Origin: Bacteroidales bacterium
Lineage (GTDB): Bacteria > Bacteroidota > Bacteroidia > Bacteroidales > UBA932
DNA: 64,000 nt
Assembly (NCBI GenBank): GCA_015060455.1
Contig: SUYM01000018.1
Coordinates: 1-64,000, forward strand
Direction of reading: 5' to 3'
Position numbers and translations under genes: made by a program
In this document: positions 1-64,000 of the stretch, piece after piece
Layout: every line of letters begins with the position of its first letter
Numbering within the stretch: the first letter of the stretch is position 1
The notes under the pieces: model-generated
Databases searched by the model: none
What the model saw: the letters and a program-made list of their open reading frames with translations, nothing else
Told to the model about the DNA's origin: nothing

Positions 1-250
1 GCCATAGCAGCGGCATCAGCAAAGTATTTACAGAAAAGGAAATCGGAAACATGAACAGAGCCACTCCGTGCCACCCCATCATACGTGTAAAGTTATACAG
101 ATACACCGGCACCGTCGGCACAAAAGTCACAAGAGCCGCCCATCCTCGTGCTCCATGATATCTTGAAGTGGCGAGCAGCAGGGCCGTGAAGAACAGAAGT
201 ATCGCAATGCTGGCCGCATTGACCGCGAGTATTGCCTGTGAATAGTCCAT
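1..250 (-). CDS. N-terminal part of a multi-TM membrane protein, possibly an AraC-type regulator with membrane sensor domain (truncated by window edge)
   Basis: Reverse complement from ATG at 250 reads MDYSQAILAVNAASIAILLFFTALLLATSRYHGARGWAALVTFVPTVPVYLYNFTRMMGWHGVALFMFPISFSVNTLLMPLLW, open to the window edge; hydrophobic. Confidence 0.5.
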   Translation of the reverse strand, partial: MDYSQAILAVNAASIAILLFFTALLLATSRYHGARGWAALVTFVPTVPVYLYNFTRMMGWHGVALFMFPISFSVNTLLMPLLW

Positions 251-382
251 AGATTTTCGTTTTACGCGACTAAAGTACTGATTTTTTATGTATCACGAGC
301 AGTTTTATATGGAAAATGCCCGCGATGCCACCTTTTTGGGAGGTTTTGCGAGCACTTTGACGGTGTTTTTGCGCGGGATACA

Positions 383-1654
383 TCAGCGACCGGAGGACAC
401 CGTGTATGCTCCGCCCGTCATTTCGTCTATGCTCAATCGCTCATAGACAATCGTATAGCCTCCGCCAGCATCAGTGCAGTGGGTCTGCTCCTCAAAGAGA
501 AATCCGAGGGTCCCGTCTGCCTGCATCACCATCGTGGAGTAGGCGGAAGGCCTGCTGGTAACGCGGAATACCCCCTCCCAGTCCTTTGCGATGCGCTCCG
601 GAGTGGTATAATCGCCCGGAGACCCAAGAGCCTTGTAGTATATCCCGACATTTGTCCTGCCCGGACCTATCGGAGCGGACTGGAGAAGAAGATTCATTTT
701 GCGGCCGTCTTCAGTACGGACCACAGAAACAAGCATCAGACCGCCATTGCATGCGTTCTTTTCCGTTATGATGCCACCGTTATGCCCGCTGGAATGAGCC
801 ATGGTGCCCCATCGGCCTGTCGCCTTTCTCCTGTTGTCGAATCTGTATATATTGAAAAGACGGCCCTCGTCTTCCGTGCGAGAACTTATAAGTATCGAAC
901 CACCCGGCAGTTCCTCGACTTTGGCCTCATCCGCTCCGGTCGGTATCGGTGCTGTCTCAGGTCCGCCCAGAACCGACCATGTCTGCCCGAAATCATCGGA
1001 ATACAGCACATGATTCCGCTTGGTGTTGTCCGCGGCATTTACCATCACCGCGCAATACAGACGATGATATTTCCCCTTCTTCACATACCTGCTCTGCAAT
1101 ATCCTGCCCGAAGCGATGAACATCGCCTTCACCGGAGAGATCCCGTCGAACTGTTCATATATGCTTTCCGCTATGTCTTCCGGAGCGGTCCAGGTCTGTC
1201 CGCCGTCCTCACTGTAAAAACGGGCAATGCCCTGATGGTGTTCCCTGGTGCCTTTCGGGAACGACACATTACCGGCGCAACTCATCAGGAGCACCTTTCC
1301 ACTCTTGTCGTCCGCCACAATGCAGGGGTCACCGAATGCCACATTCATGAAGTCAGGCGACTGGGCACCCTTTCCCGGTATCAGGGTCTTTATCTCTCCC
1401 CAGGAGCATCCGTTGTCAGGGCTTACACGTACATGCAGATCGACCCTGCCATCCTTCTTTATGCCTATATCGTTACGTGAATGTCGGAAATCAGCGACAC
1501 AAATCACAGTCCCGTCCGGCAGAGCAGCAATGGCAGGAATGCGATAGGGAATATCCTTTTCGGACATTGTGGGGAATACATCAAAACGGTCCTGCGCAGA
1601 AGCGGTCTGCATGGCAGCAACCGTCATGGCTATAAGCAAAAGTGTGCGTCTCAT
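383..1654 (-). CDS. Exo-alpha-sialidase (BNR/Asp-box repeats), secreted
   Basis: RIPAIAALPDGTVICVADFRHS, S-x-D-x-G-x-T-W Asp boxes (SPDNGCSW, SEDGGQTW, SDDFGQTW); signal peptide from MRRTLLLIAMTVAAMQTASAQ, so start set at 1654 rather than ORF start 1759. Confidence 0.92.
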   Translation of the reverse strand: MRRTLLLIAMTVAAMQTASAQDRFDVFPTMSEKDIPYRIPAIAALPDGTVICVADFRHSRNDIGIKKDGRVDLHVRVSPDNGCSWGEIKTLIPGKGAQSPDFMNVAFGDPCIVADDKSGKVLLMSCAGNVSFPKGTREHHQGIARFYSEDGGQTWTAPEDIAESIYEQFDGISPVKAMFIASGRILQSRYVKKGKYHRLYCAVMVNAADNTKRNHVLYSDDFGQTWSVLGGPETAPIPTGADEAKVEELPGGSILISSRTEDEGRLFNIYRFDNRRKATGRWGTMAHSSGHNGGIITEKNACNGGLMLVSVVRTEDGRKMNLLLQSAPIGPGRTNVGIYYKALGSPGDYTTPERIAKDWEGVFRVTSRPSAYSTMVMQADGTLGFLFEEQTHCTDAGGGYTIVYERLSIDEMTGGAYTVSSGR

Positions 1655-1771
1655 GGCTTCATTGATTTTTCCGCCACTGAGCAAATATCGTACTTGTTTT
1701 CCATCTTGTGCTCCGGACACAGGAAACCGAGCCATACAGGTGCCGGCCGAAAGAGTCATACTGAGGCCTAT

Positions 1772-2158
1772 TCAGGATATGCGGAGGTGGTATCCGTCGC
1801 GGGTAAGGGTGTCGCCGACAAAACTTGTACGCATGTTCTGTATGGCGGTGCCGTTCGGAATGACCTTGGTGAAATTGCTGTTGGTCAGGATCTTGGTCTT
1901 GGTGGCACTTATGATGGCTTTGTACATGGTCATCTGGTCATTGTTATAATTGGCGAAAGCATTATGCCTGGAATCCGCCTGATACGCCCACAGACAATGT
2001 ATTGCTCACATTTGTTTTCACAAGGGCTGCGTCTGCGCCTTCGATTGCAAGGTCTTCTTCTGCCGCCACTGCAGTCAGGTCAAATGTAAAGTCGCCTGCA
2101 AGATTCTCCGAAAGGAAACTTACTGACTGGATAGTCTCCGAAGCATACGACGCACCAT
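1772..2158 (-). pseudogene. Relic of a fimbrillin-like/DUF4886 (SGNH-like) protein; two fragments in different frames
   Basis: One frame encodes ...ETIQSVSFLSENLAGDFTFDLTAVAAEEDLAIEGADAALVKTNVSNTLSVGVSGG (fimbrillin-like), an overlapping shifted frame encodes LWAYQADSRHNAFANYNNDQMTMYKAIISATKTKILTNSNFTKVIPNGTAIQNMRTSFVGDTLTRDGYHLRIS*, matching the TGTMLQNLRTTS..LTRDGYHMDLGLARYG region of the intact DUF4886 proteins in this window. Confidence 0.75.
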
Positions 2159-2426
2159 AGATACATTGTTGTTGAGGACGACCGTGACAAAAAATTGGCA
2201 AAATTTGTCACGGTCCCGTTTCAGATCAGCATACTGCACTGATAACGGATAATCATTACAATCAGGTGATCTTCCTATGTCTGAATACGTACAGCGGCAA
2301 AATCCCTGCTCCGTCCGTATTTTCGCCCTTTTTACGGATGCAAGGCAGGGAAAAGCCTGCTCCGTCCGTAATTTCGCCTGTTTTACGGACGGAAGGGACG
2401 CATTAGCCGATCTGAAAGGCGGATAA
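2159..2426. repeat. 268-bp interspersed repeat, copy 1 (MITE-like, internal TIRs)
   Basis: Identical to 44250-44517 at constant offset 42091 except one base (2171 g vs 44262 t). Contains GACCGTGACAAA/TTTGTCACGGTC hairpin and TTTCAGATCAGC (2219-2230)/GCCGATCTGAAA (2406-2417) inverted repeat. Confidence 0.95.
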
Positions 2427-2437
2427 TCAGTAATAGG

Positions 2438-3445
2438 CTATTTCCGATATATGGCAAAGAGGGCGGAGCCTGAGCCGGACATGGAGGCATAGACTGCGCC
2501 GCTGTCATAGAGGGAGCGCTTGATGGCAGCCAGTTCGGGGTGCTTTGCGAATACGGTGGTCTCGAAATCGTTCACCAGCAGGTCCTGCCACCTATCCACC
2601 GGACTTGCAAGGGCATCACGGAGCGATACGGAAGGCTGTTTGGGAACAATGCCGCCGTATGCTTCGGCCGTGGAAACCGATATTCCCGCAGGGGTGATGA
2701 CCTGCAATTCATATTGAACTGTGCCTTCATCACATGGTGACTCATTGCCGTCTTGTTCAACGTCGTTATCATATCGGACGCCCTCCTTGTCATGTCGAGC
2801 CCAGTCGAGACATCTTCCCAGATCAAACTCCGTCAGGACGTCCCCCCGTCCCTCCCCGATCATCGGGCGGTTGTATATGAAAAATGCGCAGTCGCTTCCC
2901 AGGCGCGAGGCATATTGTGCCAACTTCTGCTCCGGAAGCCCGAGGGAGAACATCTCATTGAGCATCTTCAAGGTGAAGGCAGCGTCCGCTGAACCGCCGC
3001 CGAGTCCAGCACCCACAGGCGATGTCTTTTCAAGGAAAATCTTTACCGGAGGCAGATTGAAATCTGCGTCAAGCAGCATATATGCCCTTGCACACAGGTC
3101 CCTGAGCGGGTTCCAATCGACACCCTCCTCACGGGCAATGGTAATCATCAGTTTGCCGTCCTCTGATATGCCCTGGACTATTTTCGGGGCTGTGCGCTCA
3201 CACGTTTCCACACCAAAAACACCATCTGGTTTCATGCTGCCCTGTGATGAGGGGAGAGCCGCCTCGCCATACTTGCTGAACAGTTCGGCAGAGGTGCGGC
3301 TGTAATCGTCACCCGCGATGATTTCAAGCGTGTCATGAAGTCCGAAATATGGGATGAAAAGAGTTTCCAGATCATGAAAGCCGTCCTCCCGTTTACGAAG
3401 GATGTTCAGACCCAGATTTATCTTTACGTTCGGAGTTGTAATCAT
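2438..3445 (-). CDS. ispE: 4-diphosphocytidyl-2-C-methyl-D-erythritol kinase
   Basis: PNVKINLGLNILRKREDGFHDLETLFIP, PVGAGLGGGSADAAFTL (GHMP kinase motif), SGSGSALFAIY; two unusual internal insertions (see findings). Confidence 0.93.
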   Translation of the reverse strand: MITTPNVKINLGLNILRKREDGFHDLETLFIPYFGLHDTLEIIAGDDYSRTSAELFSKYGEAALPSSQGSMKPDGVFGVETCERTAPKIVQGISEDGKLMITIAREEGVDWNPLRDLCARAYMLLDADFNLPPVKIFLEKTSPVGAGLGGGSADAAFTLKMLNEMFSLGLPEQKLAQYASRLGSDCAFFIYNRPMIGEGRGDVLTEFDLGRCLDWARHDKEGVRYDNDVEQDGNESPCDEGTVQYELQVITPAGISVSTAEAYGGIVPKQPSVSLRDALASPVDRWQDLLVNDFETTVFAKHPELAAIKRSLYDSGAVYASMSGSGSALFAIYRK

Positions 3446-4174
3446 TTATAGTTTACGGATTGCTGATTCTAATTGTTGGGATATGGTTTCACGCTGCTGA
3501 GGGTCCGGAATGATTTCCAGTACCGGAGCGAGGAAGGAGATCATCTGAAGGACTTTTGCATCCTCAAGAGTGATGCCTCGTGAGCGCATATAGAACTGCT
3601 CCTCCTCGTTGAGACGGCCTATAGTCGCGCCATGTGAGCATTTCACATCATCCGCATATATTTCCAACTGCGGTTTGGTGTCAACTCTGGCATCGTCGGA
3701 AAGGAGAATATTATGATTCTCCTGATAAGCCTCGGTCCTCTGGGCATCCTGAGCCACAATGATCTTACCATAGAAATCAACCTTTGACGCTCCGCCGGCG
3801 ATACCTTTGAAAAGTTGACGGGAATTGCAATGAGGCACATCATGGTGCATATCCACCGCTATCTTCACCCTTTCATCTGCCCCGCAGACGTATGCTCCAT
3901 ATATATTCGCCTCAGCCCCTTCGCCGACCAGACTCACATTCAGTTTTATATCACAGGACACTCCGGGCATGATCAGTATGACAACATCAGCCTTAGAATT
4001 CCTCTCTACCACTATATGCTGCGGAATGCCGGCTTGTACCTGCATTTGCGCTGTTTGCGGCGGAGCGAGTTCCGACTGGCCTGCCGTATCACCGCAGGAC
4101 GAATCGAGACCGTCGCATATATAAACACGACTTATATGTTCTCCAGTAGTTACATTGAGCATTTCCATAACCAT
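3446..4174 (-). CDS. sufD: SufD-like Fe-S assembly protein (SufBD core domain)
   Basis: SufBD core pattern DDARVDTKPQLEIYADDVKCSHGATIGRLNEEEQFYMRSRGI; overlaps/abuts sufC. Confidence 0.9.
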   Translation of the reverse strand: MVMEMLNVTTGEHISRVYICDGLDSSCGDTAGQSELAPPQTAQMQVQAGIPQHIVVERNSKADVVILIMPGVSCDIKLNVSLVGEGAEANIYGAYVCGADERVKIAVDMHHDVPHCNSRQLFKGIAGGASKVDFYGKIIVAQDAQRTEAYQENHNILLSDDARVDTKPQLEIYADDVKCSHGATIGRLNEEEQFYMRSRGITLEDAKVLQMISFLAPVLEIIPDPQQRETISQQLESAIRKL

Positions 4175-4921
4175 CTACAGATTATCATAACCCTTTTCTT
4201 CGATCTCCGCCACAAGTTCCTTTCCGGCAGTCTTGACAATGCGCCCGTCCTTGAGCACATGCACAACATCCGGAACGATGTAGTCAAGCAGCCTCTGGTA
4301 ATGGGTTATGACTATGGCCGCCTTTTCAGGAGTATGCAGAGCATTCACACCGTTGGCAACAATGCGCAGAGCATCGACATCGAGTCCGCTGTCCGTCTCG
4401 TCAAGAATGGCAAGTGTCGGATCCAGCATCGCCATCTGGAATATCTCGTTACGTTTCTTCTCTCCTCCCGAAAAACCCACATTCACCTCACGCTTCGCAA
4501 ACTCCGGCTTCATCTGTACGAATGCCATCTTTTCACGCATGAGTTTCAGGAAATCGCCGGCTTTCAAAGGTTCAAGTCCTTTGCCTGCACGATGAGCGTT
4601 CACCGCCGTCTTCATGAAATTGGTGATGGTCACTCCAGGGATCTCCACAGGATACTGGAACGAAAGGAAAAGTCCGGCCCAGGCACGCTCTTCCGGACTC
4701 ATCGCCAGAAGATCCTGTCCGAGGAATTCGATTGTTCCGGAAGTCACGGTGAACTGCGGCTTTCCGGTCAGCACAGCAGACAACGTACTCTTTCCTGCGC
4801 CATTGGGACCCATGATAGCATGAATCTCTCCCTTGCGGATAGTCAGATCCACTCCTTTGAGGATTTCCTTGTCCTCAACGCATGCGTGCAGTCCTTCAAT
4901 CTTCAATAATATGTCGTTCAT
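4175..4921 (-). CDS. sufC: Fe-S cluster assembly ATPase SufC
   Basis: Walker [40 protein letters not shown]. Confidence 0.97.
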
Positions 4922-4961
4922 ATCGTATAATTTTTCTCTTTTCTATATGGTTTTCTGTTTT

Positions 4962-5149
4962 GCGTCCGTATTTCGGCCTGTTTTACGGACGCGATGACGG
5001 TTTTGCTGCTCTCCGTCCGTAATTTCGCCCTTTTTACGGATGGACACTGTTCTTTTGATGTATGCGTCCGTATTTCGGCCTGTTTTACGGACGCGATGGC
5101 GGTTTTGCTGCTCTCCGTCCGTAATTTCGCCCTTTTTACGGATGGACAT
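4962..5149. repeat. Tandem pair of a ~102-bp unit, each containing two palindromes (BIME/REP-like)
   Basis: GCGTCCGTATTTCGGCCTGTTTTACGGACGC and TCCGTCCGTAATTTCGCCCTTTTTACGGATGGA, alternating, twice (units begin at 4962 and 5064). Confidence 0.9.
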
Positions 5150-5157
5150 TGGGTGCT

Positions 5158-5805
5158 TTATGCTTCCTTCCTATAAAGTCTGTACCATGAGAACAGCGAC
5201 CATATACCGTTTATCAGGTAAAGGCAGCTGACTATCGGCATGAATACCAGTCCGGCCTTCAGATACAGGGTCAGGTTGGCTATGTTCACAAAAAGCCATG
5301 CAATCCAGCAGTCCCATTTCTTCAGAGCGGACAGAGTCTGCGCAGTAAGTATCAGCACCGTCACCACGCAGTCAAGATACGGAAGAGGGTTGGCCGGGAA
5401 ATATCCCACAAACCACTTCGTGCCTAACTGACTCATAAGCCATCCCCAAACCAATGCCAGAACCAGCACCAAAGACACTACACCTGCGCGAGATGGCCAC
5501 GACAGCATTGTCACCTTCAGGTCTCCGGAGTCGGTCTCCTCATCTTTGCGCGGATGGCTCCACCGATATTGCCCCAATATGTTGATACCCAGCGAAATGG
5601 GCTGCAACAACAGGTTGGCGTACAGGTTTTTCTGCCAGAACATGAAGAACAGCAATGCGGTATAAATATATCCGACATAGAAATTATACTTGCTGTTGCG
5701 CCCTGCCAGAAACACGGTAGTCAAACCGAACACCGCCGACAGCAAATCTATCAGCAGCACCGGCTTTCCGCCCAGTTCAAACAATATGATATTCCAAAAC
5801 TCCAT
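5158..5805 (-). CDS. pnuC: PnuC-type nicotinamide riboside/mononucleotide transporter
   Basis: YNFYVGYIYTALLFFMFWQKNLYANLLLQPISLGINILGQYRW, WIAWLFVNIANLTLYLKAGL; multi-TM. Confidence 0.9.
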   Translation of the reverse strand: MEFWNIILFELGGKPVLLIDLLSAVFGLTTVFLAGRNSKYNFYVGYIYTALLFFMFWQKNLYANLLLQPISLGINILGQYRWSHPRKDEETDSGDLKVTMLSWPSRAGVVSLVLVLALVWGWLMSQLGTKWFVGYFPANPLPYLDCVVTVLILTAQTLSALKKWDCWIAWLFVNIANLTLYLKAGLVFMPIVSCLYLINGIWSLFSWYRLYRKEA

Positions 5806-5857
5806 TTACATTTTCTTTTTATAGATGTCTCGACTCGCTTCCGCTCGCTCGACATGA

Positions 5858-5967
5858 CAGTCGGCAGGAGGTGGGTGCAGGGACCGTGCTACCCCTCTGG
5901 CCGCAGAGGGAGGGGCCCATCGCTTGCGATGGGAGGGATTGTCCCTGCACCCACCTCCTGCCGACTG
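5858..5967. repeat. Long inverted repeat (27-bp perfect arms, 56-nt loop with two further hairpins)
   Basis: CAGTCGGCAGGAGGTGGGTGCAGGGAC at 5858-5884 and its exact reverse complement at 5941-5967; loop contains CCCTCTGgccgCAGAGGG and CCCATCGcttgCGATGGG. Confidence 0.9.
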
Positions 5968-5968
5968 C

Positions 5969-7408
5969 TTATCCGACCGACCCTTCAAGCGACACCTGCA
6001 GAAGTTTCTGAGCCTCAACGGCGAACTCCATAGGAAGTTTCGACAGCACCTCGCGGGCATATCCGTTAACTATCAGTCCCACGGCCTCCTCCGGCCCTAT
6101 ACCTCTCTGATTACAGTAGAAGAGCTGCTCCTCACTGATCTTCGAGGTCGTCGCCTCATGCTCCACCACAGCAGTCTTATTGGCATTTTCTATATATGGG
6201 AAAGTATGCGCTCCGCACTTGTCGCCGATCAGAAGGCTGTCACATTGCGAGAAATTTCGCGCATTGTCTGCTCCTCCCAACATCTTCACCAAACCGCGGT
6301 AGCTGTTCTGACTACGGCCTGCAGATATACCTTTGCTGACAATTTTGCTTCGAGTATTGCGGCCGATATGTATCATCTTCGTTCCTGTATCCGCCTGCTG
6401 GAAATTATTGGTCACAGCCACGGAATAGAACTCCGATGATGAATTGTCTCCCTTCAATATAGTTGACGGATACTTCCAGGTTATCGCCGAGCCGGTCTCC
6501 ACCTGAGTCCACGAAAGATGACTTCCGGAACCCTTGCATATACCCCTCTTGGTCACGAAATTGAATATACCTCCCTTACCCTCGGCATCTCCCGGATACC
6601 AGTTCTGGACGGTCGAATACTTAACCTCGGCATCCTTCTCCACAATAATCTCCACCACTGCCGCATGAAGTTGGTTTTCATCACGCATAGGAGCAGTACA
6701 TCCCTCCATGTAACTCACATACGAGCCCTCATCCGCCACAATCAGCGTCCTCTCGAACTGTCCTGTTCCTGCCGCATTTATACGGAAATAACTCGACAGT
6801 TCCATAGGGCAGCGCACCCCTTTCGGAATATACACGAAAGAGCCGTCACTGAACACGGCAGAATTGAGCGCCGCATAGAAGTTATCTCCCACAGGCACCA
6901 CAGAAGCCAGATATTTCTTCACAAGGTCCGGATGTTCACGAACGGCCTCAGAGAAAGAACAGAAAATGATTCCTTTCTCTGCAAGCGCAGCACGGAAAGT
7001 CGTAGTCACCGATACGGAATCGAAAACCGCATCCACAGCCACACCGGCCAGAGCCGCCCTCTCATGAAGCGGAATGCCCAGTTTGTCGAATGTCTTCTCC
7101 AGTTCCGGATCTATCTCCTTCGGACGGTCCTCATCCCTCTTGGGAGCCGCATAATATATTATATCCTGAAAGTCAATCTCAGGAATATCAAGATGAGCCC
7201 ACTTCGGGAGCGCCATCTTCTGCCAGCGGCGGAAAGCATTCAGACGGAACTCAAGCATCCACTCAGGTTCCTGCTTCTTCGCCGAGATCAGGCGTATGAT
7301 ATCCTCGTTCAGACCCTTGGGTATGAATTCCTGCTCGACATCGGTGACGAAGCCGTGCTCATACTCCTTGTCCGTGAGGCTGTCTAATATTTCTTTGTCT
7401 TTACTCAT
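5969..7408 (-). CDS. sufB: Fe-S cluster assembly protein SufB
   Basis: [63 protein letters not shown]; start set at MSKDKEIL (7408), the ORF extension to 7492 runs through an interspersed repeat. Confidence 0.96.
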
Positions 7409-7517
7409 ACAGATTTCTCCACTCGCTTCGCTCGGTCGAAATGACAAAAATGCCATCCTTGCAAGCATCGGTCCAACTTGCAAAGATAGCACTTTTATTG
7501 ATTATTATCGCTTACGA

Positions 7518-9707
7518 TCAATGTATTGCTACAGTGAGCATTGCCATTACGATGGATACCATGCTCATGAGCTTGATGAGGATATTGAGCGAAGGTCCTG
7601 ATGTATCCTTGAATGGGTCACCGACTGTGTCACCTGTGACGGTAGCCTTGTGAGCCTCGGAGTTCTTTCCGCCGAGATTGCCTTCCTCAACATATTTCTT
7701 CGCATTGTCCCATGCGCCACCGGAGTTGGACATGAACACTGCGAGAACGAAACCGGAGCCAAGACCGCCGATAAGCAGACCCATCACACCTGCAGGGCCG
7801 AGAATCAGGCCAACAAGTACCGGTACTATGATGGCTATGAGCGAAGGCAGAAGCATTTCCCTCTGAGCACCCTTGGTGGAAATCTCCACGCAGCGGGCAT
7901 AGTCTGGTGTAGCCTCACGTGTAAGGATACCCTTGATCTCGCGGAACTGACGGCGCACCTCAGTCACCATGCTCTGAGCCGCACGGCCTACTGCGTTCAT
8001 TGTAAGGCCGCAGAAGAGGAATGACATCATCGCACCGATGAACACGCCTACGAGAACCACCGGGTTCATAAGGTCCACATGGTAGTATGCCATGATATCC
8101 GGGATTGTTGCCTGGGCAGCATCGATCACCTCGCCGGAAACAGACACTATCTGCTTTCCAAGATGGGTCAGACCGATCTTGATCTCTTCGATATATGAAG
8201 CAAGCAGCGCAAGTCCTGTGAGGGCAGCGGAACCGATTGCGAAGCCCTTGCCTGTCGCAGCAGTAGTGTTGCCGAGAGCATCGAGAACGTCCGTGCGCTT
8301 GCGCACCTCAGGATCGAGTTCGCTCATCTGAGCGTTACCGCCGGCATTGTCGGCGATAGGGCCGTATGCGTCGGTCGCAAGGGTGATACCGAGAGTCGAA
8401 AGCATTCCGACAGCAGCGATACCGATACCGTAAAGTCCTGTTGACAGACTCTGGGCAGAGAACGAAAGATCAAATCCGTTAGCACAGAGATATGCAAGAA
8501 GGATTGCCACTGCAATAGTAATCACAGGTATCGCAGTAGAAAGCATACCAAGGCCGACACCTGAAATGATAACCGTTGCCGGACCTGTCTGGGCAGCCTC
8601 CGCAAGTTTCTGGGTCGGTTTATATGAATGTGAAGTATAGTACTCTGTCGCTTGTCCGATGATGACTCCTGCAACAAGTCCCACAACAACAGAAAGTGAC
8701 ATCTGCCACCAGTTATCCATACCGATAAGGTACATTATGCCGAAGGTCGCCGCTGCAATAAGTACAGAACTGAGATTCGTTCCGCGACCAAGCGACTTCA
8801 GAAGTTGATCCATACCGGCACCTTCCTTGGTGCGAACTACATATATTCCGAGAATGGAAAGCGCGACACCGATAGCGGCAATGGTCATCGGTGCAAGAAT
8901 CGCCTTCATCTGTGCCTCTACTCCCACCCCGGAGAATGCGGCAGCACCGAGAGCCATTGTAGCGAGGATGGATCCGCAATATGACTCATAAAGGTCGGCA
9001 CCCATTCCGGCAACGTCACCCACATTGTCACCTACATTGTCAGCGATTGTCGCTGGGTTACGAGGGTCGTCCTCAGGGATTCCTGCCTCAACCTTTCCCA
9101 CAAGGTCCGCTCCCACATCGGCAGCCTTTGTATATATACCTCCTCCTACGCGGGCGAACAGAGCCTGAGTGGAGGCGCCCATTCCGAATGTAAGCATCGT
9201 GGTGGTGATGAACACAAGTTTCTGGGTTCCTTCGATGTCAACGAAAGCATTGAGGATGATCCACCAGATGGCGATATCCAGAAGGCCGAGACCGACCACG
9301 GTAAGACCCATGACGGCACCGCTTCGGAAAGCGATCTTAAGGCCGGCATTCAAGGACCTCTGTGCAGCATTAGCAGTACGTGCTGACGCGTATGTGGCAG
9401 TCTTCATTCCCACGAATCCTGCAAGACCGGAGAAGAAACCTCCTGTCAGGAATGCGAAAGGCACCCACGTGTTCTGCACGCCAAGGAATGCCAACAAGGC
9501 AAAAAGTGCAGCGAGTACGACAAACACTATCGTCACCACCTTATACTGCTGCTTCAGATAAGCCATGGCTCCCTCTCTGACGAACTGCGCAATCTGTTTC
9601 ATTGTCACAGTACCTTCGCTTTCCTTCATCATCTGACGGAAGAAAATCCAGGCAAACAACAGCGCTATTACTGCTGCCGCCGGCACAAGATAGAATAGAT
9701 AATCCAT
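7518..9707 (-). CDS. hppA: Membrane-bound (ion-pumping) inorganic pyrophosphatase
   Basis: GGGIYTKAADVGADLVGKVEAGIPEDDPRNPATIADNVGDNVGDVAGMGADLYESY; DAYGPIADNAGGNAQMS; GDTVGDPFKDTSGPSLNILIKL. Confidence 0.97.
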   Translation of the reverse strand: MDYLFYLVPAAAVIALLFAWIFFRQMMKESEGTVTMKQIAQFVREGAMAYLKQQYKVVTIVFVVLAALFALLAFLGVQNTWVPFAFLTGGFFSGLAGFVGMKTATYASARTANAAQRSLNAGLKIAFRSGAVMGLTVVGLGLLDIAIWWIILNAFVDIEGTQKLVFITTTMLTFGMGASTQALFARVGGGIYTKAADVGADLVGKVEAGIPEDDPRNPATIADNVGDNVGDVAGMGADLYESYCGSILATMALGAAAFSGVGVEAQMKAILAPMTIAAIGVALSILGIYVVRTKEGAGMDQLLKSLGRGTNLSSVLIAAATFGIMYLIGMDNWWQMSLSVVVGLVAGVIIGQATEYYTSHSYKPTQKLAEAAQTGPATVIISGVGLGMLSTAIPVITIAVAILLAYLCANGFDLSFSAQSLSTGLYGIGIAAVGMLSTLGITLATDAYGPIADNAGGNAQMSELDPEVRKRTDVLDALGNTTAATGKGFAIGSAALTGLALLASYIEEIKIGLTHLGKQIVSVSGEVIDAAQATIPDIMAYYHVDLMNPVVLVGVFIGAMMSFLFCGLTMNAVGRAAQSMVTEVRRQFREIKGILTREATPDYARCVEISTKGAQREMLLPSLIAIIVPVLVGLILGPAGVMGLLIGGLGSGFVLAVFMSNSGGAWDNAKKYVEEGNLGGKNSEAHKATVTGDTVGDPFKDTSGPSLNILIKLMSMVSIVMAMLTVAIH

Positions 9708-9748
9708 ACTATAATAGGTTATTAGTGTTAGTTATTAGTCAGGGACAA

Positions 9749-9778
9749 CAAATTTATTTAAAATTTTAAGAAAATCAA
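9749..9778 (-). promoter_or_regulatory. Candidate Bacteroidota promoter of hppA (-7 TAAATTTG, -33 TTG, 19-nt spacer)
   Basis: Minus strand TTGATTTTCTTAAAATTTTAAATAAATTTG; matches TAnnTTTG / TTTG consensus. Confidence 0.55.
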
Positions 9779-9800
9779 TAGAAAACGGTTGGAATTTGTT

Positions 9801-10043
9801 AGATCCTTCGACTTCGCTGACGCTCCGCTCAGGATGACAGGTGGGAAACGCTGACGCTCCGCTCAGGATGACAGGCGGGAAACGCTGACGCTACGCTCAG
9901 GATGACAGAGGGAAATGCTGACGCTACGCTCAGGATGACAGAAGGGAAATGCTGACGCTACGCTCAGGATGACAGGAGGGAAACGCTGACGCTACGCTCA
10001 GGATGACAGGACGGAAATGCTGACACTACGCTCAGGATGACAG
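9801..10043. repeat. Tandem array of ~33-34-bp units, core GCTGACGCTACGCTCAGGATGACAG (about 7 units)
   Basis: Directly visible; abuts the stop codon of the 10046-11362 gene. Confidence 0.92.
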
Positions 10044-10045
10044 GG

Positions 10046-11362
10046 TCAGTGACGGAGGCGAATAAGAATATAATTCAGACAACTCCTCTCGCCCCTCTTG
10101 TCTGAAGGCACAGACACAAGCCCGCCGCAGTCACGCACCCACATCGCAGACGAGCCGCCGCCGTCAAAACGGGTCATCTCATATCCGCCGAGTCTGAGTG
10201 ACGTCTGGGCCATCTCAACACTTTTCATTCCGCGGGAAACCTTGCTTCTGCCGTCCACCTGCACCAGCCACACCTTCCTGCCGTCCTTGCTTACGGTAAC
10301 GAAAGTCATAGGGTTATGTGTAGTAAGATTACTGTCATTCGGCTTCAGATTTTCGGAACTGACATCCTTACCCTCATGAAGAAATCTATGCATAGTGCTG
10401 ACCATGGCGACAATCGGTTTCCTGACCCCGCCCACAGTCACATCTGCACGTAACGATATCACATCACCCTCTTTCAGCATTGCCACGACCCTGTCAGCAG
10501 CCTCTCCGCGCAACTGAATACCCACCTGGTCCGGAGACTGAAGGTACGGCGCTTTGCTCAACCGAGAAGTTCTGCCGTCATAAACTGCTGTCACACGTGC
10601 CTTACTATACCCGCAGTTTACCTTCATCGGACCACGGACATACTGTGCGACCACATACACCACCGCCGAATCCAGCAGAGGATTGACAAGGTCTCGCCCC
10701 TCGTGAGGAATTTCCTTATATCTTGATGTATAGATGTTTACAGGAGAACCCACCTCGTCTCCCCGAAGGATATAATCGTTTATCGCATGATATTCGATCT
10801 CCTCCCTGCCCAGGCGGATCTTCCCCACAAAATCCTTCTGCCCCACCGCCGCAGTCCTGTCCTTGAAAACAGCAAAGCACCAACCGTGTCCTTTCCCGTA
10901 ACGCTGACGGATCTTCGGATGATTCTGATATATCGGTTCCCCGCCGGAAACGATGATGCCCCTGGCATATCCCAGATGAGAATCAAATCCGCAGGCATTG
11001 ATCCCGGCCACAACATCCGTCCCCTCCTCATTGTATCTGGAACCTATCTGACTCAGAGTCTCCCTGACACAGAATCCGTTGAGACGGTTGCGGTTACCGT
11101 TGGGATTGGGAATGATATCATCCGCAAAGACCGGCATTATCTCCACATTACGCCTGGACAGATCTATTTCCAGCACATTCATATTACGTGGAACATTATC
11201 CCACGAATATGCTGTATATACAACGCCTTTTGTGAGTTCCACGCGGGATTTCGCAGTCCACTGATAATACTCATCAGAAAGCATATCCGCGGGCTGGGCA
11301 CCGGCTGCCATATTAAACACAACGGCGGCAAAAGCCGCCGTCATAAAAGATATTTTACTCAT
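10046..11362 (-). CDS. Phosphodiester glycosidase family (NAGPA/DUF2233-like) secreted protein
   Basis: ADDIIPNPNGNRNRLNGFCVRETLSQIG, VAGINACGFDSHLGYARGI, TFVTVSKDGRKVWLVQVDGRS, MTRFDGGGSSAMWV. Confidence 0.85.
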   Translation of the reverse strand: MSKISFMTAAFAAVVFNMAAGAQPADMLSDEYYQWTAKSRVELTKGVVYTAYSWDNVPRNMNVLEIDLSRRNVEIMPVFADDIIPNPNGNRNRLNGFCVRETLSQIGSRYNEEGTDVVAGINACGFDSHLGYARGIIVSGGEPIYQNHPKIRQRYGKGHGWCFAVFKDRTAAVGQKDFVGKIRLGREEIEYHAINDYILRGDEVGSPVNIYTSRYKEIPHEGRDLVNPLLDSAVVYVVAQYVRGPMKVNCGYSKARVTAVYDGRTSRLSKAPYLQSPDQVGIQLRGEAADRVVAMLKEGDVISLRADVTVGGVRKPIVAMVSTMHRFLHEGKDVSSENLKPNDSNLTTHNPMTFVTVSKDGRKVWLVQVDGRSKVSRGMKSVEMAQTSLRLGGYEMTRFDGGGSSAMWVRDCGGLVSVPSDKRGERSCLNYILIRLRH

Positions 11363-12135
11363 TAGAACAAGTTGTTAAGCACATAAGCAAGTCTGTGACC
11401 GGCCTTGACAATCTGACTCTCGATAAGCGGAACCGCGATATTGAGTTCATCCTGACCGACAAGTGTGTCAGGCTTGACCAGATCCCACTGGATGTAGCAG
11501 TCCTTTGCGCTCTGTTCGAACCATTCCTGCGGAGTGCCTTTCACCCACTCCTTGACCTGTTTCTTATCCACTCTGTCAATTTCAGCAGCCCATTCGGACG
11601 CAGAGAAATATCGGGTATATTGGATGATTCCAAGATCCCATACAGTATGATAAGCCAGTTTCCTCTTCTCCCATGCGGGACCCACAAAAGCCTTGAACTT
11701 CTGACTCTTACCCTCATAATATATATGAACAGGGCAATGGAAGTCCCCGACAAGGTGAATGATATATTTCAGGTTGACCGCCACCGCAGAATCCGGAAGT
11801 TCCTTATAGTTCTTCAAAGCCTCAATGGCCAGATTGAGACCATATATAGCGTCACCGTCCTTGGCATTATGGACATATTTGAAATCCTTGTCAACACTTG
11901 CCACATGCCACTTTGTAGTGAAGCCATACTCAGGAGTGTGACGGTAGTCATCCATCCATTTTGCATAATAGACGATGGACTTTCCACCGAGATACTTCTC
12001 AATCTTCTTCTTTACAGAGGGTTTCAGATGATTCTCGGCAATTTTAGCAACGGTCTCATGAGCCTCGCGGCCAAAGCCGAAGGCAGGAGAGCATAATATC
12101 AGTCCTGCCAGAGCAATCAAAACTATACGTTTCAT
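11362..12135 (-). CDS. S1/P1-type nuclease, secreted
   Basis: Mature N-terminus FGREAHETVAKIAENHL, KWHVASVD, YIIHLVGDFHCPVH, AYHTVWDLGII. Confidence 0.88.
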   Translation of the reverse strand: MKRIVLIALAGLILCSPAFGFGREAHETVAKIAENHLKPSVKKKIEKYLGGKSIVYYAKWMDDYRHTPEYGFTTKWHVASVDKDFKYVHNAKDGDAIYGLNLAIEALKNYKELPDSAVAVNLKYIIHLVGDFHCPVHIYYEGKSQKFKAFVGPAWEKRKLAYHTVWDLGIIQYTRYFSASEWAAEIDRVDKKQVKEWVKGTPQEWFEQSAKDCYIQWDLVKPDTLVGQDELNIAVPLIESQIVKAGHRLAYVLNNLF

Positions 12136-12137
12136 GA

Positions 12138-13067
12138 TCAGTCGTGTCTTCCGATTGAACGAAGGTAATCGAGAAGCATTCCAGGACGGTCAGTCTGGAT
12201 CATCGTAGCACCCATGTCGATATACTGGCCATAAACATCAGCAGGATCTGCTGCCTCAAGAGCAGCGTCATCATCGTTTCCGAATCCGCCACACACTGAA
12301 GGCCAGAATGTATTCACCCAAAGTTTAGAACCCATCTTGTGGATTTCTGCCACACAGTTGTCCATCTCCTCACCGTTCTTCTTCCAGCACACCTCGAATG
12401 CGAGAGGAACAATACCTCTGTTCACATAGTCATAGAACAGTTTCTGTCCTTTTTCCTTATTGATATCGATGATAGGCATGTAGAGAAGGTTATTCTTGTA
12501 TGGGGCCATATCCTCAGCCACCTGATCAATGCTCTTCTTACCTTTCATGAGCACCTGACCTGTCATACCGAGTTCGTCAGCAAGTTCAACGATTTCCTTG
12601 TAATAGTCCTGAGCGTGATCGACATTGATAAGAATCCTGTCCTTGCAGCATTCAAATGCCTCACGAAGGGTAGGTACTCTCACGGAGTCAGTCGCCACAT
12701 TATGAGCCCTCTTCATTTTAAGTTTCTTGAGAGAGTCGAGCGTATAACTGCTCACCAGTCCCTTTCCGTTTGTCATACGGTCCACAGTCTTGTCGTGCAT
12801 AAGAACCAGAACGCTGTCGCTGGTCATCTTCACGTCAAGTTCCATCATATCACCACCCATACGTATAAGCGACTCGATTGCAGGAATAGAGTTCTCCGGG
12901 TAATTTCTCCAGTCACCGCGGTGAGAAATGACCATCACATAGTCGGAATTCGGATCATTCATTTCAGCGAGGATCTTCTCTACGCGGGTAGCGTACTTTG
13001 GCTGCTGTGCGCACGATGCGAGCGCCACAGAAGCGCACACCGCAAAAAGGAATTTGGTCAGTTTCAT
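12138..13067 (-). CDS. Glycerophosphodiester phosphodiesterase-family lipoprotein
   Basis: MVISHRGDWRNYPENSIPAIESLIRMGGDMMELDVKMTSDSVLVLMHDKTVDRMTNGKG; lipobox-like LASCA; start at MKLTKFLF. Confidence 0.92.
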   Translation of the reverse strand: MKLTKFLFAVCASVALASCAQQPKYATRVEKILAEMNDPNSDYVMVISHRGDWRNYPENSIPAIESLIRMGGDMMELDVKMTSDSVLVLMHDKTVDRMTNGKGLVSSYTLDSLKKLKMKRAHNVATDSVRVPTLREAFECCKDRILINVDHAQDYYKEIVELADELGMTGQVLMKGKKSIDQVAEDMAPYKNNLLYMPIIDINKEKGQKLFYDYVNRGIVPLAFEVCWKKNGEEMDNCVAEIHKMGSKLWVNTFWPSVCGGFGNDDDAALEAADPADVYGQYIDMGATMIQTDRPGMLLDYLRSIGRHD

Positions 13068-13151
13068 ATCATGTAGTTTTATTGGTTTTTCTGAAATTCT
13101 CACAAATATAATCAAACAAGTCGCAACAATGTTCTGCCTGCCTCAAAAAAA

Positions 13152-16100
13152 TCACCATCTGACACCATTCTCCCCGATGGTTTCAAAAGATGATGATGAG
13201 GCGGGAGCAGCCTTGTTGACCTCGACTGTCCCTCTGCCAAAATCATTGGTGACCACACTCTCGCTATATTGTTCCGCAGGGATGTACCCATCCTCTCCGA
13301 CAGTCTTTTTGGCTGAACTGAAATAGAACGATTTTTCCTGAGCGGAAGAAGATCCGGTTATATCACGCTCAATGGCAGAATGCGCCCCATAAGTCCAATT
13401 CCAGCCAATCTCCTGTACCATCCATCTTCCCGAGAACAGGGCGACACGCATGCTTGTGGACTTGCTCGCCGCATTGTCGGCTTCGGCATCCTCCGGACCA
13501 TAAAGCAATAACTCCGAATATGTAACCCATTTGTCATCCGAACCATCAGCAGGAGTGTCATTGTCATCCCAGCGGAATATACGATAAACAGCATTCTCGC
13601 CACGAAGAAGACCGCTGCGGACGATGGTCACATAGATGATTTCATGACCGATGGACAGAGCAAGATATTTTCCGGTATAAGTCCCGGACGGCACCTTATA
13701 TACAGTACTCTGAGCCGCAATGGCATCACGGTAACGGACAGCCGTATGACTTGCTCCGGCGATAGCCGTACCGTTGGCATAACCGGTATCATTCGTCATA
13801 TAATCCTCCACCCAGTACAGTTCCGAAGTCTTGGAATTATACCCCGAAAGAGACATGGAAGAAACGTTCGGAAGCGTTAAAGTAGTTCCATTGCCGTGCG
13901 AATAGATGTCGTCGGCCATAGTCTCTGCCATATTGTTATATATACCGACAGATGTGGGACTAAATTCTACAGTTGCATTATTCTGCATAAAAAGACCTCC
14001 GCCGACTCCCTGAAGAGCAAGTGAGTTACCGGAGACACCACCATAATTATCGACCGCATAGCCATAACCCGTACTCAACGTTTTACCTGATCTGTCAACA
14101 GCGCGGTTGTTTATGATAAGGGCATCAGTGAAAGTCAGGGAAGAGTTCCCTCCCGTAATAAAGATACCTCCGCCATCTCTCGAGGTGTTTGATATGATTT
14201 TGCCACCGGTAATATCCATCTCTCCTGCTGCCATATAGATTCCTCCACCCATTAGAGATGAATTTTCTTCTATAACACCATTACTAATTGTGACACTAAT
14301 ACTGTTACCATTCTCTGCAACTATACCACCGCCACATACTCCGGCTTTATTACCGCTTATGACACCGCCGGTTATACTCAAAGTACCGTTGCACATATAA
14401 ATTCCGCCACCATCATATCTCGCTTCGTTACCGCTTATGGCTCCATTTGTAAACTCCAGGTACGCAGTGTTATTCATATATACTCCGCCACCGAACGCAT
14501 TGGTGTCCGTACATTTATTCCTGATGATACTACCATTCGAGAAGTTACATCGGGAGTCCTGACAAAGATATATACCCCCGCCTTGATGATTTGAAGTGTT
14601 ATCGGATATTACACCGCCATTGAGCGTCACTACGCCGGCATCTGCGGCAAGTCCCCCACCTTGTGGAGCGCTGTTTCCGGATATGGTACCATTAGTTATA
14701 TTAACTCTGACATCGGAATTTCCTTTTCTTATGTATATTCCTCCACCTTTCAACGCTGCAGAATTTCCTGAAATGACAGGAGAGCCCTCACTCATGGTAA
14801 CATTTCCTTTTGCTGACAGCAGGATTCCACCTCCTCCTGCATAGGTCTCATTAGTACCAGTCGCTTTATTGTCCGTAATCTTTGTATCTCCGGAAATATT
14901 AACAGTAGAATTTGAGAATATTCCGCCGCCTCCGGTAGTGGCGGTATTTTTGCTTATGACTCCACCTGCAAGATTACAAGTCGCATTGGCATTAACGAAA
15001 ATTCCACCGCCATATGTTCCGGTATTACTGTCAATTGTTCCTCCCGATAAGCTGCAGGAAGAATAGTTCCCGAGAAAAATTCCACCGCCATATGTTCCGG
15101 CCGTATTGTTTCTGATTTCACCATTATTGACGGTCAGTACAGAATTTGCATTTGCGAGATAAATCCCTGCACCATACGCACCCGACTTATTATATGATAC
15201 TTCTCCCGACTCAATAGTCAATGTGCCATTCTTGACATAGATTCCTCCTCCGTTATTCGTACCGTTATTGCTTTTTACCGAGCCGCCAATCAGTTTTATG
15301 GTTCCGCTATCTAGGAAAATTCCACCGCCATTGTACGCTTTATTCGCATCTGCATCAGCATAAGCCTCACCTGCACCACCGATAACTCCATCCCTGAGCG
15401 TCATAACAGACTCTCCGGTACAAAAGATTCCGCCCCCTTCCGAGTCATCAGAAGAGGCAGTGTTTTTATAAATTTTTCCAGAACTCATCTCAAAGGTCGC
15501 CCCATCAGTGATATAAATACCGCCTCCGTCAGTCTTTGCCGTATTTTCATAAATCTCAGAGCCTGCCGCATCCGCATCGCAATAAATCGGAAGTTTTGAC
15601 ACCATTATACCGCCTCCGCCACCACCTGTTGACTCATTTTTGTAAATTTCACCGCCGTTAAGTCTGACCTTACACCTTGTCGCATCAAGATTTGCCTCCA
15701 ATCCCTCACTTGATGTTTCAGTCGGCCCTACCTGACAATAAATTCCTCCGCCACCTCCTGTCGCTTTGTTATCACGGATTTCACCGGCTTTGATATTAAG
15801 ATTGATATTCAGTTTGGAATTATTGTAAGTCAGAAAGATACCGCCGCCGTTTGCTGTAACCGTGTTGTCATATATCGAGGTCCCATCTATATTAAGATTT
15901 ATAGTTGAGTTCTGGTACAAAGAAGTCGTATTACGAAAATTCAGACACATTCCGCCACCGTGTTTAGCGGTATTGCCATATATTTTCAATTTGTTGTCGA
16001 AGTTCATATCAAGCACCTTCGGCTGACTGAAACTCACACCATTGTAAGTTATCACATATACGCCTCCCCCATAAGTAGCGGCCTTGTTGTTATAAATTTG

Positions 16101-17207
16101 GCTGACGTTTCCCGTGAACTGAAAGGTGCCGGAAAACATTGCGCCTCCGGCATAAGTCCCAGCCTGATTATCATAAATGTTACAGCCATTCAATGTCGTA
16201 CAAGTTTCCTCCACACCCTGAGCCGAGGCAAGCAGTCCTCCGCAATAACCCGCGACATAGTTATCACGAATATTCGAATTGGTGATTATAGTATGTCCGA
16301 CCACACCGCCTCCGGTTCTGATAGTGCCGCAGACCCCGCTACTTCTTGCGTAATTTTGGTAGAACAAACAATCTGTTATTGTTGTCTTGCAACTTTCAGG
16401 AGTGTTGGACAAGCCAGACTGCCCCTGGCGCTGATTGTAGATAATTATTGCAGGAGCAGAGCGGGCATAGCAGTTTCGTATGTGGACATTTTTCAATGTC
16501 ATCGGACCGAACTTTGTGTTCGAATTATCCAGCCAGTTGATCGTGGGTCTCACGATTGCCGCACCATCCCATAATGAAAAAGCAGAAGCAATTTTTGCAC
16601 ATTCCATTTCGAGAGTCCCGACAACGTACAACACTCCTCCCGACTTGCGATACTCATTATTGTTTTCTGAGTCCTTCCCTGTTACCGGTCCGCGAAAGTT
16701 GTAGATAAACTTAGTCTTATCGGAAGCGTCCGGAAAGTACTTATAACCCAAATGAGTATAATTATATAATTCTTCGACCGCCGCCGCCTGAAAAACGCCA
16801 TCATCATCCATTGGGGTAGCCGGTTCCGAACCTGTACTTCCTTTGATGGCAATAAAATCGTTACCTATATTATTGCCGATTATCTTAAGTGTACCTCCCT
16901 CCTGCACTTCAAACACACAATGTACGGAACCGTCAGGCACAGCAAAGTCCGGGTCAAGATAAACTTGGACATAACTCGAACCTGTCGGATAGCCGGGCTT
17001 TTTCTTTATGGTCAACGTTATCCCACTGGGAATTACTATAGGAGCCTTAATCTTCACATGTCCCTCCAAGGTGACAGTCTTACTTTGGGTCATAGTTCCG
17101 CCGCTCCACTGCCCGCTTGTGGGGAAGGTAGGGGCTGCCGCGCATTCAACACTGAATGCAGCCGCACCCAGAATTAAAATTGCTATTATAGAAACAATTC
17201 TTTTCAT
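13152..17207 (-). CDS. Giant right-handed beta-helix protein with many GGGI(Y/F) repeats (polymorphic outer membrane protein-like), secreted
   Basis: Dozens of NTGTYGGGIFVNANATCNLAGGVISKNTATTGGGGIF type coils; SPI-like signal MKRIVSIIAILILGAAAFSVECAAA; non-repeat C-terminal ~250 aa. Confidence 0.85.
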   Translation of the reverse strand: MKRIVSIIAILILGAAAFSVECAAAPTFPTSGQWSGGTMTQSKTVTLEGHVKIKAPIVIPSGITLTIKKKPGYPTGSSYVQVYLDPDFAVPDGSVHCVFEVQEGGTLKIIGNNIGNDFIAIKGSTGSEPATPMDDDGVFQAAAVEELYNYTHLGYKYFPDASDKTKFIYNFRGPVTGKDSENNNEYRKSGGVLYVVGTLEMECAKIASAFSLWDGAAIVRPTINWLDNSNTKFGPMTLKNVHIRNCYARSAPAIIIYNQRQGQSGLSNTPESCKTTITDCLFYQNYARSSGVCGTIRTGGGVVGHTIITNSNIRDNYVAGYCGGLLASAQGVEETCTTLNGCNIYDNQAGTYAGGAMFSGTFQFTGNVSQIYNNKAATYGGGVYVITYNGVSFSQPKVLDMNFDNKLKIYGNTAKHGGGMCLNFRNTTSLYQNSTINLNIDGTSIYDNTVTANGGGIFLTYNNSKLNINLNIKAGEIRDNKATGGGGGIYCQVGPTETSSEGLEANLDATRCKVRLNGGEIYKNESTGGGGGGIMVSKLPIYCDADAAGSEIYENTAKTDGGGIYITDGATFEMSSGKIYKNTASSDDSEGGGIFCTGESVMTLRDGVIGGAGEAYADADANKAYNGGGIFLDSGTIKLIGGSVKSNNGTNNGGGIYVKNGTLTIESGEVSYNKSGAYGAGIYLANANSVLTVNNGEIRNNTAGTYGGGIFLGNYSSCSLSGGTIDSNTGTYGGGIFVNANATCNLAGGVISKNTATTGGGGIFSNSTVNISGDTKITDNKATGTNETYAGGGGILLSAKGNVTMSEGSPVISGNSAALKGGGIYIRKGNSDVRVNITNGTISGNSAPQGGGLAADAGVVTLNGGVISDNTSNHQGGGIYLCQDSRCNFSNGSIIRNKCTDTNAFGGGVYMNNTAYLEFTNGAISGNEARYDGGGIYMCNGTLSITGGVISGNKAGVCGGGIVAENGNSISVTISNGVIEENSSLMGGGIYMAAGEMDITGGKIISNTSRDGGGIFITGGNSSLTFTDALIINNRAVDRSGKTLSTGYGYAVDNYGGVSGNSLALQGVGGGLFMQNNATVEFSPTSVGIYNNMAETMADDIYSHGNGTTLTLPNVSSMSLSGYNSKTSELYWVEDYMTNDTGYANGTAIAGASHTAVRYRDAIAAQSTVYKVPSGTYTGKYLALSIGHEIIYVTIVRSGLLRGENAVYRIFRWDDNDTPADGSDDKWVTYSELLLYGPEDAEADNAASKSTSMRVALFSGRWMVQEIGWNWTYGAHSAIERDITGSSSAQEKSFYFSSAKKTVGEDGYIPAEQYSESVVTNDFGRGTVEVNKAAPASSSSFETIGENGVRW

Positions 17208-17250
17208 GTATCTTTTATGTTGATGTTTGGAAGCACCTGACCTTCCGGTT

Positions 17251-20200
17251 TTAATACTGACTCATATCCGTGATCTCAAACGGCTTGGCAATGGCATTGC
17301 GGGCCGCCTGAAGAGCGATCGGAGCATTTGCATCAGTAACAGGTGTCGTTCCTGTTGCATTATCTGGGAAACGATAGGTGTTACCGTCAAGCTTGACTCC
17401 TGTAAGCGGAGTGATGACGGTCTCAAACACAGTACATGAAGCGCCATAGCGGGCAAGACCAAGATCCATGTGATAGCCGTCACGGGTCAGGTCAAGGGCT
17501 GTGGTTGTACATGATGTCGTACGCAGATTCTGAAGCATTGTTCCTGTAGGGATGATGCCGTCAACGTCACACTCTGCCATAACCTCCTGCGCAAAAGCAG
17601 TGATGACAGGATACATGGCCAACTGCTCAGCCTTTGCCGTAGCCTTGTTCTTTGCCGCAAATTTCTCCGTATGTTGAGCGGCAGTCAGGCTTACTGACGA
17701 ATCGGTATTATAAAATGCCACAGGCCATGTAATCGCGCTTCGGCTGCCGAAACCGATCCTGTCCATGTTGTAATAAGCCTGAGACATGATGTAATATATC
17801 TTTGCATCGCCCTGGCTTTCCTTGATATGGTTGATTACGCCTGTCACATTCGATTTAGCGGTATCATTCCACACCCATGCGGCAGCATTTCCTGTATGCT
17901 CCTGAATGGTCACGACATCCCACTGACGGCTTTCACAGATGTCCTTAAGGCTCTTTCCTGTCACTGTTGTCCAACCTGTAGCACCGGCGTTGCAGGTATA
18001 GGCACTATAGTCCTTAGCCGTTGCCCAGGTGCTGTTATAGGCAGACATCAGACGACCGCCATAGTACATATGCACCATGTTCACGTTCTTGATGCCCGCA
18101 GCAGCAAGCATTCCAGGAAGATGCTTTACAGAGTCATCCGTGAAGGAGTTTCCGATGAAAAGGATATTGATGGCATCGGCTCCGTCGAAGATGATATTGG
18201 TAATTTTTGAAGCATTCGCAGCGGCATAGATACCTATATAATCCATGTAGTTGTCGTTGTTCAGGCTTACCATCTGATAGTTGCCGCCATTATATGTTCC
18301 GATTGTACCTCCGACCACGACATTGTCAACCTTGGCAAACTTGGAGAAATTTGCTGCTATCTGACCGAGGTAACGGCTCGTTGCTGAAGTCTCGTTCAAG
18401 ATATCACCGACAATCATTCCATAATTACCGCCACCGGTAATTTCCGATGAAGCATCAACGTCAGTCGATCCGCTTATCAAGCATACAAGACCGCCGCCCT
18501 GAGCATTACTTCCGCTCTGAGTAAGAACCAGATCACCGTGATTTTCACAATCCCTCATATAACAATAGTCAGACATGAAACAAGTGATCATTCCCGCTCT
18601 GATATTGGTACCGGTATTTGTCTGATTTCCGTAATTCTTACAAGATGACAGAGTGGTCTTCCTCTGCACGCTGCCGGCAATACCGGCTGTTCTTGACACC
18701 TCGGAAGTCATGTCACCATAATTGATACAGTTCGACACAGTATTACCGGTTGCATCATTATGTGTGTAGGCATGACCTATGATTCCGCCGACAATGACAC
18801 CGTTACCACCATTATTGGTGTTCGCGCCCCGCTTTGCGGTCATATCTCCATAGTTCACAAGATCGGCAAGCGTAGTGGACTCTCCGGACATCGAAATCAC
18901 GTAACCGGCAAAAGCAGCCATTGTGGTGCGTTTCTCATTAACTGCATTACCGTTGCAGATCATTGGAACATAGTTCACACAATTCCTGATGGTCGATTTA
19001 CGGCAGAATCCTGCAACTACACCGGCATCAATGACACCATTTCCTTTGAATGTCAGTTCACTGCTGTCTCCAGAAGGCGCTCCCATTACAAGGTTCTCGA
19101 CTGTCGCTCCATTGAGGAAGCCGAACAGACCATAGGTCGTTCCATCCACCGCAGAACTATATGTAGGAGTAAGTTTGATATTGCGGATACTATGACCCAT
19201 ACCGTTGAATTTTCCTGTAAATGCCTTACCTCCTGTCGGAGCATAGTTTGAAACCTTTGCATTTCCGATAGGCGTCCAAGTCTTTCCTGTCATATCGATG
19301 TCATTCAAAAGAACAACCACTCCGTTCTGACAGAACTTCGAGTAATCGCTTCCGGCATTCACAAGCGAAGCCAACTCCATCAGGTCGTCCGCAGTGCGGA
19401 TACCAGGAGCGTCAGGACCGTTGAAGACAAGGTTGGTGATCTTCGCGTCATTGGCATCGGAGCGGATACCGATATAATTTCTATAATTAGAGGTACTAAG
19501 AGTGACCATCTTATAGTTTCCGCCATTGTAAGAGCCAATGCTGCCATCAACAACAACGCCATCCACCTTCGACAACTTTGAGAAATTAGCAGCAATAAGA
19601 CCAAGATAATGCACTGTGGACTCTGAACTTGTCAGAATATCTCCGATGATCATTCCATAATTGCCACCACCGGTGATTTCTGCTGTCGTCGAGTTCATCA
19701 TACAAACCAATCCACCGCCTTGAACTTTATTGACATTGTTTTTCGTAAGCACCAAGTCTCCATGATTCTCACAGTCCTTCAACGCCGTATAATTTGCCAT
19801 TATAGCCGTAATCATTCCGATACGGACATCAGTTCCGGTGTTGACCTGATCACCATAGTTCTTGCAATTTTCCACTATTGTGTACTGATTTGCAGCAGAT
19901 ACGATACCACACGAACGAGCAACAGAAGACTCTATGTTTCCATAATTAACACAATTGCTTATATGATTTCGTGTTGTGCTTATAGTCGTCGTACCATTTG
20001 CAAGACCTGCTATTCCGGCAGCCATCACAGACGCTGCTCCATTCGTTGTATTGCTACCGCCTGCAGCCTTGATTGAGCCATAGTTGACAAGGTTCTCAAG
20101 AGTACAGCCTGCTCCCTGATTTGCATATACAAATCCCGCGAATCCAGCCATTGTGACACGCTGTGCAGCTGTGCTTCCCGTTACATTCATAGGAACATAG

Positions 20201-21531
20201 TTGACACAGTTGCGTATTGTAGAAGACATCATTGCTCCTGCAACCACTCCCACATCAAGACTGTCGGCAGCACTGAATGTCAGTTCACTGGCATCCCCCT
20301 CTGCAGCACCGACCGTAAGGTTCTCTACAGTCGCTCCGTCAAGAATACCGAAAAGGCCATATACATTATTGTCTGCAGTAATCTCCGCAGACATTTTGAG
20401 ATTCAGAATGCTCTTGCCACGGCCATCGAAATATCCTTTGAAAGCCGGCCCAGAATAATGTGATGTATGATTGTCTGTTGCGGTTACCGAGCCATGGAAC
20501 TTACCGTTTCCGATAGGGGTCCAGTTCGTAACTCCAGTCATGTCGATATCGTCAAGAAGCACGATCTTGCCCTCGTCGTTCATATACTCGATAAGGCTTG
20601 AGCCGTTGTTGACTGCCGCAGCGAAGTCAACGAGATCCTGAGCGCAGCCGATACCACCTGAGAAGGCATACATCGCCTTTGCAAGATGCTGTACTGAATA
20701 CCTGCCGTCAGACTCGCTGAATGTGGTGATACCTGACTTATAGATATTCTTTACAAGTTCGCTTCCGTCCTCAAGAGTAAGTGTAACCTTGAGACCCTTG
20801 CTTGAAGTGAAACGTCCGACAGGGAACTTGATCACCTGAGCCACACGTGCATCTGCCTGATCCGGGAAATTGAGAGTGAGGACATTGCCGGTCTGGAGTG
20901 TCTCGAGAGCGAGAGTCGAGGCGTCAACAACACCCGAGCAAGTGATATATCCCTCAAATTCGCTGCCCTCGGCAGGCTCTATCTTGAGGGTCTTCATAGG
21001 AGAAGTCATCTGGCTTCCCGCAGGATCGATACGAAGTTCGATCACTGAGAAGATATTCTCGAAGTGCATGTTTATGACACCATTGTCCAATGTCTCAGCA
21101 TTTGTATATCCGACCAGCGGAGCGCAAGCGGGATTCTTCTGAGCAAGGTCGAAAAACTCGATATCCCTTTCAGCAGCGATACCCACAGTACCGTCCTCCG
21201 CACTCAATGCTTCATAGTACGCCACCAGACCTGTGCCATCATAGTCTGTGATACCGGCAGTACTTGTAAAATAAGTCTGCTTGCCGTCCTCTGAAGGAGT
21301 GCCTGCCACATATTCGTAAGCATCTCCGTTGTAGAGGACTGTAATCCTGTCACCTGCCGTCCAGGTGCTCTTTCCTTCGTTGATGTCAGTCTTTGTCATC
21401 GGAGCACAATCTGCCGAAATGACAAGATACTTCGATACAGGAACCACAGTCGAGCCTTCCGGTTCGATTTCGCGGGTACAGCCCACAAGGGCCGCAGCAA
21501 CCGCCATAAGTGAGAATAAAATCTTTTTCAT
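17251..21531 (-). CDS. Lipoprotein: fimbrillin-like N-domain + two GLUG/NYG-repeat modules + C-terminal DUF4886 (SGNH-like)
   Basis: LVGCTREIEPEG lipobox; TKTDINEGKSTWTAGDRITVLYNG; repeated CVNYGDM / GGGNYGMIVGDI coils; NILFIGNSFTDDSVKHLPGML...RDGYHMDLGLARYG. Confidence 0.85.
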   Translation of the reverse strand: MKKILFSLMAVAAALVGCTREIEPEGSTVVPVSKYLVISADCAPMTKTDINEGKSTWTAGDRITVLYNGDAYEYVAGTPSEDGKQTYFTSTAGITDYDGTGLVAYYEALSAEDGTVGIAAERDIEFFDLAQKNPACAPLVGYTNAETLDNGVINMHFENIFSVIELRIDPAGSQMTSPMKTLKIEPAEGSEFEGYITCSGVVDASTLALETLQTGNVLTLNFPDQADARVAQVIKFPVGRFTSSKGLKVTLTLEDGSELVKNIYKSGITTFSESDGRYSVQHLAKAMYAFSGGIGCAQDLVDFAAAVNNGSSLIEYMNDEGKIVLLDDIDMTGVTNWTPIGNGKFHGSVTATDNHTSHYSGPAFKGYFDGRGKSILNLKMSAEITADNNVYGLFGILDGATVENLTVGAAEGDASELTFSAADSLDVGVVAGAMMSSTIRNCVNYVPMNVTGSTAAQRVTMAGFAGFVYANQGAGCTLENLVNYGSIKAAGGSNTTNGAASVMAAGIAGLANGTTTISTTRNHISNCVNYGNIESSVARSCGIVSAANQYTIVENCKNYGDQVNTGTDVRIGMITAIMANYTALKDCENHGDLVLTKNNVNKVQGGGLVCMMNSTTAEITGGGNYGMIIGDILTSSESTVHYLGLIAANFSKLSKVDGVVVDGSIGSYNGGNYKMVTLSTSNYRNYIGIRSDANDAKITNLVFNGPDAPGIRTADDLMELASLVNAGSDYSKFCQNGVVVLLNDIDMTGKTWTPIGNAKVSNYAPTGGKAFTGKFNGMGHSIRNIKLTPTYSSAVDGTTYGLFGFLNGATVENLVMGAPSGDSSELTFKGNGVIDAGVVAGFCRKSTIRNCVNYVPMICNGNAVNEKRTTMAAFAGYVISMSGESTTLADLVNYGDMTAKRGANTNNGGNGVIVGGIIGHAYTHNDATGNTVSNCINYGDMTSEVSRTAGIAGSVQRKTTLSSCKNYGNQTNTGTNIRAGMITCFMSDYCYMRDCENHGDLVLTQSGSNAQGGGLVCLISGSTDVDASSEITGGGNYGMIVGDILNETSATSRYLGQIAANFSKFAKVDNVVVGGTIGTYNGGNYQMVSLNNDNYMDYIGIYAAANASKITNIIFDGADAINILFIGNSFTDDSVKHLPGMLAAAGIKNVNMVHMYYGGRLMSAYNSTWATAKDYSAYTCNAGATGWTTVTGKSLKDICESRQWDVVTIQEHTGNAAAWVWNDTAKSNVTGVINHIKESQGDAKIYYIMSQAYYNMDRIGFGSRSAITWPVAFYNTDSSVSLTAAQHTEKFAAKNKATAKAEQLAMYPVITAFAQEVMAECDVDGIIPTGTMLQNLRTTSCTTTALDLTRDGYHMDLGLARYGASCTVFETVITPLTGVKLDGNTYRFPDNATGTTPVTDANAPIALQAARNAIAKPFEITDMSQY

Positions 21532-21536
21532 AGCAG

Positions 21537-21659
21537 TTACTCCTTTTCTGTTTCGTCATAAATAAAATCCAGGTCACCGATTCCGTTGACCGAGCCGCAA
21601 AGAATGCCGGCGCTTTCCAATTCTGTCACTGCCAAAGCAGGAGACTCATACTTTTTCAT
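21537..21659 (-). CDS. 40-aa mini-ORF upstream of giant lipoprotein
   Basis: Reverse complement reads MKKYESPALAVTELESAGILCGSVNGIGDLDFIYDETEKE*; stop lies 5 nt before the next start codon; homologous to 53287-53418. Absent from supplied ORF track (below length cutoff). Confidence 0.7.
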   Translation of the reverse strand: MKKYESPALAVTELESAGILCGSVNGIGDLDFIYDETEKE

Positions 21660-21695
21660 AATGACTTAATTTTAATGTTATTTGTGTTTATTATG

Positions 21696-24600
21696 TTATC
21701 TGGTTATATAGTATTTCGATTCGTTTCCAAGCACTGTATCTTCCGCAACTGCGCGCAGTTTTGCCGTATATGTAGGGTTCAGTCCGCAGTCTGCCGGCGT
21801 TGAGCCGAACGGCTCACCGTAGAGAACAAGATAGTTCACGCAAGCCTTCAGATACGCTCCGTAAGGTCCCTGGTGCTTGACATCCGAGTGATAAAGTTCT
21901 ATCTCAGGGTGTCTTTCCCTCGCAAGTTTGAATGCCTGACCGATAGGAGACACCGGAGAGCCTATGCTTTTGGCAATGGACAGAGAGCCGGACAGAAGCA
22001 GGTTGTCGAAGTTCTCGAAACTGGTAAATCCGCCATAATTCCCATTAGACCCGGCAAATGACCATGTGTTTTCAAGGATGACATTACATGTCGGCACCTT
22101 TGCAAGAATCTTGTCCTTAAGTGCCTGTGAATTGGTCAGAGTCGCCGCATTGGCTGTCTTGTCTGAAGCATAATTTGCATGCGCTGAGCTCTGATCCTGA
22201 ATGAAAGCATAATGGAACTTACCCATGTTGATAGCTACTGTAGTCAGCCAAAGTTCCAGATGATTTGCAAAAGTCTGGCTACCTTTGAAGTGTCCGAACA
22301 TCTCGATCTTATGACCTTCGGCGAAAGCGATCTCGACAAGTTTCCACGACGGGTCGTGATAGTGTGAGAAAGAGTTGCCGATCGCCAGAACCCTCTTGGT
22401 GTCTTTCGGATCCTTGTTGCCCATTATGTTCACATAACTGCCGGTAAAGCCCATTGGAGCAAGAGAGCAAGTTCCGTCCTCAGAGGTCAGGCTCAGTTTT
22501 CCGCCGCTGCATGAAACATCGACAGGCACGCGAAGACGGATCTTCATCGAAGAATTGATGAACTCATCCTCGAACTTGAGGACATGAGTGAAGGTAGAAT
22601 GCTGATATTTTCCTCCGTTCTGCACGCCGAACACCGCGAAAGAATATTTCTTGGTGTTGTCCTCAGAAACTGTCCTCAACAAGGAGGCCTGCTTCCACTG
22701 TCCCTGGTCATAATATTCAAGGATATAATACTTCGGCGAATCCTGTCCGCCGGCAATAGTAGCATTGAACAGGACATATGTACCGGCCGGAACGTAATCT
22801 ACAGGAAGAGTCCACAGCCAGTAGTCGTCCTTGAGAAGATTTCCTACGTATGGCCTTGCAGATGTTCCTGACCCGTCGACAGCCATACAGTTGAAGGCCT
22901 TCGAAGCATTAGCCTCGGCACGGACCACTGAGATTGTCGCCGGAGACGAATATGTGCAAGGTATCCTGTTATAATTCACCCACTCGCTTTCATATAACTG
23001 CCTTGAGGTAGCGGAAAACTGCCACAGAGCAGGGAAGGTAGGAGCGGCTTGAACAACCTGATCGCCCCATCTTATGTTAAGCGGCGTCACATAGATGGCA
23101 GAGGCGTTATGAACGCCGATATAGTCGAAATAGTTATAAGCATTTGTCCCGGTCATCTTGTAAGAGCCGTCGTTGTATGTTCCAAGGTCTCCCTGACATA
23201 CGCAGTCTCTGAAAATTGACTCATTGTTGCACTGACCGAAGAATGTTCCCTTGTATGAAGCGTGATCTGTGATGACATCGCCATAGTTCTCCACTCCGCT
23301 GAACAGACAATCGTCTCCGCTTACAAGACATACCACGCCTGCTGCGGCTCCCTTGGTGGTGCAGACCACATCACCATGGTTCACCGTATTGAGTATCTGA
23401 CACTCTGCGCCTGTAATGCAAGTCACAGCACCGATACGTGCAGAGCCGGAAGTCGCATAACTGTTGGTTATATTTCCTTTGTTCTCGCAGTCCTGAACAG
23501 TTGTATATCTGTTGCAGGCTGCCACAATTGAAGAGGTTCTGCCTGTTGCAGAAGTTATGTTTCCGTTATTCTCGCAGCCGCTGACAACCACCCGGAGTTT
23601 GCTGTCCGCATGGTTGGTACCGAAGCCCAGAATACCGGAAATATGAGCAGCGTCACCGTTGTTCTTGACGTTTCCGCCACCGGCAGCAGCAATAGCGGCA
23701 TTGTTTGTAATTCTGCTGATTTCCACCTCTGAATTCTGCGCAAATGCAAGTCCGACTACACCCATGGTGGTCCTCTTTTCGGCCGCGCCTGAATTGAACT
23801 GCATAGGAGCATTGTTCACGACATTCCTTACCGCCGCATCATACACAAGACCGGCAACAACGCCAGCCTGAACATCCGTCGTCGCATTGACTGTGAGTGA
23901 AGATGTCACATCCATCACAAGGTTCTCCACTACGGCACCGCTTCCAAGAGTTCCGAAGAGGCCGTAAGTCGAGCCGGCAACAGAACTTGTGCAGACCATA
24001 TCGAGATTCTTGATTGTGTGGCCGTTGCCGTTGAAATGACCTGTAAATGCTGTTCCTGTCACCGTAAGTTTATTGGACGAAAGTGTATGGGTCGCATTTC
24101 CGATAGGTGTCCATGTCTTTCCGGACATATCGATATCTGCAAGCAGGGTAACTACACCCGACATATTCATAAACTTGGAATAATCCTTTTCGGAATTTAC
24201 AAGAGTCGCAAATTCAACGAGTTCGTCAGCCGTCCTGATGCCGACCGCATCAGGTCCGATATAGATAATATTGGAAATCTTCTCTTTATCCGCAGCATCC
24301 TGGCTTGAACCGATGTAGGTCATATAGTTGGATGAATTTATTTCTATCTGCTGATGCTCTCCGCCATTATAACTGTACATCGAACCACCTGCAACCACAT
24401 CGGACATGCTCTTCAGATCTGAGAACCAAGCGACAAGAAGGCCGCGTCCGTTGGTGCAGTCACTCACTATCTTTCCATAGTTGCCACCGCCGGTAAGAGA
24501 AACCTGAGAAGAATTCATAATTCCGACAAGTCCACCGACCCTTGAATATTTACCTGACACCTGAGTCGCCGTCATTATCGCATTACCATGGTTCTCACAA

Positions 24601-26342
24601 TCGGTCACAGTGCTGTTTCCAGCCATCGCAGAAGTCACCATGCCCACTCGCGTATTATTGTAGGAATTGGTCTGATTGCCATAATTTATGCAGGCAATCA
24701 TATCCGTACGATGATTGGTGGTCGCAACTATTCCGGAAGCACGTTCCATATCAACAGTCATGTCACCATAATTGACACAGCCGCTTATGGTGTTCCTGCC
24801 GGAAGTCGCCGAGCCGTTCGCCGCACCGGCAATACCGCCGGCCATTACAGAAGTTGCACCGCCGGCACTTTGATCACGCTGTCCTGAAACAGCACCATAA
24901 TTTATCAGATTCTCCAGTACGCTGCCTGTCTCGGCATTATAGACAAAACCTGCAAACGCACCCATTGTTGTTCTTTTTCCCGAAACTGAATTACCCTTTA
25001 CATTCATCGGGATATAATTCGTACAGTTGCGGATGACCGAACCATAGCAGACTCCGGAGAGAATACCGGCATCGGAAGTTGCATCAGCCGAAAACTCAAA
25101 AGAACTGTTATCATTTTCCGGTGCACCCAAAACGATATTTTCTACGACCGCCCCATCTAGAATACCGAACAAGCCATACACTGCTCCTTCCGCAGTCAGG
25201 TCTTTTGAAAGTTTGAGATTCCTGATCGAGAATCCCTGACCGTCGAACTTGCCTTTGAATGAAGAACCGGAGTAAGAGCACACATTATCACCTGTCATCT
25301 GACCGGTAAAAGTACCGTTTCCTATCGGAGTCCAAGAAGTCACACCGGACATATCGATATCATCCAGAAGCACCACCTTGCCCTCGTCGTTCATATACTC
25401 AAGAAAACTGGCGCCGCTGTTTACGGCAGCCGCGAAATCAACAAGGTCCCCAGCAGTGGAGATACCACCGGAAAATGGGAAAATCGCCCTTGCAAGGTGC
25501 TGAACGGCATATCTTCCGTTATTTTCAACATAGGTAGAGAGACCTGTCTTATAGACATTCTTCTGATAGACCGTACCGTCCTCAAGGGTAAGAGTAAGTT
25601 TAAGACCCTTGGACGAAGTGAAACGGCCCACAGGGAACTTGAGAGTCTGAGGTTCACGAAGTTCTGTGCCGTCCGGAAGATTAAGAGTCAGGCTGTTGCC
25701 TGTCGAAGATGTTTCAAGGGCAAGAGTGGAAGCATCCACTGTCGCCGAACAAGTAAGATAACCCGAAAAATCACTGCCGTCAGCAGGTTCCACCTTAAGA
25801 GTCCTGGCAGGACTGTTCACATGATAGCCGGCCGCATCGATACGAAGTTCCACAACGGAAAATATGTTCTGGAAATACATGTTCAGAACGCCGTCTTCCA
25901 TAGTCTCGGCAGATGTCGATCCCACAAGTGGAGCACAGGCAGAATTGACCTGTCCTTCCTTCTGGAAAGCGATATTCCTTTCGGCTGCAATGCCGACAGT
26001 CCCGTCTTCTGCGCTGAGAGCCTGATAATATGCCACCAGACCTGTGCCATCATAACTGGTTATACCGGCTGAACTGGTGAAATAAGTCTGCTCGCCGTCC
26101 TCTGAAGGAGTGCCTGCGACGTATTCGTAAGCATCACCGTTGTAGAGGACTGTGATCTTGTCGCCCGCTTCCCAGGTGCTCTTACCCTCGTTGATGTCTG
26201 TCTTGGTCATCGGAGTACAGTCGGCCTTGATGACAAGGTACTTTGACACAGGAACCATCGTCGAGCCTTCCGGTTCGATCTCGCGGGCGCAACCGCAAAG
26301 GATGGCGGCAACGGCCAGAATGGAGAACAATAATCTCTTCAT
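21696..26342 (-). CDS. Giant lipoprotein: fimbrillin-like N-domain + two GLUG/NYG modules + unassigned domain + C-terminal SGNH/DUF4886-like domain
   Basis: LCGCAREIEPEG lipobox; start reset from 26498 to MKRLLFSILAVAA; C-terminal KRVLAIGNSFSHYHDPSWKLVE...ELYHSDVKHQGPYGAYL. Confidence 0.82.
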   Translation of the reverse strand: MKRLLFSILAVAAILCGCAREIEPEGSTMVPVSKYLVIKADCTPMTKTDINEGKSTWEAGDKITVLYNGDAYEYVAGTPSEDGEQTYFTSSAGITSYDGTGLVAYYQALSAEDGTVGIAAERNIAFQKEGQVNSACAPLVGSTSAETMEDGVLNMYFQNIFSVVELRIDAAGYHVNSPARTLKVEPADGSDFSGYLTCSATVDASTLALETSSTGNSLTLNLPDGTELREPQTLKFPVGRFTSSKGLKLTLTLEDGTVYQKNVYKTGLSTYVENNGRYAVQHLARAIFPFSGGISTAGDLVDFAAAVNSGASFLEYMNDEGKVVLLDDIDMSGVTSWTPIGNGTFTGQMTGDNVCSYSGSSFKGKFDGQGFSIRNLKLSKDLTAEGAVYGLFGILDGAVVENIVLGAPENDNSSFEFSADATSDAGILSGVCYGSVIRNCTNYIPMNVKGNSVSGKRTTMGAFAGFVYNAETGSVLENLINYGAVSGQRDQSAGGATSVMAGGIAGAANGSATSGRNTISGCVNYGDMTVDMERASGIVATTNHRTDMIACINYGNQTNSYNNTRVGMVTSAMAGNSTVTDCENHGNAIMTATQVSGKYSRVGGLVGIMNSSQVSLTGGGNYGKIVSDCTNGRGLLVAWFSDLKSMSDVVAGGSMYSYNGGEHQQIEINSSNYMTYIGSSQDAADKEKISNIIYIGPDAVGIRTADELVEFATLVNSEKDYSKFMNMSGVVTLLADIDMSGKTWTPIGNATHTLSSNKLTVTGTAFTGHFNGNGHTIKNLDMVCTSSVAGSTYGLFGTLGSGAVVENLVMDVTSSLTVNATTDVQAGVVAGLVYDAAVRNVVNNAPMQFNSGAAEKRTTMGVVGLAFAQNSEVEISRITNNAAIAAAGGGNVKNNGDAAHISGILGFGTNHADSKLRVVVSGCENNGNITSATGRTSSIVAACNRYTTVQDCENKGNITNSYATSGSARIGAVTCITGAECQILNTVNHGDVVCTTKGAAAGVVCLVSGDDCLFSGVENYGDVITDHASYKGTFFGQCNNESIFRDCVCQGDLGTYNDGSYKMTGTNAYNYFDYIGVHNASAIYVTPLNIRWGDQVVQAAPTFPALWQFSATSRQLYESEWVNYNRIPCTYSSPATISVVRAEANASKAFNCMAVDGSGTSARPYVGNLLKDDYWLWTLPVDYVPAGTYVLFNATIAGGQDSPKYYILEYYDQGQWKQASLLRTVSEDNTKKYSFAVFGVQNGGKYQHSTFTHVLKFEDEFINSSMKIRLRVPVDVSCSGGKLSLTSEDGTCSLAPMGFTGSYVNIMGNKDPKDTKRVLAIGNSFSHYHDPSWKLVEIAFAEGHKIEMFGHFKGSQTFANHLELWLTTVAINMGKFHYAFIQDQSSAHANYASDKTANAATLTNSQALKDKILAKVPTCNVILENTWSFAGSNGNYGGFTSFENFDNLLLSGSLSIAKSIGSPVSPIGQAFKLARERHPEIELYHSDVKHQGPYGAYLKACVNYLVLYGEPFGSTPADCGLNPTYTAKLRAVAEDTVLGNESKYYITR

Positions 26343-26368
26343 ATTTCGGTTATCAGTTGTTAGTTTAC

Positions 26369-26513
26369 AGATCCTTCGACTCCACTTCGTTCCGCTCAGG
26401 ATGACAAAAGGTCGCTTCGTTCCGCTCAGGATGACAGTGTGGCACTTCGTTCCGTTCAGGATGACAGTGTGGCACTTCGTTCCGTTCAGGATGATCACAT
26501 TGTCATGTTGAGC
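26369..26513. repeat. Short tandem array, core CACTTCGTTCCGTTCAGGATGACAGTGTGG
   Basis: Four near copies; last two nearly identical. Same GGATGACAG core as the 9801-10043 array. Confidence 0.9.
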
Positions 26514-26617
26514 ATCGTCGAAACATCTGTTTCTTTAAACGGGAGCAACCGTGGACCGTCTGAGGTCCACGATTGAATCCGTCAAAATGTGTATTTCAAG
26601 CCCCGTAGGGCGTATTA

Positions 26618-28696
26618 TCAGTTGGTCGGAGCAGTTCCGAACTTGATGTTAGCCTGAGTGGCATTAGTAGCATCGGCGCCAATCTGACCGACATAGTTCC
26701 AATAGTTGGAAGATGTAAGTGCTGTTACCTGATAGGTTCCTCCATTATATTTGCCGAAAGAACCACCTGCGATACAGTTTGTAAAGGTTGCAGCCTTGTT
26801 GCAGCTTCCAAAGAATACTCCACAATAGGTCTTGGCAGTACGGTCGGTAATCACTCTACCGTAGTTTGCTACGTTCTCATATACATTTGAAGCATCATTT
26901 ACCAACGACACAATACCGGCCACAGCACCAGAGTTTGTTGATATCACATCACCATAATTGGTTGAGTTATAAATTGAGGAGCCGGCTCCTGTGATACACG
27001 TGATATTTCCGATACGACATGCTGCCCCTGCCGTCTCAGTCTTCTTACTGAATGTATTCTTGTTATTTCCGTAGTTTGTACAGCCGCGGATGACGGTGTA
27101 TCTGTTAGCTGCCGCTACGATACCGGAAGCACGTGCCGTTGCCGACTCAATGTTTCCTTTATTAATACAAGACTTGACCTCAACTGTCTTGGAACTGCTC
27201 GCATCATTTGTACCGAATGCCAGAACACCAGCCACCTGAATGGCTGCTGCGCCATTCTGATTAGAACCTCCGTCAGTAGCAGTAACATCGGCATTGTTAG
27301 TAACATTCTCGATTGTCACACCTGTGTTCTTCGCATTTGCAAAACCGACAACAGACATGGTAACCCTTGCACCACATGTTCCAGTAAAGTTCATCTTGGC
27401 ATTGTTGGTGATGTTACGGACTATCGCATCCTCTGCCAGACCCGCCACAACACCACAGTCTGTCGATGCTGTAACAGCGACATCAAGTGAACAAGTCGCA
27501 TCAAAAACAATGTTCTCGACAACTGCACCTTCTCCCAACGCACCGAAGAGTCCAAAGACACCTCCTGCAGTCGAATTGGTTGTCTTCATCTTGAAATTTT
27601 TGATCTTGTTGCCCTGTCCGTCAAAATATCCTGTGAACTGCTTGCCACTTGTACATGTCAACACGTTAGCGGCCCATGTAAATACAGATGAACCGATTGG
27701 CGTCCATGTAGTCACGCTCGACATATCAATATCCTGCAGCAACACGACCTTGCCTTCTGCATTCATCCACTTCGTATAATCTGCACCTGTATTCACAGCA
27801 TTTGCAAATGCAACCAGATCAGTGGCAGAAGAAATTCCACCAGGATTTGCAAAAGCATATACAGGTTTCGCCAAATGAATTGCAGAATACACTCCTGCAC
27901 TCGACTTCTTATATGAAGTAAGGCCGGTCTTGTAGATATTCTTCGTATAGGTACTGTTGTCATTTGTGGTCATCGTCAGTTTCAAACCGGAATTTGTGGT
28001 GAAACGACCCACAGGCACCTTGATGGTCATAGCCTCGGTCAAAGACGTGTTGGCTGGGAAGGTAAGTGTGATCTTGTTAGAAGTCGAAGTTGTCGTAACT
28101 TCACGAGTCTCAGCATTGACAGAACCCTTTCCTGCAAGATAACCGGTAAAGTCAGAAGCGTCGGCTGGCTCAACAGTCAGAGTCTTGGCCGGAGAAGTAA
28201 GTTCTCCCGCATCAACCCTGATTTCAAGTACAGAGAAGACATTCTCAAACACCATTGCAAGTTTACCTCCAGTCAAATTGCCAGTGTTTGGAACACCTAC
28301 AAGTGGAGCTTTTGAAGAATTTTCCTGAGTGCCGCTCTGGAACGTGAGCGTTGTTGCCGAAGGAACTTCAACTCCCCCTCCGTTTACGGCAGGATAATAA
28401 GCGACACACGACTTTGTCGCATCATAGGTAGTGATTCCGGCTGTACTTGTAAATGTGGTGGTAGCACCGGCCGTAGAAGCCGTATAAGTATATGAATTCC
28501 CGTCATATACGACAGTTATCTGATCTCCGGCTTCCCAAGATGTCGCACCATTTGTGACATCCGTCTTAGTTACGGGAGCCTGAGCCTCAATGACAAGATA
28601 TTCGGATGCGATGTCCTGAGCATTGTCAAGTTCTCGCTCACATCCGCACACAAGTGCGGACAGAGCGGCAAGCGTATATATAAATATTCTTTTCAT
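26618..28696 (-). CDS. Lipoprotein: fimbrillin-like N-domain + GLUG/NYG module, no C-terminal enzyme
   Basis: VCGCERELDNAQD lipobox; TKTDVTNGATSWEAGDQITVVYDG; CTNYGNNKNTFSKK, NSTNYGDVISTNSG coils; ends after the module. Confidence 0.82.
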   Translation of the reverse strand: MKRIFIYTLAALSALVCGCERELDNAQDIASEYLVIEAQAPVTKTDVTNGATSWEAGDQITVVYDGNSYTYTASTAGATTTFTSTAGITTYDATKSCVAYYPAVNGGGVEVPSATTLTFQSGTQENSSKAPLVGVPNTGNLTGGKLAMVFENVFSVLEIRVDAGELTSPAKTLTVEPADASDFTGYLAGKGSVNAETREVTTTSTSNKITLTFPANTSLTEAMTIKVPVGRFTTNSGLKLTMTTNDNSTYTKNIYKTGLTSYKKSSAGVYSAIHLAKPVYAFANPGGISSATDLVAFANAVNTGADYTKWMNAEGKVVLLQDIDMSSVTTWTPIGSSVFTWAANVLTCTSGKQFTGYFDGQGNKIKNFKMKTTNSTAGGVFGLFGALGEGAVVENIVFDATCSLDVAVTASTDCGVVAGLAEDAIVRNITNNAKMNFTGTCGARVTMSVVGFANAKNTGVTIENVTNNADVTATDGGSNQNGAAAIQVAGVLAFGTNDASSSKTVEVKSCINKGNIESATARASGIVAAANRYTVIRGCTNYGNNKNTFSKKTETAGAACRIGNITCITGAGSSIYNSTNYGDVISTNSGAVAGIVSLVNDASNVYENVANYGRVITDRTAKTYCGVFFGSCNKAATFTNCIAGGSFGKYNGGTYQVTALTSSNYWNYVGQIGADATNATQANIKFGTAPTN

Positions 28697-28708
28697 ATCA
28701 GACCGGAT

Positions 28709-31700
28709 TTATTCTTTGTTTCCTTCTTCATAATCCATGTTTCCGACACTATTGTCTTCTTTCTGAGACATGTCGGTGATCTCGAAAGGCTTCTGGATTG
28801 CGTAACGCGCAGCCTGGATAGCGATAGGGGCATTGGCAGAAGTTACAGGAGTAGAATACTGGCTTGTAGAAGTGTTGGATACACTGTAACGGAATGAGTT
28901 ACCGTCCATTGTGGTACCGAACACTGGAGTGATCAGTGTCTCGAACACAGTAGCAGCCGCACCATAGCGTGCAAGACCGTTATCCATGTGGTAACCGTCA
29001 CGTGTCGAGTCCATGGACGTATTCGCAGACGATGTCCTCAGGTTCTGAAGCATTGTACCTGTTGCGATGATACCGTCAAAAGTACAAGTCTCCATAACCT
29101 TCTTGCCATAAGCCACAATCGCATTATACATTTCTATCTGTGACCATGTAGGGTCTCCCTGAGCCAAAGTCATGTCCTTATATGCCTGAGACATGATGTA
29201 GTAGAACTTAGGAGTCTTGGTGCTTGATGAAGGATAAGCAGCCTTTGCATAGTTGATAAGACCCTGGATCTGAGTCTGTGCTGTAGAAGTCCAAGACCAG
29301 GCAGATGTACGTCCTGTATGCTCCTGGAAAGTAATCACATCCCATTCGCATGCACCTACTGCCTGAGGCAGACTCTTATATTTTGCAGAACTGGTAATCT
29401 CAGAAAACGCCTTGCTTCCGGCCGCAGCCTCATAATGCTTGTAATCTGCGCTCGATGTCCAGCCTGAATAGTACTCGGCAATAGTACGGCCGCCGTAATA
29501 CATAAGGGTAACTCTCACCCTCTTGTTGTTTGCTCCATCGAGCAGACCAGGAAGGTGCCATACGGCGTCCATAGTAAATGAGTTACCGATGAAGAGGATG
29601 TTGTAATCCGCACTGCCACCCACTACAGGTTCTGTGGTTCCGATAAGGTAAGTGATGTTCTCGTATGTCTGGGCAGTATCTCCGAACTTACCGAGGTAAC
29701 TTTCCTTTTCTGCATCTGTATAAGAATCATACACAGGAGAGCCGTTATTGTAAGTTCCGACTTTACCGCCTGCTGTACAGTTCTTCCATACCGAACCGTT
29801 GCCATTACCGTTGAAACCGAAGAATACGCCTCTGTAACCGTTTGCCTGATCGGTAAGGATTTCACCATAGTTCGCACAGTTGGTAAAGGTTGCCCTGTTT
29901 GGAAGGCTGGTGATTCCACCAATACGTCCCTTGGTTGTAGAGATAAGGTCACCATAGTTGGTACATCCTGATACCACACAACTGTTTGTTACCACACAGG
30001 CGATATTTCCAAGCCTTGCTCCTCCGACTGTCACGAATGAGTTGATCTGGTCACCATGGTTGTCGCAGTTGAAGATCTCCGTGCTGCGGTTTGCTGCACA
30101 ACAGATACCTGAAGTTCTTGAAAGCGCCGAGGTCATCTTTGCATTGTTCGAACAACTTGAGATAGTGTTGACCTTTTCACAATCCAAAACTGAATGAGCA
30201 AAGCCTACAACACCTGCTGCATGATATGCCTTGGCTCCTGACTCGGTATTAGTTGTATTGTTGGCAACAATTTCACCATAGTTATGGCAACTGTCAACGA
30301 TAGTACCCTTAGTATTGGCATAGACCTGACCGATCATGGCCATACTCATGAAGTCATTGGCTACCTTACCATTGAAGGTCATCGGAGCATAACTTGTCAC
30401 GTCACGGACAGTCGCGTCATATACAAATCCTGCAACGACACCTGTCGCAATGCGGGCAGTGGCAGTCACCTCAAGCGAGCATGACTCGTCGATTGTGAAA
30501 TGCTGCACGACAGCACCCGGCGCAAGAGTTCCGAAGAGACCGTAGTTCTGACCCGCAGTCGAGCCAGCGGACTTCATCTTGAGATTCTTGATCTTGAAGG
30601 CATTACCGTCGAACTTGCCTGCAAACGCATTTCCTGTGATAGCCTTATCCTCACCGTCACCGGCAGGAACTGTCGCATATCCGATAGGAGTCCAGGATGT
30701 CACAGAAGACATGTCGATGTCCTGAAGAAGGTTTACTTTGCCATTCTCATCCTGGAACTTCGCATATGAAGCGCCAGAGTTGACTAGGTTTGCGAACTCA
30801 ACCATGTCAGCAGCAGACTTGATTCCGACTGCATTCTCGCCGACAAAACGGATTGTTGAATTCGTAACCTTGGCAGTAGCATTTGCTCCGATGTTTCCTA
30901 CATACTTGCTTGTGATATAGTTCGACGAAGTAACGTTGTTCATACTATATGATCCACCATTGTATGTTCCAGTGCTTCCTGAAACCGAACAATTGGTGAA
31001 TGTTGCAGTAACATTGTCAAATCCGAAGAACAAACCTGCATCCCAGTCAGAAATCACATTTCCTGTATTGTGGCAACCTTCGAACGTGTTGCTGTTATGG
31101 TTGACAAAACCGAGGACACCACCGCAACGAGCTGATGTGGTGCTGACAAGGTCACCATTGTTAGTACAGTTTCTGAGCTTAGAACCAGAGCCAGTGATAC
31201 AAGTAATATTACCAAGACGACCACCCTTTGAAACGGCATGAGTGTTCATCTGGTCACCGTTATTGGTACATCCGTCAATGAATGTAAATCGGTTGGCCGC
31301 TGCCACGATTCCTGAAGTACGTGCAGCATCACTTGTTATATTACCGTCATTGGTACAGTTGACAACCTTGACATAGCCAGTCATATCGACTGAATTCTCA
31401 ATACCGTTAGTACCAAAACCAAGGATACCTGCTACCTGCACAGCTGCCGCATTATTCTTGGTGTTGTGGCCGGAGTTCTTGCTGACAATCTGGCCTTTGT
31501 TGACAAGATTCTCGATAACCACATCTGAGTTTGTCGCAAAAGCGAAGCCAACCATACCGAGAGTCATTCTTACATCGTCTGGGGCAGAAGCGGCTCCGTC
31601 ATATGTAAGAGCTGCCGATGAGGTGATGTTCTTCACAGTTGACGCATTTACTAAACCGGCCACAAGACCACAGTCTGTCTGAACGGTTGGAGATGCTGTG

Positions 31701-32947
31701 ATAGAACAACTTGAATCAAACTTAATATTCTCAACAACTGCGCCCTCGGAAATTGTTCCGAAGAGGCCATAAGCACGACCTGCTGTAGAGTTGTTGCAAA
31801 TCAACTTGAAATTCTTGATTGTGAAGCCCTGACCGTCGAAATGTGCCTTATAAGGAGTGCCTGACGAAATAGTAAGAGCGTTAGAAACCCAACTAAATAC
31901 GCAGTTTCCGATAGGAGTCCAGCTTGTAACGCCTGACATGTCGATTTCACCCATCAGTTTTGCATCCATGCTCTCCATGCCTGTACCTGCATTCACGCCG
32001 GCAGCAAAGGCAACGAGGTCCTGAGCGTTGCGGATAGGATAATAGTCAAGCGGTTCGTCACCACCTTCTCCTCCGCCTGAGTTGGTCGAGAAGAATACAG
32101 GACGGATGACAGTATGCTTATCAAGGTCGTGTGCAACCACAACGAGATAGCCTGACTGGAATGTCGAAGCGAACGATACGGTGATGGTCTTGGTCTCGCG
32201 GTCGATAGTCGCCGCAAGTCCCTGAGCGTCTGCAACGGCAACCATGGCGTCCGCAGCATTAAGACCAGTCACTTCGTATGTGACATTGACTGGGTTGGTT
32301 GTGTTGAGGACCGGAGTATTCACTCCTGCCGAAAGAGTAAGGTTGAGAGCCTTCTGCACAGGCACGGTGATGACGTTGCCGTTGCCCTGAGTGATCACAA
32401 GGTCTCCGTTCTCATCAGTGTCGACAGATTTGAACAGACAACTCTGGTCATCGTGGGCATACAGGTCATTTCCGTTGAAATCCTTGATGCGCTCGCCGTC
32501 AATGGTCCAGTAACCTTCTGCATCAACAGATACATCAGGTGCAAAACCGCTCACCGGCACCTTCTGGCCGTCCTTCATGAGCCACTCCTCACCGATAGTC
32601 CAGTAGTAAGGAGAGGTCTCGCTTTCCTGCTTCACTCCGAGAACAGGCACGCTTATCATATACTCCATTTCGGCAAGAACAACGGTCTTTTCCTCATTGT
32701 TGTTGTCGAGATATGAAATCACGACCTTACCGTCAGTTCCCTTGGTCACCGAAGTGACAGGGTTGCCTTCGGCAATCTCGTTAAGTTGGGCGAGTTGGTC
32801 GTTCAGGGCAGTTATCTGACCCTGAAGTTTCTCGATGCGGTCCTTGATGTCATCAAGCCTACCGCCAAGTTCGGTCTCATCGTATGTGCAGGCCGAAACC
32901 AGCACACCGATGACCATAAACATTATATATTTGAATATCTTCTTCAT
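28709..32947 (-). CDS. Giant lipoprotein: DUF4988-like coiled-coil N-domain + two GLUG/NYG modules + C-terminal DUF4886
   Basis: SACTYDETELGGRLDDIKDRIEKLQGQITALNDQLAQL; YNILFIGNSFTMDAVWHLPGLLDG...DSTRDGYHMDNGLARYG. Confidence 0.83.
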   Translation of the reverse strand: MKKIFKYIMFMVIGVLVSACTYDETELGGRLDDIKDRIEKLQGQITALNDQLAQLNEIAEGNPVTSVTKGTDGKVVISYLDNNNEEKTVVLAEMEYMISVPVLGVKQESETSPYYWTIGEEWLMKDGQKVPVSGFAPDVSVDAEGYWTIDGERIKDFNGNDLYAHDDQSCLFKSVDTDENGDLVITQGNGNVITVPVQKALNLTLSAGVNTPVLNTTNPVNVTYEVTGLNAADAMVAVADAQGLAATIDRETKTITVSFASTFQSGYLVVVAHDLDKHTVIRPVFFSTNSGGGEGGDEPLDYYPIRNAQDLVAFAAGVNAGTGMESMDAKLMGEIDMSGVTSWTPIGNCVFSWVSNALTISSGTPYKAHFDGQGFTIKNFKLICNNSTAGRAYGLFGTISEGAVVENIKFDSSCSITASPTVQTDCGLVAGLVNASTVKNITSSAALTYDGAASAPDDVRMTLGMVGFAFATNSDVVIENLVNKGQIVSKNSGHNTKNNAAAVQVAGILGFGTNGIENSVDMTGYVKVVNCTNDGNITSDAARTSGIVAAANRFTFIDGCTNNGDQMNTHAVSKGGRLGNITCITGSGSKLRNCTNNGDLVSTTSARCGGVLGFVNHNSNTFEGCHNTGNVISDWDAGLFFGFDNVTATFTNCSVSGSTGTYNGGSYSMNNVTSSNYITSKYVGNIGANATAKVTNSTIRFVGENAVGIKSAADMVEFANLVNSGASYAKFQDENGKVNLLQDIDMSSVTSWTPIGYATVPAGDGEDKAITGNAFAGKFDGNAFKIKNLKMKSAGSTAGQNYGLFGTLAPGAVVQHFTIDESCSLEVTATARIATGVVAGFVYDATVRDVTSYAPMTFNGKVANDFMSMAMIGQVYANTKGTIVDSCHNYGEIVANNTTNTESGAKAYHAAGVVGFAHSVLDCEKVNTISSCSNNAKMTSALSRTSGICCAANRSTEIFNCDNHGDQINSFVTVGGARLGNIACVVTNSCVVSGCTNYGDLISTTKGRIGGITSLPNRATFTNCANYGEILTDQANGYRGVFFGFNGNGNGSVWKNCTAGGKVGTYNNGSPVYDSYTDAEKESYLGKFGDTAQTYENITYLIGTTEPVVGGSADYNILFIGNSFTMDAVWHLPGLLDGANNKRVRVTLMYYGGRTIAEYYSGWTSSADYKHYEAAAGSKAFSEITSSAKYKSLPQAVGACEWDVITFQEHTGRTSAWSWTSTAQTQIQGLINYAKAAYPSSSTKTPKFYYIMSQAYKDMTLAQGDPTWSQIEMYNAIVAYGKKVMETCTFDGIIATGTMLQNLRTSSANTSMDSTRDGYHMDNGLARYGAAATVFETLITPVFGTTMDGNSFRYSVSNTSTSQYSTPVTSANAPIAIQAARYAIQKPFEITDMSQKEDNSVGNMDYEEGNKE

Positions 32948-32959
32948 ACTTACGAGATT

Positions 32960-35437
32960 TTAGAAGTTGATAGAAGGATCGAAACGCTCAGAGTTCTTAT
33001 ATCCGCAGGCGTTATCCTTGGTTGCTGCAGGTGCGGAAGTAGGGTCAGATCCGTGGTCTTCCCAGTATCCTACGCGTCCACCCATTGCACAAGACTTGAT
33101 CTGTTCCGCGCTTCCGTTGAAACCGCAAGCCCAACCGGCACCATGTCCGTCAACCTTACCGCCAAGGATGATTCCCTTATTGACGCATCCTACGATACTT
33201 GCCTGGCAGTGACCGATGAATCCACCCGTACGGCAGCCCATCTGAGAGAACACATTACCATGGTTTTCGCAGTTCTCGACAAGGATTCCTGACACATTGG
33301 TAACAGTACCGCCGACAAGACCGCCCATACGTTTGAGGTCGTTTGTAGCAGAACCATAAGTACCCGCATACTGACCGACAGCGTCATCCTGAACGGTACC
33401 GTAGTTGTAACATGTTGAAACCGTAGTCCTTGCAGTCGCAGCCGTACCGCCACCGATTGTACCGATGAGACCGCCGCCACGACCGGTAGGTGCGCTCACG
33501 CCACCGTAGTTATAGCAGTACTTGATAATGTTCTCAACGTTGTCAACACCCTTGACAAATCCTACGATACCACCGACATTCATACCTGTACCACCATTGG
33601 TAAGGTTGGATATGAATCCTGTGGTCACATTACCATAGTTGGTAACCTTGTAGTCTCTTGAGTCGCCGCCGATGACTGTGCTTTCGGTATTTCCTGCAAT
33701 ACCTCCGAGCATCATGAGAATACCGTTCGGGTTATCTCCCGGAACCGCAGCATTCTTGTCGGCAAGTTCCACACTCACATAGTTGGTCACGTTCTCAATC
33801 CTCGAACCTATCGCATGACCTGCGATTGCTCCGACAGCAACAACGTTCGATGATGAACCGACAAGGGTGATCTTGTCTCCTCTTGCTCCGAATGTGAGGT
33901 TCTTCACTGTCGCATTGCTGAGGGCTCCGAAGAAGCCGAAGAGGTCTGTATTACCGCCACCAGTAACATCAAATGTCCAGTTTACACCTGTAATCGCATG
34001 ATCCTGACCGTTGAATACGCCAGAGAACGGAGTCACAAGGTTCTTGTACTGAGGCGAACCTGTTGCCAGACCACCTCCGATAGGTGTCCAGTCAGTAAGT
34101 GCAGACACATCGATATCGTTCAGGAGCACTACCTCACCGGCCGAGTTCATGAAACGCTGGATGCTTGAACCGGAGTTTACTGCAAGGGCAAACTGATATA
34201 GGTCTCCCGGAGTAGAGATACCCGGAACGCCCGAGCCCTGCTCCACAACCGGCATCTGACGTACCTTCACCTCGACAGTCACGTCGTACGGCTTGTTGTA
34301 GAAGGTGATGAGTCCTTCACGATATACTCCGAGAGGGTTCTCATAACGGTCTGCAACATAAGAATGTACTGTTGTTGTCAAGGCCTTTGAACCTGGGGCC
34401 TTTCTGAGCCATGTGCTGCATTCTTCAGCAATGGTCATAGTATAGTCGATGGTGTGTGACACGGTCAGGTCGAACTCCGTCATCTCGCCTTCGAGGCTCA
34501 CATGACCGCCCGTGCCGAACTTGCTGTCCCAGAGCGGCTGCTGGATCTCAGCCGGACCGTATGTGAAGAAAATCGGCTTGGTAACAGTGTTCTTGCCCAC
34601 ATTTGCCATAAGGATCACATTACCCTCCGTCGCACCTTCTTTAAGTTTGACTTTAAGGGTATAACTCCACGCATTGAGTTCAACATCCACGTTATATGCT
34701 GTGAAATAATCCACCATAGCGTTCTCCGCATCGCTTCCCGTAATCGAGAACTTTATCTCGACAGGAACAGCATAGTCCTCGACAGCAATTACCGGAGCAG
34801 ACTCAAGTCTGATGCCGAGCGCCTCGTACATCCTGACGCTGAACTTGTCGCCTCCGACCAAAGAGAACTCCACAAGACCTGTCTCAGTGTTGTGTTCTAT
34901 ACCGGTGAAAAGCACGTTGGAAAGGTCCGTAGCAAGTACAGGCTGTCCGTCGAGTCCGAGAATACGTGAACCGGCAGCGGTCCAGTATCCGCTTTCATCA
35001 ATGGAAATCACAGGAGCCGTTCCGCCGACAAGCATCTTCTTGCCCTCGGAATCGGTAATGAACTGAGGGTTCTCTCCGTGATTGTCAGTAGTCACCCAAT
35101 AGAGTTTTCCGTCCTCACCCTGTTTTGTTGACACCAAAGGAGCCGTGATGATGTCGCTCTCTACGGCAAGCACCACAGTATTCTTTGCGCCGCCCTTATC
35201 CATATAAGTGACAACGTAGTCGCCCTTCTCGTTTGTTCCGAGATAGGAGACAAACGAACTGGCTTTCAGCGCATTGAGCGCATCGAGTTGGCTTTGGAGT
35301 GCAGCGATGGAACTCTCATATCCTGCAAGTTCCGCCTCCACCTTCGCTATCTCCTCACGCACCTGGGTGTCGTCATAGCAGGAGTTCAGAAGGAAAAGCC
35401 CCGCAAATAATGCTATTATATATGATATTCTTTTCAT
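32960..35437 (-). CDS. Lipoprotein: DUF4988-like N-domain + BACON-like domain + GLUG repeats
   Basis: LNSCYDDTQVREEIAKVEAELAGYESSIAALQSQLDAL; VGGIVGFVKGVDNVENIIKYCYNYGGVSAPTGRGGGLIG. Confidence 0.82.
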   Translation of the reverse strand: MKRISYIIALFAGLFLLNSCYDDTQVREEIAKVEAELAGYESSIAALQSQLDALNALKASSFVSYLGTNEKGDYVVTYMDKGGAKNTVVLAVESDIITAPLVSTKQGEDGKLYWVTTDNHGENPQFITDSEGKKMLVGGTAPVISIDESGYWTAAGSRILGLDGQPVLATDLSNVLFTGIEHNTETGLVEFSLVGGDKFSVRMYEALGIRLESAPVIAVEDYAVPVEIKFSITGSDAENAMVDYFTAYNVDVELNAWSYTLKVKLKEGATEGNVILMANVGKNTVTKPIFFTYGPAEIQQPLWDSKFGTGGHVSLEGEMTEFDLTVSHTIDYTMTIAEECSTWLRKAPGSKALTTTVHSYVADRYENPLGVYREGLITFYNKPYDVTVEVKVRQMPVVEQGSGVPGISTPGDLYQFALAVNSGSSIQRFMNSAGEVVLLNDIDVSALTDWTPIGGGLATGSPQYKNLVTPFSGVFNGQDHAITGVNWTFDVTGGGNTDLFGFFGALSNATVKNLTFGARGDKITLVGSSSNVVAVGAIAGHAIGSRIENVTNYVSVELADKNAAVPGDNPNGILMMLGGIAGNTESTVIGGDSRDYKVTNYGNVTTGFISNLTNGGTGMNVGGIVGFVKGVDNVENIIKYCYNYGGVSAPTGRGGGLIGTIGGGTAATARTTVSTCYNYGTVQDDAVGQYAGTYGSATNDLKRMGGLVGGTVTNVSGILVENCENHGNVFSQMGCRTGGFIGHCQASIVGCVNKGIILGGKVDGHGAGWACGFNGSAEQIKSCAMGGRVGYWEDHGSDPTSAPAATKDNACGYKNSERFDPSINF

Positions 35438-35455
35438 CTTCTTATAGTTTGAAGG

Positions 35456-38400
35456 TTATTTCGCTCTCACAAGGAGGTAGTTCATACAACTGCGCTCTCC
35501 CCTGCTGTCTGACGGATTGCTTACAATCTTTCCGTCCACCCACATTGAAGAGGAACCGCCACCGTCGAAACGGGTCATGTTATGACCACCGAGTTTCTTG
35601 ATGGTCGCCGCCATTTCCGGTGCAGTCATACCCAATGATGATGAACTTCTACCGTCAACCTGCACGATCCACACCTTTGTTGTTGCCGCATCGCAACCGA
35701 TAAAGGTTACAGGGTCATACGTGTTGAGGTTTCCATTGTCGGCTCCCAGACCTGAAAGGGTAACAGATCCGTTGTTAAGGAACTGATACATAGAAGAGTT
35801 TATTGTATAGATAGGCTTGGTGCTGTTGCCGTCGATTGCAATGTCGCACTTTATCTCTATCTCGTCTCCTACGCTTACAGAAGCCTTGACAGCATCTGCC
35901 ACATCGCCACGGATCTGGATACCGATGGTCTTCTTGTCTGAGATATAAGGAAGGTCGGCAGAGGCGATCGCAGACGAGCGTCCGTCAAGAATCTTTGTGA
36001 CCTTTGCCTTATGATAACCAGTATTCACATGGAGATAGTCACCAGTGAACTGAGCCAGCACATAAAGACATTTCTTCGACAGCGGGTTAGTAAGACCTGA
36101 GTGAGGGGTCTTCTTGTAGTGATGAGTATAGATGTTCGACTTGAGAGCATCCGAACCATGACGGCAGATGGTGTCGTTGATAGAGTAATACTCATACTCA
36201 GTGCCTGCAACCTTATATTTACCTGTAAACTCCTTGACACCACAACTTGATGTCTTGTCTGTAAACTGGGTGAAGCCCCATTTGTGGTTGGTCAGATTCC
36301 AGCGGACAGTCCTGTTGTTCACATACATAGGAACACCTTCCTGTACATGGATACCACGTGGGAATCCGTCATGTGAATCGAAGAATCCTGAGTTGACTCC
36401 TGCCACGACGCCTGTGCTTTTAAGTCTTGCACAGACCTCTGAAAGAAGTTCACGCTTGTTCTTTCCGCTGTTATTGTTGTCGTTTCCGTTAGGGTTAGGA
36501 ATGATGTCATCAGCCATTGCAGTGGTGATCTCCACACCGGACTTGGTGAGGTCAATCTCCAGAATCTTCATCTTACGTGTGATGCCACGAGTCCACTCGA
36601 CTGCCATGTACTTGACGCCGGAATGGAGTTCCTTGGTAGTCTTCACATCCCAGTTGCAGTACTTGGTGCTGCCCCAGTTGACCCAGTTTGTAGGCTCATA
36701 ACCGCTGGTCATGCCGCTTACGAACTTGTAGTACTGAGTTCCATGTCTTACTGCATTGTCGTGAAGTGCGATGTCCGCAGCTTCAAGGTTGTCCTTCTGG
36801 GCGTAGGTAGCAACACGGCCGTAACCGTAGCACGTCTTGATGTCGGAACTTGTATAACCGCATGCCCAGCCCGGACCGTGAAGGTTGCCGCTTGCATCTG
36901 TAACGACGTCTCCTATGATATTTCCCTTAGAAAGGTCCTTCTCGGCACCATTGGTACAATTCTGAACCTTACCCTTGGCATTGTGACCCACAAATCCACC
37001 GCAACGGCAGCCTACATGAGTGAGGACTGTGCCGAGGTTGGTACATCCGTCGATTGTAGCATTCTGGTCCGTCGCGCCGACAAGACCGCCCATACGCTTG
37101 TGATCATATCCCTTGTCTTCCGACTTATACTGGGTACCATCCTCAATCATTCCGTTGTTGACACAGGCAGACAGACGACCTTTGATGATGGTTCCGCAGA
37201 TACCGCCCGAACGTCCGGTAGGACATGCAAGGTGTCCGTTGTTGACGCAGGCAGTTATGTTTGTCGTTCCATTTTCAGAAGCATGGGCACAGATACCGCC
37301 GATGTTGACACCGGTCAGACCGTTCTTCTTGTTGGTTATCTCAGTAATGACAATGTCTCCGTTGTTGACACAGGCAAGTTCGCCTGCTCCGCCGATGGTC
37401 GAGCCGTCAGACTGAGCAACTATACCTGAAAGCATCAGAAGCGCCTCGCTTGGGTTTGTTCCCGTGAAATTGATGTCAAGGTTGTTGGTACACTTAGCGA
37501 TGACAGCCTCTCCCTTTGCAAAGGCAACTACCGGAGCAACAGCAGTACCGTTGTTTGCGGTTCCTGTGATTGTCCAACTTTCGCCGTCCTCACCTACGAT
37601 GAGGTTCTCTACAGAACCGCCGTCAACGACACCGAAGATACCGGTGTATTTCTGTGAGGTAACGTCTGTCGAGAACTCGATGTTCCTGATGGTTTTACCA
37701 TTACCGTTGAATTTGTCTCCCCACGGATGGTCTTCTGTTCCGATCGGAGTCCATGCTGTGAAACCAACCATGTCGAGGTCCTGAAGGAGGGTGATGAGCC
37801 CGGTTGCAGGGTCACGGAATCTCTTGAGCGATGCGCCTGCGTTTACGGCTACTGCAAACTTCTGGAAGTCCTCGACTGTCTTGATGCCGTAATAATCCGG
37901 AACCATAGCACGGTCGCCGATATACACCGGACGGATGAGCACGTTTCCTTCGGCATCAGCGATCATGAGATTGAAACCTCCTTCTTCAAATCCTGCCGGG
38001 AAGGTCACGGTGATGGTCTTCGCCGAAGCGTCAAGAACCGCCGTAAGCGATGTCTGACGGGTAATCTTGATTATTGTCTCGTCTGCTGACGGTCCGGTAA
38101 GCGTGTAACTGAGAGTCAGACTGCGGCTTGCCGGCATTGTCAGCAGGTACTGGTTCAGAAGTTCTGTCTGACCGTCGAACACTCCGATGCTGAATGCCTC
38201 GAAGAGATCCACAGTCACAGTCGAGCCATCACCGAGAGTGATGAGACCCTTTCCGTCGGCTGTCTTTTCAACCTTGGAAATAACAGAAAGTTCCTTTCCT
38301 TCCGCCTTGATAGGGTTTCCGGAAGCGTCCTTCATGAGGGCACCGTTGACTGTCCAGTATCCGTCACTGTTCACATCGAAAGTAGGTACACGGCCGGCAA

Positions 38401-38797
38401 CAGCCACATTCGCACCGTCGAGGTCCTTGAGAAGTTCACCGTTGATTGTCCAGTAAAGTACACCCTCTTCGGTCTTTGTTCCTATGACAGGAGCAGTAGT
38501 CACTTCGTCCTTCGAAGCGATTGTGATGGTATGCTCGGTGTTGTCCGCACCCTTGTAGCGAACCACATAACCGCCATCCTCCGCTGCGGAGATACCGGTT
38601 ATGGCACCGCTTGAAATCACAGCGGAAACCAACTCCACCTGCTGTGACACGGCCTCAACCATCGGCTGGATCTTGGTCAACTCGTTGTATGCCTTATCGA
38701 CGTCGTCCCAAAGTTTTGAGTCGTCGTACTTGTCACAACCGGCTGCCAGCACCAGGAGGGCAGAAGCACAAAATGCAAGTATCTTATTATATTTCAT
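35456..38797 (-). CDS. Lipoprotein: DUF4988-like N-domain + GLUG repeats + C-terminal phosphodiester glycosidase (DUF2233-like)
   Basis: AAGCDKYDDSKLWDDVDKAYNEL; MKILEIDLTKSGVEITTAMADDIIPNPNGN...GVNSGFFDSHDGFPRGI...MTRFDGGGSSSMWVDGKIVSNPSDSRGERSCMNYLLV. Confidence 0.85.
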   Translation of the reverse strand: MKYNKILAFCASALLVLAAGCDKYDDSKLWDDVDKAYNELTKIQPMVEAVSQQVELVSAVISSGAITGISAAEDGGYVVRYKGADNTEHTITIASKDEVTTAPVIGTKTEEGVLYWTINGELLKDLDGANVAVAGRVPTFDVNSDGYWTVNGALMKDASGNPIKAEGKELSVISKVEKTADGKGLITLGDGSTVTVDLFEAFSIGVFDGQTELLNQYLLTMPASRSLTLSYTLTGPSADETIIKITRQTSLTAVLDASAKTITVTFPAGFEEGGFNLMIADAEGNVLIRPVYIGDRAMVPDYYGIKTVEDFQKFAVAVNAGASLKRFRDPATGLITLLQDLDMVGFTAWTPIGTEDHPWGDKFNGNGKTIRNIEFSTDVTSQKYTGIFGVVDGGSVENLIVGEDGESWTITGTANNGTAVAPVVAFAKGEAVIAKCTNNLDINFTGTNPSEALLMLSGIVAQSDGSTIGGAGELACVNNGDIVITEITNKKNGLTGVNIGGICAHASENGTTNITACVNNGHLACPTGRSGGICGTIIKGRLSACVNNGMIEDGTQYKSEDKGYDHKRMGGLVGATDQNATIDGCTNLGTVLTHVGCRCGGFVGHNAKGKVQNCTNGAEKDLSKGNIIGDVVTDASGNLHGPGWACGYTSSDIKTCYGYGRVATYAQKDNLEAADIALHDNAVRHGTQYYKFVSGMTSGYEPTNWVNWGSTKYCNWDVKTTKELHSGVKYMAVEWTRGITRKMKILEIDLTKSGVEITTAMADDIIPNPNGNDNNNSGKNKRELLSEVCARLKSTGVVAGVNSGFFDSHDGFPRGIHVQEGVPMYVNNRTVRWNLTNHKWGFTQFTDKTSSCGVKEFTGKYKVAGTEYEYYSINDTICRHGSDALKSNIYTHHYKKTPHSGLTNPLSKKCLYVLAQFTGDYLHVNTGYHKAKVTKILDGRSSAIASADLPYISDKKTIGIQIRGDVADAVKASVSVGDEIEIKCDIAIDGNSTKPIYTINSSMYQFLNNGSVTLSGLGADNGNLNTYDPVTFIGCDAATTKVWIVQVDGRSSSSLGMTAPEMAATIKKLGGHNMTRFDGGGSSSMWVDGKIVSNPSDSRGERSCMNYLLVRAK

Positions 38798-38809
38798 TTC
38801 TATAGGATT

Positions 38810-40603
38810 TTAATTGTAGTTCGTACTGTCTGTCCATCCCGGGTTCTGTGTGAGGTTTCCGCCCGAAAGCACCCTCTGATCGGCAGGGATAGGCCAGAGA
38901 TAATCCCTTGTCTCATCAAAACTGTATGTCATCTCAGGATGTGCAACAACATATCCGGATGTGCCTTCCGAAAGAATGATATCAACACCTAATATCTTGG
39001 AATTCATACCAACCTCAGGAGTTGTTCCCTTTTCATAGAGTTGGAAATCATTCGCTCCGTCTCCGTCCATGTCATAAAGACCAGGACCAGGGAAATAAAC
39101 TCCAAAATACCTCATGTCCTTGGATGCATCTGTTGATGTGTTGACCATCTGGGCACCTTCCTTCCAACGGAGCATATCCCACTGACGGAAGCCCTCGTTC
39201 ACGAGTTCCACAGTACGCTCACGGCGGATCTCAAGGATAACACCGGTATTGGCGCTCTGAGTGACGTTAGGATAGCATCCTGCAAGGAACGGATCCGGAT
39301 TTGCATTTGCTGTAGCCATATCAAGTTTCGGCATGCTCACTCTGTCGCGGATCTTGTTGACTGAGATGTCAAGGTCCGCCTGAGTCAGAGTACCGAGTTC
39401 GGCAAGTGCTTCAGCATAAACGAGATAGACCTCAGCAGCACGGAAAAGAGGAAGAGAGGTAGAGCCCTTTGACGCTCCGTCGTATGCCTCCTGTGCTATA
39501 TACTTTATAGGCTGATAGCCAGTGTGCGAGTTCATGTCGTTTGCTATCACATCCTTTCCTCCCTTCTGGATATATCCCGGGCAGAGGACTGTCTGGGCAA
39601 GACGTGGGTCACGGTTCTGCACCTCGTCGGTATAGAACATGGTCTCGTTGCCAGGCTGCTCTGTGAAACGCTCGCCTGTCACCATGAGATAGTGGTTCAT
39701 GAAACGGCGGGTGAAGCCCTGAGCGTCATTCTTGATGTTGAACTGTACGGAATGTCCTATCTTGAGAGTTGTCGCATCATAAAGACGGGCAAGGATGACC
39801 TCGCAGGCAACTTCGCTGATGTCGTCGCGGTTGAACAGGTCCCTGTAAGGAGTGTCTCCGCCTTTATATAAGGAGTAGCCGCTCTCATCGATGAAGGTCC
39901 TGGCTGCTTCTGCTGCTGCCTGGAGATATTTATCGGCGTTTTCCATTCCGCGGTATTTTCTCCATGTTCCCTCAAAAAGGGCTACGCGTGCCTTGAGAGC
40001 CACTGCTGTCCATTTGTTTACACGGGACATGCCATCAACTGTTGTACCCCTGTCTGACGGAAGACGATTTATCGCGCGGTCCAGATCCTGAATGACCATG
40101 TCAATCACATATCCTCTGTCGTCACGAGGCTTGGTCAGAGCAGCGTTGTCGTCGCTTGCAAGCACAGTGTCGTACCAAGGAACGTCTCCGAAACGGAGCA
40201 CCTTCTGGTAGTAGAAATAGGCGCGGAAGAAATATGACACTCCGTCATACTTGTCCTTTACTGCCTGGTCCTCGCAGTTCTTAGAGTTTTCAAGGTGGTA
40301 ATTGATCCAGCGGAGAGGCTTCCATCCCCATTCCAAAGAGCCGTCCATATCATCTGATGCCATACGTGTGCCCTCGATGATGCTTCCCATGCTCTTATCG
40401 ACCATGTCGTCGGCATTGTAACGGGTGCTGGTCTCCGGGTTTACGATAAGTGTATAGTAGCGGTTGGTCCATCTCTCCATGTCGGTCTGCGTCTTGAAAT
40501 ACGTATCCGGACTCACCTTGTCTTCTGGAAGGAGAGTAAGATCGCAGGCTGCAAACGCTACTGTGGCAGTCATTGCTGCAAATATTCTGAATATATTCTT
40601 CAT
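38810..40603 (-). CDS. RagB/SusD-family outer-membrane lipoprotein
   Basis: FAACDLTLLPEDKVSPDTYFKTQTDMERWTNRYY; IRRERTVELVNEGFRQWDMLRWKEG; directly downstream of SusC. Confidence 0.95.
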   Translation of the reverse strand: MKNIFRIFAAMTATVAFAACDLTLLPEDKVSPDTYFKTQTDMERWTNRYYTLIVNPETSTRYNADDMVDKSMGSIIEGTRMASDDMDGSLEWGWKPLRWINYHLENSKNCEDQAVKDKYDGVSYFFRAYFYYQKVLRFGDVPWYDTVLASDDNAALTKPRDDRGYVIDMVIQDLDRAINRLPSDRGTTVDGMSRVNKWTAVALKARVALFEGTWRKYRGMENADKYLQAAAEAARTFIDESGYSLYKGGDTPYRDLFNRDDISEVACEVILARLYDATTLKIGHSVQFNIKNDAQGFTRRFMNHYLMVTGERFTEQPGNETMFYTDEVQNRDPRLAQTVLCPGYIQKGGKDVIANDMNSHTGYQPIKYIAQEAYDGASKGSTSLPLFRAAEVYLVYAEALAELGTLTQADLDISVNKIRDRVSMPKLDMATANANPDPFLAGCYPNVTQSANTGVILEIRRERTVELVNEGFRQWDMLRWKEGAQMVNTSTDASKDMRYFGVYFPGPGLYDMDGDGANDFQLYEKGTTPEVGMNSKILGVDIILSEGTSGYVVAHPEMTYSFDETRDYLWPIPADQRVLSGGNLTQNPGWTDSTNYN

Positions 40604-40618
40604 AACTCTTTCCTCCAT

Positions 40619-43600
40619 TTAGAATTGAATGTCAAGACCGATTGAGAAGGTACGCGGATAAGCATAACCCACTCCGGAGTTGTCTGTCGATGTACCTGTG
40701 GTTCCTCCAAGTTCAGGGTCCATGGTCATGGTGTGCTTCTTGAGCGGTGACCAATAACACATGTTCTCGCCTGAGAAATAGACTCTGATCTGCTCGATCT
40801 TTGCCTTGCGGGTAAGTTCCTGAGGAAGGGTGTAACCCACTGTCAGGTTCTTGAAACGCAGGTACGCAAGATTCTGAAGGTATCTGTCGTTCGTTGTTCC
40901 AAGAGCACCGCTTGAATATGCGTTGTATCCACGACGACGTGGGAAGTAGGCGTTTCTGTTGTCCTCTGTCCATGTGTTGTCAGCGAAACTCTCATGGATG
41001 AACGCTGTCGGAGGGAATGCGTACGGACCCCAGAAGTCGTATGAAGACTGTCCGTTAGCCGGATACCAGTCACGATGTCCCACACCCTGGAAGAACGCTG
41101 AAACATCTATGCCCATCCAGTTGAATCCAAGACGGAAAGAGTAGTTGTAACGAGGGTTGGAATTACCGATGATAACCATGTCTCCGTGGTCGTCTATACG
41201 TCCCGAACCGCTGTTTATCTTGCCGTCGCCATTGACATCGATGAACTTAACGTCACCTGCACGGAGATAGTTTCCGCAGGCAGGGTTACCGTTGCGTACT
41301 CTCTGGTTGACAGCAGTATCATCGATCACCTTCGAGTATTCGGCGGCCTCACGGTCGGTCTTGAAGAGACCCTCTACCTTATAGCCCCAGATGTCTCCGA
41401 GTCTTTCGCCTACATAGTGGTTGCCGATGATTCCCTCAGGGTTGTGATACTTGGTGATATGTGTCACATAGTCACCGACAGTGGCTGAGACGTTGTATGA
41501 GAAGTTCTTTCCGAGAAGTTTGAAGTCGTCTCTCCAACTTACCACGAGTTCCCATCCCTTTGTGCGAAGGTCTGCGCAGTTCGCCTTAGGAGTGTTTGCT
41601 CCATATACGTCAGGGAGCGTAAGTGAGGTGGTGAGCATGTTCTTGGTGTCACGGATAAAGACGTCACCTGTTACTGAAAGACGGTCTTCGAGGAAACCGA
41701 GATCCACTCCAAGGTCGTATGTTGTAACGGTCTCCCATGTCAGACCGGAAGAAAGAGGGTCCGAAACGGAAGCGTAGAGTCCGTATGTCTTGCCGTCGAA
41801 GGTATATTCCATCTCGTTGCCAGGAGAAATGGTCTCGATGTAGGCATAGTTGCTTACCTGCTGGTTACCAAGGCTTCCGGCAGAGAAACGGAGTTTCATG
41901 TTGCTGACCACATTCTTTGCCGGACGGAAGAAATTCTCCTCAGAAATACGCCATGCTGCTGATGCTGACGGGAAGAATGCCCAACGGCTGCCTGGAGCAA
42001 ATCTTGACGAACCGTCGGCGCGGGCACTGGCCTCCACGATGTAACGGCCCTTCCAGTCGTAGTTGGCACGGGCAAAGAAACCGAGAGTCTTGTATGCTGA
42101 GATTTCCTGATCTACGGTAGGAATACCGTTCGCCACAGTGAATGAAGACAGATCCTCATTGGTAAGTTCGGTGTTAGCCACGACGAGGTTGGTAGAGCGG
42201 TATGTCTCATACTGACCTCCGGCTGTCACCTTGAAATAGTGACCGTTCCAGTCGTGCTCGTAGTTACCATATATATTAAGGTTGTGTCCCTTATATCCGT
42301 AATGGCTCTCCTGATATGTATTGGCAACCGCACCGGAGGTAAACTCTGTGAGGACTCCTTGCTGACGCGAATACTCGAAGGTGTCGTTACGGTATCTGTA
42401 AAGACGGTCACGCTGACGATAGTCGTATGCTATTGTGAATGTGAGGTCTTTGTAAGGCTTGATGTCGAGGGAGTTCTGGATGGTCAGATACCTGTTTGCC
42501 TTCGAGTTGTTACCTGTGCCGGCTGTCATGTGACCTCCACGGCCGGTACCGATAGGCGAGTTCTTGCCTAACTGGTTTACATACTGAACGATGGTTCCGT
42601 CCGGGTTGGTAGGCACCCATGCCGGGGTAATGTTGGCCTGAAGTGCACCGAAAGTTCCCTCGTAATTGTTGTGACCGCCATACTTATATGTAGATGAGTC
42701 GAACGCAACGTTGGTAGAGTATTTCAGCCATTTGAACATCTGTGCAGAGAATTTAGCACGGAAGGCGATGTCGGTGTAGCGGTCCTGCTGGATCCTGAAC
42801 ATACCGTCCTGCATCAGATAACGTCCGCTGGCATAGTATGATATCTTCTCTGAACCTCCGGATACGGATACGTTGTGCTCTGTCTGAGGACGCACGCGGT
42901 TGTAGAAATAGCCGTACCAGTCGAAGTTACCATAATAATAGTACTTGCCGTCGTCGCCGACCTCTACCCACGGACGGTCAGGATGCTCTGTAACGTCGTT
43001 CCTGCGCTCATAGAGTTTCTGAAGTCCGCCGTTCGCCTCTGTATAGAGGAAGATGTCATGAACAGAGTCGCTGGAGTTGGCCATGAACTCGTTGACGAGG
43101 GTGACATGGTCATAACCTACTGTCATGAAGTCGGTCGAGGTGGTGTTCATCTGCCAGCCATAGCGGCCGTTATACTGAACACGCGCATTGTCTCCCCTCT
43201 TACCCTGCTTTGTGGTGATGAGCACCACGCCGGCAGAAGCCTTTGCACCGTAGATGGCACAGGTAGAGGCATCTTTGAGGACAGAGACAGACTCGATGTC
43301 ATTAGGGTTGATCTGGCTGAGGTTCACCTCCACACCGTCTGCAAGGACAAGTGGAGAACCTGAGTTGAGTGAAAGACCGCCTCGGATGTTGATTGTGTTG
43401 GAAGATTCAGGTGAACCTGTTCCGAAGGTGATGTTGACCGAAGGGTCCGCTCCTTGAAGAGCGTTGGCTGCCGATACCACCGGACGGGCGTTGAGTTCTT
43501 TTCCGCTCACGATGCCGACTGCTCCGGAAAGGCTGGTCTTCTTCTGAGTACCGTAACCGATTACGACCACGTCTTCGAGAACGTTGGCGGAATCGTCGAG

Positions 43601-43927
43601 TACGATCTTGTAAGGAAGCGGTTCATTTCCTGTCATTGCAACCTCCACATCAGAATATCCGATGTAAGAGACAACAATCTTCGCCGGAAATGAGACGTTT
43701 TCCAATACGTAATTACCATCAAGGTCTGTGATAGTGCCCTGCGTGGTGCCTGCTACGACCAGGGATGCTCCGATAAGAGGCTCTCCCGATGAGTCGGTGA
43801 CTACACCACTGATGGTCTTCGTTGTCTGCGCCAACATACCAAGCGGTATCAGAAGCGCGACAAAGGCAATTAAGAGTTGCCCCCCCCTGATGTGGGATCT
43901 TCTCCTGCTGGAATTGCTTTTCATCAT
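40619..43927 (-). CDS. SusC/RagA-family TonB-dependent transporter
   Basis: TISGVVTDSSGEPLIGASLVVAGTTQGTITDLDGNYVL (CPBP/DUF4480-like), VVIGYGTQKKTSLSGAV, INIRGGLSLNSGSPLVLADG, C-terminal TFSIGLDIQF. Confidence 0.96.
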   Translation of the reverse strand: MMKSNSSRRRSHIRGGQLLIAFVALLIPLGMLAQTTKTISGVVTDSSGEPLIGASLVVAGTTQGTITDLDGNYVLENVSFPAKIVVSYIGYSDVEVAMTGNEPLPYKIVLDDSANVLEDVVVIGYGTQKKTSLSGAVGIVSGKELNARPVVSAANALQGADPSVNITFGTGSPESSNTINIRGGLSLNSGSPLVLADGVEVNLSQINPNDIESVSVLKDASTCAIYGAKASAGVVLITTKQGKRGDNARVQYNGRYGWQMNTTSTDFMTVGYDHVTLVNEFMANSSDSVHDIFLYTEANGGLQKLYERRNDVTEHPDRPWVEVGDDGKYYYYGNFDWYGYFYNRVRPQTEHNVSVSGGSEKISYYASGRYLMQDGMFRIQQDRYTDIAFRAKFSAQMFKWLKYSTNVAFDSSTYKYGGHNNYEGTFGALQANITPAWVPTNPDGTIVQYVNQLGKNSPIGTGRGGHMTAGTGNNSKANRYLTIQNSLDIKPYKDLTFTIAYDYRQRDRLYRYRNDTFEYSRQQGVLTEFTSGAVANTYQESHYGYKGHNLNIYGNYEHDWNGHYFKVTAGGQYETYRSTNLVVANTELTNEDLSSFTVANGIPTVDQEISAYKTLGFFARANYDWKGRYIVEASARADGSSRFAPGSRWAFFPSASAAWRISEENFFRPAKNVVSNMKLRFSAGSLGNQQVSNYAYIETISPGNEMEYTFDGKTYGLYASVSDPLSSGLTWETVTTYDLGVDLGFLEDRLSVTGDVFIRDTKNMLTTSLTLPDVYGANTPKANCADLRTKGWELVVSWRDDFKLLGKNFSYNVSATVGDYVTHITKYHNPEGIIGNHYVGERLGDIWGYKVEGLFKTDREAAEYSKVIDDTAVNQRVRNGNPACGNYLRAGDVKFIDVNGDGKINSGSGRIDDHGDMVIIGNSNPRYNYSFRLGFNWMGIDVSAFFQGVGHRDWYPANGQSSYDFWGPYAFPPTAFIHESFADNTWTEDNRNAYFPRRRGYNAYSSGALGTTNDRYLQNLAYLRFKNLTVGYTLPQELTRKAKIEQIRVYFSGENMCYWSPLKKHTMTMDPELGGTTGTSTDNSGVGYAYPRTFSIGLDIQF

Positions 43928-44084
43928 TTGGTTATTTAGTTGTACTTGTGTGTCTGTAGTTATGGTTTCTTCTATGCTCTTGCTGTGTCGTCCTTATGTT
44001 TTCAGGCTTTCATCCTGTTCCGCACTACCCCTCAAAACTCCGTTGTCAATATTAGACAGCACTGCACAATAACACAAAATCGTA

Positions 44085-44117
44085 CAAATATATAACTTTT
44101 TTCCCACCCCCCCCAAC
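44085..44117 (-). promoter_or_regulatory. Candidate promoter of the SusC-headed operon: -7 TATATTTG, -33 GTTG, spacer containing G8 tract
   Basis: Minus strand GTTGGGGGGGGTGGGAAAAAAGTTATATATTTG; 8 consecutive C on plus strand at 44107-44114. Confidence 0.5.
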
Positions 44118-44249
44118 TTTTTTAACATTTTCGTAACAATCAGAATGCTTTTCCGTAAAAGGTGCACTAAATAAGTAAACATGAATCATTTCACAACGAC
44201 CGTTACAAAAATCTGCCTCTTTTTGTAACGAAGGTGCCGTTTTTATGGC

Positions 44250-44517
44250 AGATACATTGTTTTTGAGGACGACCGTGACAAAAAATTGGCAAAATTTGTC
44301 ACGGTCCCGTTTCAGATCAGCATACTGCACTGATAACGGATAATCATTACAATCAGGTGATCTTCCTATGTCTGAATACGTACAGCGGCAAAATCCCTGC
44401 TCCGTCCGTATTTTCGCCCTTTTTACGGATGCAAGGCAGGGAAAAGCCTGCTCCGTCCGTAATTTCGCCTGTTTTACGGACGGAAGGGACGCATTAGCCG
44501 ATCTGAAAGGCGGATAA
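44250..44517. repeat. 268-bp interspersed repeat, copy 2
   Basis: One mismatch to 2159-2426, no indels. Confidence 0.95.
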
Positions 44518-44538
44518 CCACAACAAAAACTGCGGTTA

Positions 44539-44569
44539 TTTGGAAGTTTTTGGAAAATCTTTAACTTTG
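44539..44569 (+). promoter_or_regulatory. Candidate Bacteroidota promoter (TTTG-19 nt-TAACTTTG)
   Basis: TTTGGAAGTTTTTGGAAAATCTTTAACTTTG, upstream of the NagB-PIG-L gene. Confidence 0.6.
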
Positions 44570-44611
44570 TATGATTTTCAACTGGTCGATTTTTCTAAAT
44601 ATCAATTTATA

Positions 44612-46525
44612 ATGAAAAAATTCTCTTTGCCGAAAGACGGTGGCCTGATAGAGGCCGGTCTTCCAAACGGTGTAAAGCACACCTACGAAAGAATTCCTGC
44701 TCACATCTATGAGGATGAGGAACTTGCATGCGAAAGACTTGCTGAAAAGATCGTTGAGTCCATCAACGCAAACGGTGGCGTATTCCGCCTCGGTCTCAGT
44801 ACAGGCTCATCTCCGGCGGTTCTCTACAAGGAACTCGTGAAGAGATACAAGGCAGGTGACGTGTCTTTCAAGAACGTCGAAATCTACAGCACGGACGAGT
44901 ATTATCCTGCACCGGCTGACAGCCAGAGCCGCAACCGCAGACTTTATGACGAACTCGTGGCAAAAATAGACATCAAGCCGGAAAACGTGTTCGTACCTAA
45001 ACTCACCGAACTTCACGACAGCACATACGTGTCCGAGTTCTGCGCATCCTACGACACCAAGGCAAGCGGACTCGACCTTCTGGTCATGGGTATCGGCGAA
45101 AAGGGACAGATAGGATTCAACGAGAACGGAGCATCCGAGTTCAGCAGGACCAGAACAGTACTCCTCCCTTACGGATCACGCAAGAGACAGGCAAAGAACT
45201 TCGGCAGCATTGAGGCGACTCCGCACACTGCAATCGCCATGGGTATCTCCACTATGCTCAGCGCAAAGAAGATCCACCTCATCGCATGGGGCGAGGACAA
45301 GGCACAGGTGGTAAAGCAGGTCGTTGAAGACAAGGCTGACGCTGCCTGCCCTGCATCTCTTCTTCAGAGACACAGCAACATTTCATTCTATGTCGAGGAC
45401 AACTCGGCGAGCCTTCTCACAAGAAACGTGGCTCCTTGGCTTGTAGGCCCATGCGAATGGACACCAAAGTTCATCCGCAAGGCTGTGGTATGGCTCTGCG
45501 AGCAGACAGGAAAGCCTATCCTCAAACTCACCCAGAAGGACTACCTCAACAACGGACTCGGCGAACTTCTCGAACTTCATGGTCCGTATGATGCCATCAA
45601 TATCCGTGTATTCAATGACTTCCAGCACACCATTTCAGGATGGCCAGGCGGAAAGCCAAACGCAGATGACAGCACAAGACCGGTTCCTTCGTCACCGTTC
45701 CCTAAGAGGGTCGTGATATTCTCACCACATCCTGACGACGACGTGATTTCAATGGGAGGTACATTCATCCGTCTTGCAGAGCAGGGTCATGATGTGCATG
45801 TTGCATACGAGACCTCCGGAAACGTTGCTGTTCACGATGACGTGGTGCTCCAGCATATGGATGCAGCACGCGAACTCGGTTTCGGAGACAGATTCGACGA
45901 GGTGAAGGCAATCATCGCTTCCAAGAAGCCGGGACAGCCTGAGCCAAGGGCGCTTCTCAACCTCAAAGGCTCTATCCGTCGCGCAGAAGCAAAGGCTGCC
46001 GTACGCTCGTTCGGTCTGAACGACGAGACAAACTGCCACTTCCTCAACCTTCCGTTCTATGAGACCGGCGGCATCAAGAAGGGAGAGCGCACACAGGCTG
46101 ATATCGATATCATCAAGGCCCTTCTCCAGGAAGTGAAGCCTCATCAGATATATCTTGCAGGCGACCTTGCCGACCCTCACGGCACACACCGCGTATGTAC
46201 GGAGGCTGTTCTTGAGGCCCTCAACCAACTCGAAGGCGAGGCTTGGCTCAAGGAGTGCCACGTATGGCTCTACAGAGGTGCATGGATGGAGTGGGAACTC
46301 GGAAAGGTCGATATGGCAGTTCCGCTCAGCCCGGACGAGGTGATCAAGAAGCGTCATGCGATTTACCGCCACCTCTCGCAGAAGGACATCGTGCCGTTCC
46401 CTGGTGAGGACCCACGTGAATTCTGGCAGAGAGCCGAGGAGAGGACCCAGAACACAGCACGTCTGTACAACGAACTCGGTATGGCAGAGTATCAGGCTAT
46501 CGAAGTATTTGTAAAACTGTTTTAA
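44612..46525 (+). CDS. Glucosamine-6-phosphate deaminase-like (NagB) domain fused to PIG-L deacetylase-family domain
   Basis: FRLGLSTGSSPAVLYKELVKRYKAGDVSFKNVEIYSTDEYY; VVIFSPHPDDDVISMGGTFIRLAEQGHDVHVAYETSGNVAV; start set at MKKFSLPKDGG. Confidence 0.93.
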   Translation: MKKFSLPKDGGLIEAGLPNGVKHTYERIPAHIYEDEELACERLAEKIVESINANGGVFRLGLSTGSSPAVLYKELVKRYKAGDVSFKNVEIYSTDEYYPAPADSQSRNRRLYDELVAKIDIKPENVFVPKLTELHDSTYVSEFCASYDTKASGLDLLVMGIGEKGQIGFNENGASEFSRTRTVLLPYGSRKRQAKNFGSIEATPHTAIAMGISTMLSAKKIHLIAWGEDKAQVVKQVVEDKADAACPASLLQRHSNISFYVEDNSASLLTRNVAPWLVGPCEWTPKFIRKAVVWLCEQTGKPILKLTQKDYLNNGLGELLELHGPYDAINIRVFNDFQHTISGWPGGKPNADDSTRPVPSSPFPKRVVIFSPHPDDDVISMGGTFIRLAEQGHDVHVAYETSGNVAVHDDVVLQHMDAARELGFGDRFDEVKAIIASKKPGQPEPRALLNLKGSIRRAEAKAAVRSFGLNDETNCHFLNLPFYETGGIKKGERTQADIDIIKALLQEVKPHQIYLAGDLADPHGTHRVCTEAVLEALNQLEGEAWLKECHVWLYRGAWMEWELGKVDMAVPLSPDEVIKKRHAIYRHLSQKDIVPFPGEDPREFWQRAEERTQNTARLYNELGMAEYQAIEVFVKLF

Positions 46526-46532
46526 CAACCAG

Positions 46533-46650
46533 ATGTCTCGACATCGCTCGACATGACATTCCTGTCATTCTGAACGTCGAACTGTCATTCTGAAATCAGA
46601 CTGTCATTCTGAACGTCAGACTGTCATTCTGAACGAAGTGAAGAATCTGA
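46533..46650. repeat. Cluster of ACTGTCATTCTGAACGTCAG repeats
   Basis: Four to five copies of CTGTCATTCTGAA(C) in the 140-bp intergenic region between the NagB-PIG-L gene and nagB. Confidence 0.85.
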
Positions 46651-46665
46651 AAAAAAGAAGAACAT

Positions 46666-47457
46666 ATGAGAGTAATTATCAATGAAAACAGCGCAAAGGG
46701 CTCGGTATGGGCAGCGCGCTATATCGTATCAAGGATCAAGGCCAAGGCTGCCGTGACAGACAAGCCTTTCGTGCTCGGTCTTCCTACCGGCGGCACACCT
46801 GTCGCTACATACCAGGAACTTATCCGTATGTACAAGGCCGGTGAGGTATCATTCAAGAACGTCATCACATTCAACATGGACGAGTATGTAGGACTCCCTG
46901 AGGAGCATCCTGAAAGTTACCACTCGTTCATGGCAAGAAACTTCTTCGACCACGTTGACGTTCCGAAGGAGAATATCAACATCCTCAACGGAAACGCAGA
47001 GGATCTCGCAGCAGAGTGCGCAGCATACGAGGCCAAGATCGTTGCAGCAGGCGGTATCGACCTGTTCATGGGTGGCGTGGGTGAAGACGGTCACCTCGCA
47101 TTCAACGAGCCTTTCTCTTCACTGGTTTCACGCACACGCGTAAAGAGCCTTACATACGACACCATCCTCGTGAACTCACGTTTCTTCGACGGAGACATCA
47201 GCAAGGTGCCTACAACAGCCCTCACAGTGGGAGTCGGCACTGTAATGGATGCAAAGGAAGTGCTCGTACTTGCTTTCGGCCACAAGAAGGCAAATGCCCT
47301 GAAGGCTGCCATCGAAGGCGCTTACTCACAGGCTTGCACTCTTTCAGCCCTCCAGGCTCATCCGCACGGAATCATCGTTGCTGACGAACTTGCTGTAGGC
47401 GAACTCAAAGTGAACACATACAGATACTTCAAGGACATCGAGAAGAACAATATCTAA
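46666..47457 (+). CDS. nagB: Glucosamine-6-phosphate deaminase
   Basis: [83 protein letters not shown]. Confidence 0.97.
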
Positions 47458-47472
47458 GAGTCATACAACTAC

Positions 47473-47512
47473 AAAAAATGGCGGTACCTTTTTTTGGATA
47501 CCGCCATTTTTT
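47473..47512. terminator. Bidirectional intrinsic terminator between convergent genes
   Basis: AAAAAATGGCGGTA...TACCGCCATTTTTT, perfect stem flanked by A and T tracts. Confidence 0.9.
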
Positions 47513-47527
47513 ATTTGTGTTTCATGA

Positions 47528-48964
47528 TCAGATAGTCATCTGCTTTCTGCCCCAGTTGAAGAGAGGAAGAATGACTGAGATGATGGCTGCTCCGATCCAG
47601 AGATAGCCTACTGGACCAAAGTCAATATGCTTCACCATCTCACCGGCCTCGTTGAGGACCTCTGTAGTGTTCCTGTCGATGAGCACACCGCTGATGATAT
47701 CCTGTGTGGAAGCGAAGATGTAACTTACAAGACCAACGATTCCGAGAGCGGTACCTGACGCCTTACGTGGCACAAGGTCAACAGCCATAAGACCGCCGAT
47801 GAAGCAGATAAGCACTCCGATTGCAAGACCTCTGAGAACCATAGCAATCACATTCATGACAACGCTGTCTCCACAGTAAAGGAACATTATGATCGATATT
47901 ACATGGAGAATACCTGCTACCAAGGCAGGAAGCTGTCTGTCACCCTTAAAGAGCTTGTCTGAGAGGAATCCGGAAAGAACTGTACCGAAGATACCGCACC
48001 ATGCGTTGATTGAGATGATCATAGTTGCCTGCGCAGTTTCAAAGCCTTTGCCCTCAAGTACGAGCACTCCCCATCCGTTTACGGCATAGCGGCTGACATA
48101 CATGAATCCGCTGGCAAGAGCGAGAAGCCACACTCCAGGGTTCTTGAACACGGCTTTCTGGATTCTCTTTGTCTCAGCATCCTTATCTGCCTTTGTTGCA
48201 ACAGCATCTGCCGCCTTTGCTGCCTGGTCAGCATCATACTCCTCCTGCGTCTTCTCACCGGTGAGCACCTCAACAGGTGGAAGGCCCTTGCTCTCAGGAG
48301 TATCGTGCATGAAGAAGATAATGATGAGCACGCCGATAACTCCAGCTATTGCTGAGCCGACGAAGCCCCACTGCCATCCGGCAAGGCTCACAAGGAGTCC
48401 GCAGAATACAAATGAAAGACCCTCTCCGATATTATGGCTCGCACTGAAGAAGCCGTAATAGGTACCTCGGATACTCAGAGGGAACCAGCGCGACAGACCG
48501 ATAACCGCTGGGGAGGTACCCATCGACTGAGCCCATCCGTTCATTGTCCAAAGCGCGCAGAGAAGGAGTACAAGACCGGAGCTTGCTGCACCTACTGCTG
48601 TATTCCAAAGGCCTGTAAGACCGAATACGAGGTTTGCGAATGCTGATACGAGCAGACCTGTAGCCATGAATCTCTTGATGTTACTGCGGTCTGCAAGAAT
48701 ACCGTTCACGAATTTTCCTGCTGCATACGCATACAGAAGGCATGAACTGATGGCTCCGAGCTGTGTTGCTGTCAAAAAGCCCTCTTCGATAATCGGACCC
48801 TTTACTACATTAAGACCTGTACGGCAGACATAATATAGACTGTAGCCCAACAATCCGGCCAAGAATGTCTGAAATCTCAAAGATTTATAGACCTTGTCCT
48901 GCTTTTCTAAAGGGACCTTCGTTTCAGAAGGTTCGCTTGTCTTGAAAAAACTGAAAAATGACAT
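47528..48964 (-). CDS. MFS transporter, organophosphate:phosphate antiporter (GlpT/UhpT) family
   Basis: GLLGYSLYYVCRTGLNVVKGPIIEEGFLTATQLGAISSCLLYAYAAGKFVNGILADRSNIKRFMATG; 12 TM-like; start set at MSFFSFFKTSE. Confidence 0.88.
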   Translation of the reverse strand: MSFFSFFKTSEPSETKVPLEKQDKVYKSLRFQTFLAGLLGYSLYYVCRTGLNVVKGPIIEEGFLTATQLGAISSCLLYAYAAGKFVNGILADRSNIKRFMATGLLVSAFANLVFGLTGLWNTAVGAASSGLVLLLCALWTMNGWAQSMGTSPAVIGLSRWFPLSIRGTYYGFFSASHNIGEGLSFVFCGLLVSLAGWQWGFVGSAIAGVIGVLIIIFFMHDTPESKGLPPVEVLTGEKTQEEYDADQAAKAADAVATKADKDAETKRIQKAVFKNPGVWLLALASGFMYVSRYAVNGWGVLVLEGKGFETAQATMIISINAWCGIFGTVLSGFLSDKLFKGDRQLPALVAGILHVISIIMFLYCGDSVVMNVIAMVLRGLAIGVLICFIGGLMAVDLVPRKASGTALGIVGLVSYIFASTQDIISGVLIDRNTTEVLNEAGEMVKHIDFGPVGYLWIGAAIISVILPLFNWGRKQMTI

Positions 48965-49027
48965 TTTATTGGTTATTAAGTTGTTTCTTGAGTCAAACGT
49001 GCAAATATAGCAAGAATTATGTAGAAT

Positions 49028-49060
49028 AAAAAACTCCGGTATCCTTTCGGACCCGGAGTC
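49028..49060 (-). terminator. Intrinsic terminator after the alpha/beta hydrolase gene
   Basis: Minus strand GACTCCGGGTCCGAAAGGATACCGGAGTTTTTT. Confidence 0.8.
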
Positions 49061-49068
49061 TTGATTTT

Positions 49069-49908
49069 CTACAGACCTTGCAGCCACGGGGTAAGCTGTG
49101 CTTTCAGCGGCTGAAGATACTTCGTTTCGTGGTCACTGTTACCGTGATGCCATCCATGCCTGTCACCGTCAAGCGGCAGATGTACTGCAGAAGCGCCTGC
49201 TACCGTCATGGCATTATAAAACGCCTTGCCGTTGGAAGCCGGAGAAACAACCGTTTCCGATTTTGCATAAGAAATGAATGCCTTAGGGGTATCTGCGGAC
49301 ACCCAGAACTCATTTGAGTACATCATCATCTCCTCATTTGACGGATCCTGCCCCATGAAATTGTTTCTCGATCCGACGTGCGTACCCGTTGACATCGTTA
49401 TGACCGGATAGATAAGTATCTGGAAATCCGGCCGGATGTCTGACGAAAAGTCTGACGTTGTTGCTGCATAGCACGCAAGATGCCCGCCCGCCGAGAATCC
49501 CATCACACCAATCTTTGACCTGTTGACAAGCCACTTGTCCGCCATATCGTTGAATATTCCGAGCGCAGTTTCCATGTCGCCGATAGGTTTGGACGGGTCT
49601 CCTGATGGAAGTGTATATTTCAACACGGCAAAGGCAATTCCCAAATCATTGAAATACGGAGCCCACACTGCGCCCTCATGACCCGCATGAGAAGAGTAGG
49701 AACCACCGGGGCAGGCAATCACTGCCACCCCGATGTTCTTTTCCTCCTCAGGAAGATAGACTTCCATTTCAACGCCATCTTCCGCTTTGGTGTATGAGTA
49801 CTCCAACTCTCTGTTGTACGGTTCTTCCTCCTGCTGCTGAACATTGTCCGGACTGCATGACAGACAGAGCATCATGCAAGTGAGAAAAATCGGATATGCT
49901 TTTTTCAT
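49069..49908 (-). CDS. Alpha/beta hydrolase (BD-FAE/acetylesterase-like) lipoprotein
   Basis: VIACPGGSYSSHAGHEG, IGVMGFSAGGHLACYAAT, HGWHHG; lipobox-like LSCSPD; start at MKKAYPIF. Confidence 0.87.
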   Translation of the reverse strand: MKKAYPIFLTCMMLCLSCSPDNVQQQEEEPYNRELEYSYTKAEDGVEMEVYLPEEEKNIGVAVIACPGGSYSSHAGHEGAVWAPYFNDLGIAFAVLKYTLPSGDPSKPIGDMETALGIFNDMADKWLVNRSKIGVMGFSAGGHLACYAATTSDFSSDIRPDFQILIYPVITMSTGTHVGSRNNFMGQDPSNEEMMMYSNEFWVSADTPKAFISYAKSETVVSPASNGKAFYNAMTVAGASAVHLPLDGDRHGWHHGNSDHETKYLQPLKAQLTPWLQGL

Positions 49909-49910
49909 CT

Positions 49911-52900
49911 TTACAAGTATGATTTTACCTGCTCCCATATCTGATCTGCCATTTCTTTCATTCCGGCTACATTCGGATGGACGCTGTCGTAAGTGCTTGC
50001 CGAGCGATCAGCAAACACCACCTCTGCGTAATGAATATTGTAGTGGTTGCAGACATCACGGATTACCTGCGCATACGCTGAATATTGGCTGTCCATGACG
50101 CAGTCGCCGATGATGCAGAAAATCTTGGCATCAGGATACTTTCCCTCCAGCAGTCTGATGAGTTTGTCGTAAGCCTGAGCGAACTGGTATGTGTCAAGGT
50201 CGTCTGTTGCGATTGTGAAGTCCAGTGTTCCCACAGGAAGATTGAAACTCCACGAGTCGTTTGTTCCGCCGTTGATGAAAATCACGTCAGGGTTGCCCAG
50301 ATCTGCATATCTGTTGAGGAAACCATATCCAGGATAACCGTTTTTAGTGGTATTCTGGACACATGTTGCAGTATGTGATGAGTTAGCCTCAAGCAATGCA
50401 TTGGTCATCTTTCCGTAGATAAGCTGATACCAGTATGTCTGGGTGACACTTGTAAAGTCGGTGTAAGAACTCTTCGGATACTGGTAGTTGCTTGGGAAGA
50501 GGGTGTATCCCTGATAAGTGGTGATCGAGTCGCCTATGAGGGACACGCGTGTCTTTGTTGATGTGGCGGTGCTGCTTGCAATCGGGCATCCGTAGATTAC
50601 AGGATAACCGTTTGTGCCCATAACCCATTCCTCTGCACGTACGTCGAATATCATGGCGGTGTTATACTCGTCTGCTCCCGCGTTGAGTGCATCAAGGAAG
50701 CAAGGGTACGCAGTGCCGGTTGACGGCATCGACACCGCACCTGTGTTCTTCAACTGCTCGTCGGTGAGGGACTGCTCGGCTTTTGTATAAGTAAAGCTGC
50801 CACTTGATGCTCCAGCTTTAAAGCCGTCTAACCAGTATGCGTTCACGATGGTGCCGCTGCTTCCGGTTTCGCCGCTCACACCTCGAAGCCAGCCATAAAT
50901 CGATCCTCGCGAAGAAGCAGTTGCCTCGCCACCACTTAAGAATGCTGATGACGGAGCAGGACAATAGCAGTTGCGGATTGTAATTGTTTGTGCATATCCT
51001 GCTATTCCGGCAATATTGGCTCCTCCGGAAGTTGAAACCTTGGTAGGGAACGATGCACAGTTGACGATTGCCGTATTGGAGAGGCTTGTTGCGCTGAACT
51101 GCCCGGCAATACCACCTACGCCACCGGCAGAGTTGTTATTTGTGAGCTCACCTCCATAATAGATACAATTGGCTATAAGCACATCGGTAGTGTTTACAAA
51201 ACCTGCAATACCGCCTACTCGTCCACCTGATCCTCCCGTATTGGCAACGTTACAGCTTGCACTGCACTTGTTCACGATTCCCTTACCGGTGGCGCATCCT
51301 ATAACACCACCGACTTGACCACTTGAGGTCGATGTGACAGAACCACCTGAGACATTACAGTTCTCCACCTTGGAAGTCTTCGCATCCGTTCCTGACCACA
51401 TATCTCCGAGAATGCCTCCGGCATTGCTTGCAGCAGTCTCCACTGCGACACCTGACGTATTACATTGAGAGATAAGACCACCCTTGTTGTAAACGCCCAC
51501 GATGCCGCCCACATTGGCCGCCGTACCCTTGACCGTACCGCCGGTCACACTGCAACCGGTCACAGTACCGGCCGCCACGATCTGTCCGGTGACTCCACCG
51601 ACACTCTTTGCTCCGCTGACAGACGGATTGGTCAGTGTACACATCTTGACTGTACCGCCGGCAATGTTTCCTACCACACCGCCGACAAGATTTACGCCCT
51701 TTACGGTTGCGGCTACTGTACATGAGGTAATTCCTCCACCTGAAATCAGTCCGGCAATTCCACCTACCTGATTATTTGTTCCGGTGACCGTACCTTCAAC
51801 CGAACATTCCGTCACAAAGCAATTAGCTCCATCCATGCGTCCTGTGATGCCACCGACATTGACATTTCCGGCACTGACTGTTCCTGAATAAGAACATCCC
51901 TTGACTGTTCCGACCTGAATTTTGCCGATGATGCCGCCTACAGCATCACCCGAACTATACACTGAACCATTTGTCACATGGCAGTTCTCGATGAGTGCCG
52001 TAGAGGTGTTCTGGGCACAGCCGGCGATGGTGCCGACATTCCATGTGCTGGCGTTGATTGTCACCTTGTCGAACTTCATGTTCTTGATGTGAGCAGCGCC
52101 GTCGAGATAGCCGAAGAATCCCTGAGCCTTGTTCGAGTTCACGTTTGCAATGACGATATTCTCGATCTTATATCCCTTGCCGTCGTATTTTCCGCAGAAG
52201 AAACTGTATGGCGCGGTCGCGTTGGTGTTTCCGATGCTGCTGAACGTGGCTCCGTCAAAATCGATATTCGCAATCTGCTCATAGTATGCGGTCCTGAACG
52301 GCAGATACTCCTCATCCATGCTGGCAACGTAAGTCGAGAGGGTGTTAAGGTCATCAACGCTTCCTATAAGATAAGGATCCGCCTCCGTGCCTCGACCGCC
52401 GCTGAAATGGCTCGGAACGAAATTGTACAGAGCCCTTGCAATATGTTTTGCAGAGAACTTTCCCTCCGCCTCCTGATATGTCGTGAGTCCGCTCTGCCAT
52501 ACGTTCCTTTCATAGGCAGTCCCGTCTTCAAGAGTCAGGGTGAGTTTAAGTCCGGCACTTGACGAAAATCGTCCAACCGGGATCTTGAGCGTCTGAGCCT
52601 GAGTGGCATCTGTCTCGGCAGGAAGAGTGCGGACAAGGGTGTTTCCTGTGCCGTTTTCTGCCGCCGCAAGCGCCAATGTAGAAGGATCGACAGTGCCTCT
52701 GAAAGCAAGACAGCCCTCAAACTCCGATCCTTCCGCCGGCTCCAAGGTCAACGACTTGATGGGACTTGGCGACGGCTTGCCTGCCGGGTCTATCCTGAGT
52801 TCCAATGTCGAGAATATGTTGTCGAATCTTATGCGGAGCGCTCCGTCCTCCACCTCGCCCGACACCGGTGTTCCCACCAATGGTGCGCAGGCAGAATTGT

Positions 52901-53282
52901 TCTGCGTCTCAGCCTGCCATCCGATGGTCGCCTCCGCCTCGACTCCGACGATTCCCTCTGCCGCGTCTATCGCATTGTAATATGCCGTGAGGGCGCTTCC
53001 GTCATAGTCGGCGATACCGTTTTCACTGACAAAATATACGGCTGCCCCGTCCGAAGACGCCGCATACTCATATACATTACCTTTATAGACAACCTCAATG
53101 ACATCGTCCTTCTCCCATGTGCTGAGTCCCTCATTGATGTCTGTCTTTGTCTGTGCGCAATCCGCCTTGATGACAAGGTACTTGGACGACGGTACAGGCT
53201 TGTCCTGAGGATTTTCCATCTCCTTTGTACAACTTATGACACCGACAACGGCCGCCATAAGCGCAATAAACATTTTCCTCAT
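49911..53282 (-). CDS. Giant lipoprotein: fimbrillin-like N-domain + canonical GLUG repeats + C-terminal SGNH/GDSL hydrolase
   Basis: GVISCTKEMENPQ lipobox; VGGITGRMDGANCFVTECSVEGTVTGTNNQVGGIAG; VSLIGDSITTYQGY...DSVHPNVAGMKEMADQIW; start at MRKMFIALMAAVV. Confidence 0.87.
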   Translation of the reverse strand: MRKMFIALMAAVVGVISCTKEMENPQDKPVPSSKYLVIKADCAQTKTDINEGLSTWEKDDVIEVVYKGNVYEYAASSDGAAVYFVSENGIADYDGSALTAYYNAIDAAEGIVGVEAEATIGWQAETQNNSACAPLVGTPVSGEVEDGALRIRFDNIFSTLELRIDPAGKPSPSPIKSLTLEPAEGSEFEGCLAFRGTVDPSTLALAAAENGTGNTLVRTLPAETDATQAQTLKIPVGRFSSSAGLKLTLTLEDGTAYERNVWQSGLTTYQEAEGKFSAKHIARALYNFVPSHFSGGRGTEADPYLIGSVDDLNTLSTYVASMDEEYLPFRTAYYEQIANIDFDGATFSSIGNTNATAPYSFFCGKYDGKGYKIENIVIANVNSNKAQGFFGYLDGAAHIKNMKFDKVTINASTWNVGTIAGCAQNTSTALIENCHVTNGSVYSSGDAVGGIIGKIQVGTVKGCSYSGTVSAGNVNVGGITGRMDGANCFVTECSVEGTVTGTNNQVGGIAGLISGGGITSCTVAATVKGVNLVGGVVGNIAGGTVKMCTLTNPSVSGAKSVGGVTGQIVAAGTVTGCSVTGGTVKGTAANVGGIVGVYNKGGLISQCNTSGVAVETAASNAGGILGDMWSGTDAKTSKVENCNVSGGSVTSTSSGQVGGVIGCATGKGIVNKCSASCNVANTGGSGGRVGGIAGFVNTTDVLIANCIYYGGELTNNNSAGGVGGIAGQFSATSLSNTAIVNCASFPTKVSTSGGANIAGIAGYAQTITIRNCYCPAPSSAFLSGGEATASSRGSIYGWLRGVSGETGSSGTIVNAYWLDGFKAGASSGSFTYTKAEQSLTDEQLKNTGAVSMPSTGTAYPCFLDALNAGADEYNTAMIFDVRAEEWVMGTNGYPVIYGCPIASSTATSTKTRVSLIGDSITTYQGYTLFPSNYQYPKSSYTDFTSVTQTYWYQLIYGKMTNALLEANSSHTATCVQNTTKNGYPGYGFLNRYADLGNPDVIFINGGTNDSWSFNLPVGTLDFTIATDDLDTYQFAQAYDKLIRLLEGKYPDAKIFCIIGDCVMDSQYSAYAQVIRDVCNHYNIHYAEVVFADRSASTYDSVHPNVAGMKEMADQIWEQVKSYL

Positions 53283-53286
53283 AGTC

Positions 53287-53418
53287 TTATTCCTTAATGG
53301 TTTCGTCAAATTCAAAAAAGATGTCGGTGATATCCGAATCCAGGGATTCGCAGAGCACACCTTCGCTCAACAAGTCCACGCAAGCGATATGGGGACTCAT
53401 GTAATTCTTTGTATCCAT
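53287..53418 (-). CDS. 43-aa mini-ORF upstream of giant lipoprotein
   Basis: Reverse complement reads MDTKNYMSPHIACVDLLSEGVLCESLDSDITDIFFEFDETIKE*; stop lies 4 nt before the next start; homologous to 21537-21659. Confidence 0.7.
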   Translation of the reverse strand: MDTKNYMSPHIACVDLLSEGVLCESLDSDITDIFFEFDETIKE

Positions 53419-53439
53419 GTCTTTATAACTGTTCTTTTT

Positions 53440-54387
53440 TTACCTCAAACCCTCAATATCAAGATATTCATGTACGATTTCAGCGACATCTGTCTGGATG
53501 AAATCCGTCTCTGACTCGATGAATGTCTGAAGAGGGGTGTAATCTCCGCTGCGAAGTTTGGAGTCATAGTCAAGTATGTTCGTGTAGGTCAGGAAGCCTT
53601 CCTCGCGCATGTCTGCCGGGAAGGTGATGTTTGATTTATCCTTAAAGTCAAGACCATACTGAAAAAGAAGCGCGCCGAAATATCTCTTGTAGCCCGTTGC
53701 GGCAGAAACCGAAGATACATACGGGTGAATGATGAAGTTCGGGTCTATTGTAGGATACTCGACCAGTTCGGACTGACCGGAATAGATCATGACCTGATCT
53801 ATCATGCCGCATTCGATGATAAGATTGGCGAGCGTTCCTATCGGAACATTTTTGTTTGCAATGTCGAGGTTGATAAACATCTTACCCTTGCAGAGTTCGA
53901 ACGCCTGACGCAAGGTGGGCACTTTCACACCATTGGAGACCACATTGCCCCTCTTCATGTCATACTGCATAAGTTCCTGATAGGTAAGGCTGGAAACATT
54001 CTTATTTCCGCCGTTTGTGGTCCTGTTGATGGAAGCGTCGTGCATGAGGACAAGTTCTCCGTCTTTTGTCGGACGCACATCCAACTCGACCATATCCACA
54101 ACTCCGGACTCTATGGCAATCTTTATGATTTCCAAAGAGTTCTCCGGCACATTGGCAAGGATGGCATTAAGAGTGTTGGCTCTATGGGCCACGATATAGA
54201 CCTTCTCACGAGGATTTTCGCCGTTCTGCTTTTCTATCGTCTGGTAGAAAAGAGTAAGCAGGTCAGAAGCCCTTCCGGGCTCCTGATCCTGTCCTCCATT
54301 TCCGGTTCCGTCTCCCTGCATTCCTGTACAGCCCAAGGCTATGGATGCGGCAAAGAGAACCGCAAAGAAAAATTTTAAAGCCTTCAT
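53440..54387 (-). CDS. Glycerophosphodiester phosphodiesterase-family lipoprotein
   Basis: YIVAHRANTLNAILANVPENSLEIIKIAIESGVVDMVELDVRPTKDGELVLMHDASINRTTNG; lipobox ALGCTG. Confidence 0.92.
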   Translation of the reverse strand: MKALKFFFAVLFAASIALGCTGMQGDGTGNGGQDQEPGRASDLLTLFYQTIEKQNGENPREKVYIVAHRANTLNAILANVPENSLEIIKIAIESGVVDMVELDVRPTKDGELVLMHDASINRTTNGGNKNVSSLTYQELMQYDMKRGNVVSNGVKVPTLRQAFELCKGKMFINLDIANKNVPIGTLANLIIECGMIDQVMIYSGQSELVEYPTIDPNFIIHPYVSSVSAATGYKRYFGALLFQYGLDFKDKSNITFPADMREEGFLTYTNILDYDSKLRSGDYTPLQTFIESETDFIQTDVAEIVHEYLDIEGLR

Positions 54388-54395
54388 GCCGACTT

Positions 54396-56078
54396 CTACT
54401 TTTCACAGTTAGTGTGACGACGGTTCTGACCCATCATCGGCCAATCTGTGTTGCCCGGAGCAGTACAGCCGCCTACTTCAAGACATACAAGGGCACCGAA
54501 CTCTCTCACCCTGCCCGCATCGTTGTTGGTAAACTGGAGATAAACCCTTCCGTCATCACCGATTACAACAGAACTGTAAACTTTTGCAGGCGAGTCGAAC
54601 GGAATAGTCTCTGCATAACGGGAGTCTGCAAGAACAAGGGCAGCAAGGTCCTTCTTTGCAACAAGTTCACACTTGCCGTCAACGATCTTGACTACATAAT
54701 AGTTACCTGACTCTGTTCCGAAGTGAATGTTGCCGGCAGCATCGATTGCAGGCGCTCCTGAAACCTTCTCCATGATGCGGTATTCTGCCACGAGTGTTCC
54801 AGGGTTGGTTGACGGATTGACAACGATGATACCTCCGTCTTCTTTTCCGTTAGTGTAGTTCAGAGTCGCTACGATGTAGCCCTCGGCAGTAACTGCCACA
54901 CTTCCGTTGTCCATCTCACCTGTTGTACCCGGCACGATATACTCACTCTCTGCCTTCGGATAACCGGCAGGCGCTGCTGCATCCACGGCATATACCCAAG
55001 GAATACCCGTGTCGTTGCTGGTCTGAACGCCGACAACACATGTCTTGCCATTGACTTTGGCAAGAGCGATCGGACCTTCGGCATTATTCTTTCCTTTCAC
55101 CTGATAATATCTCCAGTCCCACTTGACACCGCTGTTGCCAGCACCGTCAATCTTGCTCTGAGCAATACCATGGACGCCATACTGGCCACCGCCCCAGTGG
55201 ATATATCCGTTCTTTGAGATGGTGACACCGGCGCGTGCACCACCCGTAGGACCAGCTGTCCCTTCAGCATCGTTGACAACATAGCCCACACGCTGACCCG
55301 TAGTCTTGTTGACAGCTATGACAGTGCCTGTCGTTCCACAGTTTCCGAAATAGATGTTGGTTGCACCTATACCGCAGACAGAACCAAGCATAGAAGCCGA
55401 AAGTGTTGCACCCGGGGCCGCCCAGAACTCTGTAAACTCCCACTTGATGGTTCCGTCAGGATTGAAGGCATACACCTTCGCCGTGCCATTAGATGATCCC
55501 GCTCCGAGGAATACGGTGCCGTCTGTGTCAATCGAAGGTGTACCTTTTATACCGAGTCCTGTTTCCTTTGTCCAAAGCTGGTTTCCGTTCTTGTCAAATT
55601 TGTAGAGGATACCGGCTTGAGATGTGGCGTAGACACTTCCATCATCTGCAATGGCCGGAGTGGAAATGGCATTGTAGCCCTGAATCTTAGCTGCCCAAAG
55701 GAGATTGACCTGCCCCTGCTCTGCAACTGGCCTTGGGTTCACGATAAGGTTCTTTCTCTTCTCAGCCTTGTTGCCGTCCTTGTCAAGTACGGTAAGTTTT
55801 ACGATGACACCGCCGTTATTGTCAAATGTATATTTCACGGTCTGACCTGAAAGGTTGACAGACGTGCCAAGTTGCCAGTTGAAGGTGTAAGGCGACACGC
55901 CGCCTTCTGCTGTTGCAGTGAATGTAACTTCTTCACCGACAAGAACCTGAGTTGCCGACATTGTGAAATCAGCCTTGACGGCAAGGGACGATCCGCCACC
56001 AGATGTGCCGCCTTCCCCTTCAGCGCAGGCAGTAAACAATGCTGCCGCAGCCATAAGAATAAATGCAAATTTTTTCAT
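54396..56078 (-). CDS. Lipoprotein with PKD domain and PQQ-like beta-propeller
   Basis: ADFTMSATQVLVGEEVTFTATAEGGVSPYTFNWQLG...; DDGSVYATSQAGILYKFDKNGNQLWTKETGLGIKGTPSIDTDGTVFLGAG. Confidence 0.87.
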   Translation of the reverse strand: MKKFAFILMAAAALFTACAEGEGGTSGGGSSLAVKADFTMSATQVLVGEEVTFTATAEGGVSPYTFNWQLGTSVNLSGQTVKYTFDNNGGVIVKLTVLDKDGNKAEKRKNLIVNPRPVAEQGQVNLLWAAKIQGYNAISTPAIADDGSVYATSQAGILYKFDKNGNQLWTKETGLGIKGTPSIDTDGTVFLGAGSSNGTAKVYAFNPDGTIKWEFTEFWAAPGATLSASMLGSVCGIGATNIYFGNCGTTGTVIAVNKTTGQRVGYVVNDAEGTAGPTGGARAGVTISKNGYIHWGGGQYGVHGIAQSKIDGAGNSGVKWDWRYYQVKGKNNAEGPIALAKVNGKTCVVGVQTSNDTGIPWVYAVDAAAPAGYPKAESEYIVPGTTGEMDNGSVAVTAEGYIVATLNYTNGKEDGGIIVVNPSTNPGTLVAEYRIMEKVSGAPAIDAAGNIHFGTESGNYYVVKIVDGKCELVAKKDLAALVLADSRYAETIPFDSPAKVYSSVVIGDDGRVYLQFTNNDAGRVREFGALVCLEVGGCTAPGNTDWPMMGQNRRHTNCEK

Positions 56079-56127
56079 TGTAATTGTGTTTTATTGTGGT
56101 TTGTATTCAAATGTTTTCAGTCAGATT

Positions 56128-57465
56128 CTAATATCCCGGATTCTGAGGATAGACATCCTTGCCGACAAGGTTGATCTCGTCCTGCGGCACAGGCCAAAGC
56201 AGGAGGTAGTTTCCGTTTTCAGGGAACTCCTTATAGAGATCGGTGCGTCCTGTCCTCTTGATGTCAAACCATCTGCGTCCCTCCGCATAGAATTCCCTGT
56301 TGTTCTCGTCAAGTACGAGATTCTGGAATTCGGTCTCGCTCATTGAATCAGGAAGTGTCACCGAAGCGTAGCGGTTCTCCATGAATGTCTTCATGGTGGC
56401 TATACCAGCAGAAGCGCCCTGGGCCTCAGCCTTTGTGAGGTAGGCATCTGCCAGACGGAACAGCACTATCGGAGATGCTGACGGCTCGGGGTTGTCAACA
56501 AACTGCACCCCGTCCTTGAGTCCGTTAGGAAATTTGACGACGCGGGCCTCGACCTGCGTGGCAGCCTTCCTTATATCACCTGAGCCATAGCCGTCGGCGA
56601 ACAACGTGCTCACCAGGTCATCAGCAATGGCATAACTCCATGATCCGTCTGTGTCATTGTACTGCTCATAGATCCGCAGGAAACTGCTTGTACGCTTGTT
56701 GGCGAGGGCAAACACAACCTCCTTGCTTGTGTTTCCGGCAACGAACATCGAAGCATAGTCTGCGCTTGTCTTGCCAAGAACGAAACTGTTGTTTATCACC
56801 TTGTCGGCGTATGTGATGGCATTGGCCTTGTCGCCTCTCCACAGATAAACCTTCGAGAGGAGAGTCCACACTGCCTCGTCCGACGGGCGATGTACATTTG
56901 ACACTGGCTCGAGATATTTCTCCGCCTCAAGCAGGTCAGCAATGATAAGAGACCACACAGCGTCCTCAGTAGCCCTTGGCACCACATCCATTGAAGGTTC
57001 CTTGAGCACGGGAACACCGCCGAAACGTGTCACAAGGCTGTAATAGATGTATGCTCTCATGAAGTAGGCGGTTCCCTTGGCCTGCTTTGTGACCGCATTG
57101 TCCGGATTGGACGAGTTGGCCGACTTCAACAGTTCGTTCACATGCATGAGAGTCTTGAAACCGGACTGCCATCTGTCCTTGGAAGTTGAATTTGACGGAG
57201 ACATGAGAGCATCATGAGCCTCAATAAGTTTTCCGCCCGGTCCTATTCCGAAATTTTCTCCGTGGTAATCACCGTCATACCAGAATGCGACGGCGAAGTT
57301 CTCCATCTTGTTGAGAACACCATTAGTAAGTTTGCTGAGGTCTGATTCGTTCACTGCCTCTGACGAAATCGCGTGCTTAGGACGGATTTCACCCAGTTGC
57401 TTGGCACAGCCCGCAAGCAGGAGCACACAGGCTCCGAACACCAATATTCTTTTCATTGTCATCAT
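56128..57465 (-). CDS. RagB/SusD-family outer-membrane lipoprotein
   Basis: LLAGCAKQLGEIRPKHAIS; NREFYAEGRRWFDIKRTGRTDLYKEFPENGNYLLLWPVPQDEINLVG. Confidence 0.93.
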   Translation of the reverse strand: MMTMKRILVFGACVLLLAGCAKQLGEIRPKHAISSEAVNESDLSKLTNGVLNKMENFAVAFWYDGDYHGENFGIGPGGKLIEAHDALMSPSNSTSKDRWQSGFKTLMHVNELLKSANSSNPDNAVTKQAKGTAYFMRAYIYYSLVTRFGGVPVLKEPSMDVVPRATEDAVWSLIIADLLEAEKYLEPVSNVHRPSDEAVWTLLSKVYLWRGDKANAITYADKVINNSFVLGKTSADYASMFVAGNTSKEVVFALANKRTSSFLRIYEQYNDTDGSWSYAIADDLVSTLFADGYGSGDIRKAATQVEARVVKFPNGLKDGVQFVDNPEPSASPIVLFRLADAYLTKAEAQGASAGIATMKTFMENRYASVTLPDSMSETEFQNLVLDENNREFYAEGRRWFDIKRTGRTDLYKEFPENGNYLLLWPVPQDEINLVGKDVYPQNPGY

Positions 57466-57468
57466 CGA

Positions 57469-60400
57469 TTAAAATTTGAACTGTACTCCGAACAGGAATG
57501 ACCTCATGGTAGGCTGGTAGCCGAAGTCTGTTCCATATTTCGCATGAGCCGGAGAGGCATTCATGGACACCTCCGGATCATATCCCGAATACTTGGTAAA
57601 GGTCAGGGCGTTGTCCACTGTGAAATAGACCCTGATGCCTCCCATCTTTATACGGTCCATCCATTTCTGAGGCAGGTTGTAACCAAGGGTTATGGTCTTT
57701 ACCTTGAAGAACGAAGCACTCTCGAGGAATCGTGTCGAAGTGAGGATATTGTAGTCCCATGCAAAACCTGTATGGGCTCCGGCAAGCAACGGACGCGGAA
57801 CGGTGTTGGAAGTGCCCTCGCCTCTCCAATAATTGAGCGCGGCATATTCGCTGATGTTGAAATACGATGTCACGCTGGCTCCGTCCATAGTCACACTGCC
57901 CGATGAAAGACCGAGATGCTCTGTACCTTCCTGACCGGCACCTCTCCATGCGGCGAATATCTTTCCTCCCACAGAGTACTGGCAGAAGATATTGAGGTCC
58001 AGACCTTTCCATGACATGGTAGAGGTGATGCCTCCGAAGAAGTCAGGGGTCGCCTTTCCGCAGATCTGACGGTCATAGTCGTCGATCATTCCGTCAGGCC
58101 TTCCTTCCGGACCGCTGATGTCCTCATATATCATGTCACCCGCGCGGACACCTTTTGCATAGAGGGTTTCAGGCACATCTTCGTCACGCTGATAGATGCC
58201 TGTCGCCTTCAGCATATACCATGTCGATATAGGCTGACCCACTATCAGGGCGTGCTTGCTTCCTCCATAAAGTTGTGTGTCTGGCTGATCTATGATGTCT
58301 GTGCCATCCAGGAGTTTCACCAGGCGGTTTCTGCCCCATGAGAAGTTTCCGCTCAGATCCCACTTGAAAGCGCCGTCGATGACGCGCCCTCCCACAGTAA
58401 GTTCGACACCCACGTTGTCAATCGAACCTATGTTCGAAGTAAGCTTGGTGTAACCTGTCGTTGCAGGCACCGGCTTGTCATAAAGAAGGTCGTCTGTGCG
58501 GGAATAGAAGCCGTCAAGATTTCCGTACACCCTGCCGGAGAAGAGCTCAAAATCAACTCCCAAGTTATATTTTGTCGATTTTTCCCACTTGATGTTCTGG
58601 GCAGATGATGAAATCGCAAATCCGGAAGCGCCGTCATACGATGCTCCTGCGCCCACAAGCGACATTGCAGCCCAGTTGCTGATGCCTGCCATCGAACCTG
58701 TCTGTCCCACGGAAAGACGCAGTTTGAGTTCGTTGAGGACATCTGTCTTAGGCATGAACTTCTCGTTGGAAATGATCCATGCAAGGGAACCGGCAGGGAA
58801 GAATCCGTAGCGGTTGTTCTTAGGGAAGCGGCTCGATCCGTCAGCACGGAAAGAGACGTTGAGGATATAGCGGTTGTCCCAGTTTGCAGCGCCTCTGAAG
58901 AAATAAGATTCGAGCGCATAGGCATTGTAGCCGATGCTGTTCGCATAAATCTGAGTTCCCGAGGTGATCAGGTTGAGCGATGAGGACGGATAGGCCTCGT
59001 TCGCATAGTTGTCTGACCTTGCACCGAATGTCTCATACTCATATTTCTCGAAAGAGTGTCCCACCATGGCAGAATACATGAGTTTGTCCCACTCGTTGTT
59101 GTAGGAGATGACGTTGTCAATGAGATAACGGAAACTGTTGTCCTTCTGCTGGGTAAGAGCCGACCATCCTTCTTTGTATCCACGGTCGGTGTTGTTCTCC
59201 GTCAGTTTCTTGATGGTCTTGTCAAAGATGCTGTATCCGCTGACTGACGGCGTCCACTTCAAGCCTTTTATCGGAGTGACATCAAACGAGATTGTTCCCT
59301 GCAACTGGGTCTTATTGATGTAGTAGTCCTCTTCAAGAATGGCATTGAGCGGGTTGTGGCGGCATATTCCGTGAGTGGTCATGATGCGCCATGAGCCGTC
59401 CGGATTATATGGTCCGTAGAAAGGTTGCTCCTCACGTGCCGCACGGAGGACCTTGAGAGAGCCATCCGTTTCCTCCACCTTGTTGTATTTGGAGAACGAA
59501 CCCGAAAGGTTGAGGTTGAGGTTGAGCCAGTCCGCAATCTTGTGCGAGAACTTGGCACGACCTGTATATTTCGAGAAATCGGTCTTGATGATGTATCCCT
59601 GCATATATTCGGCTCCGGCAGACACATAGAATGTGGTCTTGTCGTTTCCGCCCTCAATGCTTGCTGTTCCGTTGGCCTTGTGGGCAAATTCGCGCGAGAT
59701 GCATGCAAGCCAGTCGAAGTCCGGCAGAGGCTGTCCATTTTCAAGGGCGGTCTTTACATGAGCAGGCAGCGCGAGTTCCTTGATGTCGTTCTTCTGCACG
59801 TTGTAGTTGTCGATTGCAGTCTGCATGACATCGATCCACTGCTCTGTGTTGGCCATCTTGATGTCCTTTGCAACCTGAGCAAAGCCATACTGTCCTGACA
59901 CGTTCACCTTGGTCTTGCCGCTCTTTCCGCTCTTGGTCGTGATGAGAATCACACCTGCATTGGCGCGGGAACCGTAAATCGCAGTCGCAGAAGCATCTTT
60001 GAGCACTTCCATGCTTTCGATGTCGGCAGCATTGATGTTAGGGTAAGACTCCGCCGGAATGCCATCCACCACGTACAGAGGAGATGAGTTTCCGGAAATG
60101 GAACTTACGCCTCGAACGACTACCATCGGGGTAGAACCCGGGATACCCGACGAACTTGTAATGGAAACACCTGTCACGCGGCCCTGAAGAGCCTTCATCG
60201 GGTCAAGTTCGGCACCTCTGTCGATACTTTCCATCTTTACGGAAGCGATGGACGAACTTACGAGTTTCTTCGATGCGACTCCGTAACCCACAACTATCGC
60301 ATCTTCAAGAAGTTCCGCATCCACAGCCAGATCGACATCGATGGTCGCGTTTCCGGCAACGGCCACTTCCGAGTCCTTGTATCCGATATAGGAAATCACA

Positions 60401-60888
60401 AGGGCGGCATTTGAAGGCACGGTGATCTCATAGTCTCCGTCAAGTCCGGTGACAACACCGTTCTGGTTGTCGCCTTTCTGGAACACGGCTGCTCCTATGA
60501 CAGGCAGACCTGCCTCGTCCTTCACGATACCCTTGACCGTGATGTTCTTGACCGGTTCTGAAGGCATAGCCTTTGCAACCACGATATGCTGGCCTTTGAT
60601 GCTGATGTCCGCATCCTGCCCGGCAAATATCGCAGCGACCGCTTCCTTCACGTCTTTATCTCTCAAATCTACGGATATGATTCTCGACATATCCAGTTCT
60701 GTTGATTTGACGGCAACCGAATATCCGAATTTCTTTTGAAGTTCCAGCACTGCCGTCTGGACCGTCACGTCCTTGAGTCTGAGATTTATGCTTTGAGCAG
60801 ATACTCCCAAACTGAAACCGACAACTGCACAGGCAGTCAGCAGCAGTCTTGACGCAACAGAAGACAAACTCTTTAGGGTTAGTTTCAT
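57469..60888 (-). CDS. SusC/RagA-family TonB-dependent transporter with N-terminal STN domain
   Basis: INLRLKDVTVQTAVLELQKKFGYSVAVKSTELDMSRIISVDLRDKDVKEAVAAIFAGQDADISIKGQHIVV; plug VVVRGVSSISGNSSPLYVVDGIP. Confidence 0.96.
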   Translation of the reverse strand: MKLTLKSLSSVASRLLLTACAVVGFSLGVSAQSINLRLKDVTVQTAVLELQKKFGYSVAVKSTELDMSRIISVDLRDKDVKEAVAAIFAGQDADISIKGQHIVVAKAMPSEPVKNITVKGIVKDEAGLPVIGAAVFQKGDNQNGVVTGLDGDYEITVPSNAALVISYIGYKDSEVAVAGNATIDVDLAVDAELLEDAIVVGYGVASKKLVSSSIASVKMESIDRGAELDPMKALQGRVTGVSITSSSGIPGSTPMVVVRGVSSISGNSSPLYVVDGIPAESYPNINAADIESMEVLKDASATAIYGSRANAGVILITTKSGKSGKTKVNVSGQYGFAQVAKDIKMANTEQWIDVMQTAIDNYNVQKNDIKELALPAHVKTALENGQPLPDFDWLACISREFAHKANGTASIEGGNDKTTFYVSAGAEYMQGYIIKTDFSKYTGRAKFSHKIADWLNLNLNLSGSFSKYNKVEETDGSLKVLRAAREEQPFYGPYNPDGSWRIMTTHGICRHNPLNAILEEDYYINKTQLQGTISFDVTPIKGLKWTPSVSGYSIFDKTIKKLTENNTDRGYKEGWSALTQQKDNSFRYLIDNVISYNNEWDKLMYSAMVGHSFEKYEYETFGARSDNYANEAYPSSSLNLITSGTQIYANSIGYNAYALESYFFRGAANWDNRYILNVSFRADGSSRFPKNNRYGFFPAGSLAWIISNEKFMPKTDVLNELKLRLSVGQTGSMAGISNWAAMSLVGAGASYDGASGFAISSSAQNIKWEKSTKYNLGVDFELFSGRVYGNLDGFYSRTDDLLYDKPVPATTGYTKLTSNIGSIDNVGVELTVGGRVIDGAFKWDLSGNFSWGRNRLVKLLDGTDIIDQPDTQLYGGSKHALIVGQPISTWYMLKATGIYQRDEDVPETLYAKGVRAGDMIYEDISGPEGRPDGMIDDYDRQICGKATPDFFGGITSTMSWKGLDLNIFCQYSVGGKIFAAWRGAGQEGTEHLGLSSGSVTMDGASVTSYFNISEYAALNYWRGEGTSNTVPRPLLAGAHTGFAWDYNILTSTRFLESASFFKVKTITLGYNLPQKWMDRIKMGGIRVYFTVDNALTFTKYSGYDPEVSMNASPAHAKYGTDFGYQPTMRSFLFGVQFKF

Positions 60889-60907
60889 AATATCTGGGTT
60901 ATTTTGA

Positions 60908-61897
60908 TTATTGATTGTTCCGTGAAATGTTTATAATCTTTCCACTACGGGTTATCTTCATATAATTCTGTGCATTCAGCACACTCAAGATCTCATCCAC
61001 CGTTTCATTGTTGATGAACGAGGCGAAATAGCGCTCATTCATGATATGGGTATCATCTATATGGATAATCACTCCGAAATGTCTTTCAAGGCATGCCGCT
61101 ATGTCTCCGAAACGCTGATTGACAAACTGAAATCCCCCGTTTTCAAGGATGTCCTTGTAATAGCCGGCCGCAAAGTTCTTACGGATGAAATTGCCGGTTG
61201 ACTTGTCATAGCAGACAATGTCTCCGGGGCGCATCTTCACCTCCCTGTTGTCGGACTTGTTGAATAATTGCACAGAGCCCTCGACAAGAGCGATCTCCGT
61301 CTCCGAGTCTCCTTCGTAAGAGTTGAGCTGAAATTCTGTCCCCAACACCTTGATGTCTAAACATCCCGTTGACACCACAAACGGCTTCTCGGCATCTGAC
61401 TTGATGTCCGCATACACAGCCCCCATGACAAAGACCTTCCGTTCGTTCCCGTTAAAGGCTGAAGGATAGATTAGTTTTGTAGATGGTCCCAGAGTCATGT
61501 CCGAACCATCCGGGAGCATTATTTCCATCTTCTGCCCCGCAGTTGTATTTGCCTCAAGCCATTCCACATCCGCAGATCTGCCGCCGAGATAAAACATCAT
61601 GGCGGAGACAGGCAAAAGCAAAATTGCAGCACTCCTTTCTACGCCTCTGAGCACCCGGAGAAAGCCCTCACGACGACGTTTCCTATGATATTCCCTTATC
61701 CTCGACTTAAACACAGAATAGCCCTGCGAAGAACTCACCGGGTCAAAATACTCAGTCCTTTCAAGCAATTCCAGCATCATACCGTCAAACTCCGGAGAAT
61801 CGCCATTCTGTAGGATCCACTCCTCTATTTCCTCTGGAGCGGCACCCTCATTATTATACCTGCTTTGCAGCCATTGTCTGATTCTATCTTCTGACAT
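60908..61897 (-). CDS. FecR-family anti-sigma factor
   Basis: LEANTTAGQKMEIMLPDGSDMTLGPSTKLIYPSAFNGNERKVFVMGAVYADIKSDAEKPFVVSTGCLDIKVLGTEFQLNSY. Confidence 0.95.
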   Translation of the reverse strand: MSEDRIRQWLQSRYNNEGAAPEEIEEWILQNGDSPEFDGMMLELLERTEYFDPVSSSQGYSVFKSRIREYHRKRRREGFLRVLRGVERSAAILLLPVSAMMFYLGGRSADVEWLEANTTAGQKMEIMLPDGSDMTLGPSTKLIYPSAFNGNERKVFVMGAVYADIKSDAEKPFVVSTGCLDIKVLGTEFQLNSYEGDSETEIALVEGSVQLFNKSDNREVKMRPGDIVCYDKSTGNFIRKNFAAGYYKDILENGGFQFVNQRFGDIAACLERHFGVIIHIDDTHIMNERYFASFINNETVDEILSVLNAQNYMKITRSGKIINISRNNQ

Positions 61898-61931
61898 CTT
61901 TCTACTATGATTTTTCTAAACACTAACAGTA

Positions 61932-62471
61932 TCACACACCCATATTATTCATAAATTCCTTTCTCAAACTGGCCAAAGCCAGATTGATGTGCCGGTCCAC
62001 AGTTCTTACAGACAAACCGAGCGTCAGGGCAATCTCCTTATTGCTCATTCCTCGATAACGGCTCAACATGAACACCTTACGCCGCTGCTCAGGCATGGCT
62101 GCAATAAAACATCTTATCCGCTCGTCCAACTCTCGGAACAGAAAGGTTTCGTCTGTTATTGATGGGGACGTATGGTCTGAGATTATCAGACGTTCCACCT
62201 GGACGTATGCCCGCCTATCTCTGATGTGGTTAAGAACCTCGTGCTTGGTCAGCACATATATGTAGTTGTGGATAGACTGGTCCGGATGGAGATTCTTTCT
62301 GTTTATCCAGACCTTCATGAAGACATTCTGAACTATGTCTTCAGCATTGTGAGAATCCTTGATAAGATTACGGACGAAGTTGTAGAAACGGACATAGTAC
62401 TGCTGGAAGAGGATCTCGAAACTGAGCGGATCCCCTTCGCGAAGCATTTCTATGAGCTGATGTTCGTCCAT
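61932..62471 (-). CDS. ECF-type RNA polymerase sigma factor
   Basis: FEILFQQYYVRFYNFVRNLIKDSHNAEDIVQNVFMKVWINR; MPEQRRKVFMLSRYRGMSNKEIALTLGLSVRTVDRHINLAL. Confidence 0.96.
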   Translation of the reverse strand: MDEHQLIEMLREGDPLSFEILFQQYYVRFYNFVRNLIKDSHNAEDIVQNVFMKVWINRKNLHPDQSIHNYIYVLTKHEVLNHIRDRRAYVQVERLIISDHTSPSITDETFLFRELDERIRCFIAAMPEQRRKVFMLSRYRGMSNKEIALTLGLSVRTVDRHINLALASLRKEFMNNMGV

Positions 62472-62480
62472 ATCCAGGCA

Positions 62481-64000
62481 TTAATCCAATTCCTGTTCCT
62501 CGTCCCAGACATGGGTCGCATAGTTGTATCCCATAAGGTCATACACTTTCCTCATGCGGTCAAGCCCCTTTCGGAAACGGTCCCAATCCTTGTTCTCAGG
62601 CAGAAGCCACTGTACCTCGGCAACAGCATCCATGCGCGGATATGTCATATATTCCAGATGGTTGTTATCAGGAATATATTCACGCCACACATTAGCTTGA
62701 ATGCCAAGGATATGTTTTTTCTGTTCTTCAGTCAACGGTCCGGCCTTCTCGTCTTCCGATACATACGGATCGTACGCCCACACCATTTCTACAGGAAGAT
62801 AGCTTGAGTGGGCCAAAGGTTCGTTTTCCTTATCCTCAGACTGATACCTGTCCAAATAAAGATAAGTGCGCGTGGACATGATGGCATCATGACCAAGTTT
62901 TGCCGCCCGATGTCCGTACTTGTTCCTTCTCCAAGCCATTACTGTGCTCCCTTGCGGCAATTCTCCCTGAAGCATCTCTTCCCAGCCGATTATCTTTTTC
63001 CCTCTTTCAGCAAGGAACTGCGCCATGCGTTTCATCACGTGACTCTGGAGATAATGCTCGGCGGTATGCTTATCGTCGTCTTCAAGACCAAGCTCCTTTA
63101 TCTTCGCCTGACAACGCGGACAAGTCTCCCATCTTGTCTTAGGGCACTCGTCACCTCCTATATGGATGTATTCTGACGGGAAAAGTGCGCAGACTTCTTC
63201 AAGCACATTCTCGAGGAAACGGTAATTCTCCTCTTTCCCGGCACACAGGACATCATCAGAAATGCCCCACTTGCCCAAGACTTCATACGGTCCCCCGGTA
63301 CATCCAAGATGAGGATATGCAGCGAGAGCTCCCATCATGTGGCCAGGAAGATCTATTTCAGGTATGACCGTTATGCCTTTGGATGCAGCGTAGTCCACCA
63401 CCTCGCGGATTTCCTCCTGCGAGTACCACATGCCTTCTCCATAAGGTATGCCGTCATATTCATTACTTACATGGTGATGTCCTACAAGAGTATGTCGTCT
63501 TTTGGATCCTGTCGTTGTGAGTTCAGGGTATTTCTTTATCTCGATTCTCCACCCTTGATCGTCCGTCAGATGCCAATGAAACACATTCATTTTATGAATT
63601 TCCATCATATCGAGGAATTTTTTCACCTCCTCCACTGACGAAAAATATCTGGCGACGTCGATCAGCATACCACGGTAGCCAAAACGCGGACAGTCATCAA
63701 TGGTGCAGCATGGCAGAAGCCAGTCTGCATCAGGAGCCGGGGCAGTACCATATATGTCTGCCGGCATCATCTGTTTGAGGGTCTGCACAGCATAGACAAA
63801 GCCATTCAGGCCGGAAGCCCTGACTGTGATTTTTCTTGGAGTAATCTTGATTGAATAGGCCTCGTCCTTTATTGACGGGTCCGTCTTGAATACGATTCTG
63901 TTTTTCCCCGCAGAATGACCTTTAACGGAAGATAGCCGGTCGGAAAACGATGAAATATAAGCTTTTGATAGGCTGTCCAACTCATCGGGACACACGACCT
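62481..64000 (-). CDS. GH20 beta-N-acetylhexosaminidase (N-terminus beyond window)
   Basis: YRGMLIDVARYFSSVEEVKKFLDMMEIHKMNVFHWHLTDDQGWRIEIKKYPELT; YIHIGGDECPKTRW. Confidence 0.95.
   Translation of the reverse strand, partial: VVCPDELDSLSKAYISSFSDRLSSVKGHSAGKNRIVFKTDPSIKDEAYSIKITPRKITVRASGLNGFVYAVQTLKQMMPADIYGTAPAPDADWLLPCCTIDDCPRFGYRGMLIDVARYFSSVEEVKKFLDMMEIHKMNVFHWHLTDDQGWRIEIKKYPELTTTGSKRRHTLVGHHHVSNEYDGIPYGEGMWYSQEEIREVVDYAASKGITVIPEIDLPGHMMGALAAYPHLGCTGGPYEVLGKWGISDDVLCAGKEENYRFLENVLEEVCALFPSEYIHIGGDECPKTRWETCPRCQAKIKELGLEDDDKHTAEHYLQSHVMKRMAQFLAERGKKIIGWEEMLQGELPQGSTVMAWRRNKYGHRAAKLGHDAIMSTRTYLYLDRYQSEDKENEPLAHSSYLPVEMVWAYDPYVSEDEKAGPLTEEQKKHILGIQANVWREYIPDNNHLEYMTYPRMDAVAEVQWLLPENKDWDRFRKGLDRMRKVYDLMGYNYATHVWDEEQELD

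Follow-up and report, generated by a model that had tools for sequence, protein, structure and literature searches.

What would a SusCD-type nutrient-uptake locus handle if it encodes no glycosidase or lyase? Known utilisation loci are defined by these two kinds of enzyme. In a 64,000-nucleotide stretch of Bacteroidales DNA (hereafter the window), a run of twelve main genes plus a single ORF of 40 aa, about 34 kb and all on the minus strand, occupies positions 10046-43927 (Table 1), and a preliminary description had proposed a phosphodiester-containing glycopolymer as its substrate. Our analysis, which reads function from sequence and predicted structure, makes it probable that the locus serves uptake of phosphodiester-linked glycoconjugates rather than of ordinary glycosidic polysaccharides.

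Table 1. Genes of the locus, listed from the SusC end, and the GH20 gene of the adjacent locus.
Feature	Position	Strand	Basis
SusC-type TonB-dependent transporter, 1102 aa	40619..43927	-	Pfam: Plug, beta-barrel
SusD-type surface lipoprotein, 602 aa	38810..40618	-	Pfam, E 1e-41
DUF4988 + GLUG beta-solenoid + NAGPA domain, probable lipoprotein, 1113 aa	35456..38797	-	Pfam NAGPA E 8e-20
DUF4988 + GLUG, without recognised catalytic domain, 825 aa	32960..35437	-	Pfam; alignment
DUF4988 + GLUG + DUF4886 (SGNH hydrolase; GNSF, DGYH motifs), 1412 aa	28709..32947	-	Pfam E 1e-29
Unmatched N-terminal domain + GLUG, probable lipoprotein, 692 aa	26618..28696	-	translation; without Pfam match
N-terminal domain + GLUG + jelly-roll + divergent DUF4886/SGNH esterase domain	21696..26342	-	sequence, Pfam, alignment, model
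Putative mini-ORF, 40 aa, MKKYESPALAVTELESAGILCGSVNGIGDLDFIYDETEKE, ahead of next DUF4886 gene	21537..21659	-	sequence
N-terminal domain + GLUG + DUF4886 (GNSF/DGYH), lipoprotein, 1426 aa	17251..21531	-	Pfam E 8e-31
Beta-helix protein, Chlamydia-PMP-type (Chlam_PMP) repeats, 1351 aa	13152..17207	-	Pfam
GDPD + DUF4996 glycerophosphodiester phosphodiesterase, lipoprotein	12138..13067	-	Pfam E 4e-26 / 5e-27
S1/P1-type nuclease, 257 aa, signal peptide	11362..12135	-	Pfam E 5e-34
NAGPA phosphodiester-glycosidase-family protein, 438 aa, signal peptide without lipobox	10046..11362	-	Pfam E 2e-17
GH20, in adjacent 47528-63995 locus	62481-63995	-	Pfam E 8e-115

Adjacent SusC and SusD genes, both recognised by Pfam, head the cluster. 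Intergenic gaps measure 0-18 bp from SusC through the gene at 26618, after which a repeat-bearing gap of about 275 bp separates this gene from those downstream, so a single transcript for the whole locus is not established. Tandem repeats with units of 30-51 bp lie in intergenic DNA at 26383-26494, upstream of the 26342 gene, at 9815-10044, adjoining the end of the locus, and at 4949-5148; an Rfam search of the window returned no matches. A lipobox-like cysteine was recognised by eye in most of the locus proteins, the standalone NAGPA protein and the nuclease having none. The gene order, strand and domain calls of the preliminary description were essentially right by Pfam and the ORFs, and the mini-ORF that it listed was found in the sequence; the start of the SGNH gene and the significance of the GLUG calls needed revision. 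The SGNH gene likely starts at ATG 26342 rather than GTG 26498, because the frame from the latter runs through the 30-bp repeats. GLUG calls within 10046-43927 fall below Pfam significance, Glug being reported by Pfam solely in a neighbouring protein (49911-53360) and in relatives.

The two NAGPA proteins were assigned to their family by Pfam matches above cut-off, by conserved motifs and by structure comparison. Across 24 homologues, the DGR, DGGGS and D..GERSC motifs are near-invariant. An AlphaFold model of the protein at 35456-38797 (pLDDT 78.9, pTM 0.54) combines a beta-solenoid with a NAGPA fold; its GLUG region is predicted to be mainly beta and solenoid-like. Its structural matches are 6ozd from Burkholderia, 3ohg from Bacteroides and the animal NAGPA structures 6pku and 6u11, at identities of just 12-19%. 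No characterised specificity of a bacterial NAGPA was found in the open-access literature searched, and given this and the low identity, the sugar released could be other than GlcNAc. Among relatives, single proteins fuse NAGPA to a GDSL esterase (L105:3-1478) or to a histidine acid phosphatase whose match is just under the Pfam cut-off (L164:1539-3542); separate acid phosphatases are found at L133 and L159.

Five further proteins contain GLUG regions. DUF4988 opens the proteins at 28709, 32960 and 35456, and those at 26618, 21696 and 17251 have in common another N-terminal domain, one that Pfam does not match; 26618-28696 and 21696-26342 gave no Pfam family at 0.001. For the second of these, which had been described as a fusion of GLUG and SGNH, the SGNH assignment was upheld. 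An AlphaFold model of its C-terminal 471 residues, together with nine relatives (pLDDT 82.9, pTM 0.86), shows a jelly-roll domain alongside an SGNH esterase, with 4i8i, a DUF4886 protein of Bacteroides uniformis, as best solved match. The model also matches jelly-roll and SGNH carbohydrate and peptidoglycan O-acetylesterases of the CE2/Ape1 type, and conservation extends to the GNSF and DxxH motifs.

Pfam detected no GH or PL within 10046-43927, where SGNH carbohydrate-esterase-like domains are present. The earlier statement that no recognisable GH occurs thus holds inside the locus and not beyond it, a GH20 gene lying in the adjacent locus. Hidden GH or PL folds in the giant proteins had been raised as a possibility; none was seen in the two that were modelled, the 21696 C-terminus and the NAGPA fusion at 35456-38797, which match SGNH esterase and NAGPA instead. 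GH98 was also considered for the NAGPA fusion and rejected: the matches are weak, spanning about 170 columns in the compact ones, and the model outside the NAGPA domain consists mainly of beta strands.

The GDPD domain scores above cut-off and bears the HR...E.D...H motif, and the GDPD+DUF4996 protein matches 3i10 (E 1e-60). The S1/P1 nuclease matches 8qjl (E 3e-15) and, beyond its family match, displays the Zn-ligand pattern of His and Asp residues, as judged by eye in the alignment. The beta-helix protein at 13152-17207 was not found in related loci (gene tally, 78 loci). EEP homologues, which occur in relatives, retain the family residues N, E, H, D, N, D and H (pattern by eye); a single EEP sequence matched no solved structure, and an EEP profile matched just LINE-1-type endonucleases, weakly. 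The GlpT-like MFS has GlpT (1pw4) as its best match (E 6e-46), and comparison with the named transporters of NCBIfam gave below-cut-off matches alone. In the window, this MFS gene belongs to another SusCD locus, distinct from the first, at 47528-63995 (minus strand), which also contains GDPD, GLUG+SGNH, alpha/beta hydrolase, PKD-propeller protein, sigma/FecR and GH20 genes; the transporter could serve both loci. A BNR/sialidase-like repeat protein (PF13088) is encoded at 383-1759 of the window, also on the minus strand.

Judged from gene order, the locus is a discrete module, cleanly inserted between two housekeeping genes. The order GHMP-SufD-SufC-PnuC-SufB-HPPase / NagB_PIGL-NagB of the window also occurs in the related genomes G052 and G050, and G059, whose contig begins within SufB, has the order SufB-HPPase / NagB_PIGL-NagB as in the window. 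HPPase and NagB_PIGL lie about 80-205 bp apart in these three genomes, compared with 34.8 kb in the window. In G041, an orthologous locus is located elsewhere in the genome and the HPPase/NagB_PIGL site is empty. At the same site in G055, a lone GDPD-DUF4996 gene (L180:8830-9870) lies between NagB_PIGL and HPPase. The adjacency to NagB was considered as functional evidence and set aside: HPPase and NagB are adjacent without the locus in L177-L179, so the two nagB-type genes are old neighbours that say nothing of function.

Of 200 genomes in the genus, 30 were found to encode the NAGPA subfamily. In a species-representative collection, the core recurs in 78 loci, nearly all from gut Bacteroidales and including a few overlapping or same-genome pairs. 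Many carriers are named from rumen or herbivore gut samples; a few are Alistipes, Rikenellaceae, Proteiniphilum and Bacteroides records, and two carriers, Bacteroides sp. GM023 and Alistipes montrealensis kh20, are not MAGs. The recurrent order is sigma-(EEP)-FecR-SusC-SusD-GLUG/NAGPA-GLUG-GLUG/DUF4886-(GDPD)-(S1/P1)-(GlpT-like MFS), and one locus (L106) presents sigma, EEP, FecR, SusC with STN, SusD, NAGPA, GLUG, DUF4886, GDPD, S1/P1 and MFS in a single run. Counts over these loci, many of them cut by contig ends, are lower bounds, since length-based ORF picking swapped a few SusC/SusD genes for antisense ORFs: NAGPA in 74 of the 78 loci (a constancy that follows from its use as the query), SusD in 62, SusC in 56, DUF4886 in 40, EEP in 30, GDPD in 15, MFS in 13, S1/P1 in about 5 and GH20 in 2. 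In 62 loci, the gene immediately after NAGPA is a GLUG homologue. Such recurrence of the core set and its order is more than chance. Within 20 kb of NAGPA matches, homologues of GDPD (8 versus 0.77 expected), EEP (21 versus 1.91) and MFS (6 versus 0.83) exceed random expectation about 7-11-fold, where the expectation assumes that genes are placed uniformly over about 2.3 Mb, and genomes that are closely related do not count as independent. In 8 of 34 cases, no more than 3 kb separates the MFS from GDPD. Each of the three is missing from many loci, partly through contig truncation.

SusC orthologues in L037, L079-L081, L106 and L108 are 73-78% identical, and SusD orthologues 60-65%. The window SusC is without the N-terminal STN signalling domain that relatives have. 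A search beside the window copy for a linked regulator, be it SusR, sigma/FecR or a hybrid two-component system, found none, while sigma/FecR accompanies many related loci. With EEP, sigma/FecR and STN missing, control of the window copy may differ from that of its relatives; the MFS, too, is absent from inside it. The same genome contains further SusCD-NAGPA loci (L029, G000:C12; L032, G000:C6; L034, G000:C28); a purple-acid-phosphatase-like gene lies upstream of one of them, and another has GH20. In Bacteroides sp. GM023 (L169), the NAGPA locus is adjoined by an MFS, a glucosamine isomerase, two GH20 genes and an amidohydrolase that reads as NagA-like, a GlcNAc-operon neighbourhood seen in this one case. 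The open-access literature searched on NAGPA/DUF2233 together with Bacteroidota or SusD describes no such locus.

The conserved SusCD-NAGPA core, the enrichment of GDPD, EEP and the GlpT-like MFS, and the protein fusions strengthen the phosphodiester theme of the preliminary description, whose overall interpretation is partly supported; we favour a phosphodiester mechanism for the locus. It is the combination of predicted sugar-1-phosphodiester cutting, ester removal, glycerophosphodiester splitting, and import by SusCD and a GlpT-like MFS that points to phosphodiester-linked glycoconjugates. In the proposed pathway, surface lipoproteins (GLUG beta-solenoids, SGNH esterases and GLUG-NAGPA) would bind the polymer, remove ester groups and cleave sugar-1-phosphate diesters, and SusC/SusD would take the fragments in. 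In the periplasm, the second NAGPA would free a sugar, probably GlcNAc, and GDPD would free glycerol-3-phosphate; leftover phosphate esters would be handled by the S1/P1 nuclease or, in relatives, by EEP and acid phosphatases. Glycerol-3-phosphate would then enter the cell through a GlpT-like antiporter, whose gene belongs to the cluster in relatives and to the neighbouring locus in the window. GlcNAc and glycerol-3-phosphate are thus the most likely products under this scheme. The leading, still unproven, candidate for the substrate is a polymer of the teichoic-acid type, or else a different glycerophosphate/GlcNAc-1-phosphate glycan, from other microbes of the gut. Wall teichoic acid would fit, since a GlcNAc-1-phosphate linkage, glycerophosphate and ester-linked alanine all occur in it, and we name teichoic acid itself only tentatively. 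A slightly broader proposal, to which we give guarded credence, is that of a widespread gut-Bacteroidales SusCD system that would release GlcNAc and glycerol-3-phosphate from the sugar-phosphate polymers of neighbouring microbes, whether of the teichoic-acid type or another.

Several of the same enzymes could instead serve lipids. In scavenging of glycerophospholipid or GPI/phosphoinositide head groups, SGNH enzymes would deacylate, GDPD and EEP would split head groups and the GlpT-like MFS would import glycerol-3-phosphate, in keeping with the adjacency of GDPD to this MFS, the conserved catalytic motifs of EEP and the SGNH domains. We consider this unlikely, as the conserved NAGPA is left unexplained, the SGNH model is nearer to DUF4886 and carbohydrate/peptidoglycan esterases than to phospholipases, and SusCD systems normally import glycans. 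A eukaryotic phosphoglycan, such as yeast phosphomannan or the GlcNAc-1-P/Man-1-P glycans of rumen protozoa, would give NAGPA a reaction like the animal uncovering reaction. The fold match to animal NAGPA is consistent with such a target, as is the origin of carriers, by record titles, largely from ruminant and herbivore guts, which are home to fungi and protozoa; yet the cluster has no mannosidase, and GDPD and the GlpT-like MFS would have no evident role, which leaves this target similarly improbable.

General scavenging of phosphate or nucleotides from mixed phosphodiesters, extracellular DNA included, with sugar release incidental, would draw on the S1/P1 nuclease here and on the acid phosphatases and EEP of relatives. 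The rarity of S1/P1 among the 78 loci counts against it and also makes extracellular DNA the weakest of the substrates that the preliminary description had listed; moreover, the most frequent genes after the query-chosen NAGPA are SusD, GLUG and DUF4886, so we regard such scavenging as quite improbable. Finally, most of the coding length is repeat-rich beta-solenoid and several N-terminal domains have no match, as might be expected of a surface adhesion or remodelling locus (GLUG solenoids, beta-helix) in which the enzymes play just an accessory part, perhaps in altering the capsule of the cell itself; with SusC/SusD heading the cluster in most relatives and the enzyme motifs conserved, this seems very unlikely.

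If the enzymes do act on phosphodiesters and esters, the concept of a utilisation locus would extend to polymers linked through phosphate, teichoic acids for example, and the walls or glycans of other microbes would be a source of carbon and phosphate that gut Bacteroidales recycle. The locus also provides a handle on bacterial NAGPA, DUF4886, DUF4988 and DUF4996 proteins, and the non-MAG carriers may make direct testing feasible.

Compared with known systems, the locus resembles the SusCD-type PULs of Bacteroidota in placing SusC/SusD first, with surface lipoproteins and periplasmic enzymes downstream, and in the sigma/FecR control of its relatives, but differs in its cargo of NAGPA, SGNH esterases, GDPD and nuclease, without GH or PL inside. 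With glpTQ-type glycerophosphodiester use (GDPD and GlpT) it has in common a GDPD-DUF4996 gene that adjoins a GlpT-like MFS in several relatives; here, however, GDPD lies in or near a SusCD cluster, and the MFS of the window sits in the neighbouring locus. Its NAGPA proteins have the fold and the DGR, DGGGS and PSD motifs of the NAGPA/DUF2233 family (6pku, 6u11, 3ohg, 6ozd) but form a divergent subfamily of about 410 aa with extra segments, usually fused to GLUG. Similarly, the C-terminus of the 21696-26342 protein adopts in its model the domain fold of CE2/Ape1-type jelly-roll and SGNH esterases and of DUF4886 4i8i, whereas its sequence is divergent and its esterase role is a predicted one.

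Follow-up and report, generated by a model that had tools for sequence, protein, structure and literature searches.

Mini-ORFs preceding fimbrillin-like lipoprotein genes in Bacteroidales as probable RiPP precursors of an LPP-like pathway with dispersed substrates

The window analyzed here, a stretch of 64,000 nucleotides from the genome of a Bacteroidales bacterium, contains two very short minus-strand ORFs, each located immediately ahead of the gene of a large lipoprotein. Three roles had been proposed for the encoded peptides, namely a cytoplasmic partner, a translational-coupling leader, and a precursor peptide that might be processed at its conserved LC.S. The question raised by this locus is which of these roles is consistent with the sequence of the peptides, their relatives and the enzymes encoded in the same and related genomes.

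The mini-ORFs of the window

The two mini-ORFs, their partners and the neighboring lipoprotein genes are located as follows:

17251–21531, minus strand: partner of copy 1, a 1426-aa lipoprotein (MKKILFSLMAVAAALVGC) with a fimbrillin-like N-domain and a C-terminal DUF4886
21537–21659, minus strand: mini-peptide copy 1, a candidate precursor of 40 aa (MKKYESPALAVTELESAGILCGSVNGIGDLDFIYDETEKE)
21696–26342, minus strand: paralogous fimbrillin-N-domain lipoprotein gene immediately upstream of copy 1, ending 36 nt ahead of the peptide ATG
26618–28696, minus strand: further fimbrillin-N-domain lipoprotein of the same gene run, without a mini-peptide
49911–53282, minus strand: partner of copy 2, a 1123-aa lipoprotein (MRKMFIALMAAVVGVISC) with a fimbrillin-like N-domain, GLUG repeats and a C-terminal GDSL-like lipase
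53287–53418, minus strand: mini-peptide copy 2, a candidate precursor of 43 aa (MDTKNYMSPHIACVDLLSEGVLCESLDSDITDIFFEFDETIKE)

Copy 1 carries the leader motif Y4-ESP...G18-I-L-C-G-S23, followed by the acidic tail VNGIGDLDFIYDETEKE, and its TAA stop codon lies 5 nt ahead of the partner ATG at 21531. Copy 2 carries the motif Y6-MSP...G20-V-L-C-E-S25 and the acidic tail LDSDITDIFFEFDETIKE, and 4 nt separate its end from the partner ATG at 53282. The two peptides share 20 identical positions (about 50% identity), far above chance, which confirms the original prediction of alignable mini-ORFs at these places. Scans of 47 mini-peptides against Pfam and NCBIfam yielded scattered chance matches only. 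The likeness of copy 1 to DUF5972 (PF19397) consists of its N-terminal KKYExP; with 11.3 bits (E=0.27), the match lies far under the 22.6 bits set as threshold for that family. Interpretation of the LC pair as a lipobox was ruled out by the lack of a signal peptide and the presence of Leu or Ile preceding the Cys.

GLUG-type repeats had also been described in the partner of copy 1; Pfam detects none here. No mini-peptide is detectable ahead of the paralogous lipoprotein gene at 21696–26342. Directly upstream of this gene, the minus strand contains tandem near-identical units "gtcatcctgaacggaacgaagtgccacact" (26380–26490). Since the listed GTG start at 26498 runs through these units, the true start is probably an ATG near 26342.

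Size, motif and neighborhood of the peptide family

A single-sequence protein search of the source genome detected copy 2 (E=3e-4) plus four weaker matches, all four of them true members of the family, and protein search with the mini-peptide revealed that 11 further genomes of the genus also encode relatives. With a profile refined in two rounds (A2, then A3), about 29 copies were found on many contigs of the source genome, and the peptide was present in 46 of the 61 genomes of the genus, with up to 29 copies per genome. Inspection of ten weak profile matches in the source genome (E 2e-5 to 0.5) identified nine short ORFs with the motif directly 5′ of a lipoprotein gene and one spurious match. 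Outside the order, the phylum-wide profile search produced spurious frames only. Related YxxP peptides, several per genome, occur in G466 (loci L098, L104, L108, L110, and L112) and G647 (L099); they end in DW-x-x-[FY]E or RNSLWGDDE and often have no lipoprotein gene next to them.

The family consensus is Y-x-[STA]-P-x(10)-G-[VI]-[LI]-C-x-S with rigid spacing, followed by an acidic tail of 13–32 residues with a mean net charge of −4. All 47 aligned members retain the Y and P of the YxxP motif. The codons of conserved residues have an entropy of 1.46 bits at the third position vs. 0.34 and 0.35 bits at the first and second, with AGY as well as TCN codons in use for the conserved Ser. The variation of the third position and the mixed Ser codons indicate that selection acts on the protein, as had been suggested from the two copies of the window.

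For all 28 copies of the source genome with readable downstream sequence, the gap to the following lipoprotein gene is −7 to 31 nt, and for the 29th copy the contig end cuts right after a lipoprotein start. A lipoprotein is likewise the next gene for 50 of 50 peptides with a profile E<1e-6. The 28 partners have in common the lipoprotein Cys and a fimbrillin-like N-domain with nearly invariant W57 and D61. The remainder of these proteins varies, comprising GLUG repeats (four partners), DUF4886 (two partners), GDSL lipase, NHL, GDPD, NAGPA, and other domains. The search for further homologues beside fimbrillin-like genes, proposed with the original prediction, was therefore successful, and the constant neighbor is a fimbrillin-like lipoprotein rather than the "giant GLUG/DUF4886" protein envisaged there. 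Partners resemble the known fimbrillin-like lipoproteins (Mfa_like_1, PF13149) in having a lipoprotein signal and a fimbrillin-like N-domain; PF13149 is reached at E≤0.01 by just one of the 28, and the N-domain is thus at best a remote relative of this family. Search of genome contigs with the N-domain of the copy 1 lipoprotein gave no matches.

The peptide-lipoprotein pairs duplicate as units. Co-evolution of the peptide tail with the lipoprotein N-domain was considered and rejected, because its signal came mainly from recent duplicates and was gone once close pairs were removed; the claim is accordingly limited to pairs duplicating as units.

Candidate maturation genes and their linkage to the peptides

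The YxxP motif is the leader motif bound by RiPP recognition elements (RREs) of lasso peptides and of linear polyphosphorylated peptides (LPPs; PMC13381572). LPPs were reported in May 2026 in Bacillota, with the pathway shown experimentally; in Paenibacillus alginolyticus the genes are lppA-K-B-S-D-N, the kinase phosphorylates core Ser 3, and the peptidase cuts the leader off after Thr −1 (PMC13381572).

The source genome encodes one discrete PqqD-like RRE (C17:28640-28831), scoring 46.7 bits with PF05402 against a cut-off of 23.4. Its structural model is a wHTH with strands E7-12, E15-20, and E31-34 and three helices. The top PDB matches of this model, 5v1u, 5v1v, and 6jx3, are the lasso RREs TbiB1 and TfuB1, whose structures include YxxP leaders, and 6jx3 is the sole sequence match of the RRE (E=8e-5). 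At least one discrete PqqD-like RRE is encoded in 52 of the 61 genomes of the genus.

The genes for a candidate kinase, a candidate peptidase and an MsbA-like ABC transporter are located together on contig C42, the transporter gene following that of the kinase, and the RRE gene lies apart on contig C17. The best NCBIfam match of the kinase is HprK-related kinase A (TIGR04352, E=5.7e-6, under the curated cut-off). Its model (pLDDT 95) matches PDB structures of PEPCK (E=3.5e-8) and HPr kinase (E=3.8e-5), which form one fold superfamily, and its P-loop SGTGKST is nearly invariant. Archaeal signal peptidase I is the best match of the peptidase, with a score under the NCBIfam curated cut-off, and residues S30, H67, and D82 are invariant in eight aligned peptidases.

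The maturation genes mostly occur as single copies in a genome, at one or two sites. The RRE neighborhoods of the genus show a recurrent order of genes for a ~295-aa kinase, a ~145-aa peptidase (SpI), the RRE and a ~545-aa ABC transporter, and in G016 an NTP_transf_5 protein (NTase) is encoded between the RRE and the transporter. All five LPP core gene types are contiguous in locus L160 of the same genus and in L223 of another family. Among 80 Bacteroidales loci fetched with the kinase, which span Prevotella, Paraprevotella, Muribaculaceae, Bacteroides, and others, the kinase is present in 80, the peptidase in 74, the RRE in 68, and an ABC gene in 55.

The roughly 29 precursors of the source genome are dispersed, none of them beside maturation genes, and the RRE neighborhoods of the genus, when searched for peptides, mostly contained none. 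A broadened profile applied to 100 loci detected 23 peptide ORFs at E≤0.1 vs. none in reversed decoys, the decoy count being the control since some operon-linked peptides helped to build this profile. In L234 the peptide heads an operon of the order peptide-kinase-SpI-RRE-NTase-ABC, and in L223 a peptide and lipoprotein pair lies just 5′ of kinase-SpI-RRE-NTase-ABC. The peptide is located between the RRE and the kinase in L239, precedes the kinase or the NTase in L253, L285, L289 (two peptides in tandem), and L302, and lies downstream of the ABC gene in L287. The order is peptide-lipoprotein-kinase in L255 and L261, and NTase-peptide-lipoprotein in L309, L319, and L321. The operon-linked lipoproteins of L309, L287, L319, L230, L232, L223, and L321 have the N-domain of the window partners (E 2e-19 to 7e-7, negatives scoring above 0.4); for those of L255 and L261 the match fell short of significance.

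Peptides and enzymes also tend to occur in the same genomes, in counts that are blurred by MAG incompleteness and genome kinship. Outside the genus (293 genomes), a close kinase is encoded in four of the five peptide-positive genomes vs. 10 of the 288 others (p=1.6e-5, kinship uncorrected). Within the genus, the peptide is missing from 5 of the 7 genomes without RRE, kinase and peptidase vs. 10 of the 54 others (p=0.008, kinship uncorrected). In G032 (MAG 91% complete), encoding about 29 peptides and an RRE, the kinase and the peptidase were not found, and eight kinase-bearing genomes of the genus had no peptide at the threshold used.

Several other arrangements were observed around these genes. 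In L173 (G078:C9) and L174 (G081:C32), peptide-lipoprotein pairs are divergent from genes for a sensor histidine kinase and a LuxR-type regulator, and after the pairs comes an HprK-like kinase gene of a longer type (~370 aa), an arrangement kept between two species. Two radical SAM proteins of the SPASM type are encoded next to the RRE-kinase-peptidase operon of L159 (G081:C3), and a YxxP peptide and a second RRE lie at a distance of about 7 kb; this locus may be a hybrid RiPP cluster. In L165 (G032:C5), an RRE is fused to the N terminus of a radical SAM protein. Locus L147 (G013:C1:480000-497000) of the same genus, comprising genes for an RRE, an HprK-like kinase, two proteins resembling asparagine synthetase, and one sulfotransferase-like and one YcaO-like protein, is probably a lasso or other RiPP cluster. 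Genes for a UDP-sugar dehydrogenase and an epimerase are located just downstream of the kinase and ABC genes of the source genome (L175:13056-15347, G000:C42); LPP clusters of Bacillota are likewise located in polysaccharide loci.

Proposed pathway and alternative roles

Most probably, the mini-ORFs encode RiPP precursors of an LPP-like pathway with dispersed substrates. Judging from the motif and the fold, the YxxP segment would bind the single discrete PqqD-like RRE of the genome. The kinase of the HprK/PEPCK fold may then phosphorylate the invariant Ser of G-[VI]-[LI]-C-x-S, and the archaeal-type signal-peptidase-like enzyme with its Ser, His and Asp would remove the leader by a cut at this motif or immediately ahead of it. 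The C-x-S sequence is compatible with a signal-peptidase −3/−1 site. In 22 of 59 tails there is no Ser besides the conserved one, which favors a predicted cleavage before the motif, with the conserved Ser as the phosphate acceptor. Where present, the NTP_transf_5 enzyme could modify the product further, and the short acidic core would be exported by the MsbA-like ABC transporter. The location of dispersed precursors directly before fimbrillin-like lipoprotein genes suggests that the exported peptide and the co-encoded surface lipoprotein may act together. More tentatively, about 29 different small phosphopeptides might be modified and exported by one trans-acting system, each for the lipoprotein of the next gene as a ligand, cap, anchor, or assembly factor, and a Bacteroidales cell would in this way furnish its whole repertoire of fimbrillin-like surface proteins with cognate modified peptides, a possibility that we regard as somewhat doubtful.

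The gene set shared with LPPs consists of a discrete RRE, an HprK-like kinase, an archaeal-type Ser/His/Asp signal peptidase, an NTP transferase and an MsbA-like exporter, and both kinds of precursors carry YxxP in their N-terminal segment, contain a conserved Ser and vary toward the C terminus. The catalytic residues S29, H68, and D93 of LppS correspond to S30, H67, and D82 of the peptidase described here, the two sets being equated by motif and order. However, LPPs occur in Bacillota with one to three precursors in the cluster, whereas here about 29 precursors are scattered over the genome of a member of Bacteroidota, and the pairing of precursors with fimbrillin-like lipoproteins is a feature of the present system. 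Likewise, LPPs have FETxxS, in contrast to the EG[VI][LI]CxS with a conserved Cys and the acidic tails of 13–32 aa found here. The full LPP consensus YxxPxVLxHQxIxFETxxS is not matched, the Ser being at P+16 vs. P+15; with the Ser one residue further from the Pro, the system is named LPP-like rather than classified as LPP.

Lasso peptides of the type with split B1 and a paeninodin-type kinase have in common with this system the YxxP leader, the discrete RRE and, as tailoring enzymes, the HprK-like kinase and a nucleotidyltransferase. A signal-peptidase-like enzyme here replaces the B2 protease, and no macrolactam synthetase is among the recurrent operon genes. Membership in the lasso class was ruled out by the missing transglutaminase-like B2 protease (PF13471), for which the source genome gave no match at E≤10 (assembly 83% complete). 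The double-Gly leader motif of the GG-leader, PCAT-exported RiPPs of Bacteroidales (PMC10352776) was absent from the family members inspected by eye. A comparable logic, with one maturation system serving many precursor genes, is known from prochlorosins, where ProcM matures many dispersed ProcA precursors. Their enzymes, leader and modification are unrelated, and to our knowledge prochlorosin precursors are not paired with lipoproteins.

The precursor role is strongly favored among the three proposed ones by the YxxP motif, the matching machinery genes and the operon-linked homologues. An unmodified cytoplasmic partner or chaperone, for example one holding the fimbrillin-like lipoprotein before secretion, would agree with the steady pairing with one N-domain family in the genus and in some operon-linked cases and with the duplication of pairs as units. 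It would leave unexplained the YxxP motif, the conserved Ser and the fact that peptides are linked to genes for the RRE, kinase, peptidase and exporter, and several operon-linked peptides lack an adjoining lipoprotein; such a role is very improbable. Translation of the peptide and the lipoprotein is likely coupled, given the stop-to-start gaps of the 28 readable copies. That the peptide itself is functionless and its short ORF a regulatory leader bringing ribosomes to the lipoprotein start is, however, very improbable, because the amino acids are conserved with third codon positions free and Ser codon families mixed, and the copies in L234, L285, L302, and L253 precede a kinase or nucleotidyltransferase gene with no lipoprotein. 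In addition, two fimbrillin-like lipoproteins of the window have no mini-peptide. Coupling as the main function is thus not upheld. The least probable alternative is a RiPP precursor of different chemistry, in which radical SAM or lasso-type machinery uses the same RRE: many RiPP classes use RREs, the radical SAM proteins of G081 and G032 would suit it and the conserved Cys is a possible thioether or other acceptor, but the lasso B2 family is unmatched and the partners recurring across the order are the kinase, SpI, RRE, and ABC genes.

No earlier report of such a system in Bacteroidota was found in the literature searched, whose coverage was incomplete. The precursor reading provides a testable function for a large overlooked class of genes of 40–60 residues in gut Bacteroidales, and would extend to another phylum a RiPP pathway that in the same literature is described solely in Bacillota. 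Its genomic logic is different, with dozens of precursors dispersed over the genome, every one linked to a surface lipoprotein, and a single maturation locus serving them all. Since these precursors are located away from the enzymes, ordinary genome mining beside the enzymes would miss such peptides. If the precursor reading is true, the many fimbrillin-like lipoproteins in these bacteria may work with modified peptides.

Follow-up and report, generated by a model that had tools for sequence, protein, structure and literature searches.

Small YxxP/CxS proteins encoded before fimbrillin-like lipoprotein genes in Bacteroidales are candidate precursors of an LPP-like processing system

Introduction

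Linear polyphosphorylated peptides (LPPs) are a RiPP family reported as restricted to Bacillota, with a gene set comprising a PqqD-type RRE, an archaeal-type S26 protease, an HprK-like kinase, an NTP transferase and an MsbA-like exporter, and with precursors that carry the leader consensus YxxPxVLxHQxIxFETxxS (PMC13381572). The YxxP element is a documented binding motif of the discrete RREs of lasso, PQQ and LPP systems (PMC13381572). Lasso peptides with a discrete RRE of the B1 type (e.g. TfuB1, TbiB1, paeninodin) are comparable to the system described here in that they likewise combine a YxxPxPhi leader with a homologous RRE. A different point of reference is provided by the operons of type V fimbriae (FimA/Mfa1 and the tip or anchor proteins Mfa2 and Mfa3), with which the lipoproteins considered below share a fimbrillin-like N-terminal sequence type; a structural model of one of these lipoproteins weakly resembles Bacteroides adhesins and Mfa3 in fold. 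We know of no YxxP mini-protein in type V fimbriae operons and found none in the literature searched, which also yielded no fimbrillin-associated small protein and no LPP-like RiPP of Bacteroidota.

Here we describe a large and previously unannotated family of small proteins, the mini-ORFs, two of which are encoded in the window (the whole 64,000-nucleotide stretch of Bacteroidales DNA that was analysed). We propose that the mini-ORFs are probably dispersed precursors handled by a RiPP-like processing system that is a close relative of the LPP systems of Bacillota. LPP precursors are recognised by a length of 35-200 aa, a conserved leader and a variable C-terminus, and the mini-ORF products are proteins of this kind, being short, with an N-terminal YxxP leader and highly variable C-termini. 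Moreover, an operon found in the genus of the window, which encodes PqqD, HprK-like, S26, in some cases NTP_transf_5, and ABC transporter proteins, corresponds to the LPP gene set. However, the leaders have only YxxP in common, the mini-ORF leader continuing with E-G-h-h-C-x-S instead of HQxIxFETxxS, and because of this departure from the LPP consensus we call the system LPP-like rather than LPP. It differs further in its Bacteroidales host and in its many dispersed precursors per genome, each before a fimbrillin-like lipoprotein gene. If our proposal is correct, LPP-type RiPPs, reported so far in Bacillota only, extend to a second phylum, and the precursors of a RiPP system can lie scattered over the genome, each linked to one surface lipoprotein.

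Results

Two mini-ORFs in the window

Mini-ORF 2 is located at positions 53287..53418 on the minus strand and encodes a YxxP/CxS small protein of 43 aa (MDTKNYMSPHIACVDLLSEGVLCESLDSDITDIFFEFDETIKE). A first-pass annotation had reported this peptide, and translation of the minus strand confirms it, the plus-strand translation of 53287-53418 being unrelated to the mini-ORF peptide. Its proposed leader (53344..53418, minus strand) extends from M1 to S25 and contains Y6xxP9 and, 13 residues on, C23xS25, followed by a proposed core (53290..53343, minus strand) that consists of the hypervariable acidic tail, residues 26-43. Upstream lies a GDPD-family lipoprotein gene (53440..54387, minus strand), the stop codon of which is 21 nt from mini-ORF 2, and mini-ORF 2 is an internal operon cistron. 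On the other side, a gap of 4 nt, as originally annotated, separates the mini-ORF 2 stop from the ATG of its partner gene (49911..53282, minus strand). This gene encodes a lipoprotein of 1,123 aa, and not of 1,120 aa as first given, with a fimbrillin-like N-terminal domain, GLUG repeats and a GDSL/SGNH lipase domain, and is followed by an alpha/beta hydrolase gene (BD-FAE/Abhydrolase_3; 49069..49938, minus strand). The operon-like run leading into mini-ORF 2 and its partner gene (49069-62471) includes genes for an ECF sigma factor, FecR, SusC, SusD, a PKD/beta-propeller lipoprotein and GDPD.

The second family member in the window, mini-ORF 1 (copy 1; 21537..21659, minus strand), encodes 40 aa (MKKYESPALAVTELESAGILCGSVNGIGDLDFIYDETEKE) and ends 5 nt before the gene of a 1,426-aa fimbrillin-like lipoprotein with DUF4886 (17251..21531, minus strand; 21531->17251). 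The two copies share 48% identity (BLASTP, E 2e-10), and their Smith-Waterman score of 81 lies far above 5,000 shuffles (mean 19.7, sd 4.0, max 48). A profile built solely from other genomes recovers copy 1 with 33.2 bits (E 1e-9) and copy 2 with 31.2 bits (E 4.6e-9), with a runner-up among the 692 small ORFs of the window at 9.0 bits (E 0.04). The earlier claim that the two copies belong to one family was thus borne out: the genome encodes about 27 members, and the outcome named beforehand as a refutation, a similarity no greater than that of shuffled sequences in a profile comparison, did not occur, the top score of this profile in 10,000 shuffles being 12.8 bits, as against 31-33 bits for the two copies.

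Family size, spread and genomic context

The window genome contains 22 mini-ORF sites when searched with a profile of both copies and 27 at E<=1e-3 with an improved profile; except for a few of the weakest, each site holds an ORF of about 40-55 codons that is immediately followed by a lipoprotein gene. Among 200 congeneric genomes, 153 encode at least one mini-ORF. Scanning 51 members against Pfam and NCBIfam revealed no known family, and a plasmid similarity search gave no matches. The start of DUF5972 (PF19397) resembles the first ten residues of mini-ORF 1 below threshold, and an assignment to this family was rejected (mini-ORF 1, E 0.27 and 11.3 bits against a cut-off of 22.6; one of the 51 members matches); the genome search for DUF5972 found no match.

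Genomic context was assessed in 100 members from loci of the genus, 97 of which have a downstream ORF. This ORF begins with a lipoprotein-type signal in 92 of the 97 and with an apparent ordinary signal sequence in two more. The distance from the mini-ORF stop to the next gene start ranges from -23 to +39 nt (median 12), with frequent overlaps. A promoter-like TAnnTTTG element occurs within 200 nt upstream of 48 of the 100 members, compared with 7 of 97 coding control windows, and is absent from the near upstream region of either window copy, both being internal operon cistrons.

At the order level, matches at E<=0.01 occur in 14 of 294 genomes; counted among these 14 are the window's own genome, another member of the genus and a few spurious matches. 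True members outside the genus are more distant, with the pattern YxxP...IAxS, and many of them again precede fimbrillin-like lipoprotein genes.

Several members depart from the common arrangement. Four distant YxxP...AxS or CxS proteins (L131, L132, L133 and L135, in genomes G306 and G475) are not directly followed by a gene, and a LWGDDED/LWSDDE-like C-terminus is common to three of them; the four constitute a solo branch of the superfamily. A subfamily with DQYHxGGGGxYGxGDxNDNxxxF tails (L083:3618-3866, minus strand; L085:3846-4040, plus strand; L103:580-747, plus strand) occurs near GLUG-GDSL lipoproteins related to the mini-ORF 2 partner. One mini-ORF with the very short tail SGQWGLID (L276 / L194, G113:C2:597241) is followed by more than 1 kb with no downstream gene, and a convincing one in G024 (L277:5477-5620, minus strand; E 2e-13) directly precedes the gene of an MlaE-like permease, not of a lipoprotein.

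Conserved leader and hypervariable tail

Family members are about 34-62 aa long and share a leader of fixed geometry. The gap between P and C is exactly 13 residues in all 99 genus members matching YxxP..CxS (99/99), the C is kept in 144 of 145 extracted leader blocks, and block positions 13-17 read E-G-V/I-L/I-C. Outside the block, both the 1-22 residues before Y and the 7-28 residues after CxS are freely variable. Random pairs are 47% identical in the leader block and 20% identical in the tail, compared with 17% for shuffled tails. Gly, Asp, Glu and Asn are abundant in the tails, and the peptide ends in Trp or Phe in nearly half of the members. Independent close pairs give a pooled pN/pS of 0.35, which indicates from sequence comparison that the peptide itself is under purifying selection.

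Two alternative readings of these motifs were rejected. The GVLC segment is not a lipobox, as a hydrophobic signal stretch is missing and position -1 holds Leu or Ile, and a lasso core was dismissed by eye given tails that lack a consistent ring-forming acidic residue.

Partner lipoproteins

The N-terminal parts of the partners of mini-ORF 1 and mini-ORF 2 are homologous, and across the family the C-terminal domains of the partners differ widely; common to them are a lipoprotein signal and a fimbrillin-like N-terminal domain. The first-pass annotation had linked the mini-ORFs to the fimbrillin/GLUG part of the downstream protein rather than to one enzyme type. The very different C-terminal domains agree with the independence from enzyme type, and the fimbrillin-like half of the link stands. 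The GLUG half does not, since most partners have no GLUG match.

Pfam fimbrillin families match neither the window partners nor ten other partners. A model of the mini-ORF 2 partner (pLDDT 53, low confidence) is all-beta; Bacteroidales adhesins and Mfa3 are among its top PDB matches, none of which reaches E<=0.001. The label fimbrillin-like thus rests on the mutual similarity of the partners and on this low-confidence model.

The closest relative found of the mini-ORF 2 partner (53% identity; L079, in a MAG from water-buffalo colon) has no mini-ORF in front, and a neighbour similar to the alpha/beta hydrolase at 49069..49938 is retained beside it. Likewise, two fimbrillin-like lipoprotein genes of the window (26342->21696 and 28696->26618) have no mini-ORF in front. 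These three cases show that the lipoprotein gene can do without a mini-ORF. The window also contains apparently intergenic tandem repeat arrays at 4949-5148, 9815-10044, 26383-26494 and 46562-46635 (periods 51/102, 34/101, 30 and 20), of which the array at 26383 is directly upstream of a fimbrillin-like lipoprotein gene that has no mini-ORF.

An RRE/kinase/S26/ABC machinery that co-occurs with mini-ORFs

A standalone PqqD protein (PF05402) is encoded in 171 of the 200 genus genomes. In each of the 19 genus loci inspected (19/19) it is adjoined by kinase-like and S26-like peptidase genes, and in 18 of the 19 by an ABC exporter; no mini-ORF was found within about 5 kb of PqqD in these 19 loci. 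The RRE profile matches the solved lasso RREs 9x90, TbiB1 and TfuB1, and an Asn and an Asp that we aligned with the peptide-contacting residues N33 and D70 of LppB are kept in at least 90% of sequences. The S26 peptidase has conserved Ser and His residues, and its profile matches SEC11A. We call the kinase HprK-like by inference from a P-loop motif and weak similarity to PEP-carboxykinase. NTP_transf_5 forms part of the machinery in some genomes. In the window genome the RRE is encoded on contig C17 (PF05402, E 4e-12), apart from the S26 peptidase, kinase and exporter genes, which lie side by side on C42 with no NTP_transf_5 near this cluster.

Across the 200 genus genomes, 142 have both mini-ORF and PqqD, 11 only mini-ORFs, 29 only PqqD and 18 neither (odds ratio 8, Fisher p=1.3e-6), and a hand tally of the subset with at least 90% completeness gives 53, 1, 18 and 8 (p=4e-4), p-values that are optimistic since the genomes are phylogenetically related. 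Most of the 11 mini-positive genomes with no PqqD match are incomplete. The fimbrillin family PF13149 was associated with neither mini-ORF nor PqqD in the 200 genus genomes. The kinase is absent from all 12 tested genomes (12/12) that have neither mini-ORF nor PqqD and present in five of six tested mini-rich genomes. At the order level, PqqD occurs in 10 of 11 genomes with convincing mini-ORFs versus 11 of 20 others (hand-tallied); this supports the association weakly, because detection of mini-ORFs is insensitive there.

Physical linkage is seen in three different families, all other than that of the window. L300 encodes on one strand a mini-ORF, a lipoprotein, kinase, S26 peptidase and RRE, and then the ABC transporter; this compact operon could be expressed as a unit for a direct test. 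Within about 12 kb, L301 contains an RRE, NTP transferase, kinase, capsule-export-like genes, mini-ORF, fimbrillin-like lipoprotein, S26 peptidase and ABC transporter. In L307, the ABC transporter, RRE and kinase genes are preceded by a mini-ORF with a weak score (E 0.009) and a lipoprotein gene. The mini-ORFs of L300 and L301 came from the genome search, and that of L307 from inspecting the cluster.

Discussion

Taken as precursors, the mini-ORF products would be handled in trans. Residues 1-25 of mini-ORF 2 would form the leader, with the core after S25, and YxxP would dock on the discrete PqqD-type RRE. The conserved E-G-h-h-C-x-S block could be the region read by modifying or cleaving enzymes. 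C-x-S conforms to the preference of signal-peptidase-type enzymes for small residues at -3 and -1, and on this basis we guess that cleavage may take place after S25, where the archaeal-type S26 peptidase would cut near CxS and free the hypervariable acidic tail. The tail would be modified by the HprK-like kinase (in some genomes also by the NTP_transf_5 enzyme) and exported by the MsbA-like ABC transporter. In the genus, one machinery set per genome may serve 1-29 scattered precursors, each encoded immediately upstream of a fimbrillin-like surface lipoprotein with which it probably acts. The mini-ORFs may then be the missing substrates of the PqqD/HprK/S26/ABC operons, which are widespread in the genus and precursor-less there, and ignored ORFs of 40-60 codons, up to 29 per genome, become testable candidate substrates.

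Against the precursor reading, the leader departs from the LPP consensus outside YxxP, the proposed precursors are unlinked to the machinery in the window's genus, the RRE gene of the window genome lies apart from those of the kinase, peptidase and exporter, 11 mini-positive genomes (most of them incomplete) give no PqqD match and G048 no kinase match, and the adjacency of the mini-ORFs to lipoprotein genes (92/97) is no known RiPP feature. Such adjacency is what would be expected if the mini-protein were a cytosolic or periplasmic assembly partner of the lipoprotein, chaperone- or pilotin-like, which docks through a motif shared by the family and carries a variable tail specific to its lipoprotein; the two further members before an apparent ordinary signal sequence agree with this, as does the tendency of tail similarity, and not leader similarity, to follow lipoprotein similarity (Mantel, 0 of 400 permutations in the full set). 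However, the tail signal is lost on hard thinning of the homologous partners (154/400), the closest lipoprotein relative, in L079, and two other lipoproteins of the window do without a mini-ORF, and the co-occurrence with PqqD, HprK, S26 and ABC genes would go unexplained. We regard such an assembly role as distinctly improbable, and the evidence points more to a substrate of the trans-acting RRE, kinase, peptidase and exporter than to a display helper for the lipoprotein.

The close spacing of mini-ORF and downstream gene (median 12 nt, range -23 to +39, with frequent overlap) and the TAnnTTTG element within 200 nt upstream (48/100 versus 7/97 controls) could alternatively be features of a cis-acting leader cistron, a translational coupler or nascent-chain sensor that tunes the downstream lipoprotein, the peptide acting on the ribosome or not at all; the Y..P-(13)-C.S spacing would fit the exit tunnel. 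Yet the presence of mini-ORFs tracks a trans-encoded RRE system that a cis leader would not need, the mini-ORF-lipoprotein pair lies inside an RRE cluster in three families, distant homologues have no gene behind them, and both window copies are internal operon cistrons with no nearby promoter element, which together make a cis-acting role unlikely. That the ORF is spurious, its resemblance to copy 1 arising by chance or from residual nucleotide homology, might be suspected from its very short length and from the paralogy of the downstream genes, along with which upstream homology could have been inherited. This is hardly credible in view of the independent profile match (E 5e-9, with shuffles far lower), the family-wide pN/pS of 0.35 and residues that are invariant across highly diverged members.

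Returning to the precursor reading, a tentative extension, possible but doubtful at present, is that one machinery matures dozens of hypervariable peptides, each with a cognate lipoprotein, and that the matched pairs are displayed, the tail serving as ligand, cap or specificity tag. Since the covariation of tail and lipoprotein vanishes after strong thinning of related lipoproteins, we treat peptide-lipoprotein pairing as a hypothesis.

Relative to lasso peptide systems, the inspected neighbourhoods of the genus machinery contain no macrolactam synthetase and no B2 peptidase, an Asn-synthase-like gene in L237 excepted. There (G013:C1:488357), a PqqD-type RRE gene lies beside asparagine-synthase-like and sulfotransferase-like genes in a lasso-like arrangement, and the genome, G013, has no mini-ORF match.

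The machinery also varies in individual genomes. G048 encodes 29 mini-ORFs and an isolated RRE (L309) and has no kinase match, which could reflect either an incomplete assembly or a different machinery. In G112, which has one mini-ORF and no PqqD match, the kinase gene is apparently split by a 530-aa lipoprotein ORF (L274:4668-7453), and this combination would fit decay of the system.
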